Below are positions 1 to 64,000 of a DNA stretch of 64,000 nt, one piece after another. The stretch comes from Cinnamomum chago (lineage: Eukaryota; Streptophyta; Magnoliopsida; Laurales; Lauraceae): contig CP142454.1 in NCBI GenBank assembly GCA_038049695.1, positions 88,558,501-88,622,500 on the forward strand, read 5' to 3'. Both the position numbers and the translations under genes were made by a program. The first letter of the stretch is position 1, and each line of letters starts with the position of its first letter. The notes under the pieces were generated by a model. That model searched no databases. It worked only from the letters and a program-made list of their open reading frames with translations, and was not told the origin of the DNA.

Positions 1-1236
1 GTTACCATACGCAGGAAAGTCATTTATCGTCCACATCACAGCCGCATGCATTTGAAAGGTTTGTTTAGTGGAGGCATCATAAGTAGATACACCATGATCC
101 CACAACTCCTTCAACTCATCAACCAAGGGCCTCAGATATACATCGATATCGTTTCCCGGTGAGTTTGGTCCTGGAATAAGTAATGACATCATCATGAATG
201 GCTCCTTCATGCACATCCATGGTGGCAAATTATAGGGCATAAGTATGACAGGCCACATGCTATAAGAGGTGCTCATGTTACCAAAAGGATTAAATCCATC
301 AGTGGCTAACCCCAACCTCACATTACGTGTCTCTTGGGAAAACTCTGGATATTTCTCATCAAATTCTTTCCATTCCACTGAATCAGCCGGATGCCGCGCT
401 ATCCCATCGTCAACGCGCTTATCACTATGCCATCTCATCTCTGTGGCTGTCTTCCTTGACATATACAATCTGCGTAACCTCGGTATCAATGGGAAGTAAC
501 GGAGCACCTTATGCGGGATCTTCTTTCGCTTGCCATCATTGATCTTGTACCTAGGCTCTTCACATTCTGGACATTTTTCCAATTGAGCATTCTCCTTCCA
601 ATACAACACACAATTGTGTTTGCAGGCATCTATGTTCTTGTATCCCATGCCCAAGTCACGCAATAATTTCTTCGCCTCGTAAATTGATGCCGGCACCACA
701 TGACCTTCGGGTAAGAAGTCCTTAAAAATCTGCAGGACCTTGTCGAACGACTTATTGCTACACCCACTTTCTACCTTCACGTGGAGTATCTTGATGACAA
801 ACGATAACAGAGTATCTGAGCTTTTGCATCCTGGGTAAAGGCCTCGCTGAGAAGCATTCAACAAATTTTCAAAATCATCCCTCTCTTGAGTATCTTCCTC
901 CAAGTAAGTTCCCCTACGATGATCATCTATCAACTCATTGTACCCATCTTGATTATCTTCTGATTCATCATCGCTCTCATCCGAATCATCGGGTTGAACT
1001 ATGGGTTCCCCGTGATATATCCACCGTAGATAATGGACCATCATTCCTTTAATGTGCAGATGACTTCTCACGGTTACATAGTCATGCTTCCGATGGTTAC
1101 AACAATCGTTACACGGGCAGTTAATCAACACTGCCCCGCCCGAATTCGCCTTTGCAAAATCAATAAATGAGTTTACCCCAGCTATGTACTCCGCACTAAA
1201 TCGGTTCCGATAATGTAATATCCAACTCCTGTCCAT
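1..1236 (-). CDS. CACTA (En/Spm) TNP2-type transposase, N-terminal 412 codons, runs off the left edge
   Basis: The minus frame is open from the ATG at 1236 to base 1 with no stop; I checked every triplet. The start matches the usual MDRSW opening of plant TNP2 proteins. Residues 38-48 hold a Cys/His cluster (C40, C42, C45, C46, H48) like the transposase-associated N-terminal domain. A CPEC pair lies at 222-225, the hallmark DGFNPFGNM at 313-321, and the IPGPNSPGNDIDVYLRP block follows near 350, as in the Transposase_21/TNP2 family. These proteins bind element ends and catalyse cut-and-paste transposition. The catalytic C-terminal half lies outside the window. The intact frame suggests a fairly young copy, but activity cannot be judged from a partial gene. 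Confidence 0.9.
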   Translation of the reverse strand, partial: MDRSWILHYRNRFSAEYIAGVNSFIDFAKANSGGAVLINCPCNDCCNHRKHDYVTVRSHLHIKGMMVHYLRWIYHGEPIVQPDDSDESDDESEDNQDGYNELIDDHRRGTYLEEDTQERDDFENLLNASQRGLYPGCKSSDTLLSFVIKILHVKVESGCSNKSFDKVLQIFKDFLPEGHVVPASIYEAKKLLRDLGMGYKNIDACKHNCVLYWKENAQLEKCPECEEPRYKINDGKRKKIPHKVLRYFPLIPRLRRLYMSRKTATEMRWHSDKRVDDGIARHPADSVEWKEFDEKYPEFSQETRNVRLGLATDGFNPFGNMSTSYSMWPVILMPYNLPPWMCMKEPFMMMSLLIPGPNSPGNDIDVYLRPLVDELKELWDHGVSTYDASTKQTFQMHAAVMWTINDFPAYGN

Positions 1237-3340
1237 ATCTGACCAAATCACAAGTAATTAGCAATTAGAAATAGAATCCACTCGCCTATATTGAATAAAT
1301 TGAATGTGTTTATGAGGTCCAGCTCATTGGGCCTGCTCCAATCATCTTTTCCGATGGAGATACATCTTTGCCGTCCATGTGTAGAAAGAGGATGGTAATA
1401 CTTTGGCAAAGCCAGGTATTGCAAGGCAATTTAATTTTGGAAACAGGATCAGCTTGCCATGGAATAGGTCTATTTGGAAACAGGATCCATATTGCATCTT
1501 TTTGCGACAAGTATCAAACGTCAAAAGATGAATTGAAGAAGACAATGGAGAAAGCTAACAATTTAATTGTTGACATTTTGAAGAAAAAACCACAATTAAA
1601 GTGCTTTTGATAGTATTTTTTTATGTTATGTATTTTTTTTTTCAGTGTTTTTTTATTTAATATATAAATAATTTTTTTTAGAAATGGGACTTTAAAGAGT
1701 CCTACTCATAATAGAAAGTGTTCTTCAAGATAGAGAGAGAAGTTAGGGAGATTTTCAAAATTAGGAGGGGCCAATGTAATGCCAATCCATTACATTACTT
1801 GTAAGTATCTTTATGCAGAGTACATACAGAGAGTCTTATGAGGAAAAGTCTTTCCTATTACTAGGAGTCTAGGATGCTCTAGCTAGAATTTTGGAGCAAG
1901 TATTCCAAACTAAGAAGCTCTTCATTATTAGAGATTCTTAAAAAAAAGAAGAACCTTTAAACATAATAAATCTATGAATTTGGAGAGAATTAATCCCCAC
2001 TGATTCAAATTTGGAGAACATTTGTATATATGACATTTATGTAAATCTTATGTGATAGGCAAACAACCCTTAAGGACCTATGAAGCAATAATCCTTGGAA
2101 TCAAAACACAGTTAGTCTTGGAAATTGATCCAAATGGATATATCATGAATTAATAGTGGTTAATTATTTGAAACTGATGTTACTAGAATAAATCCATGAT
2201 ATATCCAGGAGGGTTATTCAACTTATTTCTGTATAAAACATGGTGTTACCAATCTGTTTTCCAGTGAAAAAAAGGGTATTATAAGCAAATGGTTGAAATT
2301 CTCAAAACAAATTGATTTATTTACATTCAAATTAGGAACATGCAACATTATTTGATCTCTGTTGCTCAAAGCCAGACCATAACCAGGAAACCTAATCTAG
2401 AGTCTCACTAAATGTGGGTCTGTTACATGGTGCCTCCTACTGTCACTAGGATTCCTCTTATGGCGCTTCATCACCTACAAATCCATAATATCCAATTTTC
2501 AACATTAGAGCACTAAAATCAAATTTATTTAGAGGATAGAATGGTGGAAATTCAGTTGCCTGCGATTGGTCTGAATAACCAAAAAATGATCACTAGATCT
2601 AGTCTGGGTTAAGGAAATCTGTTTCAAAACACTATTAAGAGTAAATTTTTAGACTTCATAAACCAGGTGATATGAAACAGCAGAATGGAGAATGAACGGC
2701 TCAAGGCTAAAGTCATATTATTTGACAGGGTACAATAACTTCCACCTAAAGGGTTTCTGGTCTTGCAAATTAATCTTCAGGCCAAAACTAAGGTTCTGAT
2801 AAGTGATAAGAACAATAATAACATTTGACACATGGTTAATGATTAACAAGTCTGTAGCAACAAACCAATTGATTTTCACAGCTTACAGAGAATAACCTCC
2901 ACCAGCCTTTGGTTTAAATCTATCTTCATACTCTATAGTTGGGGTTTCTGGTCTATAGCAAATCTTTAGGCCAACCCTAGATTGAGAACACTAAGATGAT
3001 AATGTCGTTAATGCCAATGATCAGAATGGCAAATTGTTGTAGAATATGACCAAATGCACAAGATACTCAAAAGGGTTTCTTGAAACAACATCCGAATCTA
3101 AGTAGTTCTATTTTCTAGATTGCAAATCCTTGCTCAAATGGAAAATACAGAGATCAAATAATGTTGCATGTTCCTAATACCTGAAAATCATACTTGATCA
3201 GTCTGCCTTAAATACATTGATGAAAACCAGCAAGTTATGAGGCCCATTGTTGAGTTTCTCACATGTTTTACATAAAGATTAACTTTCTTTTGTTAGTTTT
3301 TTTCCAAGAGAATTAACATGCATGTGATCTAACCCTAGTC
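1237..3340. other. CACTA internal DNA upstream of the transposase, no gene recognised
   Basis: This is AT-rich sequence between the transposase start and the GA-rich block. Short open frames exist (for example 1368-1610 on +), but none resembles a known family. A TNPA-like second gene was looked for and not seen. The stretch holds the internal inverted repeat listed separately. Confidence 0.5.
2327..3180. repeat. Internal inverted repeat inside the CACTA element
   Basis: The sequence from about 2327 (attaggaacatgcaacatta) recurs inverted at about 3146-3180, where it reads rightwards as agagatcaaataatgttgca. The arms agree over about 32 bp. The loop contains an imperfect direct repeat sharing 'gggtttctggtct' and 'aggcca' words near 2750-2790 and 2942-2980. 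It may be a nested inverted-repeat element; no target duplication was identified. Confidence 0.5.
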
Positions 3341-3782
3341 ACTTGACTCAGCAACCTATATTGAACCGAATCTGGATTTTCAGGAGCTTGACAAAGTGGA
3401 ACAAGCAGATGAACAGACCAGGTATTTGTGTATGCCTCTTATAATTTACTTTCACAATGAACAGACCCACATGTATGTATATAGATGAACAGACCAGGCT
3501 TGAGCCTGGAATCAAAGTTTCTGAAAAAAAAGGGGAAAAACGATAACGATGCACTAAAGTATGGAGAAAAACAACAATCAATGGAAGAAGAAGATTTAGA
3601 AAAACAGAGAGCAGTTGCAGCAGATTTAGAAAAAAAAAAAGGGGAAAAACAATGGAAGAAGAAGAAGAAACCGTGTACCTGGCACCGGAGAAAGCGTGGT
3701 TGGGGCCTGGGCTCCGACTGGGCGTGGCACCGGCGACTGGTGAGTGGCGATCTGTTGGCAAGTGTGGTGATGGCTTCGCTGG

Positions 3783-4080
3783 ACCTTGAGCAGAGTGAGA
3801 GAGAGAGTGAGAGAGAGAGCGAGAGAGAGAGAGAGAGCAGATCGAGAGCGAGAGAGAGAGAGAGCGATAGAGAGAGAGAGAGCGAGAGAGAGAGACAGAG
3901 CAGAGAGAGAGAGAGAGACAGAGCAGAGCGAGAGAGAGCAGAGAGCGAGCGAGAGCGAGAGCGAGATCGAGTGAGGGAGCGAGAGAGAGAGATCGCAGTG
4001 AGGGAAAAAGAGGGGAAAAAAGAGTGAGGGAAAAAGAGGGAAAAGAGGGAAAAGAGAAGAAGAGAGAGAGAGAGAGAGCA
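3783..4080 (+). repeat. GA-rich purine tract (GAGA / GAGCGA microsatellite)
   Basis: This is about 300 bp of almost pure GA and GAGAGC repeats on +. It produces long open frames of Arg/Glu or Ser/Leu on both strands that are compositional artefacts. It lies between the transposase and the subterminal repeats of the CACTA element. A nearby partial tandem duplication (gcgattcacgcggagtgagg) occurs at about 4158 and 4194. Confidence 0.85.
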
Positions 4081-4404
4081 GCGTCCGGTGCAGGGGAGGC
4101 GTCCGGCGGGCGTCCGGGGGCTGCTGCAGTGGTCGTGCTCCTGGGACTGGCGATTTGGGCGATTCACGCGGAGTGAGGGAGGGAGATTTGGGCGATTCAC
4201 GCGGAGTGAGGGAAAAGAGGGATTGGAGAAGAAAAGGGGCGATTCGCGCGACTTCCGGTGGTGGGAGAGACAGCGAGCGAGGGAGAGAGAAAGAGATCGA
4301 CAAAGGGCGGGAGAGGGTTTTGGCGCAGCGGGAGTGAGAGGAGTGAAAAGAGAGTTAGGGAAAAGAGAGGAAAAACAGGGGTTTTGGCGCGGGGGAGGGA
4401 AAAA

Positions 4405-4974
4405 AAAGGCGTTTACCGACGTTAAAAATTCGTCTCCAAAAGCAAAAAAAACGTCGGTAACATCTTTATTAATTTTTTTAAAAACGTTTATAATTTTTGC
4501 CGACCTTTCTAAAACGTCGGTAAAATTAATAAAACGTCGGTAAATATTAATTTTACCGACGTTTTTTAAAACGTCGGTAAAATGTTTTCAAATTTTTTTC
4601 CTTTTATACGAAAATAGTTTTCATTTTACCGACGAAAATAAAACGTCGGTAAAAGTGGTATTTACCGACGTTCTTGAAGAAAACGTCGGCCAATATGATT
4701 TTTACCGACGTTTTAAAAACGTCGGTAAAAGTTTTACAAATTGTTTACTTTTTATTACCGACGAAATTTATAACGTCGGCAAAATTGTAGTTTACCGACG
4801 TTTCCAATAAAATACGTCGGTAAAAATTAACTTTTACCGACGAATTTTTTAAACGTCGGCGAAAGTTCACTATTTACCGACGAATTTAAAAAACGTCACT
4901 AAAAATATACTTTTACCGACGAATTTTAAAAACGTGGCTAAAAAACGTCGCTAAAAGTGCAACTTCTTGTAGTG
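4405..4974. repeat. CACTA subterminal repeats (ACGTCGGTAAA in both orientations) and terminal repeat
   Basis: Roughly twenty copies of ACGTCGGTAAAA or its complement TTTACCGACGT occur, often as head-to-head pairs separated by 4-8 bp so that they can fold into hairpins. This matches the transposase-binding subterminal arrays of CACTA elements. The motif differs entirely from the TTCGTCAC arrays of the other CACTA family in this window (22099-23097, 28541-28925, 34700-35680). Confidence 0.88.
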
Positions 4975-6365
4975 AGTAAACCACCATTAATGCTCTTGGG
5001 CATAACCTGGTCAGAACCACAGATGATATCATTCTTCATTTTTGGATCACTTGAAGAAAATCACCACCACTCTCGCACCCGTGTATAAAATCACCATCAC
5101 TTGTATGAAATCAATATCGACATCCCTCTCTCAATATATAGCATTTCACAGATAAAATATATCACCAATATATCTATGTATTAGGCTTTCCCATTATCTC
5201 CCTATTCATTCCAGGTCGAAGTATGAATGCTTTTGAAAGAATCGTGATAGATCTAATCTAGTGAGCCGCTGGCGCAGCCCGATGAATTGCGAGGTGATGG
5301 ACGTATAAGATAGCTTGATAAAAGTTTTTTTTTTTTTATGAGTGTTGATGGACCACCGAACCTAATCTCACAAATGAGCCATGATGGACCACTGAAACCA
5401 AATCTCATAAATGAGTATGTGATGGACCACCGAACCAAATCACAAATTAGTATGGACAAGACTAAGTTAATTGTTCGGATAAATCTATCCAACGATTATG
5501 ATTTGAGCCGAACCATGTAGACCGAATCATGACTCAGTCAACAGCAGTTACTATAATTTAAGTAGACGTGGGAGATTATATCGATTCACACGGTTACTAT
5601 AATTAAGGAGCCGTAAATGCCTGATAATGGTCCATAAGCAGATACTTAAGAGTTGTGCATTATTTGAGGACTATATATAGCCTCTCAGTTATCAGATGTA
5701 AGAGGACCAGAGGCTTATGACATTCTGGACAGGAGACCCATCAGAACCATCAAAGGGTAAGTTAGCTTGAAAAAATGTTGTAAATGTCACTGCAAGAAAA
5801 CAACTTTCAGCTGAGGACAAAAACTGTTGCTTAAAGAAGAAAAACCACTGCCAAAGCCATTTCGGACGGAAACTGGAGCCCAGTCAACTGCAATTTTAGT
5901 CCAACCTATTGTAATTTTTCAAAAATTGGCTAGTTCAATCATTAGATTAGCTGGCAGCTTAAAGATATGATAAATATAACCCTCCAGTGAAGGTGACTAG
6001 TCCAAATGGAATTTATTTTTAAGATTTAAATATTAAGATAAAATAGGAATGTAATTGGGTCCTCGATTCTCCGACTATTCAAAAATTTCAACATATGAAA
6101 AATCGGGTTTTGAAAAAAATTACAGCATCAAAAGTTACATACTAGTTTCCACCACGTGTCCCAAAAATACAATAATATTGTGGTGATCTGGTAACTGCTG
6201 TATATCATGAATAAATAAAAAAGTTACGTGTAGATAGATTCACAGTAACTAAATAATGAGAACCCACTTTTTAGCATCCTCTGAAAAGTGACAGTCAAAT
6301 GGAGAGGCAAATGCTACCATTTGCTAGTATTTGCTTCTTAGTGTTGTCTAGAAAGTGATAGTCAA
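4975..6365. other. 3' flank of a third GLR copy (paralogous segment)
   Basis: The sequence from 4977 matches the DNA just after the GLR-A stop (19620 on): the same 'ccattaatgctcttgggcat' word, then long collinear similarity to about 5320. Similarity resumes at 5770-5850 and 6118-6360, matching 20415-20480 and 20575-20770. The corresponding coding exons would lie left of the CACTA element, outside the window. No gene is present here. Confidence 0.8.
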
Positions 6366-6645
6366 TGTTGTAATTTAGGGCTACGAAAAGAGATCAATCA
6401 AGCAAGAAGAACACAGAGATTTACGTAATTCGGCTTTTAGCCTACGTCCATGGAGAAGACAGGAGAATCACTATGTAATCAGAATAGAGGTGTGTACATC
6501 CTAGAGACTCTGGGTCTCTATTTATAATATTAGCCCCAAGCCCTGTTTCACCCAAACCCTACTTCTAATCACAATACAACTTGGGCAATCCAGAGGCCCA
6601 GTTAACCAAGACTTACTAATTACTAGTGAGCCATACTAATTAACA
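6366..6645 (-). repeat. 3' LTR of the 2.9-kb Copia element
   Basis: This 280-bp LTR, on + TGTTGTAATTTAGGG to ACTAATTAACA, is closely similar to the LTR at 8964-9277 and the solo LTR at 15757-16036. All carry the 'lowercase gatttacg...cctacgtcca' block found in many plant LTRs. Confidence 0.9.
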
Positions 6646-6725
6646 AATCTCCACATTCGCGAACATTGAAACTGATCCTCATGCACAAAACGAGTCTTAC
6701 CGTCTCCACCTGCCCCTAAGGACAC

Positions 6726-8159
6726 TCAGGTACTGACCACATTGATCAAGTCCAAGCAATGCTTGAACTTGTCTGCTGGAATAGTCTTGGTCATCATGTC
6801 TGCTGGATTCTCCGCCGTAGAAATCTTAATCATTACAATAGCACCATCGGCGATGACATCTCGAATGAAGTGTGCCCTAACATCAATGTGTTTGGTCTTT
6901 TCATGATACTTAAGACTCTGTGTTAGATCGATCGCACTTTGACTGTCACAGAAAACAGTAGTCAGCTTCTGTTCCAACCCCAGATCTCCAACCAAGCTTG
7001 TCAGCCAAATAGTTTCCTTCACTGCCTCTGTAGCTGCCATTTATTCTGCTTCAGTGGTAGACAAGACAGCTTTGGATTGCAATGCTGCCTTCCAACTAAT
7101 GGCACCGCTAGCAAAAGTGAAGACATAACCTGTGAAGAACTTTCTTCTGTCTAAATCTCCAGCAAAATCCAAATCAACATATCCAATAACACTTCCAAAA
7201 GTGTTGTTGTTTCTGTCATACACTATCACAACATCAGTAGTACCTTTCAAGTAATGGAGTGTCAATTTCACTGCCTGCCAATGAGCCTTCCCGGGGTTAT
7301 CCATGTATCTACTAACTACACTAACCGCATGAAAAATATCTGGCCTCGTGCAAACCATGGCATACATGATACTCCCAACTGCACTAGCATAAGGAGCACG
7401 AGACATGTGCTTCACCTCTTCCTTAGTTTGTGGTGATAAAGCAGCGGAAAGTTTGAAATGGTCTGCCAATGGAGTGGTCACAGGTTTCGAACTTTCCATA
7501 CCAAAGCACTCCAGAACCTTCTCAAGGTACCCCTTTTGTGACAAAGACAATTTGCCCACTTTCCAGTCCCTTCGAATCTCCATTCCAAGAATTTTCTTTG
7601 CAGCACCTAAGTCTTTCATCTCAAATTCACCATTTAACTGAGCCTTTAACCTATTAATCTCAGACATATCATTTGCAGCAATCATCATGTCATCAACATA
7701 TAACAACAAATAGACATACGAGCCATTTGAGTGCTTCTTGTGATAGACACAACTGTCATATACACTCCTACAATAACCGTTTCCAACCATAAAGGTATCG
7801 AAATGCTTGTACCACTGCCTAGGAGATTGCTTCAGGCCATACAACGATTTCTTCAGCAAACATACGTGGTCTTCCTTTCCATGAATTTCAAACCCATCTG
7901 GTTGATGCATATAAATCTGTTCATCTAGCTCGCCATGTAAAAATACAGTCTTGACATCAAGCTGCTCCGGTTCTAAATTCAATTTAGCAACCATAGCAAG
8001 TAGCACTCGGATAGAACTACGCTTCACCACAGGAGAGAACACTTCAATGAAGTCAACACCCTCCCTCTGAGTATAGTCTTTTGCAATCAATCGTACTTTG
8101 AACCTAGCATCTTCCACCCCTGAAGTTCCTTCCTTTTTTTTTTGAAGACCCATTTGCAA
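6726..8159 (-). pseudogene. Copia reverse transcriptase and RNase H remnant
   Basis: The frame at 7041-8159 gives 372 residues of Tnt1-like RT, with LDVKTVFLHGELDEQIYM near 67-84 and the active-site YVDD at 154-157. It ends at TTEAE, where a TAA stop at 7041-7043 replaces the expected Tyr of the TEAEYMAA motif. The same frame continues at 6726-7040 as RNase H (MAATEAVKE, FCDSQSAIDL, HIDVRAHFIRD). Recognisable upstream coding continues to about 8330 but is broken by stops. The polyprotein normally carries Gag, protease and integrase as well; these are missing. Confidence 0.92.
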
Positions 8160-8963
8160 CCAACAATCTTCTAGCCTTTTGGAGGTTTCACCAGCTCCTA
8201 AGTTTGATTTTTGTGAAGAGATTCAATCTCCTCACCCATGGCTATAGCACATCTTGCTGATTCTTTGCTAGTGATGGCATCCCAATATGTAACTGGCTCT
8301 GACTCAATACTCTCAGCTGTATTAAGAGCGTATGCAACAATATCTTCATACCCGTATCTCTGAGGTTTTTAATCTGCCTCCTCTCTCTGTCCTTGGTAAG
8401 CATGTAATCATTTGGAACTGCAATTCCAAATACCCTTCTTCTTCCCCAAGTTCTGCAACAGAACCCAATTCAGAAAAATCTTCCGGTCTACTTCGTCCAT
8501 GGCAACAGCACAGCAGCGCTTATGCTCCGGCGACGGGGGCGACACGCAGCGGCGATCCTCAGGCGACAACTCCAACAAGTTGCCACGGCGAGGTGGGGCC
8601 CAGCCGAGAGAAACAGAACAACCCAAATTGCCCTGTCTGTGTGAATTTTTCTTGCGATCTTCTTCTCTGTCCTCGGCGCAGCAGTGGGCTGCGAAACCAG
8701 CGGCGGCAGCGCTCTTCTCCGGCGACAACGCTCGGTGACTTCGGCAGCGCTTCTTCCTTCCTCTCTGCGGTTGATCAAACGATCGTCTGATGTGGCCCAC
8801 CAAGGCAAACAGAGTCTGATCCTCTGCTTCCAAACTCTTCTTCTTCTCCAATCGTGTCCCACCAATCCGATCAAATCTTCTGATCTTCACACGATCTTCA
8901 GCCCTTTCGAAATTCGATTCAACGGATCTCCTCCGATCACGCCAAATCGCACTGATTCCAGTT

Positions 8964-9277
8964 TATTGTGATCTAGGGCTACGAGAAGAGATCAATCACG
9001 CAAGAAGAACACAGTGATTTACGTGGTTAGGCTTTTGGCCTACTCACATGGGGAGGACAGGAGAATCACTATGCAATCAGAATAAAGGTGTGTACATCCT
9101 AGAGACTCTGAGTCTCTATTTATAATATCAGCCCCAAACCCTGTTACACCCAAACCCTACTTCTAATCACAGTAAACTTATTATAATAGGCTTACTTCTA
9201 ATTACAGTACAACTTGGGCAATCCAGGGCCCGGTTAACCAAGACTTACTAATTACTAGTGAGTCATACTAATTAACA
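8964..9277 (-). repeat. 5' LTR of the 2.9-kb Copia element
   Basis: This 314-bp LTR pairs with 6366-6645. The first dinucleotide is mutated (TA instead of TG on +). The extra length is a local duplication around 9160-9210 (cttctaattacagta repeated). Confidence 0.88.
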
Positions 9278-9600
9278 GTCAATTGTTGTAATATGTGGAT
9301 GCCTGAACGAAATTACTGTGAGAATGAGATATGCTGGGAGCCAAATGACATTCCCCTTGCACACCAAGTTTCTTCTCCTCTCTTGCGCGAGTTTCTATTC
9401 TCCTCGCTTATGCTAGTTACGCCCTCTTCAGATGAGTTTTCTATCTCCTACCATCTCCTCGTGTGGGAGTATCTCAAGGGTCCCCCAAAAAAATTTCATT
9501 TTCCCTAATTCATTCTAGCAGGAGACGCACTTGCTGATGTTACATTTTGTGGGTCGGTACCTACTATGTACCTACCAATGTCATTTCTTGAAGTTATGTT

Positions 9601-10181
9601 TGTTGAAAGTAGGTGGGCCTCGTGGATAGGTTTTCAAAACTTTTTGACCCACTTGACTCAGGGATCAAGTACTCATAAAGCCATAAATCACATTCAGAAT
9701 GCAATCCCTGAATCTCATCAATCATATACAGCAATAAACTCTATCTAGAAGATAGAAACCAGCAACAATCAAACAACCAAAACAATCTACAACAAATAGA
9801 GAAGTAGATTATACCTTTGGAGCCCGGTAGTGCTCTAATGGAGAAGAAGACAATAAGTTTGAACAAGAACTCTTCTTGAAGTAAATTAGGATCTCTAAGA
9901 CCGTATTGTCTTCCACACTATGACCCGCTACAAGATCTCTTTTCTCAAGAAGAATGGTGAGATCTTCAAGAGAAAACCAACTAGAACACTCTTAAGGAGC
10001 TAGAAGAGAGATAGGAGAAGTGGGCGTGCACTCCAAGGTTATGGGATGTCCAGCCCCTTGCTCCCTATTTATATTTTTGCAACTCCTCTTTTACTAATTG
10101 AAATAGAAGTCCTACTTCCATTTAGAATTAGTTAATCAATTTATTATATCATCTGATGGATTGAGACCATACAAACTAACA
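9601..10181. mobile_element. Solo LTR, 581 bp, TSD ATGTT
   Basis: It starts TGTTGAAAGTAGG, ends ACTAACA, and is flanked by ATGTT at 9596-9600 and 10182-10186. The paralogous site before GLR-B (about 45655-45672, gaagttacgttttacag) has no insert, so the boundaries are supported by an empty site. No internal coding is present. Confidence 0.9.
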
Positions 10182-10539
10182 ATGTTTTACAGAAAAATTT
10201 TCTCCCTCAATCCCAAACGCATCTAAGTGGGTCCCACAGGGTAAAGTGTGCGGTCCACCCGTAGGTGAAAATCTTCCATGTTCAATCGCTGCTGGACTAT
10301 GTTTTTTGTTAACTTTGAAATGCACGGTATTCTTAATCATTGCAACTTATCATCCCTCTTCACTGAGTGTTATGTACTATGATCACAATAGTTGTTGTAT
10401 AACTCCCCCAATGTTTTTTATTGTGGGTCCCAAGCCCGAGCAAAAGATGAGGTTGGATTAGGTAGGTTAACACCTAACATGGAATCTTGTCACAACCCAA
10501 ACATGGATTGTGACATAAATTGTCAATCACTGAAGTAGG

Positions 10540-10697
10540 TTTTTTTTTTTTTTTTTTTAATAACGAAGGGTGTCACAGCCCTTTGGGTTGGAGTAATCCC
10601 TATGGTCCCAAGGGGAGCTGGCCCCAATGCAGTAGCTCGGTTTCGAACCCTCAACCTCCAGGAGCAAACCATGGTCCTAGGTCAACTGAACTACACC
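10540..10697 (-). mobile_element. tRNA-derived SINE
   Basis: On the minus strand a Pol III A-box-like TAGTTCAGTTGACC lies at 10693-10680 and a B box GGTTCGAAACC at 10649-10639. Both are followed downstream by a 19-nt A tail (T run at 10540-10558 on +). The corresponding position upstream of GLR-B (about 45905) lacks it. The target duplication is not clear. Confidence 0.8.
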
Positions 10698-13579
10698 TCA
10701 AGGTTAACCCAACATAATTGGAACAAGACTTTAATGATGATGATCTCTCAATGATATAAACCTTGTGTAAGGTGGGGGGCCCTCTGGTGAGGTATCACAG
10801 CCTCGGGTGAGGAAAGGTGCTTGCTCGAGTTCAAACCCAAGACAGGTAGGTAAGAACCGGATTCTTATTTGTGACCATTGTTAAAAGAAATTAAATAAAT
10901 TAATTAAATAATTAAGGGTTATTAGATAGTTAGCTCTCTATTTTAAAAAAGTCCAAGAAAAAGATTTCTTTTGTTTGATCTATGAAAAGAAAGTGAGCTG
11001 TGAACCATCCAAAGTAATTGTTATGTGTCACGCAGCCCTCTTGATCATGAGGCCTTATACCCATGCATCTTAGGCTATTCAGCCGAATTCAACACATTGA
11101 TTATGTGAGCCATTGGACACAATTTTCTGAATTATGTGGGTCCGAAACACAAGGCTCAAACCGTTAGATCTCTTTAGAAGGCTAAAAATGATATAGTGTC
11201 CATTCCCAAGGCATGATACCTTGTGGATCTCAAAATATTTCGAAACAATATCAATCGTTGATGTAACATGATCGATTTTGGATTAGTCCATAAGCAGTCG
11301 TGTTTTCAAGGCTTGGCACCTTACGGATCTCAACATGCTTAATTTTGAATTAGTCTATAAGCAGTCATGTTTTTCTCTTTTTTTATTCATTTCTGGGCTA
11401 ATAAACCTCAATCCAAACCGTTGAAAATGTTCTTAAAATCAAGACCAGCAATGGGACCAAATTTTAGTCAGTGGATCATCACCAATCTCAAGACATGGGC
11501 AAAAGAACATGAGCCATTTGATAGTATATTTCGAAGTTTGTAGGCTCCAAACACAAAATCCAAACCATTAGAGATCTTATTTGAAGGCAGAACACGACTA
11601 TGAGGTCATCTTTTAAAGATTGATATCTTATGGGTCTCGATAAGTTTGTGAAAACTTTCAACCGTTGATTTAAAATATATCCTTACATTACTTAACACGT
11701 CTCTTTATTCTAACATCTTTTTTTATGACTTTTTCTGGTTGTTCTATTTTGATAGATCTATCCGAAAAAAGCTGAAATACCAACTCTACCCTTAGAGTCA
11801 AGTAAGGTAAAGCCCCCATTTCTATTAAAAAAAATATTTTTAATTCAAATTTTCCACCATATTTTTAAAAAAAAAAGTCAAAAATAACCTCATGTCTCCA
11901 CTAAAAGACAAAAAAACTCCACTTTTCAATAAAAAAAAGTCAAAAACATTTCATTACAAACAACTAAAAATAAAATACCATCATAACTCACTAATATTTT
12001 ATTATTTCTTCAAAATAACATTTACTCTACTTAATTCTATTAGTAAAGCCCCAAGAGAGGCCATTAGATTCACAAGTAAACTGAAATGTAGAATCATTTC
12101 AATGGGATACATGAAATCCGTCTTTCCGGAGCGAGGAAAATGCTCTCTCTCTCTCTGTGAATGCACAATGAGGAATATTCTTGTCGGGAACCAATTAATT
12201 TAGTTAACCAGAGACTTTATAATATCTATTGATTCAATTTTCCACGATTCTCTTTCTACACATCTAGATGGAAGTTGACACTTACCAGATTTGACGGGTC
12301 GGTCGGTGCCCTTAGACATTTCTGAGAAAATATCTTTGCGGCTGCTTGGCTTTAAAATCCCTGCCCGTTTTCTTAACTACAAAGCATCATTCCATATTAA
12401 TTGTATGGCATGTTCTGATGATTTTGACTTTTGCATAGGTTGAAACAATATCTCTCCCTTGCAGAGCAGTGGTACATTTTCACATTTGTTGTGTTAGATT
12501 GACTATTCATGGAGCAAAAAAATCAGTTTACAGTTGGAAAAGAATGAAAGTGGACAATAAACATAAAAACAATGTTCGGGCCAAGATAATTGTCTCGGCC
12601 ATGAACACAAAAGAATAGGAGATCTAATTTTATGAATGGATGATGCATGTAGCCCTATTTTGTATCATGGGGCTATTGGGTCACATCTCTGTACATCAAA
12701 TCTTGTTCATAATTATAAAGTTTATTAGAAGTCTTCACTATAAGTTGATCAGTAGCTAAGGGGCTACAACTAACTTTTAAACACATGAGTAATACATTAA
12801 TATGTTTGACAAACCGCCATTTTTCCGAGTAAATAAATAAATATATATATATCTAATGGTTTTAAATGTGTTTGGATGTTTTGGATTTATTTTTCTACAA
12901 ATCTTTGAAAACATGTGAATATTTAACATACGGAACTGTACTTCTTAATGCTTCTTAATGCTTAACATTAATATTAAAATATTGAATTGTCCAAATCATG
13001 AGTTTAGAGGCTCACAAAAGTGAAGAAAAAAAAATCTATAAGTTAGGGAGATCCTTAAATGAGCAAAACTATATAGTGGGGATTACCAACTAAAAAGTCA
13101 AGCTGCTCAAAATAAATGTCCTTTTAGTGTTTGGGATACCCTAGAATCTGAATCATACAAGAGTTCGTCCTACCACAAGATTAATCATTTGATTGAAAAT
13201 GCAATTAACCCAATGCAAACTTATGGCTAGAGTCCACACTCAAATATTTTTATTCATGGGTTGGAATCTAAGAAGGGGTATCTCAGAAGTGTTGGGTAAA
13301 CCGAAGAAAGAAATTCTACCTAATTAAGTATGTTCATGAAGGTAAGACGAAATTGCACCATTCCAAATTCCACTTACTTTGGAATTAAACGATAACCGTC
13401 TTTTTTCAAGAAAAAATGACAACGTTGCACACTGGATGCACCGGAGAACTTTCCATATATACCATGTGTGGGTCCATCTAGGGACGTATCATGACATGCA
13501 TATCAATCCAATAGCTAGATTCGGATCCATTGTTAGGGCAAAGAACTCCTTAATCTCCAAAACATGTCGGTGTTCTGAC
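10698..13579. other. GLR-A upstream intergenic DNA, no gene
   Basis: This is AT-rich non-coding sequence. About 10880-11060 aligns with 46070-46240 upstream of GLR-B (shared 'aattaagggttattagat' and 'gaaaagaaagtgagctgt'). The remainder is not obviously alignable. An open frame at 11892-12203 on + is low-complexity Lys/Ser/Phe and not credible as a gene. Pairs of 'cttaatgcttcttaatgctta' near 12945 and an AT run near 12840 are trivial repeats. Confidence 0.6.
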
Positions 13580-14234
13580 TAGGGATGGCAGTGGACCGGG
13601 GAAAAACGGGTATTCGTCCAAACCCGCCCCGTTTGGACCGGGGATGGACTATACGTATTGGACGGTGGACGTATACGGGGATACCCGTATAAACCCGTGC
13701 GGGGATGGAGGTGGGGATGGACTTACCCTTACCCCCGCCCCGTACCCGCCCCGCCCCGCCCCGTCCCCGTTACCCGCTAAATAAATAAATAAATATATAT
13801 GTAGTGTACCTACGGTGTTATGACATTTAGTGATTTAGGTGCTGTTGTTTTTCATAGGAATGTATGTATCAGGTGTTCGTCGCAGCAGTGATTGGTTTGA
13901 TTTCGCTGTTATGTATATGATTTTTTAGGAGTAGTTCTCTATTGATGTTCGTGTACTGAAAGTGTCATAATATTTCCCATACCCTTGATTCAAGTGTGAT
14001 CTCCTGTTGCAAGGAAGCTGGGGAAAGGCTAGAAAAAAAAAAAGGCTTAGGCTTAGGCGGGTATGGGGGAAGCGGGGACGGGGACGGGGATTATAAATTT
14101 ACCCACGGACGGGGATGGGGATGAAAATTATACCCGTTAGCGGGGGTGGACCGGGGATGGACGGAGATTTTTTAAGCGGGTACGGGGATGGAGACCATGC
14201 CCCCCGCCCCCGCCCCGGTCCATTGACATCCCTA
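13580..14234. mobile_element. hAT-type MITE, 655 bp, TSD GTTCTGAC
   Basis: Terminal inverted repeats are TAGGGATGGCAGTGGACCGG and its imperfect complement ending CATTGACATCCCTA. The element is flanked by a perfect 8-bp duplication GTTCTGAC (13572-13579, 14235-14242), as expected for hAT transposition. Both subterminal regions are extremely G- or C-rich (runs of acggggacgggg and cgccccgcccc). There is no coding capacity. The allelic position before GLR-B (about 53245) lacks the element. Confidence 0.93.
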
Positions 14235-14317
14235 GTTCTGACGTCCATTCGACTCTTATAGCAAACGTATTAGGCAAGACAACATTAACAAATTGCTTGA
14301 ATGCAACTTATTAAAAT

Positions 14318-15236
14318 GGCCCGTTTGGATATCTACAAAATAAAATATTTACAGATTTAGGTATTACAAGAATAAAATAGTATAGAATACAATAATGCAA
14401 TATTATAACAGTATAATATTTTTACTGTTTGACAATTTTTGAAGAATATTATAGATTTTAAATTGAGTTGTTTGGAAAGAGTTATGATTAAAGTAAATTA
14501 CATTATAAGATTTTTTTTATTAAATATTTTAATTTATATGTGATTTACCACCTTTGGATAAAAAAATTAATGTGGTAAAGTAAATTTTAACTTTCATGTT
14601 TTTACCATAAATTTCTTTTCTTTTATCATATAAAACCATGGTAAAGTATAGTAAAGTAAAATCAATAAAAAAATAACTACTTTATAACTCTCTCTCCCAG
14701 TTTGCTTTGCCACATACTTCATCTGACCTTACTTTACCTCACATTTTACCATGATATGACATCAATCTTCATTTTACTTTATCACACCCGTAAATAAGTC
14801 ACTTTTTATTTACCATATAAAACTACGATAAAATGTGATAAAGTAAAGTAAAAAAAAAAGAAACTACTTTACCATTCCTTCTCACTTTACTTCACCATGT
14901 ACTTTATCTAGCTCACATTTACCCTCCTGTGAGATTTGCTTTTACTTTACTTTACCATACATGTAAACATACACATTATGATGGTTTTGGTGAACTAATT
15001 AAGTCTTTACTTTACTCTACCACTTTGTAATAGTCATTTTAAAAGATTCTTATCTTGTAGAAAGCTTTCTACATGGGGAAGCTGTAGAAGAGAATAAAAA
15101 AAGTCTTTTCTCTTCAAATTTTTCTTGAGTTACCAAACGCACAAGATATTCTCTTCTTTTAAAAATAAAATATTATATTATATAAAATATTATTTCTTAT
15201 GTTTTCTTATGCTTTCTTATGCATCTTAACAGGCCC
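14318..15236. mobile_element. Probable non-autonomous DNA element (GGCCCGTTTGG ends)
   Basis: The left end GGCCCGTTTGGATATC and the right end, read inverted as GGGCCTGTTAAGATGC, are imperfect inverted termini of the widespread plant GGGCC-start MITE type. The flanking sequence rejoins DNA collinear with 53325-53340 before GLR-B, which lacks the insert. The interior is AT-rich with many taaagtaaagtaaa words. The target duplication is not clean (TTAAA-like on both sides). Confidence 0.65.
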
Positions 15237-15756
15237 TTTAAAGAGCTTTTTAATGATTTTTTTAGATTATGGATTTAGATACGTACCTGAAAATTAAATC
15301 CAAATTGTAGATTACATCCAGGTTGTTGGCCCGTATTGGTTTCAAATCCTATTTCTTTCGTGGGTCGGAACCTACGGATGTCATTTCTAGAAGTTATGTA
15401 TGATAGAGACTTTTCTCCCTGGATGTCATTTCTAGGAAGTTGTGTTTCATAGATAATTTTCTCTTTCGATGTCGTTTCCAGGAATGGTTTTTTCCGCAAG
15501 CAGCCTTGTTGTGAAAGTCTTCCACTTTTAATGTAAAATAGACAGGCCAGTGATAAAGACAAATCTTCTTAAATTAGTGAATGCGTAGGGGTCAATCGCT
15601 GGACAGGCACACAGGTTGTCGATAATACTCAACTATCTAGTAAAAAGTAAATAAATAGACAAATTAAAAATAGCTGCTTGCCTTTGAAGTACCCCCTCAT
15701 CCTTATAAATGCAACTTTTCACTGAGCGTCTTAAGCCTAGTCATTCAATTTGATAT
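15237..15756. other. GLR-A upstream DNA, paralogous to 53335-53450
   Basis: Collinear similarity (gagctttttaatg; acatccaggttgttgg; tattggtttcaaatcc) ties this to the region upstream of GLR-B. A short motif, 'gatgtcatttctag', recurs with variation at about 15378, 15423 and 15469. No gene was recognised. Confidence 0.6.
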
Positions 15757-16036
15757 TGTTGTGATTTAGGGTTACGAGAAAAAACCAATCATGCACAAAG
15801 AATATAAGATTTACGTGGTTCGAATTTTAATTTACGTCCACAAAAAAATTTAGGAGAATTACTATGCAATTATAGGTTGTACATTCTAAAGACAAACTAT
15901 GTGCCTCTATTTATAATATCAGTTACAAACCTGTTACACTCAAATCCTACTTCTTCTAGTTAGAGTACAACTCGGGTAATTCAGAGGCCCGGTTAACTAA
16001 GACTTATTAATTACTAGTAAGTCATACTAATTAAGA
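15757..16036. mobile_element. Solo LTR of the 2.9-kb Copia family, TSD GATAT
   Basis: This 280-bp sequence, starting TGTTGTGATTTAGGG, is collinear with the LTRs at 6366-6645 and 8964-9277. It is flanked by GATAT at 15752-15756 and 16037-16041, so it formed by LTR-LTR recombination after insertion. It ends only 213 bp upstream of the GLR-A start codon. Confidence 0.92.
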
Positions 16037-16249
16037 GATATTATAACTTGTGCATGTAAGTTAACAAATGACGCGAAAGTTCCGACGAAAGTGCATCCTT
16101 GGGTCGATTCCCTTCCTTGCCGACCTTTGATTGTTATTTTATGACTTCTCATTTGTCGTCATAAGAACAGGAGCATCTGCAGATTAAAGACAGGAAGAAC
16201 GAGAGAAAAAAAAAAGAGTTTCAAAACAAAGAAAGTGGTAAAGAAGAAA

Positions 16250-17613
16250 ATGCCCCAGTTTCATCCATCTAATTTTATTCTTCTTCTTCTCTTATTTCTG
16301 GTAGCAATGGAAGGATGGGCCTTTACACCACCACCAACTGCACAGACCCTGAAAATTGGTGTTCCTGGGGACTCTGTATGCCCCAAGTATGTAAGGATTA
16401 ACTGTAACCATTCCAACAAATGCTTCGACGGTTTCTCCATACAGCTCTTCGAACTAATTCTAGAACGTATCAACAATACGATGCCCTATCAATTCTTAAA
16501 ATATGAAGGCAGCAGTTACGACTCTTTGGTCGAGGAAGTCTCTTTAAAGGTACATATAATATATATTTGATGTGATCTTTACAATATGCATATCATTTTA
16601 GGATGCTTTCCAATAATTACATTCATAACAACTCTCAGTTGAGGCTGTATTTACCAAAGTATATGCCTGGGCGCTTTGATGATTCTGTGGCCATACATGA
16701 GGGCCCAGTGATAAACCAATATGCCAACATGTCTGTTGATCCATCATCATCTTCTTCTCCTTCCAATATAACAATATCTGATGCTGTTTTTTTCCCCTAC
16801 TTGGGAGAAGAGATTTGATGCGGTTGTAGGCGATGTATCAATCGTGGCGAATCGAACGCAATATGTAGACTTCTCTCGACACTACACGGTGATGGGAGTG
16901 AGGATGGTGGTGCTTGAAAAGCCGAAGGCTGGAAATGCTTGGATGTTTGTGAAGCCCTTCACAAAATCTATGTGGGCGCTGACAATAATCATATTTCTAT
17001 ACAATGGCCTCACCGTCTGGTTGATAGAGAAGGCAGGAGATGAAGAGTTAAAGAGCTCATCCTTTTCCAGCCAATTCGGCAGTTTGGTCTGGCTCTCCGT
17101 CACTGCCCTCTTCCCTATTCATGGTAAGAGACATTGATCATGCCCCTATCCTTGTTGAGCTATATTATAAGATTTAACCGCATCATTAATAAGGTCAAGA
17201 GATACAAAGTTAATTGTTAGCAACTGGGGCCACCTTTAAAAGATTTGAGTCGTTCAAATGATACAAATTATGGTAATTAATGTTGATTAGTTCCATATAG
17301 GTTAGTTAGTTGAGTCTTGAGTCTAGAATAGGTAGTTTGAAACCCATTCGACTCGGTTGGGTAGAGTCGATGACTTTTATGTAATTATTGGTTTTCTCAT
17401 TTTTACATCATATGCACGTTATTTTGGCATCATCGCGTGTATCTTGATGAGCACGTCGATTTTCATATTGAACTTGACTTCAATTGTTCAATGGTTGAAG
17501 AAGTGGACCATCATTTTACTCAAACAGGAAATACCACAAACTAGTGGACTTTTGTGCAAAATAGGCATTCTTATCCCTTTAAACCCAAATCAATTCATTA
17601 CATTCGTTTCCTG

Positions 17614-17651
<38 letters not shown>

Positions 17652-19614
17652 TTTGCTTCCTTTGTTTCCTTCTTTCCATTGCCCTTTCCTTCTTCTTCTC
17701 AATCATCAAAAGAGATTGTGTATGTGCATTTGGGGACTAAAAGTGAGATTATCTTCATCTTCATCTTCATCTTCATCTTCTCTATCTCTCTCTTAAGCTT
17801 TGTCATATTCCACAACTTTCATTTTTGGATTTCTTGTTCAGGTAAGAATCAAACCCATCTCTCTTTGTGTTTTTGAGTTGAAATAGAGTCAAGGGACTCT
17901 ATTGTAGTCATATTTGCATAATCATTAGCATTTTCATGTGTTTTCGGGGATTACCCTACTCCAGGGTGATTCGGGACCAAGATGTGACATGGCTTTTATT
18001 GGACTGGCAAATCCAGGCTTTCATGTGGGGCAGACCCAAGATTTCCATGTGGATATTGGAAGGAAACCAAAAATTCTAATATGGGTTTTGAAAGCGGACC
18101 CAAGCCCGATGCAGGCGACTGCCCCTAATAGGATATACTACGTCCACCCCTGATCAAAGGCCAACTTCATCTGACACAATAAACCCCTAGCCAATGCCCA
18201 CGTCTCTTAATTTTGTTGTTGTTGTTGATTGATTGTTGTTGGTGCAGGAGAGAAACTTCGGAACAATTTGTCTAGAGTGACCATGGTGGTATGGTTGTTC
18301 GTAGCATTGGTCTTGATCCAAAGCTATGCGGCTAACCTCACCACGATGCTCACAGTTACGCAACTGAGGCCCACTAGTCCTCTCTTGAGTAGCACAGACT
18401 ATGTTGGGTGCGACATAGGGTCCTTTGTCATAAGCTACCTAGAAAATGTCCTACACATCAACAAATCACACATCAAGACCTACTTGTCAGGAGAAGACTA
18501 CGCCAAAGCTCTCAGGAGTGGAGAGATTAAGGCCGCCTTCCTGGAACTTGCTTTCCTCAAGATATTCCTTTCAGAGCATAATAAAGGTTTTGCTGTTACT
18601 GGGCCCATCTATGAAATTGGAGGATACGGCTATGTAAGTATATATATAACAAATGAGTCCGACCATGTCATGATAATTAACCTTATGTGTTGCATCAGTC
18701 CATTTACCGTTTGGCAATTCACTTGTAGAGTGAAATCAAAGTAAATGGTCATTTTTAAGAGGAAAAAAAAAAAGAGGTGTCTAATTAAAAAGTATAAAAT
18801 TTCACAAACCGCCTTATTGACTTTTTTTCATCTTATGACATGTGAAGGAATTTTTCTGACTTTTGCATTAAGAATTTTTTTTGCGTTTTAGTAGAACGAG
18901 AGATTGACTTTTTGACCTATTTCTGTAAAAAAAATACGAGATAATTTTTGAAATTTTATTATCTTTTCTTATCTATAAAAAGGGACCCATACTTTGAAAT
19001 CACTCTACAAATGATCTTTGAAGCCGGCATTCTACTCAAAGAATAACAGGCTAAATTCCATTTTCTACAAGGTTAAGCTCCCCCTCAGGCATGAAAGAAA
19101 CTTCCCTTTTCTGTTATTGCATGATTATATCAGTTCAAACAATGACATATCTTTGTTTCTTCTTATGATATATATGGATGTCCTTCCTCAGGCTTTCTCA
19201 AAAGGTTCACCCCTTGTAGACAAAGTGTCTGATGAAATTCTGAGGTTAAGAGAAAGCGGGGAGCTCCATGATCTAGAGGACCTTTTATTGGTCCCTTCTT
19301 CGGAAAGTTCAAATTCGGATACCGGCGACCAGGAGAGTGCCAGGTTGAGCCCAGATAGCTTTTGGGGTCTCTTCCTTATCACGTTTGGAACATCGACGCT
19401 GGCGCTTTTACTGTTTCTGGTCAGTCGATTCTATGACAATTGGTGCCTCAAGAAGCAACATCAGGATGAACAGGTACCTGAGAAGGATGATGCAGCCAAT
19501 TTAACCCCATCAGAGAGAGCTCCTCACACAGTCACGGGAGTTGTGGTGCATGATCCTGACTGCTGGCACGTTGAAATTCAGCAGCCCATATCTGGAAGAA
19601 GCAATACCGGCTAG
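16250..19614 (+). CDS. GLR: GLR-A: glutamate receptor-like channel lacking the amino-terminal domain, 4 exons
   Basis: Proposed exons are 16250-16549, 16811-17123, 18248-18633 and 19192-19614, all with GT donors and AG acceptors and matching phases, giving about 473 aa. Residues 1-24 are a signal peptide (MPQFHPSNFILLLLLFLVAM), followed at once by ligand-binding lobe S1 (KIGVPGDS). The conserved ligand-pocket Arg is R115 in IVANR. M1 is about 154-172, the pore loop 188-203 (SQFGSLVWLS), M3 214-238, S2 about 240-383 and M4 about 389-411, with a cytosolic tail. The channel gate motif reads SYAANL (230-235) instead of the near-universal SYTANL. Usual plant GLRs are about 900 aa because an ANF/LIVBP-like domain precedes S1; none is found here. 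An earlier in-frame GTG at 16235 is not used as the start. Role: predicted plasma-membrane or endomembrane amino-acid-gated cation channel subunit. Confidence 0.88.
17614..17790 (+). repeat. Microsatellites in GLR-A intron 2: (GA)n then (TCTTCA)n
   Basis: There is a run of about 17 GA units at 17614-17648 and a pyrimidine-rich ttcatcttcatcttcatc repeat at about 17752-17786. Both lie in intron 2 (17124-18247). Overlapping open frames here are repeat artefacts. Confidence 0.85.
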
Positions 19615-20879
19615 AGTGCCCACAGTAAATCACCATTAATGCTCTTGGGCATAATCTGGTCAGAACCACAGATGATATCTTTCTTCACTTTTGGATCACT
19701 TGTAGAAAATCACCACCACCCTCACACCCGTACGTGTATAAAATCACCATCACTTGTATAAAATTACCATCCCTCTCTCAATACATAGCATTTCACAGAT
19801 AAAATATATCACCAATATATCTACATATTAGGCTTTCCTAATCTCTCCCTATTCATGAGGTCGAAGTATGAATGCTTTTGAAAGAATCGTGATAGATCTA
19901 ATCTAGTGAGCTGTTGGCACCGCCGGATGAATTGCGAGTTGATGGACCTATAGGACAGGCATGGTAAGTTTAAATTTGAATAAAATTGCTTACCTAGAAT
20001 CTCTAACTACTAGCCATTCTAATCGTATATCTATATAACACAATCACACAAATATATCTCCTGTTCATTAGCATGTGTCAATTCCTCTCCAATCTTCTAT
20101 TCCCATTATTAAATGTTTTTGGATGCGGAAAGCAATACAAGTTCATCATTTTTTATTAATTTTGGGGTAATTTAATAACTAGTTTATGATTTAAATTGGA
20201 TTAAATGCATGGTTTTAAATTTTTGATACTATGTTAATAAATTAATTTATATTACAGTCTTTGTATTAGTTTTTGCCAGCAAAAAGAATCAATTGTTTTA
20301 ATTATTTCTCAAAATCCACCCCTAGAGAAATTCCTTGGCCCCTCCCCACCAAAAACCCAAGAGAAAGGCCTGCCCAGCCACCACAAGGAAAAAAGGTTTT
20401 TATGAGTGGAAGTTAGTCCCAAAATATGTTGTAAATGTCACTGCAAGAAAACAACTTTAAGAGGAGGACTTTGCAGAAAAAAAAAACCCTTTCAGAGGAG
20501 GATAAAAACTGCTGCGAAAAACGAAAGCCATTTGGGACAGGAATTGGACCCCAGCCGACCGGAGCAGAACCGAAATTACAGCATCGAAAGTTACATATTG
20601 TTTCCACGAAATTACAACGATGTATCCCAAAAAAACAATCTTGTGGTGATCTAATATTTGCTATAATGAATAAATAAAAAAAGTTACGTGTAGATAGATT
20701 CACAGATTGAGAAGTGGCAGTCAAGCTAAGGGGCAAATGCTGTCATGCTAGTATTTGCTTCTTAGTATTGTCTAGAATTAACTGATATTCAAATACTGCT
20801 ATATTAGGATGCCCGAACGAAATTACAGTGAGAAAGGGATATGCTGGGAACGAAATGACATTCCCCTTGCACACTAAGT
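19615..20879. other. GLR-A 3' flank, duplicated unit
   Basis: It is collinear with 4977-5330, 5770-6360 and 9283-9366, and in its first part with the GLR-B 3' flank (59838-59900). It ends at the TSD of the large Copia element (TAAGT, 20875-20879). No gene was recognised in it; a polyadenylation signal was not singled out. Confidence 0.8.
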
Positions 20880-21336
20880 TGTTAGCTTAAGATCCCTCAA
20901 TCCACAGGAGGATCTCCTTGGGTTTAATCCAAATAACACGATGAAGTAAACATAAATAATCTGAGAATGAGAATGAGTTTACCTGACCCCATAGCTCTTT
21001 CTTGAAGGTAACAGAAGCTCCTTGAAATGACAAAGTCTTGAAACTCATGTGGGTTTACAACTCATTTGCCTTTGCTATTCTTTCTTGCTTAGTGATGGAG
21101 GCCAAGAAACTATTAACTAAAGGAATTATCCAAGGGTTCCTTTTATAGGAGATTCCTACCCATCAAGAAATTATTAACCCCCAACTATCACCTAACCCTT
21201 TAATTTCAGCCCATTATTAGTTTGTTGGCAAGTGAGCTCAAAATAACTGGATCTCTTAAATGTGCAGACAAGTGGGTATGATTAAAGATCCTTAATGGGC
21301 TTGTAGTCATGTGGGCCACACCCATTTAATCCAACA
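20880..21336 (-). repeat. 3' LTR of the 24.6-kb Copia element
   Basis: This is 457 bp, from TGTTAGCTTAAGATCCC to TTTAATCCAACA on +. It pairs with 44983-45448. The polypurine tract (minus AGTGGGAGAA) is immediately right, at 21337-21346. Confidence 0.95.
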
Positions 21337-21805
21337 TTCTCCCACTTGGCCCATATGACCATGAAAACAAAATCCAAGATTTTAATTTAAGGAAAATACA
21401 TTTTCAAATAGTACTTTGAAAAACGATAAAACGACCTTGACCGATGCGCATCAACTTTAAAATAATTGCCAACGTGTCTCTTATGCTAAGCCTTAATACT
21501 GTGTTTAAATTGGTTGACCAATGTAAATCATAGCGGTTACATGTCTTTAATGACATGCTCCCTTTCATAATTACTCTACTAGCACCCCAACCTAACCATG
21601 TCCTTGATAAGGGTAAAATACAACATTTTTCAATAGCCGTTCTATTTAATTGAGCCGTTACGATAATGTCATTCGCTTTAATATTCTTTTTTTATTCACC
21701 TTAATACATGTAAATATTTGACAAAATAAGCATTACGAAATCATTACTGTAATGATGTCCTCAGTAATAAGGCAAATCAATAAGGCCTATATTTCTGACA
21801 AGCTC

Positions 21806-22096
21806 TCAATAAGCGTTTGGTGCCAGTGCCTTTGTTAACGAATTTACTATCATTTGACTCGTTGGAGCCCCAACAATAGACACAAATCGATCTCGTACCT
21901 TTTCCTTTAATACAAAGAACTTAACTTCCAAAAACTTTGATTTACTGGAAACTTTGTCATTTTGAGCAAATCTTCTTGCTGTATCATTATCGCAAAAGAT
22001 TTTAAGAGGTTTAGAAATTGTATCTATAATTCGTAAACCTGTGATCAAAATCTCGCATCCATAACGCATGACCTGTTGCTTCAAAACATGCCACAT
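21806..22096 (-). pseudogene. Copia RNase H / polyprotein C-terminus fragment
   Basis: The 96-codon frame contains IFCDND and the FVLKEKVRDR... SLTKALAP block typical of Copia RNase H and C-terminus. It is the tail of the 24.6-kb element's polyprotein. About 100 residues expected between the RT end (28309) and this fragment are missing, so the intervening insertion was accompanied by a deletion. Confidence 0.85.
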
Positions 22097-22098
22097 AT

Positions 22099-23097
22099 AA
22101 CTACAAGAAATTTAGGCTGTTGCGACGAAATTTGATGACGAATTTTTTTTTTTTTTTTGTCTGAAAAGAACACCCAAAGGGGACGAAATATAAATTTTGT
22201 CGTCTGCTTTCAATTTTTTCAAAAGTATAGGAGACGAAAACAAAATTTCGTCTTCAAAAATATGGCGCTAACTTGTTTTGTGTTGGCGCCAATTATTTTA
22301 GCTCATTAGAGACGAAAATTGTTGTCACAAAATATAATTTTTTTTTCGACGAACGTAATTCGTCACCAATAAGAATAAGTTATGGAAGACGAACATATTT
22401 CGTCACCAAAATAAGACGCCAATTTCATTTGCTTTGACGCGGATTATTTTAGCTCATTGGAGACGAACATTTTTGTCACAAAATATAATTTATTTTTGTG
22501 ACAAACTTATTTCGTCACTAATAAGGATAAGTTTTGGAAGACGAAAATATTTCGTCACTAGAATAAGGTGCCAATTTCATTTGCGGGCTCCAATTATTTT
22601 AGCTTATTGGAGACGAAAAATTTTGTCACAAAATATAATTTGTTTTTGCGACGAACATAATTCGTCACCAATAAGGATAAGTTATAGACAACGAACATAT
22701 TTCGTCACCAAAATAAGACGCCAATTTCATTTGCTTTGGCGCGAATTATTTTAGCTCATTGGAGACGAAAATTTTTGTCACAAAATATAATTTTTTTTTA
22801 TGACGAACATAATTCGTCACTATTAAGGATAAGTTATGGAAGACGAAAATAATTGTTCACCAAAATAAGGCGCTAATTTCATTTGCGGTGACACCAATTT
22901 CATTCGTACTTGAGCCTATTCCCCTCTTACAAGTATTGCTTTGGAAAAACCTTTAAAATGACTAAAATGGGCCCCCCAAGGCCCTAACGTCCATCCCCCC
23001 CACCCCAATCCAACGCCCCTTTTTCCAAAATCCATTTCCCCCTTTGTCCCTCCATCTATCCCAATCTCTCTTTTCCAAAACCCTTTTTGTAACGCCC
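22099..23097. mobile_element. CACTA-family arm (TTCGTCAC subterminal repeats), other end lost
   Basis: It begins AACTACAAGAAATTTAGG (first C mutated to A) and continues with repeated units containing ATTCGTCACCAATAAGGATAAG. Its last 150 bp repeat 'ttttccaaaaccc' words. It is the inverted counterpart of the right arm of the CACTA at 28541-35680 (34510-35680). No partner terminus or 3-bp TSD is found next to it, so it looks like one end of a truncated element. Confidence 0.75.
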
Positions 23098-25077
23098 CAA
23101 TTCCGGATACCGATAAAATCGTTCGAATACCCGAAGTTGGCGCGCTACTTCCCGAAAAAACTGAGAACTTCCAAGATCGTAGGCCCGCAGTGAGGTCCAA
23201 TATAAAACTTTTTGAACCATATAGTAATCACAGTTAAATTGCGGAAGCATAAGAAATAAGCGGAAGCAATATGTATCGATATATAAGTAAAGTGTGAGCA
23301 GAACTACAGTCTAATTAAAAGGTTCAGTTATTAATCAAAAGTTAATACAACTTTGTTAGCTACCCAGCTCACTTACAAAATTTCTCTCAAACCCAAAATA
23401 AAGAGAACTCTCAAAACCCAGGTAACTCATCTCCGCCCTCCGGCTCGACATCCGTGTCGGCCAGGGCCCACGCGAACTCTCCAGCAATCGGTGCCTCTAC
23501 CAGCGCTAGTGCATCATCTGGGATCTCTGGGTCAAAGCCTAAGCACCAAAGAAGGGTCAGATCTAAAAGATCTGGCAAGTCACAACATACTACTAACATA
23601 AGACATATATATCAAATGAATAGAGACAGGTAAATAAATTAAAGAATAACAAGGTAATGAACTAGGCAGTTGAGCAGTATAATCATAAGGAATCGGGATA
23701 ATATAAAACAACATCTAATCTACTACAAGATGGCACATTCACACGAGCTGGAATACCGCGGGATATTATGCCTCGGCCCTCCCATACTGAACATAGTTGC
23801 GGCAGGGAAATCTCACCAGTGCTGGAAATTACTAATCCCGCAAATCACTTATCATCTCATCACACTCATCACTCGAAGACCAGACACGATATCACACCGT
23901 CCGTCTTAACCACACAGCTCATCATCATAGCTCCTCAACACTCAAATAGCTCCTACCGGGGATGATCAGTCCACAGGCTGAGCTTATATCAACCGAGTGA
24001 ATGTCTAATGCCGACTCGAGAATAACTCTAAGGGTCTGTGTCTGTCTAGGCTTTGCCTTGCATGAACAAGGTCCTATCCAAGTCTCTAAGAAGTCTGTAC
24101 ATCAATCAGTCTATGGATTATATTCTAAGTCCAAGCCCACTCGTTGGATCCATACCAAGGCCCATCAATCCGTGGCCTGGTCTAAAACCGTCCAAACGAG
24201 ACATCAAATCAATTTACTACTGATAAACAGTTCATTTTAATCCATTATGACTTAACAGCCCAATATAAACTACCTCTTCCGGCTAAAGGTACACATCCCA
24301 CACTTAGGCCCAATAAGGGCCCGCCTAGACACAGACGCGGGTCAATGTTCTCCCAAATCACACTATCGGGTCACCTCTAAGATATCGTAGGTTCAGGTCC
24401 TCCATTTTCCATTAATTGACAGTTAACAGCTACTCTAAAGATCTAAGAATGACAATATATAATAGAAGTGAAGTATGAACTTCAATGAGGGAATCAACAG
24501 GGAAAAGCAACGGTCCAATCCTAGGTAATGGGCCACGTTCAGGTTCAGGTCCATCTCCGGTAATTGGATCTCTAAACGAAGTTCATTGATGCCATATAAT
24601 ACTGTGTTTGGTGCTTAGGAAATTACGGGCATCATTGACAACTCTTAGAGGTCGAATCATCTTAGATTAGCAACCAAAACCCTAAACCGTGGTCCCCGCG
24701 AGTCAAGGTTGAGCCACACTGTTGACTCGGGCTCAAAACATCGATAAACGTTCATTTGGATGGTCAATGGGCCCCACAACTGATCACAAGTCCTAAATGT
24801 TGAAAATTGAAAAATCAGGGTTTCCCAGGTGGACCTGAGGTGTAGTGTGCTCGGTTGACCTCCTGGCCTGGTGGGTCAACCGAGTGCACTGGATAAACTG
24901 AATCAGGCCTCCTGGAAAGTTTGTTTCATTTCTAAAGGTTCCCAGCGTGTCCGGTCAACCTCTTGGCCTGGGTGATTGACCGCATACACCAAAAACCCTA
25001 GAAAGATAGATGTCCCAGCTTTAAACATTTTCTACTGTAAACCCTAAGTATCAGGTCATCTTTTTCCATGAAATTTC

Positions 25078-25505
25078 AGTCACTGAGCTCGGTCCTGTGC
25101 TGAGCTCGGTCCAGCACTGAGCTCGGCCAACACTGGTCTCGACCATGCACTGAGCTCGGTCCTGCACTGAGCTCGGCCATGCACTGAGCTCGGTCCACAC
25201 TGAGCTCGGTTTTGCACTGAGCTCGGTTTTGCACTGAGCTCTGTCCTGCACTGAGCTCGGTTTTGCACTGAGCTCAGTTTTGCACTGAGCTCAATTTTGC
25301 ACTGATCTCGGCCATACATTAAGCTCGGTTTTGCACTGAGCTCGGCCAACACTGAGCTCGGTTTGCACTGAGCTCGGCCATACACTGAGCTCGGTTTTGC
25401 ACTGAGCTCGGTCCTGCACTGAGCTCAGCCAACACTGAGCTCGGCCAACACTGAGCTCGGTTTTGCACTGATCTCGGCCATGCACTGATCTCGGTCATAC
25501 ACTGA
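25078..25505 (+). repeat. 17-bp minisatellite, CACTGAGCTCGGTTTTG-type units
   Basis: About 25 head-to-tail units of CACTGAGCTCGG followed by a variable spacer (ttttg, tcctg, ccaa, ccatg) run through this segment. Each unit centres on the palindrome GAGCTC. The variants are interleaved rather than blocked. Open frames reading AQCKTELS-type repeats on minus are artefacts of the array. Confidence 0.93.
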
Positions 25506-25884
25506 AAACCCAGTTTTGCAGGTCTCATCCTTTTAATCCGTTTTTCCTCCAAACTTCCTCCAATCATTCCCAAACTCCACCAAATCAACATAAAACAAAA
25601 ATATACTATAATGCACCATCATCCAACACAAAATAGGCCCATTGATCTTCCAAATGAGGGGTGAAACCCCCATCCATCAATGCCCAAATCCATCCAAACA
25701 AACAACAGAGGCTCCAGGTAATTTCTAAGACTCAATTAATTACAAACATGAAATGAAACACAGAAATCAAAGGAAAACACATACATTCTAAGTTAATAGT
25801 AGATGCACTTGCCTTTTAGTAAATGAGGGAAGGTTTGTAGAGGGAAAGAGAGCAATATAAGAGAGAAATCTCACTCAGCGGTGA

Positions 25885-26806
25885 AGAAGTAGAGATGTCA
25901 AATGGGCCGGGCCGGCCCGGTTCGGCCCGGCCCAGCACGCTAGTCAACGGGCCGTGGCACGGCACGGCCCGGCCCACAAGGCACGGCCCGAGACACGGGC
26001 CGTGCTGGGCCAAGGTCGCTGGGCCCGGGCCCGCCAGGCCCGCCAGCCCACTGGGCTGGGAGCTCCAGCCCGCTGGGCACGCTGGGATCAGCCCGCTGGG
26101 CACGCCAGGCCCGAAGCCCGCCAGCCCGCCAGCCAGCCCAACAGAAAAAATAAAAAAAAAAAGAAAGAAAGGAAGAAAGAAAGAAAAAAAATAAAGAAAG
26201 AAAGAAAGAAAAAAAAAACAAAGAATGAAAGAATGAAAGAAAAAAAACAAAGAAAGAATGAAAGAAAGAAAGAGAAAAAAACAAAGAAAGAAAGAAAGAA
26301 AAAAAAAAACAAAGAAAGAAAGAATGAAAGAAAGAAAGAAAAAAAGAATGAAAGAAAGAATGAAAGAAAGAAAAAAAAAAGAAAGAAAGAATGAAAGAAA
26401 GAAAAAAAAAAGAAAGAAAGAAAGAATGAAAGAAAAAAAGAAAAAAACAAAGAAAGAAAGAAAGAAAAAAAAAAGAAAGAATGAAAGAATGAAAGAAAGA
26501 AAAGAAAGAAAGAATGAATGAATGAATGAATGAATGAAAGAAAGAAAAAAAAGAAAGAAAAAAAAGAAAGAAAAAAAGAAAAAAACAGCCCAGCCCAGCA
26601 GGCCCGCCTGGCCCGCCAGCCCGCCTGGGCCGGCCCGCTCCAGCCCGCCCCATGGCGGGCCGTGCCAGTGGGCCGTGCCGTGCCAGGGGTTTTCCCTGGC
26701 GGGCCGTGCCGGCCCGGCCCGCTAGCTGGGGCGGGCCGTGCCAGCCCGGCCCGTGGCACGGGTGGGCCGGATCTGGGCCGGCACGGCCCGTTTGACATCT
26801 CGATGA
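25885..26806. mobile_element. GC-ended MITE with an internal GAAA-rich tract
   Basis: Inverted termini are GAGATGTCAAATGGGCCGGG at the left and the complement of GAGATGTCAAACGGGCCGTG at the right. Subterminal blocks (25900-26140 and 26590-26790) are almost pure GGGCC/GGCCC. The core (26145-26585) is an imperfect (GAAA)n/(GAAT)n purine tract. The flanks share gaagaa-type sequence, so the 8-bp duplication is not certain. The type resembles hAT MITEs. Large Phe/Ser and Lys/Arg frames here are spurious. Confidence 0.75.
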
Positions 26807-27434
26807 AGAAGAAGAGATACAGCAGTAGCAGTAGCAGAGCTCCTAAGGACTTTTCCAACACAGTAACAGCAGCTCCCAGGTGAAGAAATGAGATAGGAAG
26901 AAGGAAGATGAAGTAACAACTGTTGCCAAGAAGAAATCCCAGCACACAGTCCCGTCCCAGTCACAACAGTAGCTCAACTCAAGGGAAATGAGAGAGGAAG
27001 AAGAGAGAATGAAGGAGGAACAGCTCTTGAGAAAAATCCAGCACAACAGTAACAGTCTCAGCTCAAATGTAGGGAAGAATTGAGAGAGAGGAGAAGAGAG
27101 GAATGAAATGGGAATTGAGATGAACAGTGTCTTAGGGTTCTTGGGATAAGAGCCTATTTATAGATTAGGAAGGGGGTGGTTAATGGCTGTAATGCCCTTT
27201 TGGGTTACATGTAATTAGGGTTAGGGTTAGGGTTATCATGGTCTTTGAGTGGAATGTTCTAGAGAAGCACAATTGCAAAGACCCCCCTCTAATTAATTAA
27301 AACCACTAGCTAGGGCCTACCCTACACTCATTAGCTTAGAATTAACCAAAACACCCCACTAACTAAACTACTAACCCAACTAAGCTAGTCTAACTATAAC
27401 TTAGGAAAATCTAACTAAGGTATATCATACTTTT

Positions 27435-28306
27435 CTTTTTTATTTCCATTCAAATTAGAATCAATGCATGTTTAAATCTTTGTATTTCCATTTATGCATG
27501 ATTTCTAGTTGTTAAAGAGTTGTTTTGCAAACTCATTATCATCTTTGGAATATTAGAATGATTTGCAAACTCTCTTGACTAAATCACATGTGTTCTTAGA
27601 CTTTAATTTTCATACAACTTGTTTAGTTCATTTCTTCAAGGTTGTTGAAACTTTCATGTGATTAGCATTCATCTTCAATCATCCATTTCTAAGCTTTGAT
27701 TTTAAATTGCATCAAGCATACAATTAAGAGCTTAATTGTTGAAATTGATTGGAGAAACACATTCATACACTTGTGCACACACTTTAGCATATTTGAGTGT
27801 ATGTTTGTAATTTGTATTACACTTTCACATTAGCCTATTTAGAGGAAATTTATATGTGCTTAATTTGTATCTCTTAGAGTGTTCTTGAAGAGACACCTTC
27901 TTAGAGAAAAATCTTCTTTTGTAAAGGCTATTGCTTAGCCTTAGAAAAGCATTTTGTAAAGGTTATTGCTTAGCCTTGAAAAGCATCTTGTAAAGGTTGT
28001 TGTTGAGCCTAGTAAAAACAACATTGTAAAGGTTATTGCTTAGCCTAGTAAAAAGCATAATTAGTGGAAATCCGGTTGGGTGATTGGATCACAAGCCGGT
28101 AGTGGATGTAGGCATTGAGGCCGAACCACTATAAACCTTTGTGTAGTGGTGATTGCTTGTGGTGCTTGTTTTCTTATCTTCCGCATCTTGTCTGGTAAAT
28201 CATCTTGTGACTTGTTTATCTTCATAGAAATTAAAATTGGTCATATTTTGTAGCACACCCTATTCACCCCCCCCCCCCCTCTAGGGTTAGGATCCCAGGA
28301 CTTTCA
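27435..28306 (-). mobile_element. Partial LTR, TGTTGAAAGTCC family
   Basis: Read on minus from about 28306 it runs GAAAGTCCTGGGATCC, then CCCTAGAGGGGGG and the tagtggttcggcct block. This is collinear with the start of the LTR at 29237-33540, in opposite orientation. Its distal part is lost at the junction with the long LTR at 27429. A run of 14 C lies at 28267-28280. Confidence 0.7.
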
Positions 28307-28308
28307 TA

Positions 28309-28540
28309 CGTTAGACTCCCTACTGCAGCAGCATAAGGACGTTGGTCCAGTTGACGTCTTTTGATTTCATTCCTTGGACTTTGCTCTTTACTAAATTTGT
28401 CACCCTTAATTATTGGTGAATCTTGAGGCCTACATCCTTCCATACAGAATCTTTTATGAATATTTTTTATATAGGATTCCTGTAATAACCTAAGTAATCC
28501 TCGAGATCCATCCCGATATATCACAATTCCTATTACAAAG
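28309..28540 (-). pseudogene. Copia RT fragment of the 24.6-kb element
   Basis: Minus translation gives IYRDGSRGLLRLLQESYIKN, then HKRFCMEGC, ending PYAAAVGSLTY, the usual segment after the YVDD region of Copia RT. It joins directly to 35681-35790 once the CACTA element at 28541-35680 is removed. Confidence 0.88.
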
Positions 28541-28925
28541 CACTACAAGAAATTTGGGGTTTAAGGACGACACAAATTTGTCCCAAAATGTACATATTTC
28601 GTCACCGAAACTAATTAAGACGAAAATTTTTCGTCACCCGTTTTGTTGCCAAAGCCTTGTCACTAAAAGATATTGGAGATGAAAAAAAAATTCGTCATTG
28701 AAAAAGATAAATTTGTGACGATTTTTTTCGTCTCCAATACACTCTATTGGAAACATACTTGTAAGTAATTTTTTTTCGTCACCAATGCACTCTATTGGAA
28801 ACATACTTGTAAGTAATTAGTGACAAAATATTTTTTCATTAAAGGAAGAAATTAGAGACAAAAATATTTTGTCATAAATATAAGAAATAGAGACGAAATA
28901 ATTTTATCACGTTTAATATAAAGAA

Positions 28926-29236
28926 TGTCACAGCCCCGACCCACTCAAGGACTTCCCAAGATAGTACTGCTCCCGCCTGAGCACGCTTAACTTCGGAGTT
29001 CTTGCGATTTCTCGGACCGCACGGTTATAGAAGGCTTCAAGCTAAATTAATACTAGGTTTGACTTATAAGCCCAAGGTCAGGACTTGGATATTTCCGATG
29101 CGCGCTAATGGAGACTCACCGTTTGATGCCCGTGGTTGACACGCTGCGCCCCATGGTTAAGGGTACCCCCAGACCAAGATCTCACATTTTTCCCCACTAG
29201 AAATAGAGTCGTCCTCGGCTCTGATACCAACTGTTG
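28926..29236 (-). mobile_element. Cassandra-type TRIM LTR plus internal domain, carrying 5S rRNA sequence
   Basis: The LTR (28926 to about 29191, starting TGTCACAGCCCC and ending ATCTCACA) is followed by a 45-bp internal segment ending GATACCAAC (minus PBS GTTGGTATCAGAG, matching initiator tRNA-Met). Minus strand near 29007-28950 matches plant 5S rRNA (AGAACTCCGAAGTTAAGCGT) but lacks about 14 bp over the box C region. It is followed directly by an unrelated LTR at 29237 instead of its own second LTR. Confidence 0.88.
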
Positions 29237-32200
29237 AAAGTCCGGGGATCCGAACCCTAGAGGGGGGGTGCATAGGGTGAGCTTCAATTTTGACCAATTT
29301 TAATCAATTTTAACTTCTTTAAATTAAACTAGTCACAAGTGATGATTATCAAACAAAATGCGGAAGCTTAATAAAAACAATCACCACAAAGCAAGCACCA
29401 TCACACAATGATTTATAGTGGTTCGGCCTCATACCTACATCCACTACCGGCTTGTGATCCAACACCCCACCGGATTTCCACTATTTATGCTTTTCAATAG
29501 GCGAAGCAATAACCTTTACAATGATGTTTTTCAAGGCTTAACACCAACCTATACATTATACTTTTCTTAGGCTAAGCAATAACCTCTTCAACCAATGGTT
29601 GGTTATCTCTCTGAGTAGTGTCTAAAATACACTTAATGGAGATACAATTTAGCTCATTACAATGCCTCTTAATTAGGCGGATATGGAAGTGAAAAACTAA
29701 TTCATACACACACACTATGAATGCAAAGATGAATGCTCAATGTGTATGTATGATGTCCTCAATCATTTTTAAAATGAAAGCTCATAAATGTATGCCTAAG
29801 GCTTTTGAAAGTTTTAGCTCATAAAACATTTATGATTGAGGAAAGAATGCAAGTCACATGTTAAAAATAACTTGTAAAAGATATACATTTGTATCATAAA
29901 CAAGTTGTGAAATTCTAAGCACAAAACATGTGATGCATAGGGATGTCAATCAAATTAACAATGTAGCTCAAAACATAAAAATAGATTTGATTGAAAATAG
30001 GGGACAAATTGTGAGGCCCCACCCTTTGTGGGCCCTCTAGTTGATATTTTAATTACTAATTATTAGCTAATTATATTAATTAGTAACTAATTATGCTAAT
30101 TAGTGGGTTAGTGAGGGTAATTAGATAGATTCTCCTAAGTTTGTGTTAGACTAGTTTAGTTGTATTAGTATTAGGGTTTTGTGTAGTCTTTTGTGAATTC
30201 TAGGGTTTATTAGTGAGGGAGGCCCTTACTAGGGTTTTGAGTTAACTTTAGGGGGGTTTCTGCAAAAGGCACCATTCTATAACCTTCCCTACCCAAAGAC
30301 TCAATTACCCCTAGCCCTAACCCTAATCCTATACAACCCCAAAGGCTATTTCAGTCTTTAGCCCCTCCCTAAAATCTATAAAACCAGCCCATTTCCCAAT
30401 GAAACCCTTAGCTACTATTCCTCTCTCTTTTTCCTCTTCTTCCTCTCTCATTTCTTCTCCTTTGAGCGACTGTTGTGCTGGAGAAATTGCCCTAGGAGCT
30501 GCAGCCACTTCATCATCTTCTTCTTCTTGCATTGGATAGGATTTCTCTTCTTCTCTATATCTCTCTACAATACCTTCTCTTCCAAGCAAGGCAAGTACAT
30601 TATACTCAGTCGACCCACCAGGCCAGGAGGTCGACCGAGCTCACTGCACATCAGGTCAACCTGGGGGTCAACCCCCAGTGTGCCAGGTCGACCCAGCACA
30701 CTGGGAAACCTTGATTTTCCAGTTTTCAACATTTAGGAGTTGTGATCAGTTGTGGGGCCCATTGACCATCCAAATGGACATTTATCAATGTACTAAGCCC
30801 GAGTCAATGGTGTGGCTCAATCTTGACTCGCGGGGACCACTGATTAGGGTTTTGGTCGTTTAATCTAAGATGATTAGAGCCTTAAACGTTGTCAATGATG
30901 CCCGTAACCTCAGGAGCACCAAACACAGTATCCTTTGGCATCTGAGACTTCGTTTAGAGATCTAATTACCGGAGATAGACCTGAATCTGAAAGTGGTTAA
31001 TTACTTAGGATTGGACTGTTGTATTTCCCTATTGATTCTTATATTGGAGTTCACACTTCACCTTGTTTATTACTGTCTTTCTTAGATCTTTAGTGTAGTT
31101 GTTAACTGTTAATTGAATATAAATGGAGGACCTGAACCTAGGATTTCTTAGAGGTGACCTGATAGTATGATTTGGAGAACACTGATCCGTGTCTGTGGCT
31201 AGGCGGGCCCTTGTTGGGCCTAAGTGTGGAGATGTGTACCCTTAGTTGGAAGAGGTAATTTATGTCGGGATTTTAAGTCATGATGGATTAGAATAAGCTG
31301 TTTATCAGTAGAAATGGATATGATGCCTCGTTTGGACTGTTCTAGACCAGGCCATGGATTTGATGGGCCTTGGTATGGATCCAGCGAGTGGGCTTGGGCT
31401 TGAATTATAATCCACTGATTAATTGATATATATATATATACCTCTTAGAGACTTGGTTAGGACCTTGTTCACGCAAGGCAAAACCTAGACCGACACAGAC
31501 CCTTAGAGTATTTTGAGTCGACATAGACATTCACTCGGTTGATTTAAGTTCAACATGTGGACTGATCATCCCTAGTAGGAGCTATTATGAGTGTTGAGGA
31601 GCTATCATGATGAGCTATGTTGTTAAGACGGACGGTGTGATACCGTGTCCGGTCTTGAGTGATGAGTGTTATGAGATTGATGAGTGATTTGCGGGATTAG
31701 TAAATCCCAGCACTGGTGAGATTTCCCCGCCGCAACTGTGTTCAATATGGGAGGGCCGCGGCATAATATCCCGCGGTATTCCAGCTCGTGTGAATGTGTC
31801 ATTTTGTGGTAGAATAGATGTTGTATATTTATCCTGATTCCCTATGCTTATCTTGCTCAACTGCCTAGTTCATTTACCTTGTTATTCTTTAATTTATATA
31901 CCTGTCTCTATTCATTTGATATATGTCATATGTTATTAGTATACTGTGACTTGCCAGATCTTTTAGATCTGACCCATCTTTGGTGCTTAGGCCTTGACCC
32001 AGAGATCGCAGAGGACGCGCTTACGCTAGTAGAAGCGCCCGTAGCTAGAGAGTTCGCGTGGGGCCCGGCCGACCTCGATGTCGAGCAGGAGGATGGAGAG
32101 CTATTACCAGGGTTTTGAGAGCTATCTTTATTTTGGGCTTTGAAAGAAATTTTGCAGTGAGCCGGGTAGTTAACAAAATGTATTAACTTTTGTTTAACAA

Positions 32201-33540
32201 CTGATACTTTTAACTAGACTGTAGTTTTGCTCACACTTTACATATATATCGATACCAAATTGCTTCCGCTTTGTTTATTATGCTTCCGCAAGTTAACCAT
32301 TGAGTTTATATTGTTCAAAAGTTTTAAGTTGGACCTCACTGCGGACCTACGATCTTGGAAGTTCTCGGATTTTCTGGGAAGTAGCGCGTCAACTTCGGGT
32401 ATTCGAACGACTATATCGGTATTCGGAATTGGGGCGTTACACAAATCATATATACTTATAAAATCAACTTGAATATGATATACCTATCAAAGAAAAACAA
32501 GTTGTGAAACTTTAAAACAAAGTTACATATGATTTGTAAAGATGTTGAATCCAAAACATAAGATATATTTGAAAGTGATTTTCTTATGATGAAAAACAAC
32601 AACCATAGATTCAACCAAGTATAGGAATCATGTTACATATAATTTCAAAGATTCTTTCATTAACATGATCTACTTAGATTTACCAATTAAAGTACTACTT
32701 GGATTGAATCAAGGTGATGCATCCAAAACAATAGATCAATTCAAAACATAAACATGTTAAGGACACAACAAATCATAGTTTATCATGCTAGAAAAGATTT
32801 ACCAATAATTAAAGCAAAGCATGAAAACATATGATTAAGAAAAGTAAAGCTCACTTAGAGATTTAACTTCATTAATCCAAGCTTTAGCTTTCCTAATGAC
32901 CCCTTCATCCCTTAGCTCATTCCCCTTTGTTTTGCCTCAAAACCTCTTAAGGAGGGCCTTAAAATTACTGACTTTTGGCAAAGGAATGAACTAATATTTA
33001 TAACCAAAATGTGCCCAACGGCTCTTCCCCAGTCGACCTGGCCTTCAACGGTCATAAAACTGACCGTTTGAAAGGGCACAACGGCTATTTCCCAGTCGAC
33101 CCGCAGTGGGCCCGGTCGATCGGGTCCCTTGTTGGGCCTGTCGACCGAGCCAACTGCGGGTCGACCTGGGCCTGGGGACCAAAATCCCTAAAATGCATAT
33201 TTCAAAGTGTTTTTATATGGGGACTTTTGGGCCACTGAACCAAGCATGGAATCATGTTTTAAATCACACTAAGAGGGTTAAAAACATGAAACACAAAAAG
33301 CCTAAAAAGATTTGAAAGATTTAAACCATAGGCTTGCTTGATTTCTAAAACTTCTTTTTCAAAACAAATGCATCCAAGATTAAAAGCAAAACATGCATAA
33401 ATCAATACTTTTATAAATCTTAAAAACAATGCATGTATAAATCAAGATTTCAAGATTTTCTAAATCAATGCATATGTGTGAAAATCAAATGATGCTAGAA
33501 TGATAATGCATCCATCAAATTGCAATCTACAAAATCCCTA
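29237..33540. mobile_element. Solo LTR of the TGTTGAAAGTCC family, interrupted by a second solo LTR
   Basis: It starts TGTTGAAAGTCCGGGG. It is split at 30010-32441 by another LTR, and the second half (32447-33540) ends AATCCCTA. The flanks CCAAC (29232-29236) and ACAAC (33541-33545) agree in four of five bases, consistent with a decayed TSD. Around 33030-33190 it has several GTCGAC/GGTCGACC palindromes. There is no coding. Confidence 0.65.
30010..32441 (-). mobile_element. Long solo LTR (TGTAACGCCCC family), 2432 bp, TSD CAAAT
   Basis: On minus it starts TGTAACGCCCCAATTCCG and ends GGGGCCTCACA. It is flanked by perfect CAAAT copies (30005-30009, 32442-32446). It is collinear with the first part of 23098-27429 in inverted orientation. 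Imperfect GTCGACC repeats lie at 30608-30705. Open frames inside (for example 31879-32118) are shared as non-coding sequence with the other copy and are not credible genes. Confidence 0.92.
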
Positions 33541-33545
33541 ACAAC

Positions 33546-34212
33546 CGTTACAACCCCGCCCAACTCAGCATGAAATTCTCCGCTTTGGGGCACGTGCACG
33601 CGCGATGACTTCCCAAGAGGTCACCCATCCTAGTATTACTCCCGCCCGAGCACGCTTAACTGCGGAGTTCTTACGATTTCTAGGGCCGCACGGTTTTAAA
33701 AAATCTCATGCTAAGTTAATACGGGCTTTGACTTATAAGCCCAAGGTCAGGACTTGGATATTTCCGATGCGGGCTAACGGAGACTCACCGTTTGAAGCTC
33801 GTGGTTGACACGCTACGCCCCGTGGTTAAGGGTACCGCCCGGACCAAGATCTCACATTCTCCCCCACTAGAAATAGAGTCGTCCTCGACTATGATACCAA
33901 CTGTCACAGCCCCACCCAACTCAGCATGAAATTATCCGCTTTGTCCTACGTGCACGCGCGAGGACTTCCCAAGAGGTCACTCATCCTAGTACTGCTCCCG
34001 CCCGAGCACACTTAACTTCGGAGTTCTTACGATTTCCGAGGCCCCACGGTTTTAAAAAGCCTCATGCTAAGTTAATACGGGGTTTGACTTATAAGCCCAA
34101 GGTCAGGACTTGGATATTTTCGATGCGAGCTAACGGAGACTCACCGTTTGAAGCTCGTGGTTCACACTCTACGCCCCGTGGTTAAGGGTACCACCCGGAC
34201 CAAGTTCTCACA
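33546..34212 (-). mobile_element. Cassandra TRIM: two 311-bp LTRs and a 45-bp internal domain
   Basis: LTRs 33546-33856 and 33902-34212 are the same length and highly similar. The internal part 33857-33901 carries a polypurine tract (minus AGTGGGGGAGAA) and a primer-binding site (minus GTTGGTATCATAG). Each LTR contains on the minus strand a 5S rRNA-like stretch: AGAACTCCGCAGTTAAGCGT and box C-like GGATGGGTGACCTC (33673-33607; second copy 34026-33962). This is the signature of Cassandra elements, which have no genes and use the 5S Pol III promoter. No TSD is seen outside. Confidence 0.92.
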
Positions 34213-35680
34213 GTAGCAAAGACTGAGAGAGAGATAGGTGTACCTGACGGTGACGGACTCCTAGATGGAGGATGATGGGCACAGATGATGGTGATTGGTG
34301 ATGGTGGTTGCGTCTGGGAGTTCTAAGCGCGAGAGACTGAGAGAAGTAGAGATGAAAGGGATCACTGATCAGGGATGGGTCTGCACTACGTGTGTTGATG
34401 GAGGGTGATGATGATTGATGGGGGCCAATGGGCCATGAGGCTGCTGCCTAAGACGATGGGTGGGAGATGTTGGAAAAGGGTTTTGGAAAATGGGGAAAAG
34501 GGTTCTTCTCTCCTCTTCTAGAAAAGGGTTTTGGAAAAGGGGGAAAAGGGTTTTGGAAAAGAGAGACCGGGATAGATGGAGGGACAAAGGGGGAAATGGG
34601 TTTTGGAAAAGGGGCGTTGGATTAGGGGGGGATGGACGTTAGGGCTTGGGGGGTCATTTTAGTCATTTTAAAGGCTTTTTCAAAGCAATACTTGTAAGAG
34701 AGGAATAGGCTCAAGTGCGAATGAAATTGGCGCCACCGCAAATGAAATTGGCGCCTTATTTTGTTGGCCGAGATATTTTCGTCTTCCATAACTTATCCTT
34801 ATTAGTGACGAATTACGTTCGTCGCAAAAATAAACTATATTTTGTGACAAAAATGTTCGTCTCCAATGACCTAAAATAATTCGCACCAACGCAAATGAAA
34901 TTAGCGCTTTATTTTGGTGACCAAATATTTTCATCTTTCATAACTTATCATTAATAGTGACGAATTATGTTCATCACAAAAACAAATTATATTTTGTGAC
35001 AAAAATGTTCGTCTCCAATGAGCTAAAATAATTCGCCCCAAAGCAAATGAAATTGGCGCATTATTTTGGTGACGAAATATGTTCGTCTTCCCTAACTTAT
35101 CCTTATTGGTGACGAATTACGTTCGTCGTAAAAACAAATTATATTTTGTAAAAAAAATGTTCTTCCCCAATTAGCTAAAATAATTCGTGCCAACGCAAAT
35201 GAAATTCACTCCTTATTTTGGTGACCAAATATTTTCGTCTTCCATAACTTATCCTTATTGGTGACGAATTACGTTTGTAGCAAAAATAAATTATATTTTG
35301 CGACAAAAATGTTCGACTCCAATGAGCTAAAATAATTCGCGCCAAAGCAAATGAAATTAGCGCCTTATTTTGGAGACGAAATATGTTCGTCTTCCATAAC
35401 TTATCCTTATTGGTGACGAAGTACGTTCGTTGCAAAAAAAATATATTATATTTTGTGACAAAAATGTTCGTCTCCAATGAGCTAAAATAATTGGCGCCAA
35501 CGCAAATGAAGTTGGCGCCTTATTTTTGCAGACGAAATTTTGTTTTCGCCTCCTATACTTTTGAAAAAAATGAAAACAAATGACAAAATTTATATTTCGT
35601 CCTCTTTGGGTGTTCTTTTAAGACAAAAAAAAAAAATTCGTCGTCAAATTTCGTCACAACAGCCTAGATTTCTTGTAGTG
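34213..35680. repeat. Right arm of the 7.1-kb CACTA element
   Basis: 34450-34650 repeats 'gggttttggaaaa' words. 34700-35670 consists of about five imperfect tandem units of roughly 175 bp containing 'aacttatccttattggtgac' and 'aaaatgttcgtctccaatga'. The counterpart is 22099-23097 in inverted orientation. Confidence 0.85.
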
Positions 35681-35790
35681 AAGGTTGATTCTCCCATGTC
35701 TTTCATATCAAAATTATTCTTAAGATTTTCCTTGGTTTCATGAATTATACCAAGGTCATTACTAGCTAGCAAAATATCATCGACATACAA
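35681..35790 (-). pseudogene. Copia RT fragment beginning inside the YVDD motif
   Basis: Minus translation is VDDILLASNDLG, then HETKENLKNNFDMKDMG. It continues leftwards into 28540 after removal of the CACTA element and rightwards into 37068 after removal of the fold-back element, whose insertion point falls in the Tyr-Val codons of the RT active site. Confidence 0.88.
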
Positions 35791-37067
35791 TGTCACGTCC
35801 CCCGAACCCAATTAGAGAACAAACAGGATCCGGGAAGTGAAATTTAGGGCTGATTAAAAATTTTGCCCTTTAGGCCCAATGATCGTAAGTCCGCTGTGAG
35901 GATAATGTATTTCAAACCTCAAGTAATGTAAAACTGCGAAATTCATACAATTTGAGGCATATTAAATTTCAAAGCAATGAATAACAAATCTCTTTAATAG
36001 TTAAAGTTGCACAAGGAATTAAATAAAACTTAAATAAGGAAATTAATTTATTAAATGATAGTAAAGTGGTGTTAACACGAGGAAATCAAGACAAGCAAGT
36101 CTGGGCATGTTCATAGCCAACTGCAGTTTGGGGTATTATTGATGGGCCGGTTACTCGGACATCGGGGTGGGCAGTCGGCTTTGGACGGCATCCATGGCGT
36201 TGAATAGTTGGGAGCGGGCTTGGACCGTGCTACTATTCTCAGGACCGAGAGCTTGGATCCCTCTGGAGCCGGACTTTGGTATCAGTAGTCCGGGTAGGAT
36301 TGTTACTGGTACCGCGAGAGGTGACTTGGACATCCTCGGAGTCTCCTTCTTGATTCTTGCATTGCATTGTTTGGACAGTAGTTATTGCTAGTATGTTAGG
36401 ATTTCCTATTATTGTTTCTGGTTATTTATTCATACTTTATGCCTAACTTCGATTCCTTGTATTCTCTTGATTATCATGCCTGTCATTACTCTTATACTTG
36501 ACGCATGTCATGATTATTTATATCTTGCTTATCTATTGCTCAACATGTCGTTGACTCTGTTCCCTGGTGTGCAGACACTTCAGGTGAGTACTACTATGAG
36601 GAGCATGCAGGTGAGGAGATCCTCCGGCTGAGGAGGAACGAGAGTGGCGTGCAGATGACGTAGAGTAGCGTCATCGTACCTGGCACGAGAGAGATTCATT
36701 GGGACCTCATTAGATTCTTTATTCTTTATCATCTCTCATTGAACCTTTCACACTATTGACTTCTTTATTGTTTTAAATGGCCTTGATTAGTGGGATGGCC
36801 ATTGTAATAAATTAATTTCCTTGTTTAAGTTTTATTTAATTCCTTGTGCAACTTTAACTATTAATGAGATTTGTTATTCATTGCTTTGAAATTTAATATG
36901 CCTCAAATTGTATGAATTCCGCAGTTTTACATTACTTGAGGTTTGAAATACATTATCCTCACAGCGGACTTACGATCCTTAGGCCTAAAGGGCAAAAATT
37001 TTAATCAGCCCTAAATTTCACTCCCCGGATCCGGTTTGTTCTCTAATCGAGTTCGGGGGACGTGACA
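35791..37067. mobile_element. Fold-back element with about 270-bp inverted ends, TSD TACAA
   Basis: Both ends read inwards TGTCACGTCCCCCGAAC and remain nearly identical for about 270 bp (35791-36060 versus 37067-36798). TACAA flanks at 35786-35790 and 37068-37072. The 0.7-kb middle has no credible gene. The terminal sequence resembles the TG...ACGCCCC starts of the long LTRs here, so it could be two LTR ends joined head-to-head rather than a DNA transposon; the 5-bp duplication fits integrase insertion. Confidence 0.85.
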
Positions 37068-38803
37068 TACAATATCAATATTATAAACTTGCTCCCACTA
37101 ACCTTGAGGTAGATGCAATGGTCTACTGGATTTTCGGAGAAATCGAATGATGTGATAATGTGGTTAAATTTAAGATACCACTACCTGGAAGCTTGTTTCA
37201 AACCATTTATCAATTTCTTTAATTTGCAAGCTAATTTATTGGTATTCCCTTTTATGAATCCTTCCAGGTTGTACCATGTATACATCTTCTTCTAAATTTC
37301 CATTTAGAAACGTTGTCTTAACATCCATTTGATGTAGCTCTAAATTGAAATGAACTACAAAATCCATAATTATCCTAAATGAATCATTTTTAGACATCGA
37401 AGAGTAAGTCTCATTATAGTCAACTCCCTCTCTTTGAGTAAAACATTTGGCCATGAGCCGAGCTTTAAATCATTCTACCTTTCCTTTTGAGTTCCTTTTG
37501 GTCTTAACTACTCATTTACAACCTACGGCCTTAGAACCCTTGGGAAGTTCGATTATATGTCAAACCTCATTAGTGCCCATTGATTTTAACTCTTTTTTCA
37601 TAGCATCCATCCATTTATCAGAATTCACATTTTCTATGGCTTCTTTGAACGTTCTAGGATCATCTTTGATCCTAATATCGGCTTCATCTAAATATACAAC
37701 ATAATCGTCCGAAATGGCAGGTCTTCTTATTCGAGTTGACCTCCTTAATTCCGGATCATTAGGAAGTGGATTATCATCATGTTCTAGGAATAGATCATTA
37801 ATGGGCTAACCAATATTATGTTCAACTTTATCATTTTGTGGTTGTTGTATCTCTTGATGACCATTGATGATATCAAGTGGAACAAACTCAGTTTGTGTCT
37901 CAGGTAATTCAATATTTTCCCTAATTTCTTTATAAATTATATCTCTTTCTTGAGCACTCCCACTATTCTCATGATTCTCCAGAAATTTTGCATTTCCCGA
38001 TTCTACAATCCTAGTAATATGATTAGGACAATAAAACCTATACCCTTTAGACCTCTCAAGATAAACAACAAAATATCCACTAATAGTTTTAGGGTCTAAC
38101 TTTCTTTCACGTGGGTTATAAATTCTCACTTCAGATTGGCAACCCTAGACATGAAAATGGTTTAGGTTGGGTTTCCTTCCGGTCCAAAACTCAAATGGTG
38201 TTTTTAGCACCGCTTTACTAGGGATACGATTTATTATGTATTTCGTCATCATAAGTGCTTCACCCCACATTGATTTGGGTTGGTATTACTTACCATACTC
38301 TTAACCATATCCATAAGCGTCCTATTTATTCTCTCAACAACATCATCTGCTGAGGTGTTCCATGCATTGTGTATTGGGCCACAATACCCTCCTTTTCTAG
38401 AAATTTAGCAAATGGGCTTGGGCTACGACTCAATTCAGTATTCCTTCTATAATACTCACCACATCTATCAGATCTCACTACTTTGATTTTTTTCTCTAAT
38501 TGGTTTTCTACTTCTGCTTTAAATATCTTAAAGACATCTAAAGCATCAGATTTCTCTTTGATCAAATAAACACAATCAAAACTTTTTATGGCACCTTTCT
38601 TGTTTGTATTTGACTGTTTTCCCTTGATACAATCTATACAAACACCATAATCATTGAAATCAAGATTATGTAATAATCCATCTTTCATTAATCTAAGCAT
38701 TCTCTCTTTTGAGATATGCCCTAGTCTTTTATGCCAGAACATAGAGGAGTTCTCTTTTATTGCATCTCTCTTAGTGTCAATGCTCAATCACAACTAATGT
38801 GTG
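37068..38803 (-). pseudogene. Copia integrase and RT N-terminal half, 24.6-kb element
   Basis: Integrase zinc-binding part at 38326-38787: WHKRLGHISKERM and CIDCIKGKQ. The core is deleted between KSF and DCVYLIKEKSD, removing the first catalytic Asp, while VRSDRCGEYY keeps the second. 37806-38129 is the linker before RT. 37236-37454 has AKCFTQREGVDYNET and MDVKTTFLNGNLEEDVYMVQ. Translation then continues to ILILY at about 37073. Several frameshifts and stops separate the blocks. Confidence 0.88.
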
Positions 38804-38808
38804 GTGTG

Positions 38809-41800
38809 TGTCGCGACCCCGAACCGGATAATCGACCCAATCCTGGATAGGGACTTGAATATTTGATGATTGCGGTGAGTGACACCATTATGTCATTGAA
38901 CATATACTTATTTTGGCCAATACGTACACAAGTCAATAAAACGATGCCACCCGTGTATGTGATTTCCCACAGGTGTCCACGGTGAGGATATCACATCAAC
39001 ATATATTTTCTTTTGTTTAAGTGCAGAAGTGTGTAGCAAATCAACTCTATAACTCATTCTCATCAATAAGACTAATAACACATCAACATAAAACAAAGTA
39101 TATCAAAGTGAGCAATATTCATAAGCATTTTCCCAAAAGTGAAGTTAGTGTTTATACAAAAGATCGGTTAATTAACATTTCCCAAAAATAAAGGCCAGTA
39201 CAACCAAATAGTTCCCCAAAAGAATATGTTATCCACAATCCCCAAAAGTGTATCGTATCTCGAGGCAACCAAATGTCTAAGCGACATCATCAGCATGCCA
39301 TTCAACTAAGCGTTGCGGTTCTCCGACCGTCTTCTCAAGTTCCGCCTCGGGGTAACCAACGTCTGGACCTAAGTACCAAAGAGTGGGTCAAATACAACAG
39401 TCTGGCAGGTGGGTGAAGAGATAAAACAATACAATGATAAATGAATTTACCTTGGAAAACATTTAAACCTGTTTAAACAATAATTTCCATGAAAGAAGTA
39501 AATCATTTATTCAAAAACATATATACAATGTAAAAGCATGTAAGTGTACCAAAGAACGGGAAACAAGTAAGATGGCAACCACATGAAGCTAAGTCCTTTA
39601 TCACCGAAGTAACAAGAGCATATCGAGACGTTGATCTTTGTCACACGAAGTAAAGAGCTTCAACGAAATATACATATACATATAACTATACGGGACGGGA
39701 CCACTGTAGCGAGCCGAGCATCGGGAACCATAGTGGTGAGCCGGGTATCGGGAACCACGGTAGCAAGTATCGGGACGGGACCACGGTAATAAACCAGGTA
39801 TTGGGATCCAAAATGCAGCTTACGGGACGGGAGGGGGGTCTCCAAGTCGGTGGATCAAACTGACAAGGTCATCCATTCTTGGTGGTGCCAACTCATAGGT
39901 CACATAATAGAAATCGGGACATATATAAAATACATATGATGCAAATATATAAACGGGCAGGACGAGGTGCTCAAAGGCACAAATGTTACTTCAATATCGG
40001 GTAATGCACATCAGGGCTAGCAAAATGCTACAATTGTAATCTCAATATTTTCGAGAATGACAAATCATAAATCATGAATTTCGGGAGCACATAACAAAAT
40101 TCAGGAACAATGAAATGCAATTGAACTTTCGAAATTTCGGGACAAGTATCAGGATTCAAGAATTGTTCAAGGTGAATAGGGGTCCAGTATGTCAATTCAA
40201 TATAAACTTGATACTCCTTGAGTTTTGGAGACATTCGGGCTCCTTATACACCTTGGTAATTTCAAAACTTCGATGAATCTTCGTGGTGGGATTTCTTTCT
40301 CAAACGGGCTTCCTATATTGTATATAAATTTTCTCACTACAATAGGGCTTCCAACCAACCTATCCCAAGCATTTAAACATTTCATTCTTGCTCCTAACAT
40401 AGCCCCAGGTGAACATGTACACGTCGCTCGAGCGGACGATGAAGTTCACTCGAGTGAAGTGGTCTCTGGAAAGGTTTGCTCGAGCGAACCTGTCTAGTTC
40501 AAGTTGGCTTAAGCAAAGTATCAGTTCGTTTAAGCTAACCACTCTCTGTGAGGGGTTCTAGGCGGGTTCGCTTAAGGGTTCGCTCGAGCAAACTGTCATC
40601 TGGATGGGTTCACTCGAGCGAACTGTCCAGGAACTGATTTCGGAGATAGTTCAGCTCCTTCCTTTTTCTCTTCTTACAAACCCCTTTGAGCCTCATTTCT
40701 TCATCAAATTGAGAGGCTCAAAACCTCCTTCAACCCCCATTTAAAATACCATCAAATCTTCCACAAACAACCATTCATTCACTTCCTTCTCAACCATATC
40801 CAACCACAAAAGAGAAGAGAAAATCCACCAACCATAAAGATTCATTTGTACTATAAACAAGAACTAAATAAAAGACTATGAATGCCAATATTTCCAAAAG
40901 TTAAACAAACCAGTAAGACTCATTCATGAGCATTTATTTCAAACCAATGCAAGACAAGAATAATTAGTAAAGTCATCAACATTTCTCATAAAAACTATTT
41001 CATGCTCAAAATATCTATTCATCCACTTGCCTTAGGTCCAAGCTAGCAACTCAAGTTATTAACCACACTCTTCTCAAGGATAACCTACAACACATCAAAA
41101 CCCCAAAAAGCAAACCCTAAAAGGGTCAAAACAAAGAACAAGAAGAAGAAAGCTTGTAATAGTAGAGATGGAGTTTCTCCAAGGCTATAAGAGCACAAAT
41201 CTAAGAGATTGAAGGAGAAGCTTACTTGTAGAGTCTTCAAATGGACAAGAATGGTTCAAGGAAGATCTTGAAGTAGGTGGTTTCCTCCACAAATGGCATC
41301 AAGAGAGAGCCTCCAAGATAAGGAAGAAGAAGATGACTTCCATTGTTCTTTTGGCAAGAGATTGGTAATGGATTGGGAGATGGAAGAGCAAGGAGAAGAA
41401 GAAAAAGGAACCCTAGCTTGGGCTTGACTTTTGATCGAGCTGGAAAAGAAGAAGGGGAAAACGGGAATGGGCTCTCCTTTTATAACAAGTGGAGATGGGC
41501 TCCACCACTAGTAATCCTTGTCGGGCTAAAACATGTTTTTCGGGACCTCGGATGAGTTCAACGAAGAAGGGAAAAACGATCGCTGAAATATCTAGTTTCT
41601 AAAAAGTATATATTTCAAGGTTTTCAGGAATATCAGACTTTGTGTCCAAATTTGGTATAAAAAGATTCTTTTACCCTCAATGTTGGGAAGTTCGGGTTTC
41701 GGGGTTTCGAATGGGGACCAGATCAACATGAAAGTTGTAGAAAATAACGAAATGAGTCTTAACGGGATTGAAACACGAATTATTGAAACTTCGAGTAAAC

Positions 41801-41991
41801 CCTCAAGTACACGTAAAGTCACAAAAAGAAATCCCCAAAGGGTCCCACTAATTACAAAGGCACTCAAAACTCCCCAGAGTTATATCTTAAGCTATTCTAT
41901 TCCCAACTTAACCAAAATCCACTAATCACGCTTAAAGTTAACAAGTGACTTAATTAACGCTAATCGAGGTCACTCGGGTCGGGGTCTTATA
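38809..41991 (+). mobile_element. Long solo LTR (TGTCGCGACCCCG), 3183 bp, TSD GTGTG
   Basis: It starts TGTCGCGACCCCGAACCGG, ends GGGGTCTTATA, and is flanked by GTGTG at 38804-38808 and 41992-41996. It splits the Gag-pre-integrase part of the Copia polyprotein. No gene was found; open frames inside are short and unmatched. It contains a cluster of imperfect CTCGAG-centred palindromes at 40425-40635 and cgggaaccac-type repeats at 39690-39800. Confidence 0.82.
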
Positions 41992-41996
41992 GTGTG

Positions 41997-43219
41997 TGCA
42001 ATGATTGTTCATCCATAGAATTTAACAGTAATGTATACAATTCACCACATAAATAACCATTCCCAATTAAACATTCATTTCTAGAAATTCTCATAAAGTT
42101 TTGTCCAAAAATAAATTCAAACCCTTCATGAACCAACTTTGAAATAGAAATTAAATTTCTAGAAATCACAAGAACAAGGAAAACATTATGGAGGTCCAAA
42201 ATAAATCCGTTGTCCTACACCAGTCTGTAAGTGTTTATTGCTTCGACTTGTGATTCCTTTTGATTTCCCAAGGCAATAGTCTTTTCTCCATTATTTGGTT
42301 TCCAGTTTAAAAGGAATCCCTACACACAACTAGTTACATGAATGGTTGCACTAGAGTCAACCGACCAAGAACTTGGTGGAACATCGTTTAAATTGGTTTC
42401 ATGACATAGTAGAGATAAACTTGTACTTCTCTTTTCAAACCAATCTTTCCGCTTTAAGCAATCCTTTTTGAAGTGGCCGTTCTTTCCACACAAGAAGCAA
42501 TTCTTCTGACCCAGTTTTTCCTTCTTTTCTAATTTTGCAATTTGAACATTTGGCCTTTTCTTGTTCTTTTCCTTTTCCCTTAGACTTGTTATGAGAGAAG
42601 AAGTTTACCATCAGTTGCCCCTCAGCCTTAAGCCTCCTCTCTTCTTAATCACATCTAGCTAGCAATTAATTCTTTTATAGTCTTAAGGTATTAGGTTTTG
42701 ATTGTAGGCAACCTTAAATGAGCCAAAAGAGGAAGGGAGAGAGTCCAAAATGAATTATATCAAGTATTTTTCTGATACACTCATATCTACTTGTTCCAAT
42801 TTTGAAACAATATTTTTTCATTGATAAAATATGTTCTCTCACTTCCAAAGTCCTATCATATTTCAAGCTTGATAGGCGACTTATTAGTGATGCCCCTATA
42901 GCCTTGTCAGTTACCTTGAACTGCTCCTTTACAGTATCTAAGAGATCCTTTGCATTTTTTATTGCTCCAAGGGACCCCCTAATACCTCTTGAAATAGAGT
43001 TCGAGATAATCTTGGTTCCACCTTGTTAGCCTTGGTCCATTTCTCAAATTTTGCATTTTCATCACTAGATGCTTCATTTGTGGGAGGCAGGGGTTTAGCC
43101 TCATCAAACACTATATCGAAGTCCAGGAAGGTTATGGCTATCATTAGCATGTCCATCCATTCTAAAAAATTTGACTCATCTAAGGTAGGAATGGTCCCTA
43201 ATGTAGAAAGTGCTGCCAT
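41997..43219 (-). pseudogene. Copia Gag to Gag-pre-integrase region, 24.6-kb element
   Basis: The start MAALSTLGTIPTLDESNF at 43219 resembles Copia Gag N-termini (TLDGSNFLEW). Continuing frames give a DUF4219/UBN2-type Gag. Next is a CCHC zinc knuckle, CFLCGKNGHFKKDC, at about 42463-42504, then protease-like SWSVDSSATIHVT and the region NVFLVLVISRNLISISKL (41987-42199). Stops and frameshifts are frequent, so it is not translatable as one protein. Confidence 0.88.
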
Positions 43220-43704
43220 TGACTTAGTTACTGAAAATAAACAATAATATCCACAAGTTACAATCTATTCTTGATCATGCAATAACCATAAAAGTAAAAG
43301 TAATTATACATCATTGTAAATCTGCCTTTGGGTATGAAAACAACATGCATAATAATCACTTTTCTTTAATTAAGAAGACTACATTAATAATATGATTCGA
43401 TTAAGAGGACTATTCCTTTGGGCATAAATCATTCTTAATTACATCACTTTACCAACAATTTCTTATTCCGATTTCTATTCCATGAAGATTGAACATTTGG
43501 GCCTCTCCTCATATCTATTATGAAATCTCAATTTAGTGTTATATATTATAATCACACAAATAATGGTGACGTACCCTTAGTTCAATCTAGGAATCGAACA
43601 ATTCTTCATAACTTAGTTGCTTTGGCAACTATCAAATCAATCCAAATCATTCATTTCTAATTATAATAACAACACTTTCACCATGACATATCCTTAATTG
43701 GAAT

Positions 43705-43909
43705 CACTACACCAAAAATCGGAAATTGGAACGGAAAAGCGTTCCTAATCCTTCCGTTCCTAATCCGTTAAAGTGTTCCAATTTCCGTTCCAATTTGGTA
43801 CCAACCGTTCCTAATCCAAATTGGAACGGAAATTGGAACACTTTAACGGATTAGGAACGGAAGGATTAGGAACGCTTTTCCGTTCCAATTTCCGATTTTT
43901 GGTGTAGTG
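43705..43909. mobile_element. CACTA-like palindromic MITE, 205 bp, TSD AAT
   Basis: Ends are CACTACACCAAAAATCGG and its exact complement, flanked by AAT (43702-43704, 43910-43912). The element is a near-perfect palindrome throughout (ggaacggaaattggaacac repeated inverted) and could fold into one long hairpin. It has no coding. Confidence 0.93.
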
Positions 43910-43912
43910 AAT

Positions 43913-44971
43913 CTTTGTTTTCTCTAATGATCCAAGGTGACATAAATAACAACATAACAACACGTAATTAGCTAAGTTACAAGCTATTGTACACTTTGAT
44001 TGCATAAAATAAATCATTCATAATGTGGAAATAAACTTTATGACTTATTTTAACATTTAAAAGAAAATACCAAAATACTAGAGACACTCCATACTTGATC
44101 CAAACTATTCAGATTAAAGATCTTATTAATAAGAATTCATAGGAAAAAAACGGATCGAAATTCCAAGTTCTCTTGAGTCCGATATGATCAAAGCAAATTC
44201 TGGATCACTCATTTTGACCAATATAATCAATACTAATAATTGGGTCAGTTTTGGAACTCATTTGGGCTAATTAACCATACCAATAAACACCATTTAATAA
44301 GTAGAGCATTCTGAAAATTTTCTTCCAAAACTATACTAGGCACGAGGGGGTCCTTAATGGGTCAAGCCCGACCCAAAACTAGATCCGGCCCACGGTCAGT
44401 TGGCCAGATTGGGCTAGAGCAGGTCAGGTCCGGCCCAACAAAACTCTTCTAAACGATGAAGGCGTTGCTGGTTCTGCCAGTACACTGGCAGATGTAGCGA
44501 TGCACAGTGCGACGGACTGTGCATTGTCCGCCTGCCTCTCGATCATCATCATTTTTTTTATTTTATTTTTTTAAACTTTTATAATATAATAACAAATCAT
44601 TAACAGTGATTAATACAACCTTCATTATCATTCTTTCATGCCCAAAAATAAATTGACAGTAATAATAAAAAATGATGACAATAAACATATATAGATATTC
44701 CAACCTCTATAATTTCTTAAACCAAGAAAATATAGATAAATAGAATATAATCCTTTATTCTCATCTCTTCCAGATTGGGTTGGGCATCATAATACTCAAT
44801 TTGTGAGTCTCTTCTTTCCAATAAAATGGAATCCCTTTTATCAAATACCAAAAACTTCTTTCATTTGGTCATTTGGTTTGATTTCTGAGGAAAACCGGCC
44901 GGAAAGCTCCAAAATCTCATAATATGTAAACAAAACTTAAAACGATCATTTGGCTATATCCAAAGATGTCT
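43913..44971. other. Copia 5' leader, untranslated region
   Basis: This is AT-rich DNA between the Gag start and the 5' LTR of the 24.6-kb element. A GC-rich island at 44340-44540 contains ccggcccaac-type words. No gene was recognised. Confidence 0.6.
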
Positions 44972-44982
44972 CTGATATCACA

Positions 44983-45448
44983 TGTTAGCTTAAAATCCCT
45001 CAATCCAGAGGATGATCTCCTTGGGTCTAATCCAAATGACATGATGAAGTAAACATAAATAATGTGCGAATGGGAAGGAGCTTACCTGACTCCATAGCTC
45101 TTTCTTGAAGGTAACAGAAGCTCATTGAAATGACAGAGTCTTGAAACTCACGTGGGGTTTACAACTCCTTTGCCCTTGCTATTATTTCTTGCTTAGTAAT
45201 GGAAGCCAAGAAACTATTAACCAAAGGAGTTACCCATGGAGTTCTTTTATAGGAGATTCCTACCTATCAAGGAATCATTAACCCCCAACTATCACCTAAC
45301 GGCCTAACCATTTAATCTCAGCCCATTATTAGTTTGTTGACAAGTGAGCTCAAAATAACTAGGTCTCTTAAATATGCAGACAAGTGGGTATGATTAAAAA
45401 TCCTTAACAAGCTTGTGGTCATGTGGGCCACACCCATTTAATCCAACA
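44983..45448 (-). repeat. 5' LTR of the 24.6-kb Copia element
   Basis: This is 466 bp and pairs with 20880-21336, differing by scattered substitutions and small indels. The tRNA-Met-like primer-binding site (minus TGATATCAGAG) is at about 44972-44982. Confidence 0.95.
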
Positions 45449-45453
45449 TAAGT

Positions 45454-46556
45454 TTCTACTCCTCTCTTGCGCGAGTTTGTATTCTATTTGCTTGTGTTAG
45501 TTATGATCTCTTTCTGGAGTTTTTTGTCTCCTCTTGTGCAGTATCTAAGGGTCCCAACCCAAAAAAAACAAGATTTGTTTGCCTCATTTTATGACTTTCT
45601 GATGCTACATTTTGTGGATCGGTGTCTACTATACACTTACAATTGTCATTTCTTGAAGTTACGTTTTACAGAAAAAGTTTCTCCCTCAATTACCAAATGC
45701 ATCCAAGTGGGTCCCATAAGCTGGGCCACAAAGTAAAGCGTGCGGTCCACCCATAGGTGAAATTCTTCCATGTTCAATGGCTCACCACTCATTATGGGTC
45801 CCGAGACTGGGTAAAGGATGATGAGAGTTGGATTGGGTAGGTTGACACCTAGCGTAAAATCTTATCACACCCCAAACATGAAAACATGAATTCTGAGATA
45901 AATTGACAATTCCAAGATAGTTGGGACACGACTTTGATGATAATGATAATGATGATGATGATGAATAGTTGTTGTATATATATCTAATCTATTTACCTAA
46001 GATGGTTTTGATCTCACAACGGTATATATTAATGAATATTCCTGCTAGCGTGACGTGACATGGGAATATTTGTGACCGTTGTTAAATGAAATTAAATAAA
46101 TAAACTAAATAATTAAGGGTTATTAGATTAGCTCCCTATTAAAAAAAAGTCCAAGAAAAAGATATCTTTTGTTTGATCTATGAAAAGAAAGTGAGCTGTA
46201 AACCACCCAAAGTTATTGTCATGCATCACGCAGCCCTCTTGTATCATGAGGTTATTCGGCCTTAAGTCCATCCATCTTATCCTGTATTTCATTCTATCAT
46301 CACGCGCGGTTAATTAGTACTGATTTAATGATATTTATACTATAGCTTTAGAATTTAGATGGAACAATAGACTTCAGAAGATTTTTTTTCCTCTTAAAAC
46401 GGATTAAATTATGCTCATAACCAAAAGACTTTCTTAGGGCCTTTTCTTTATTGGAATTCCACAAACTCATGTCTGAAGAATAAATAATTCTCCAAAAGTA
46501 GTCCTCCACGTGGAATTCCCGAATCCTCCTTAATCTGCAGTTGAACATCAAATAAT
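45454..46556. other. GLR-B upstream DNA, paralogous to 9370-11070
   Basis: It resumes the duplicated unit after the Copia insertion: 'ttctactcctctcttgcgcg' aligns with 9367 on, 'atttcttgaagttacgtttt' with the empty site of the solo LTR at 9601, and 'aattaagggttattagatta' with about 10908. No gene was recognised. Confidence 0.8.
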
Positions 46557-47293
46557 GCCAAGGATAGGGGTGAGTATTCGGTCGTTCGGTCGGTTTTGGT
46601 TGAAATTTTGACCGAACCGGAACTTTTCGGTCGAAAAATTCTTAACCGAATCGACCGAATTATGAGTTGTAACTGAATTCGACCGAATCGACCGAACCGA
46701 AAATATTTCGGTTAAATTTCGGTCAATTCGGTCGAAATGTCATATGTTGGGCTTTGTTATGGGGCCCAAATTTGTTGGGAACATTTCTATAATAAAAAAC
46801 CCAAAGTATAGACAACTAGCAAATTCTAAATATCCAAAATAAAAAAGATATTAAAGCCAATGTTGAAACTAAATATCCAAAATAAAAAATATATTAAATC
46901 CAAGTATTCAACAATTTATCAGCCTTAAGAGTTTAGGCATCTATGACGTTTACAACTGATTACATAGACAAAAATAACATTAATATTGGACTTCTCAGCT
47001 TCCATCTTCAAACTCTATGCTCCAAGTGATCATCCATATCTTCATGCTCACATAGCAAGACTTCCATCTTAAACAATTGCATAAGAAAGAAAGTTATGTT
47101 ATTTAAACTCAAAATCCAAATAATCAACAAGGGAAACAAAAATGAAAAAACAAATGGTGGGCGTGGGTGGAAGAGCTGTGTTCATTTTGGCTCTTCTTTT
47201 TACTTTCTCAGCCTTTGCTACTGGTTACATGCTTTACATTAGTGAGTAGTCTTTTAAAATAGATTGCAGACAAAGTACAATGAGAGAGATACC

Positions 47294-49527
47294 TTATACA
47301 TCATAGCAATCCGATTCCAATCCAAGCCTAGGCAAATCTGATATATAAGAAAATATGTACAAGTAAGATTAAAATAATGCAAAAAACAATGTAAGGAAAA
47401 AAAAAAAAAAGGAAATGTTGCACATTACCATCATCCAACTTCTCAATTCCTTCTGAGTCCTCCTCAATGACATTGGAAATTGGTGAACCACAAAGCCAAT
47501 CTTTAGCACAGATTTGGGCTTGCACCATCCTTGGAGTCAAAGAAGTCCTATATGCATCAAGCACACGTCCACCAGCACTAAAGGCATTTTCCGAAGCAAC
47601 TGTAGATGCTAGAATGACTAGCACATTATGAGCCATTTGTGATAGAATAGGGTACCTTGAAGAGCTAAGCTTCCACCATCCCAATAAATCAAAACCCTCT
47701 TTATCTTCTTCAATTCCTTCAGAAAGATATTTGTCTAACTCAGTCTTAGCATTCTCATCTTGAACTATAGATTTAAACTTTTTGAAACCAGAAATATAGA
47801 CATCTGTGAAGCTTTCCCCTGTTTGTTCTACTTCTTCAGCTATCAATGATTGAGCTTTGTCACTTGCTTGTCCACTTAAGGATGACATCTTCCTTTTATA
47901 GTCATTGAACATGTCATAAGTAGCATTTCTCACTTCCAGTGCCATCTTCTCGCCTAATTTTCCTGGCTGCATTTTACCGATGACATAATCCACATACTCT
48001 AACTTATACCTAGGATCAAGTGCAACCGCAATGTATATTACCATATTCATCTTGCCAAATTCCCCATAATATTTATCAATTTTTTCTTTCATTGCACTCC
48101 CCATAATGCTTAATTCAAGGTCACTGCTTTTCTTCCATTGTTCTAAGAGACAATGCACAGCACTAATGTCATTAAACATATAGCTTGAGGTCACATATGA
48201 AGTTCCAGAAATTCGCAAAGTAAGATCATAAAAATGCTTCAAAAAAATGACAAGCTTCTTGACCTTTTCCCAATCACAACCATCTGGAATTCCTTTGCCT
48301 CCTCGTAAGTCAATTTTATACATGTGATCCAATTCCTCAAACCTCTCAAAAGCCGGTATAAATCTTTGAGCTGCATCCAACATCAAATATGTGGAATTCC
48401 ATCTAGTGCTTACATCAAGGCACAAAAATTTCTTGCTTTGTATCTTCTCCATTTGGATACACTCCTTAAATTTTGCAATCCTAGATGGTGATTGTCTCAC
48501 ATATTTAACAGCCCCTCGAACACGATCTACAGAGTTACCCATATCCTTTAACCCATCTTGCACAATCAAGTTCACAATATGTGTCATACACCTCATGTGA
48601 AGGTGTTTAGCTTTCAAGATACTTCCATCTTTACTTCCGAATCTCCTCTAAGATTTTCATTGCTTGATCATTAGAAGTTGCATTATCCACCGTAATGGTG
48701 AACACATTAGATATCCCCCACTCCACCAAGCACTTTTCAATTGCCCTAGATATGGAATCACCTTTATGACTATCGATTGGACGAAAATTTAATATTTTCT
48801 TATGCAATCTCCAATCAATGTCGATAAAATGCGCCGTGAGACACATGTAGTTTATCCTTTGCAATGATGTCCAAGTATCGGTAGTCAACAAAATCCTCCC
48901 ACATGAATCTTTCAAAAACGTCTTCAACTTAGTCTTCTCTTCCATGTAAAGATTGTAACAATCTTTAGCTATGGTCCACCGGGAAATCATTCGAAACTTA
49001 GGTTGCAAGGTAACAACAAATTCCCTAAACCCTTCATTTTCAACATATTTAAAAGGCAACTCATCAATGATGATCAATTTTGCCAACATTTTCCTGCTAA
49101 ACTCATTGTCAAACTTCCAGTTAGCTAAAGTACCCATCTTCTCACTTTCTCCTTCTTGACTACTTGCTACTTGAAATGACAATAGTGATTGTTGTTTCTT
49201 AGCAATTCCCAAGTACTTCTTACACTTAGTCAAGTGATAATTTAAAGAACTAGTACCATTTGACTTACTATTGCAATGAAATAGCCTCCCACAGTAATTA
49301 CAATTAGCCCTCAAGTTACCATTATCATCTTTTATTCTTTTGAAGTGTTTCCATGCTTCTGCACGTAGTTCCATTGCCTTCCTTTTCCCTTTGCCATCTC
49401 CAGTTGCTGGATTTTCAGTTGGTGGATCTTTCGTTTGGGCACCAATTGGTGGATTTTCTGTTCGAGCATGTACAATTGAAGCTGATGGCTCTTTAGTTGT
49501 ATTGAGATTATTCCCTTCTTGTGCCAT
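47294..49527 (-). pseudogene. hAT transposase (BED finger, RNase H-like core, dimerisation domain), frameshifted
   Basis: It starts at MAQEGNN (ATG 49527). A BED zinc finger is at C76, C79, H98, C102. The core includes LLTTDTWTS. Around 48635 two bases are missing relative to the duplicate (gaatctcctctaag versus gaatctcttctctaag), giving a frameshift after ILEEIRK. The second frame (48617 to 47429) carries CLDVSTRWNSTYLML, the hAT C-terminal dimerisation region SSRYPILSQMA and ASTVASENAFSAGGRVLD. A small intron (47428-47338) and last exon (47337-47294) are inferred. RICESLEEPER-like family; otherwise nearly intact. Confidence 0.9.
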
Positions 49528-50495
49528 CTGTTCAAGACTCAAACACAGTACAAAATGAGCATTAGTATAAAGAAAATATGTCCAAAATTCTTGTAGCATC
49601 CATACACAGAGAATAAGTTCAATTGAACACGCATCCAAAATCCAAAAGGCATACCATAAAATCTGTCCAAGACCCACATGGTCCCCTGCTATAAATCTTT
49701 AACATGGGTACTCATTTTTAGGTTTGTAAAAGTCAAAGCAAAATTACATCTCCACAAAAGAACAAGAATAGTATAGTCTGTCTGGGACCACATCCAACTA
49801 AATAACAAAAGCACACAATACACTAGTAGTTTGTAACATTAAACAAGTAAAAACTTTTTGAGAAGCGTCAACCAAATGTCCACCGTTGGTAAAGATTTGT
49901 TGGTTGTCAATGAAGATCTGAGAGAAAGGGCTAATTACTTGAGCTGCTTCAGCCTCCAAGTTGACTCTTGGGTCTTGGCTTGGTTAGTGCTAGGTGTCGC
50001 CGCCCGCTGTCCAAGAGAGGAAAAGAAGAGAGAAGATGGAAAGTTAGTTTACCTTTTTAGGGTTTTTACTTTTTAGTGTTGTGTGGAGGAAAAGAAGAGT
50101 CAAGAGAAGATGAAACGTTAGTTTACCCTTTTAGGGTTTTTTACTTTTTAGGGTTGTGTGACTTGTGTCTTCACTATTTTGTTTCAATTTTAAATTTCTA
50201 ATTTTCATAAAATGAAATTATAATTACAACAAATGATGTCATGTACTCATTTTATTTATATATACAATATATTTGATATATCTAAAATACAAACTTTTAT
50301 ATATATATATTAATAAATCCGGTTAATTCGGTTAATTTGGTGAAAAAAATCCAAAACCGAACCGAACTATATTATCCAAATTTGCTGTAAATCTTAACCG
50401 AACCTAACCAATTTAACTGTTTCACCGAACCAAATAAAAAATTTCGGTTCGGTTCGGTTCGAAACTTCGGTTCGTTAGACAGACGCTCACTCCTA
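48596..50495. repeat. 1900-bp direct repeat, left copy
   Basis: It aligns with 50496-52395 at a constant offset of 1900 bp at both ends, with small compensating indels inside. It covers the transposase 5' half, upstream region and right terminus of the hAT element. Confidence 0.93.
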
Positions 50496-51429
50496 TGTGA
50501 AGGTGCTTAGCTTTCAAGATACTTCCATCTTTACTTCCGAATCTCTTCTCTAAGATTTTCATTGCTTGATCATTAGAAGTTGCATTATCCAACGTAATGG
50601 TGAACACATTAGCTATCCCCCACTCCACCAAGCACTTTTCAATTGCCCTAGATATGGAATCACCTTTATGACTATCGAGTGGACGAAAATTTAATATTTT
50701 CTTATGCAATCTCCAATCATTGTCGATAAAATGCGCCGTGAGACACATGTAGTTTATCCTTTGCAATGATGTCCAAGTATTGGTAGTCAACGAAATCCTC
50801 CCACATGAATCTTTCAAAAACGTCTTCAACTTAGTCTTCTCTTCCATGTAAAGATTGTAACAATCTTTAGCTATGGTCCACCGGGAAATCATTCGAAACT
50901 TAGGTTGCAAGCTAACAACAAATTCCCTAAACCCTTCATTTTCAACATAATTAAAAGGCAACTCATCAATGATGATCAATTTTGCCAACATTTTCCTGCT
51001 AAACTCATTGTCAAACTTCCAGTTAGCTAAAGTACCCATCTTCTCACTTTCTCCTTCTTGACTACTTGCTACTTGAAATGACAATAGTGATTGTTGTTTC
51101 TTAGCAATTCCCAAGTACTTCTTACACTTAGTCAAGTGATAATTTAAAGAACTAGTACCATTTGACTTACTATTGCAATGAAATAGCCTCCCACAGTAAT
51201 TACAATTAGCCCTCAAGTTACCATTATCATCTTTTATTCTTTTGAAGTGTTTCCATGCTTCTGCACGTAGTTCCATTTCCTTCCTTTTCCCTTTGCCATC
51301 GCCAGTTGCTGGATTTTCAGTTGGTGGATCTTTCGTTTGGGCACCAATTGGTGGATTTTCTGTTCGGGCATGTACAATTGAAGCTGATGGCTCTTTAGTT
51401 GTATTGAGATTATTTCCTTCTTGTGCCAT
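50496..51429 (-). pseudogene. Second copy of the hAT transposase N-terminal half
   Basis: Starting at ATG 51429, it has the same BED finger and core start as 49527, without the frameshift (LEKRFGSKDGS continues in frame). The coding sequence stops matching at 50496, where it abuts the terminal repeat of the first copy, so the C-terminal half is absent. Confidence 0.9.
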
Positions 51430-52395
51430 CTGTTCAAGACTCAAACACTATACAAAATGAGCATTAGTATAAAGAAAATATGTCCAAAATTCTTGTAGCA
51501 TCCATACACAGAGAATAAGTTCAATTGAACACGCATCCAAAATCGGCCAAAAGGCATACCATAAAATCTGTCCAAGACCCACATGGTCCCCTGCTATAAA
51601 TCTTTAACATGGTTGACTTTTTAGGTTTGTAAAAGTCAAAGCAAAATTACATCTCCACAAAAGAACAAGAATAGTATAGTCTGTCTGGGACCACATCCAA
51701 CTAAACAACAAAAGCACACAATACACTAGTAGTTTGTCAACATTAAACAAGTAAAAACTTTTTGAGAAGCGTCAACCAAATGTCCACCGTTGGTAAAGAT
51801 TTGTTGGTTGTCAATGAAGATCTGAGAGAAAGGGCTAATTACTTGAGCTGCTTCAGCCTCCAAGTTGACTCTTGGGTCTTGGCTTGGTTAGTGCTAGGTG
51901 TCGCCGCCCGCTATCCAGGAGAGGAAAAGAAGAGAGAAGATGGAAAGTTAGTTTACCTTTTTAGGGTTTTTACTTTTTAGTGTTGTGGAGAGGAAAAGAA
52001 GAGTCAAGAGAAGATGAAACGTTAGTTTACCCTTTTAGGGTTTTTACTTTTTAGGGTTGTGTGACTTTTGTCTTCACTATTTTGTTTCAATTTTAAATTT
52101 CTAATTTTCATAAAATGAAATTATAATTACAACAAATGATGTCATGTACTCATTTTATTTATATATACAATATATTTGATATATCTAAAATACAAACTTT
52201 TATATATATATATATTAATAAATCCTGTTAATTCGGTTAATTTGGTGAAAAAAATCCAAAACCGAACCGAACTATATTATCCAAATTTGCTGTAAATCTT
52301 AACCGAACCTAACCAATTTAACCGTTTAACTGAACCAAATAAAAAATTTCGGTTCGGTTCGAAACTTCGGTTCGTTAGACAGACGCTCACCCCTA
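50496..52395. repeat. 1900-bp direct repeat, right copy
   Basis: This is the second copy of 48596-50495. Its left boundary is exactly the last base of the first copy's terminal repeat (ACTCCTA at 50489-50495). Its right end is the true element end next to the TSD. Confidence 0.93.
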
Positions 52396-53521
52396 GCCAA
52401 GGATGTTAAGCTACTCTTGACTTTGACTTGTGGATTGAATTCATGAATTTCAGACATCCAAAATCTCAGGGACAGCTATCACATTAGCATGTTTGAATTT
52501 AAGACCATCAGTAATTTAGTAAGAGATTCTGGTAGAGAAACAACTAACAAGCCTATGCAGTTGAATGAAGTCGCAGTTAAGATTCGCAATTTGCTCAAGT
52601 CAAGTCAGATGTATTTGGTAACACAATGTTTGACTGAATTTTTATAAGATGACATGTTTTACGGGTAATTTTCTTCTAGAATATTACCCAATGAGAGGAA
52701 GGCATCCAAGTAGTTTCCAAGTGGGCTTGACCACAAGGGCCAGTATGCGGTCTGGTAGTAGGTAAGTGTACGTACATCAGATGGTGTTGACCTCTCATCA
52801 GATGATAGCATAGAATTGAAATATTGGTAACCTTTGTTACAAAAAACTTAAACAATTAAAATAAATAAGTAAAAGTGTTATTATTAAGTTTCTTTAGGTA
52901 ATCATTTACTCCTCAACACTCCCCTCAAAGTGGAATCGGGGCACACTTTTGAAAACATGCATATTTTTTTTTCGTCGTTTCTTTAATTTGGGATCCGAAC
53001 TAGTGATTAGTTGACTCTAATACTATATTAAGCAATCTTAAACAACCATGTCTACCAAAACCTTGAGGCGTATTTGATTATCTCTACAAAAATAAAATAA
53101 TAAAAAACAAGTCCCATGAGAAGATCCCTATTGTATGATCAAAGATTGTTGATAAACACCCTGCTATGAAATAAGTGCTTTTTTCAAGAACTAAAACTAG
53201 AACCTGAAATTTAGAGGTATTTGTTCTAGGAAGAGTCTCATTAGTCTGTATGGCTATTGGACTCTTATAGCAAACGTACTAAACAAAACAACATTAACAA
53301 ATTGCTTGAATGCAACATATAAAGAGAGCTTTTTAATGGTTTTCTGATTTAGAGACGTACCTAAAGATTAAATCCAAATTAATTGTAGCTTACATCCAGG
53401 TTGTTGGGCCGGTATTGGTTTCAAATCCAATGTCTTATTGGGTCTAAACTCAGGTTCACACGCATAGGAAGCTATTAGTAATATGACAAATTTAAAATGA
53501 TATATATTTATTATTTTATTT

Positions 53522-53629
53522 TTTACATTAAGTCGCAATTATATTAATAGTGGAAACAAGGTCCACAAAAGGATCTTTACATTAAGTCGCAATTATATTA
53601 ATAGTGGAAACAAGGTCCACAAAAGGATC
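53522..53629 (+). repeat. 54-bp tandem duplication
   Basis: Two perfect copies of a unit beginning 'tttacattaagtcgcaatta' lie at 53522-53575 and 53576-53629. This is a simple recent duplication in intergenic DNA. Confidence 0.92.
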
Positions 53630-53649
53630 GAAAGAACCAAGAACAAGAA

Positions 53650-53665
53650 ATAAATAAATAAATAA

Positions 53666-53722
<57 letters not shown>
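53650..53722 (+). repeat. (AAAT)n and (TA)n microsatellite
   Basis: Six aaat units are followed by about 25 TA units. Tyr/Ile-repeat frames crossing it are artefacts. Confidence 0.93.
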
Positions 53723-53725
<3 letters not shown>

Positions 53726-55587
53726 GTCCACGAAAGAACCGGTTGTGTAGGGGTTCGGTGGTATGAAATGACGCTGACCTTAAATACGTGTTTTCCGCTG
53801 CTTAATTTGAGTGGAAGGCCTGCATATTCAGGATTTTTAAAGAGTGGAAAACTTGTAAACTTCCTCAACAACCCTTCACTCAATTTTTTTCATTTCTTTC
53901 CACTTCAGGCTCAGTCAGCCCAGCTTCTACACAATAGCCCGACACGACACAAATGTCGGCATTCTCTATTCTCTCAATCTCTTTTTTCTTTTATGATTCT
54001 CTCTTCTCTTTCTTCCTCTTTGCCTAGATTCACCAAGAACGTCACTCTCTATATATATATACAAATTAGGGATAGTGATGAGTACCTTTGAATCAAATAA
54101 ATATGGACATAAAATGCCTTCTTCCAAATGGATTCAATGAATTGCGCCTTGGATTTATGTTTTCCTTTTTGAAAATGTAGGCCACTATTTTTACACACAA
54201 TCAGAGCTGCTGTCTCTAACAAACGCACACCACATATATTGAAACCATTCATATGTAAAGTCGTTTGGGTGCTTTGGTTGCATTTTGGTCTTATAGCTCA
54301 TTCTTTCTTTTGGGATATTCAGCTTGCATAATGTTATTGCACTTTTTCTACTTTATCATATCACTAAATGATTAAAAAAAAAAACCTTATCTTTTTAAAA
54401 ATAAAGTCAAAAAACTATTTTCTCAGAATATTGGTATCTCATAAATATTGGGGGAAATGGAAGAAGCAACATTCTACTAGGGCTACCGATTCGGCCCATT
54501 GATGAGGGGACCTGGCCCATCCCACGAAGTGTGCGCTGTTATTCTTGTCCTAAACCCCAACTGTACGGTAGGACCCAACTTGGCCTCGCCAGCCCAAGAT
54601 GATAGGGTTCAGTGTTGCGGTTGGCTTTTACAGAGAGGAGGAGCCTAGGGAGATCTTTCCAACCCCCCCAAGTCCCAGTGGAGCCCCATCTGGTCCCCAC
54701 ATCATGGTACGCACGGTCATCCAGTGCACGAGGTGCTACAAAGGACCGTGTAAGAGCTTGTTGATTGATGGGGTCCACCTTACAAATATTCTTTCAACCA
54801 GCCCAGCCTGGCTCAATCCACTGTTTCTCTTTTTCCCTTCTTTTCTTTTCTTTTTTGCCTTTTTCGAATATTTATGTTAGGGTTATGATAAAGCAAAGTA
54901 ACAAAAACATCACAAGGTATATGACAAAGTAGCACACCTTGGACCACCATATTGCCTGGTAATTCCTTTTTTTATTATAAAGTACAGACTCTTGAGATTT
55001 TTTAGTGAAAAGACTGAGACTATTTCTAATGGAAAAGGACCCCATCTTTGGTCCAAACTGGGAGAGCATGTTTGAACCAATCAGAGGGTGCCACATGGGA
55101 GAAAAAAAAATTAGGAGATGAGATGGAATTGGGTTGACATCTCTCTCCCATGTGGCACCCCAAGTGGTCCAAACAGAGATCCGTTTCCACAAATATGACA
55201 GTGAAGTCAGACAAAATTACAGCTTTGAAATTCCCTTAATGCTGACTTTGGATTTGAATACTATCTAATTAGTTATTACTCCTCTCTCATGACAAGTAGG
55301 AGAAGACGAAGATGAGGGACTACTAAGAAAGAAGGTTTAAGAAAAAAAAAACATTAATTTTAATCCAACGGTCCAATTCATTTGGATCAGTGTCGAATCC
55401 TCAAGATCCATGACATATGGGGAGTGGGGCTGAAATTGATTATGTGCAAGACAGCGGAACAGGAACATTTGCCTTATTTATTACTCCTCATGACAGGGAG
55501 GAGAAGATGAAGAATGAGAGAGTATCTAAAACAAAACAGTGCAAAAGAAGAAGAAAGTCTCATCTCCAACAGGGAAAAGAGAAGAAG

Positions 55588-58500
55588 ATGTCCCACTTCC
55601 AATCTTTTCTTCATCTCCTCTTATTGCTCATAGCAATGGAAGGATGGGTCTTTACGCCAGCAACTGCTGGACAGCCCATGAGAATTGGGGTTCCTGTGAA
55701 CTCTCCATCCCACAAGTATGTGAGGGTGAAATGCAACCAAACTTCCAACAAATGCTTCGATGGTTTCACCATACGACTCTTCAAACTGATTCTAAAACGT
55801 CTGCGTTACAACAAGCCCTATCAATTCATTCCATACAACGGCAGTTATGACTCTTTGGTTCAGCAAGTGTTTTTGAAGGTAAATATGTTGTCCTGTTAAT
55901 CTACATAATGCATGCATGTCATGTCGGAGGGAAATGATATGTCCAGATCATTTTAGGATGTTTTCACATTCACATCAGTTGTTGGTGGGGATACGCATTT
56001 ATCTAGTATAGATAGAGTTCTGAATCAGGGACATTTGAGGCTTTGATTTGGAAAACACGAGTGAACCGCCTGTCTATTGAAAATCTGATTTGCTCAAAGT
56101 TTCTCCAAGTTTTACCCTAGTAAGAGTTAGTTGCACTATAATATTTATCTTTGATAGCAAATGTGATTCATTCAATCTTTTTTCTCTTTTTTTTTTTGTT
56201 TTTGCTAGGTGGCCCAATGGCCACGAGAGGTGGAATAAACATGCCCACCCATGAATCGATCCCTGCTTCGAACTATGGGAGCGAGTGTGCTTAACCACAG
56301 CGACACTCTATGATTCCCGATTAACACAATATTATCCATATTCATTTCACTTTTTTCTTCAAATGTGTAGTGGGACCATCTCTTCTTGAGGAAAGATTTG
56401 TGGGATATGGCATACACTAGGAGGGCATTTACTTGAGCGGCTCAGGGTTTTCAATAAGTAGTACCCACTGTAAAAATCTACTAAGGTCTAAGAGGATCTA
56501 GATTCATAGTATTATATATACTTTATTAGTTACCTGGGAAAGCATAGAAAGAGGAGAGATTATAGGGAAGTAAGAACTATTTAACATCTAAGCCTATTTC
56601 ACAACACATGTGGCCCAGCGATGTCCAGCACAAGTGTTTGGTTAGAGGAATTCCGAGAATTCTTGACTAGGGGAAGAACCACAATGGTTTCACAATGTTC
56701 AAATACAATCTATCATTTAGGAAGCTGGATTGTGAAAATTCCAAAGATCAAAAGTGACTTTCATAAGATTGGTTTATAGAATTTCAATGCTCCAAATACA
56801 TTATTTGAAACTGCTGTGAGAAATTTATCACTTGCAATTCTCACTAGAATTCCCAGATCTAACTTTTGCACAAATTGTCATCTTCTTATTCTTCTCTCTC
56901 TCTCTAATTTGAGGAGAAAGAAATTTGATGCAGCAGTAGGCGATATATCAATCGTGGCGAATCGAACACAATATGTAGACTTCGCTCAGCCCTACACACC
57001 GAGGGGAGTGAGGATGGTTGTGCGTGAAGAGGCAGAGGCTGGAAAGGCTTGGATGTTCGTGAAGCCCTTCACAAAGATGATGTGGGCACTGACAGGAGCC
57101 ATATTTCTGTACAATGGCCTCATCGTCTGGTTGATGGAGAAGTCAGGCAATGAAGAGTTACAGGGCTTATCATTTTGGAGCCAATTCGGCAGCTTGGTCT
57201 GGCTCTCCTTCACCACCCTCTTCCCCATTAATGGTAACAGGAACTGCCATATCCCCCATGTTGTTGAGTAATTATAAGACTTTACCTCATTAATAATCAG
57301 GTCAAGCGAACCAAAGTTAATTCCGGGTCACCTTTCAAAGATCTGAACTGTTTAAAAAAATAAAACTCGATTATACCTCAGTGGAGCTAATCCGTTTTCT
57401 TTGGTGGAATTAACCATCAGATTGAAATAAACTCGATTAAACTAATAACAAAATAATCATTATTAACAAATCACAATATTTTTATCGGTTCCCTTTTTAC
57501 TGGTTTCAACGTTGGTGTATAGACCCCTGTGAGGCCCATGACGATGACCATGCCTAGGATGGAAACAGTGCTCTAGGCGTCGTGTTGCTGAATCATAAAT
57601 ATTTTCTCACATCTACTATAAAAGGGTGTGATTGTGCAGTGCTGCCGTGTTTTTCTCTTTCACGGCACTCGTTTTCCCACCGGATGCACGGTGGAGAGGA
57701 AAATATTGGCAAAACAAAGCACCGGAAATCATAGAAGGCCCGAATCCTCGCTGCACCAAATAGGTACAGGATAGCGCGGCAGTGAAAGAGAAAGACATTC
57801 GCAGTGGGCCCTAGCCCCAATTCTACGTTGGGGATGGGTGATAACTCTCTTTCCCTAATGAGATTTAAACCAGGATATTAATGAGTAGGTTTGGATTGGG
57901 CGGTGTGCCGTACATGGACCTAGAGCCTGATTTCTGCATAGAAGACCCACCCCCACTAGGGTAACAATTCCTAACCCAATGAGCCTAACCTGGATGAACC
58001 CAATCGACAGCTCATACTGATATGTCCGACCCAATTAATAACTAGTTGGTGGTCCCACTTAACCATGAACCAACCTAAATTAACCTAGCCTAACCTTCTT
58101 AACCATGAACCAACCTAAATTAACCCGGCCCAACCCTCAACGCTGTAAACCGAACCCAACTCGAGAAGTAATCTTCTGGATTGATATTTCTAACCCGATT
58201 ACTAAATGGATTGGTTTGTTCATATCCATTGGCATTGAACGCTAACCTGACCTGACTCAATAAAAACCCTCGACCAATACCCCACGTCTGTAACTATTAT
58301 TGTTGTTTTTGTTGTTGGAGCAGGAGAGAAACTCCGGAGTAATTTGTCTAGAGTGACCATGGTGGTCTGGTTGTTTGTGGCATTGGTCTTGACTCAGAGC
58401 TACACTGCTAACCTCACCTCAATGCTCACAGTTCAGCAACTGAGGCCGAGTGGTGTTGATGTGGAGACACTCCAAAGGAGCACATATAAGGTGGGGTGTA

Positions 58501-59837
58501 CCCATGGGTCCTATCTCATAGGCTACTTAGAAAATGTCTTGCATTTCAACAAATCATGCATCAAGACATACTTGTCAGGGAAAGAGTACGCCCAAGATCT
58601 CAGGAGTGGAGAGATCAAGGCCGCCTTCCTAGAGCTTGCTTTCATCAAGATATTCCTTGATGAGAATAAGAAGGGCTTTGTGGCTACAGGACCTATATAC
58701 GAAATCGGTGGATATGGCTTTGTAAGTATGTTCATTCTGAGTCGGCTCGACCGAGTCAAGTTGCCTAATTAAGCTAAGCCATCAAGTTGAAGTTGCCTTA
58801 ATTAGCCATCAAGTTGAATGAGCCTAACCGAGTAATTGGCAGGGCTGGACTGAACTACTAGGGTTGGCGACCTTCTACGTCGGGCCGAGTTTTTTAGCTT
58901 TTAAGCTAAGAGCCATGCATTTAGACATGACTCAGTGACCTCCTTTAGTAGTGTCAGTCCATTTGGGGCCTATTTGTTTACATGATATTTGAGAATTCTT
59001 TGTCAAGAAATACTTGAAATCACCAAATGCTTCCCCCCAGCCAAACTCACAAATGCTCAAGGCCCGGTAACAATTTTGAAAGCTAAAATTTGGAAATTCT
59101 TGAGAATTCTGTAAAAGCCGAAAGTATTAATTCTCAAAGATACATTTTTAGAAACTCAAAAATCAAGCAGGCAAAAGTGCTGGGGGATAGCCACTGGCAT
59201 CCTGTAAAAAGTTCCGGACAGCTTGAATTCTCATCACTAATTCTTGCAATACAAACGGCCCCTACAGGTGAGGGTCAGAAGTTTCATTTGCTTGTGGCTA
59301 AGCTCAGTCCTCAAGCATAAAAGGATTCCTTCCTTTCTGTTTTATGATTATATCAGTTCAAATAATGACGTACCTTTTGCTTCTTCATATTATATGGATG
59401 TTCTTCCTCAGGCGTTCTCAAAAGGTTCCGCCCTCGTGGGAAATGTAACCGATGAAATTCTAAGGTTAAGAGAAAGCGGGGAGCTCCGTAAACTAGAGGA
59501 GCATCTGTTGGTTTCTTCTCCTTCCAATAGTTCAGGTTCTGATACAGACGCCCAGGAGAGTAGCAGGTTGAGCCCAGACAGCTTTTGGGGTCTCTTCCTT
59601 ATCACTGGAGGAACATCGACACTCGTGTTTTTGCTATTTCTGATCAGTCAATTCCATAATAATCAGCGCAGGAAGAAGCCACACCAGAATCAACAGGTAC
59701 CTGAGAGGGATCATGCAATCAATTTAGCCTTGCCAAAGAGAGCTCCTCACATGGTTAAGGCCAGTGCGGTGCATGATCCTTACTGGTGGCACAATAAAAT
59801 TCAGCTGCGCAAGTTTGGAAGAAGCAACACCCTCTAG
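55588..59837 (+). CDS. GLR: GLR-B: glutamate receptor-like channel lacking the amino-terminal domain, 4 exons
   Basis: Exons are 55588-55878, 56921-57233, 58324-58721 and 59412-59837, with GT/AG sites and the same phases as GLR-A, giving about 475 aa. The signal peptide MSHFQSFLHLLLLLIAMEGW precedes S1 (MRIGVPVNS). The ligand-pocket Arg is R112 in IVANR. M1 is about 151-169, the pore loop 185-200, M3 211-235 with the canonical gate SYTANL (227-232), and M4 follows in exon 4. An in-frame ATG at 55417 would add 57 charged residues before the signal peptide; 55588 is preferred because it places the signal peptide at the start and matches GLR-A. No ANF/LIVBP domain is found upstream. Introns are 1042, 1090 and 690 bp; exon 2 is the same length (313 bp) in both paralogues. 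Predicted ligand-gated cation channel subunit. Confidence 0.9.
56170..56310 (-). mobile_element. SINE in GLR-B intron 1
   Basis: The minus strand carries an A-box-like TGTGGTTAAGCAC (near 56297) and a B box AGTTCGAAGC (56274-56265), and ends in an A tail (T-rich 56177-56203 on +). TGATTC at 56164-56169 and 56311-56316 may be the target duplication. Intron 1 of GLR-A (261 bp) lacks it. Confidence 0.7.
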
Positions 59838-60653
59838 AGTGCTCACAGTAAATCACCACTGCTCTTGGGCATACCTGGTCAGATGATAGCATACTTCATT
59901 CTTGGTTCACTAGTACAAATCACCTCTCACCCCTCTTCTACCATAGTATAATGTAATCTCCTCATTCTATCCTAATAAACAGTGCCTTCCTCCATATATA
60001 GCCTTCCACAGATGAAAATATCAATAATATCTATGGATTAGCCTTTCACAGTTGTATAACCCAGTAATGTGGCACTAGGACCCAATCTGACACTCGTCCA
60101 AAATGTATCCAACATCAGACTTCTTCCTTCCCCCATTTTCTTTTTGGAAAGGTACCCCAGTTGGATAAAAAGAAAATTGAGATTAATGGAAGTAGCAATA
60201 AGAAAAGAACTCAAGACGAGTTTTCAGGTATGGTTGTGAATAGCATAACACATATTTTTCCCTCAAATGTGTGTAGACAAGAGGGAGCAGCAGTCAGCAA
60301 AGAACCTGAGAGATTGAATGCTCTATGGAGCGGACCCCAAAAAGTTTGTGACAATGGATCCAGAACTATAAAATGATGCTACCCTAGTCTCAGATTTTAC
60401 AGGATGGTGTAATCAGCTAAAATTAGACCCAGAATTGCACCTGCATCGAAGGCGGAATCCCTTTCCACCAGCTCTTAAGCAGACACTCTCCCAGGGCAAT
60501 CCAATCAAAGAACTAATTGCAAACAGAATCTCTATATCATCAGCCAACCCAGTAGAAATCAGAATCCACATGAGGCCCAATTCAAGCAGAAGAGCCAACT
60601 GCTCTGCTCAGGATACTTAGAGAAAAGTACACCAACATGGAAGAACACTGAAG
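59838..60653. other. GLR-B 3' flank
   Basis: The first 60 bp repeat the GLR-A and copy-1 3' flank (cagtaaatcaccactgctc; cttgggcatacctggtcaga). Similarity then fades, and by about 60160 the sequence is unique. Open frames at 60161-60376 and 60413-60620 have no recognisable match. It separates GLR-B from the convergent gene ending at 60654. Confidence 0.65.
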
Positions 60654-61927
60654 CTAACGGTAAACCCTTCCTCTACCTCGGCCACCCCACCCCCTAACTC
60701 TTGCACCGCTTCTTCCACCGCGATATAAACCTTCCAATGCCCTGTTAACAAGTTGGCTCTGCACCTCGCCTCGTCTCTTCTTGTTAGCCACGGCAGCAGC
60801 CCCAGAACCATTAGCTGCAGATGCAGTGCGCTTGCCACTGAAAGACAAACAGGAATAAGAAGAATACAACACAGAGAAAAAACAGACAAGGAGAGGCTTC
60901 TTCTTTCCTTTCTTTTTTTTTATTTATTTATTTTGGCTAGGAGAGACATTTCCCTCACCTTTCTGCAGCAGCTAAAGAAGCAATTGGAGGTTTTGCTGCT
61001 TCTTTCCAAGAAAGGTTGATCTTCTTCTTATCCCCAATGAATGAAGGAGTTTTGGAATGCAATGGCTGGAAAAGGGAAAAGGAAAAAAGCTCAGAATGGA
61101 TGACATCAAGACATACCAAACCCTATAGAATAACATATATTACCTGTGTCATTGCCAGTATGTTGTTGCAGGTCCGCAATCCAGTCGTAGTGTTTTGTTT
61201 CTTTATTTTCTGAACGGCATAACAAAAAATCAGCTAAAAAAAAAAACAGACAGGAATTAGTAAAGGTGAACAGCTCACAAGAAAAAAAACTCACAATGTC
61301 AGCCTTAGCATCTTCTGTCTTAGCAGCAGCCATTGCCTTGTTGTGCTCCACCATTCCCTGGGTTAGTTTCTTCATAGCACTCCTAGCAAGATCCTCAACA
61401 TTTGTTAACCTGTCACATCAACATCAACAACAATCATTTATTCTTTTTCTTTTTTTTTTTTCTTTTTTCAAAGAGAGAGAGAATATTAATAGATGAAGAA
61501 TGTAGGACCCAACAAAATGGATAGATAGGCAAACCACCAAAAGTACAGCAAAATTATACAAAAGAATCCCACATAACCAAGCATGGGGAGAGTTTGACAA
61601 CGCGTTGGCTTAAGATCAATCAATGTATAGTTATATACTATACAGTCTTATGGAGAAATGAATCTAGTCAACATTTCAAAGAAAGAAAAAGAAAAAATAA
61701 GGTATTTGAATATTGGCGCAGGATGTCCCTTCAATAGGTTCTATGGCTTTTGAGCCAGTGTCTCATGATTAATAATTGGGCACACTGCACAAAAGATGTC
61801 ACAATATTATCTTTCATGAAACCAGGAATTTTCATAAAAACAAATCACTCATTGAATATCCACAGCATAAAACAAATCACTCTTATACCTTCTGCCACTT
61901 TCCTCGGTTGGGGCCTTTTGTTTTTTT
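60654..61927 (-). CDS. 3' exons of an unrecognised gene with a basic, Arg/Gly-rich C-terminus
   Basis: Four minus-strand exons join with GT/AG borders and consistent phase: 61409-61295, 61209-61144, 61065-60959 and 60837-60654 (TAG stop). A further 39-bp exon at 61927-61889 is possible. The first reads TNVEDLARSAMKKLTQGMVE, a helical amphipathic stretch; the third contains INLSWKEAAKPPIASLAAAE. The last has a nuclear-localisation-like NKKRRGE and an RG-rich tail ending RGWGGRGRGRVYR. The tail recalls RNA-binding or mRNA-export adaptors, but I do not recognise the family and do not assign a function. The 5' end is not found; upstream DNA to 62970 shows no clear exon. It is convergent with GLR-B. 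Confidence 0.6.
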
Positions 61928-62970
61928 CTGATTTGCATTAATATAATAAGTCGTTGCCAATCCAAAAAAATATTTATTCAGAATAATATAGTTTACTCTT
62001 TCATACAGACACTTGTCCCCAAGTGGCAAGGCAGAGTCAACATTCAGGTAGAAATGAAAAAACTGACGGCTTGCTCTAATGGCAGTCCCTTTCAGACTCA
62101 AAACAGTCTCTGAATGGAAGTTCACTGACATTTGACGAACACTGAACAAACTCCATCTTAAAATGACATGGGGACCGTTAAGGATGATCGCTGGATGATG
62201 TCTGGTTGTTGGGTGGAAAATCAGGTTGCTGGATTAGCTGAATGGCCATTGGTTATGGTGATATCATGGGCATGATCCCATGAAACCATGAACAGATGGA
62301 TCTAAAATAATTCGCCAGTGATTCAGAAGGAGGTAAAGCCAAAAGCAAAAGGGAATGGAAATGGGTTGCAAACGGGCTCAGATTTGAGCAATATGGTGGC
62401 GAAGATGACTTTCTGAGCTGTTGCATTGAGATTCACAGCAGTAAGGAGTCTGAAAAGGGGGTTGCAAGTTGTGGAATTGGGTATTCTATGGAAATGGCTG
62501 GACCAAGTATATCTTTGATCTACAAAATTGACGTCATTAAACTGAAAAGAGAATAACTGAAGTCAAGTTACAACAAAGATGTGTTTCATAATGAAAGGGG
62601 AACAGGGATGGACCATGGGGTACCGAGTTCAATCTGCAAACTTTTGGGTCCAGGACCATTCTTGGAGCTTGGAGATCAGCTTACAGTTCTAATAGATCTC
62701 ATCTGTAATGTAAGCTCTGATCTGTGATCAGAGAACAATGTAAAGTTAATTGGTTTTGAATTTCTCATATCGGATTGCAGATAGATATTGGATCTTGGTG
62801 TGAAATTTCCGACGTGGGCATTGAGGCTTAAGGTGCTGTGCAATGGCTTTAGAACCTTGATCTCGCAAATGTGAGTTGGAAGATATAGTAAAGAAAGTGT
62901 ATGATTGCAGAACATGACCAGATGTCCTGATTTCAGATGGACTTCGAGAAATCCCACTACCAGATGTTTC
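61928..62970. other. No gene recognised between the small gene and the LINE
   Basis: It may hold 5' exons or an intron of the minus-strand gene. A frame at 61883-62149 on minus overlaps the possible 39-bp exon, but the rest of it is not convincing. No repeats were seen apart from T-rich runs. Confidence 0.45.
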
Positions 62971-64000
62971 ATTTTTTTATTTTTTTGAATGGTTACTTTC
63001 ATTAAAAGCAAGAAGTACAAGAGATCTATACTGACCAGCTTACACCGAAAAGAACACCACCATCGAAGCCAAAAACACCAAAAAGTAAACAAGCACCAAC
63101 ACAGAGACAACGTAAAGAGCAACACACACCAACAAGAAAAGAAAACTGAACAGGCGCCATCCTGCAAAAAGTCAGACGTGAGAGTAATCCACTTCCATCC
63201 AGTTATGCATAATTTGGTCCACAGAGTAGGGTTTAAAATGTTGATCAATCAGTACCCAAGATGCAACCAAGAGGTTGAGTTTTTTTCCATCAAAGAAACA
63301 ACATGGTTGAATTTCCCCTTAAAGCATTGTAAATTTCTTTCCTTCCAACTTGTCCGAGTGACTACAAGAAAGGACAATCTCCACATCTCCTTCCCTCTGG
63401 GCGATCGAACTGGAGATTTCCAAGCTTGGAATAGGTCCACTATACAGTTCGGAAAAACCCAACTACACCCATAGCAATCAATCACTGACCTCCAAAGCAA
63501 TTGAGCAACCTTACAATTCAAAAGCAGGTGATCCACCGTTTCCTCTTCACTTAAACATAGGACACCCATTAACAACCTTTCCTCTCTGTCTTAAATTCTC
63601 CATTGTGAGGATTCTTTTCCTTAGAACACGCCATCCAAAAACTACAACTCTAGGAGTAGCCTTGAGCTTCCAAATGCTAACCATTGGGTTCCTCATATTA
63701 CTCCTTCCTGTAATAGAGGAGAAAAAATAAGACACTGAAGGAGCCATCCTTAGAGGCTTTCCACAGCCTTATATCCTCCCCACCTTCTGCAATGTATCCC
63801 CCACTCAGTTGGTTTAAAAGGGACATAAGCTGACCCACCTCATGCTCCCTTGGGCTCCTCCTCAATATAGGGGTCCAAACCTTCTGCTCAACTGAAAATG
63901 AAAGGTAACACTTGACCTTAGCCTCCTTATCCACTGCACTACTGCATAAGTCAGGGAATTGATTTGCCAAAGGCCGATCACCAATCCAAGTATCCTTCCA
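62971..64000 (-). mobile_element. LINE (L1-like) 3' end, runs off the right edge
   Basis: The minus strand ends in an A-rich tail (T run 62971-62986 on +) preceded by TTAATGAAAGTAACCATTC, a common end of plant LINE copies. Upstream lies a reverse transcriptase C-terminal zinc-binding domain (zf-RVT). RT and 5' regions lie beyond 64000. Confidence 0.85.
63249..63970 (-). pseudogene. LINE ORF2 C-terminus (zf-RVT), two frameshifts
   Basis: Three overlapping frames follow one another: 63970-63698 (GGEDIRLWKASKDGSFSV), 63747-63547 (SIWKLKATPRVVVFGWRVL, then ILTMENLRQRG) and 63575-63249 (CLSEEETVDHLLLNCKVAQL, then LWRSVI). Together they form the zf-RVT domain with its Trp-Lys...Pro and His-Leu-Leu-x-Cys motifs. 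Frameshifts lie near 63720 and 63560, so the copy is inactive. Confidence 0.88.

Follow-up and report, generated by a model that had tools for sequence, protein, structure and literature searches.

A tandem array of nine plant GLR genes without the amino-terminal domain in Cinnamomum chago, with purifying selection between its subgroups

The analyzed window, a stretch of 64,000 nucleotides from Cinnamomum chago, carries two GLR genes on the forward strand, A (16250-19614) and B (55588-59837), each composed of four exons and encoding proteins of 473 and 475 aa, respectively. As in the preliminary description, gene A starts with its ATG at 16250 and gene B ends with the final base of its stop codon at 59837. 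Both proteins consist of a signal peptide, ~13 linker residues, S1, M1-M3, S2, M4 and a tail, and in each gene the three introns have GT-AG borders and fall in phases 0/1/0, confirming the common architecture and exon phases described earlier. In gene A, exon 1 (16250-16549) encodes the signal peptide, a short linker (EGWAFTPPPTAQT) and the first part of S1, and is followed by a GT donor at 16550 (phase 0); exon 2 (16811-17123, with AG acceptor and GT donor, phase 1) encodes the remainder of S1, M1 and the start of the pore region; exon 3 (18248-18633), which holds the PF00060 match, encodes the end of the pore, M3 with an SYAANL gate and most of S2; and exon 4 (19192-19614) encodes the end of S2, M4, the C-terminal tail and the stop. 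The corresponding parts of gene B lie in exon 1 (55588-55878; signal peptide, the linker EGWVFTPATAGQP and the initial portion of S1), exon 2 (56921-57233; remainder of S1, M1, pore region start), exon 3 (58324-58721; pore end, M3 with an SYTANL gate, most of S2) and exon 4 (59412-59837; the last portion of S2, M4, the C-terminal tail and the stop codon). Exon 1 thus runs from the ATG through a predicted hydrophobic signal peptide and ~13 residues (close to the “about 12” first proposed) to the [LM][KR]IGVP motif of S1, with the hydrophobic run counted up to Met20 in protein A and up to Met17 in protein B, and IGVP placed at residues 36 and 33.

Pfam searches found Lig_chan and SBP_bac_3 in both proteins. 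The Lig_chan scores (PF00060) were 93.5 bits for B and 84.7 bits for A, against a cut-off of 30.8, and the Lig_chan-Glu_bd scores were 34.2 bits for B, over the cut-off of 30, and 27.2 for A, under it. The closest PDB match of B is AtGLR3.4 (7LZH; phmmer, E 2.4e-70 across residues 18-422), and its top four PDB matches are all plant GLRs. Both genes encode what identifies the plant GLR family, namely a ligand-binding and channel core with M1, M3 and M4 and an SYTAxL-like gate, while what characterizes a canonical full-length GLR, an amino-terminal domain (ATD; PF01094 or PF13458) ahead of S1, is missing.

The lack of an ATD in both genes, a central point of the preliminary description, was borne out at several scales. 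Neither PF01094 nor PF13458 matched protein A or B at E up to 0.1, and in the genome-wide profile search that had been proposed, none of the 41 PF01094 and none of the 29 PF13458 matches fell on the 98.6-Mb contig that holds the window (C4). With the ATDs of six ATD-bearing relatives as tblastn queries, no remnant was found in the window (best E 0.34), either upstream of gene A (1-16249), where the profiles found no ATD exon either, or between the two genes (19615-55587), a region of transposable elements. The same held for the window together with all seven fetched C4 loci (best E 0.33), where the six loci that have an ATG were each covered for 4.9-6.4 kb ahead of exon 1. The positive controls were eight ATD-bearing loci (the six query sources plus L040 and L046), and the top four hits listed for every one of these loci were all at E 9e-41 or better. 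On the contig-wide profile search and the tblastn search of the window and loci, a missed ATD exon near the genes was rejected, and the upstream ANF exon that would have spoken against the early account was not found at the locus in this assembly.

Genes A and B are part of a larger group than the two paralogues first described: both are real, and they belong to an array of nine ATD-less genes spanning ~0.54 Mb of C4. Eight of the nine copies encode the signal peptide and S1 within a single exon 1 with its own ATG, a make-up that rules out a fresh deletion or a single misassembly in A and B, and splice sites and phases are identical in eight of nine. The reading frame is open in seven copies, and two (L032 and L035) are broken by lesions. 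In a phylogenetic tree, from which the partial L048b was left out (L046 has no channel module), the nine genes form one clade with a support of 100/100 among ATD-bearing GLRs. Their nearest ATD-bearing rows are those of contig C12, a placement that is modestly supported (79/87.5), and next come C9 and C7; the clade stands apart from AtGLR3.4 and from the rows of C2, C5 and C8. Since all nine ATD-less copies make up a single clade among ATD-bearing genes, the ATD was lost once, before the duplications of the array, in agreement with the earlier claim that the loss is the older event. Nine further channel modules without an ATD match lie on contig C8; a common origin with those of C4 was rejected (p-AU 2.3e-5), in a test made less strict by a grouping picked after the loci had been seen.

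Traces of the ancestral gene may persist on both sides of the lost domain. In gene B, where EGWVF..RIGVP aligns to the pre-S1 stretch of AtGLR3.4, the linker EGWVFTPATAGQPMRIGVP is aligned with RGWVFPNNGKPLRIGVP of AtGLR3.4 immediately ahead of S1, and this retained motif probably marks the junction left by the loss. The comparison draws on relatives other than those of C12, because the linker of these nearest ATD-bearing genes reads REW and not GW. The N termini weakly suggest that the signal peptide could also come from the ATD-bearing ancestor: C12 proteins begin with MPQAFSILLLLLLGAISSQ (L038) or MPQALS (L039), and C4 proteins with MPQFHPS or MSQFQS/MSHFQS followed by a leucine run. The hint is a weak one because the stretch compared is of low complexity. 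The signal-peptide screen gave no output for L041, L044 and L046, and the frame it gave for L040 was not accepted as a signal peptide.

We then considered selection after the loss, leaving out the broken L032 and L035. All 16 pairs of intact copies taken from different subgroups, of which there are three, show dN/dS values of 0.26-0.42 (bootstrap upper bounds up to 0.57) at a dS of 0.38-0.68, and for M1-M3 the ratio is 0.20-0.27 in the five pairs, out of eight, for which it was computable. In a neutral simulation of the frame of B, with uniform substitutions and no indels, the frame stayed free of stops in 0/500 runs at 0.22 changes per site and in 1/500 at 0.10. The shortened proteins have therefore been under purifying selection between subgroups since the ATD was lost. 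Among the most recent copies, within subgroups, constraint is weak or not evident: dN/dS is 1.08 [0.48-3.80] for B/L037, 0.48 [0.15-2.56] for L031/L034 and, in subgroup I, 0.52 [0.27-1.16] for L033/L036, 0.58 for A/L033 and 0.59 for A/L036 (the last two up to 0.90). For S1 only, the ratio is 0.75 in A/L033 and 1.32 in A/L036, and the B/L037 pair gives a weak indication of an excess of amino-acid changes in S1 (11 to 0).

Hydropathy analysis detected M1, M3 and M4 in six of the seven intact copies, M1 of L031 falling under the threshold used; the gate reads SYTANL in subgroups II and III and SYAANL in subgroup I, which includes A. Ligand columns were placed by alignment to AtGLR3.4 and compared with the six-position ligand-coordinating consensus of plant GLRs given in PMC11479355. 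In the eight copies readable at all six positions, four match: the Asp, Arg, Phe/Tyr and Glu are present in every one, and the Ala/Thr position is Ser. The coordinating Tyr position is occupied by Phe in 9/9 C4 copies versus Tyr in 9/9 ATD-bearing rows. In the pore, the position of AtGLR3.4 Phe663 is Pro in all nine copies, and Ser or Ile in the ATD-bearing genes of C12, C9 and C7. Gly occupies the Arg666 position in C4 but also in the ATD-bearing C12 and C9 genes, and is therefore not tied to ATD loss. Given the four matching ligand positions and the purifying selection between subgroups, of the three roles first suggested, neither constitutive subunit nor decoy is favored in particular, and a modifier role is conceivable.

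Based on what is directly observed (the anatomy, one loss preceding duplication, seven intact frames in nine and purifying selection between subgroups), we propose with moderate confidence that A and B belong to a set of nine tandem ATD-less GLR subunits that are secreted, form tetramers and respond to ligand. A single deletion in the ancestral gene would have removed the ATD together with the intron within it, joining the signal-peptide coding sequence to the pre-S1 linker, and the resulting gene would then have duplicated and diverged into three subgroups. Having kept a predicted secretion signal, the two-lobed ligand-binding domain, M1, the pore, the M3 gate and M4, the proteins would be routed into the secretory pathway. 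Contacts between ligand-binding and transmembrane regions would suffice for their assembly, whether among themselves or together with GLRs that have an ATD, and amino-acid-like ligands would act on them free of allosteric control by the ATD. That the genes instead became useless on losing the ATD and are drifting, as PMC4995503 suggests for GLRs lacking an ATD overall, would fit the two broken copies, the B/L037 ratio, the subgroup I ratios of 0.52-0.59 and the S1 value of A/L036; the same source reports that PbrGLR2.11, the one ATD-lacking pear gene it names, was unexpressed in every sample, and that 80.22% of ATD-lacking GLRs lie in tandem duplications. We nevertheless hold this to be unlikely, as seven frames have stayed open across the dS that separates the subgroups, between-subgroup ratios remain low up to their upper bounds, and stop-free frames were almost absent from the indel-free, uniform-substitution simulation.

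A role as dominant-negative or modifier subunits, which would combine with ATD-bearing GLRs and change their activity or shut it down, is a rather doubtful alternative based on residue patterns: it could account for the Tyr to Phe replacement throughout the array, for SYAANL instead of SYTANL in subgroup I and for the Pro at the Phe663 position, unlike the ATD-bearing C12, C9 and C7 genes, but the Gly at the Arg666 position is no peculiarity of the array. The idea that an ATD exon exists and escaped us, being unassembled, too divergent or far upstream across a long intron, draws on the ~10-26 kb that separate the ATD from the first channel match in some ATD-bearing loci of this genome (such as C5:6679950, C8:66153742 and C10:40522958); it is highly improbable in view of the ATG, hydrophobic signal peptide and S1 shared by one exon in eight of nine copies of two profile families without a match on the 98.6-Mb contig, and of tblastn queries that retrieved no remnant. 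A cluster that expanded after a single loss and of which seven members are intact suggests stripped-down but useful channels and not wreckage.

Full-length plant GLRs, such as AtGLR3.4 and the C12, C9 and C7 relatives, likewise have S1, M1-M3, S2 and M4, and the tblastn pieces of these relatives break near the same three intron places as the C4 genes. They differ in the ATD ahead of S1 (358-389 residues in the six queries), where the C4 genes have, after the signal peptide, a linker of ~13 residues that is shorter in subgroup III. Plant GLRs without an ATD are already in print: in the 45-species survey (PMC4995503), they account for 11.03% of the GLRs of plants, with 74% falling in GLR1&2, and are read as gene elimination that removes redundancy. 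These genes resemble those of C4 in having a channel module without an ATD and in being mostly tandem, but the survey counted per gene, whereas the C4 copies form one clade with purifying selection between its subgroups. What is new is such a constrained and expanded clade, which speaks against viewing all ATD-lacking GLRs as dying genes, as the survey does. Apparently long kept by selection beside ATD-bearing relatives in one genome, this natural ATD-free clade can serve as it stands for comparing how such subunits assemble, traffic and gate.

The likeness to bacterial GluR0 noted in the preliminary description is loose: a ligand-binding domain and pore without an ATD are common to both, but GluR0 also lacks M4 according to PMC11479355, and the comparison is only partly apt because exon 4 of the C4 genes encodes an M4-like helix, which sets them apart from the GluR0 type. 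A nearer analogue, with no kinship claimed, is found in the insect tuning IRs, described in PMC7882480 and PMC2924276 as iGluR relatives without a typical ATD that show lineage-specific expansion and altered ligand-contact residues, as in C4; these differ from the C4 proteins in having ~200 divergent residues ahead of S1, and their co-receptors IR8a and IR25a keep the ATD. By this analogy, and quite speculatively, the C4 array might be a plant counterpart of tuning IRs, in which the ATD was shed and the ligand-binding domain expanded and diversified toward varied ligands, with ATD-bearing GLRs as co-receptors and the C8 cluster as a repetition of the same route.

Splice-consistent models place both glutamate-receptor-like (GLR) genes on the forward strand in four exons each, gene A at 16250-16549, 16811-17123, 18248-18633 and 19192-19614 (473 aa) and gene B at 55588-55878, 56921-57233, 58324-58721 and 59412-59837 (475 aa), with introns that are all GT-AG and in phases 0, 1, 0. 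The hydrophobic run stops near Met17 in B and near Met20 in A, and the motif of ligand-binding lobe S1 begins at residue 31 in B (MRIGVP) and at residue 34 in A (LKIGVP), leaving about 13 residues in between. Hydropathy analysis of both proteins shows a signal-peptide-like N-terminal core plus M1, M3 and M4, and the Pfam families detected are channel and ligand-binding only.

The preliminary description had A and B lacking the amino-terminal domain (ATD), and Pfam, genome-wide profiles and tblastn all agree. Extended to the whole genome (1.06 Gb in 14 contigs), the profile search gave 41 PF01094 matches (56 of 56 candidates scored) and 29 PF13458 matches (29 of 29), none of them on C4, the contig on which the window spans 88558501-88622500. 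Using as tblastn queries the ATDs of six loci (L038, L039, L041-L044), the best E value was 0.34 in the window and 0.33 in the seven other C4 loci described below. The eight ATD-bearing controls (L038-L044, L046) each gave their best four matches at E <= 9e-41, including a query against its own source locus where that locus supplied one. Four loci on contig C8 (L047-L050) and L045, the channel part of a gene whose ATD sits in L046, reached at best E 2.1. The original observation stands, and is stronger than first stated.

Searching the genome with protein B revealed exon-by-exon matches at no fewer than nine places on C4, between 88.13 and 88.68 Mb, a lower bound with 90 of 218 candidates scored. 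We read ten-kilobase stretches for each of the seven loci besides A and B. In 8/9 copies, exon 1 is a single open frame running from an ATG through a putative signal peptide into S1. L035, the ninth copy, is missing this start. Immediately 5' of its S1 exon, a copia-type element (2280-5800 of that locus; GAG-pre-integrase and RVT_2 domains) occupies the position where exon 1 begins in the other copies, and exon 2 of L035 carries two extra bases and is out of frame. L032 has a stop codon within its M3 exon, and seven of the nine copies retain open frames of 471-479 aa. The DNA upstream of L036 (from about -259), a subgroup I gene like A, matches that of the subgroup III copies L031 and L034 at 91-97% and that of L032 at 81-83%, the genes themselves being far more diverged; 3-4 kb upstream of A (window 12064-13164) there are 69-82% matches to the same block. 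These patterns suggest that upstream regions have been exchanged within the array. Between A and B lie two hAT-type transposase copies on the reverse strand (window 47328-51447), both with a BED zinc finger; a frame adjoining one of them carries RNase-H-like and dimerisation domains. Reverse-strand copia-type pieces occupy 6726-8222 (RVT_2 in 7041-8222) and 38326-38787 (GAG-pre-integrase in 38329-38787), and repeats around the word ttcgtcac are visible by eye in A+T-rich DNA at 22130-22870.

Clustering 79 PF00060 matches (same strand, within 3 kb) gave 60 channel-module loci, a count in which a long-intron gene may appear twice. Of these, 37 have a same-strand PF01094 match no more than 30 kb upstream and 23 have none, namely the nine C4 copies, nine in a C8 cluster and five scattered loci. 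In the C8 cluster (66174653-66397852, covered by loci L047-L050), no ATD profile match falls among the nine channel modules; in the five that we read, S1 has no ATD in about 1.9-6 kb of upstream DNA, and the gate motifs of the four with M3 read are odd (SYAAEL, SYGANL twice, TYVGIL). In L047, an M3-like SYTRSLNSML stretch lies inside the frame preceding S1.

In a tree built from 319 columns of 22 channel modules, the nine C4 rows form a single clade (100/100) adjoining ATD-bearing rows from C12, C9 and C7, of which C12 is nearest with modest support (79/87.5), while the four C8 ATD-less rows (89/81) join an ATD-bearing C8 gene. A single group of all 13 ATD-less rows was rejected (p-AU 2.3e-5). 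Because the C4 copies form one clade among ATD-bearing rows, with C8 separate, loss of the ATD in C4 preceded the duplications, as had been proposed from A and B. If the C8 modules truly lack an ATD, their separate grouping implies at least two losses.

How the domain was lost is suggested by exon structure. In six of the seven ATD-bearing relatives read (L038, L039, L041-L044), a single open frame runs from the ATD into the start of S1; the seventh, L040 (C9:70243797-70244610), is broken, its ATD in pieces with a stop. The screen picked up a signal-peptide-like open frame in four relatives (L038, L039, L042, L043), in each case in its own stretch further upstream; in the C4 genes, the putative signal peptide and S1 lie within the same exon. 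Immediately before S1, EGWVFTPATAGQPMRIGVP of B aligns with RGWVFPNNGKPLRIGVP of the full-length Arabidopsis AtGLR3.4. This linker reads GW-x-x-P in L041-L044 and GW-x-x-T-P in C4 subgroups I and II; the C12 genes have REW at the GW site, and most of the linker is absent from subgroup III. The simplest account, we infer, would be one in-frame deletion from inside the signal-peptide exon, over the intron and up to just before the linker, the retained motif being a likely junction scar.

For the three subgroups, whose divergence postdates the loss, the 16 between-subgroup pairs gave a Nei-Gojobori dN/dS of 0.26-0.42 (dS 0.38-0.68; bootstrap upper bounds up to 0.57). Within subgroups it was 1.08 [0.48-3.80] for B/L037, 0.48 [0.15-2.56] for L031/L034, 0.52 [0.27-1.16] for L033/L036, 0.58 [0.39-0.90] for A/L033 and 0.59 [0.40-0.90] for A/L036. 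By region, M1-M3 was computable in five of eight pairs (A/B, A/L033, A/L036, A/L031, B/L031), with values of 0.20-0.27; in these five, S1 spread widely, from 0.18 (B/L031) to 1.32 (A/L036), and the tail gave 0.49-0.75. Neutral simulation left the B frame stop-free in 0/500 runs at both 0.22 and 0.30 changes per site, and in 1/500 at 0.10. The between-subgroup ratios and the simulation together argue that the ATD-less proteins have been under constraint over a large part of their history.

Ligand and pore positions were placed by alignment to AtGLR3.4, with the ligand consensus taken from PMC11479355. All eight C4 copies readable at the six positions keep its Asp, Arg, Phe/Tyr and Glu and carry Ser for Ala/Thr. 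The consensus Tyr is Phe in 9/9 C4 copies, and is present in 9/9 ATD-bearing rows and in the four ATD-less rows from C8 that span this site. The plant-specific arginine position holds Asn or Asp in C4, the arginine also being missing in ATD-bearing C12, C9 and C7 genes. Pore residues Phe663 and Arg666 of AtGLR3.4 are replaced by Pro and Gly, the Gly being common to C12 and C9, and the subgroup I gate motif has Ala for Thr.

GLRs without an ATD are an already known kind. PMC4995503, a survey of 45 species, counts 11.03% of plant GLRs as ATD-less; GLR1&2 holds 74% of them, and 80.22% are in tandem duplications. The survey interprets the loss as redundancy being removed and describes one ATD-less pear gene as silent. 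Among the titles and abstract openings listed, with most subscription journals outside the search, we found no report of an ATD-less GLR clade kept under selection. New here are the monophyletic expanded array, purifying selection between its subgroups and the likely junction scar. That the array proteins are functional is an inference. According to PMC7882480 and PMC2924276, animal tuning IRs lack a typical ATD, while their co-receptors IR8a and IR25a retain one; in this shared absence, the tuning IRs are the nearest parallel to the C4 genes.
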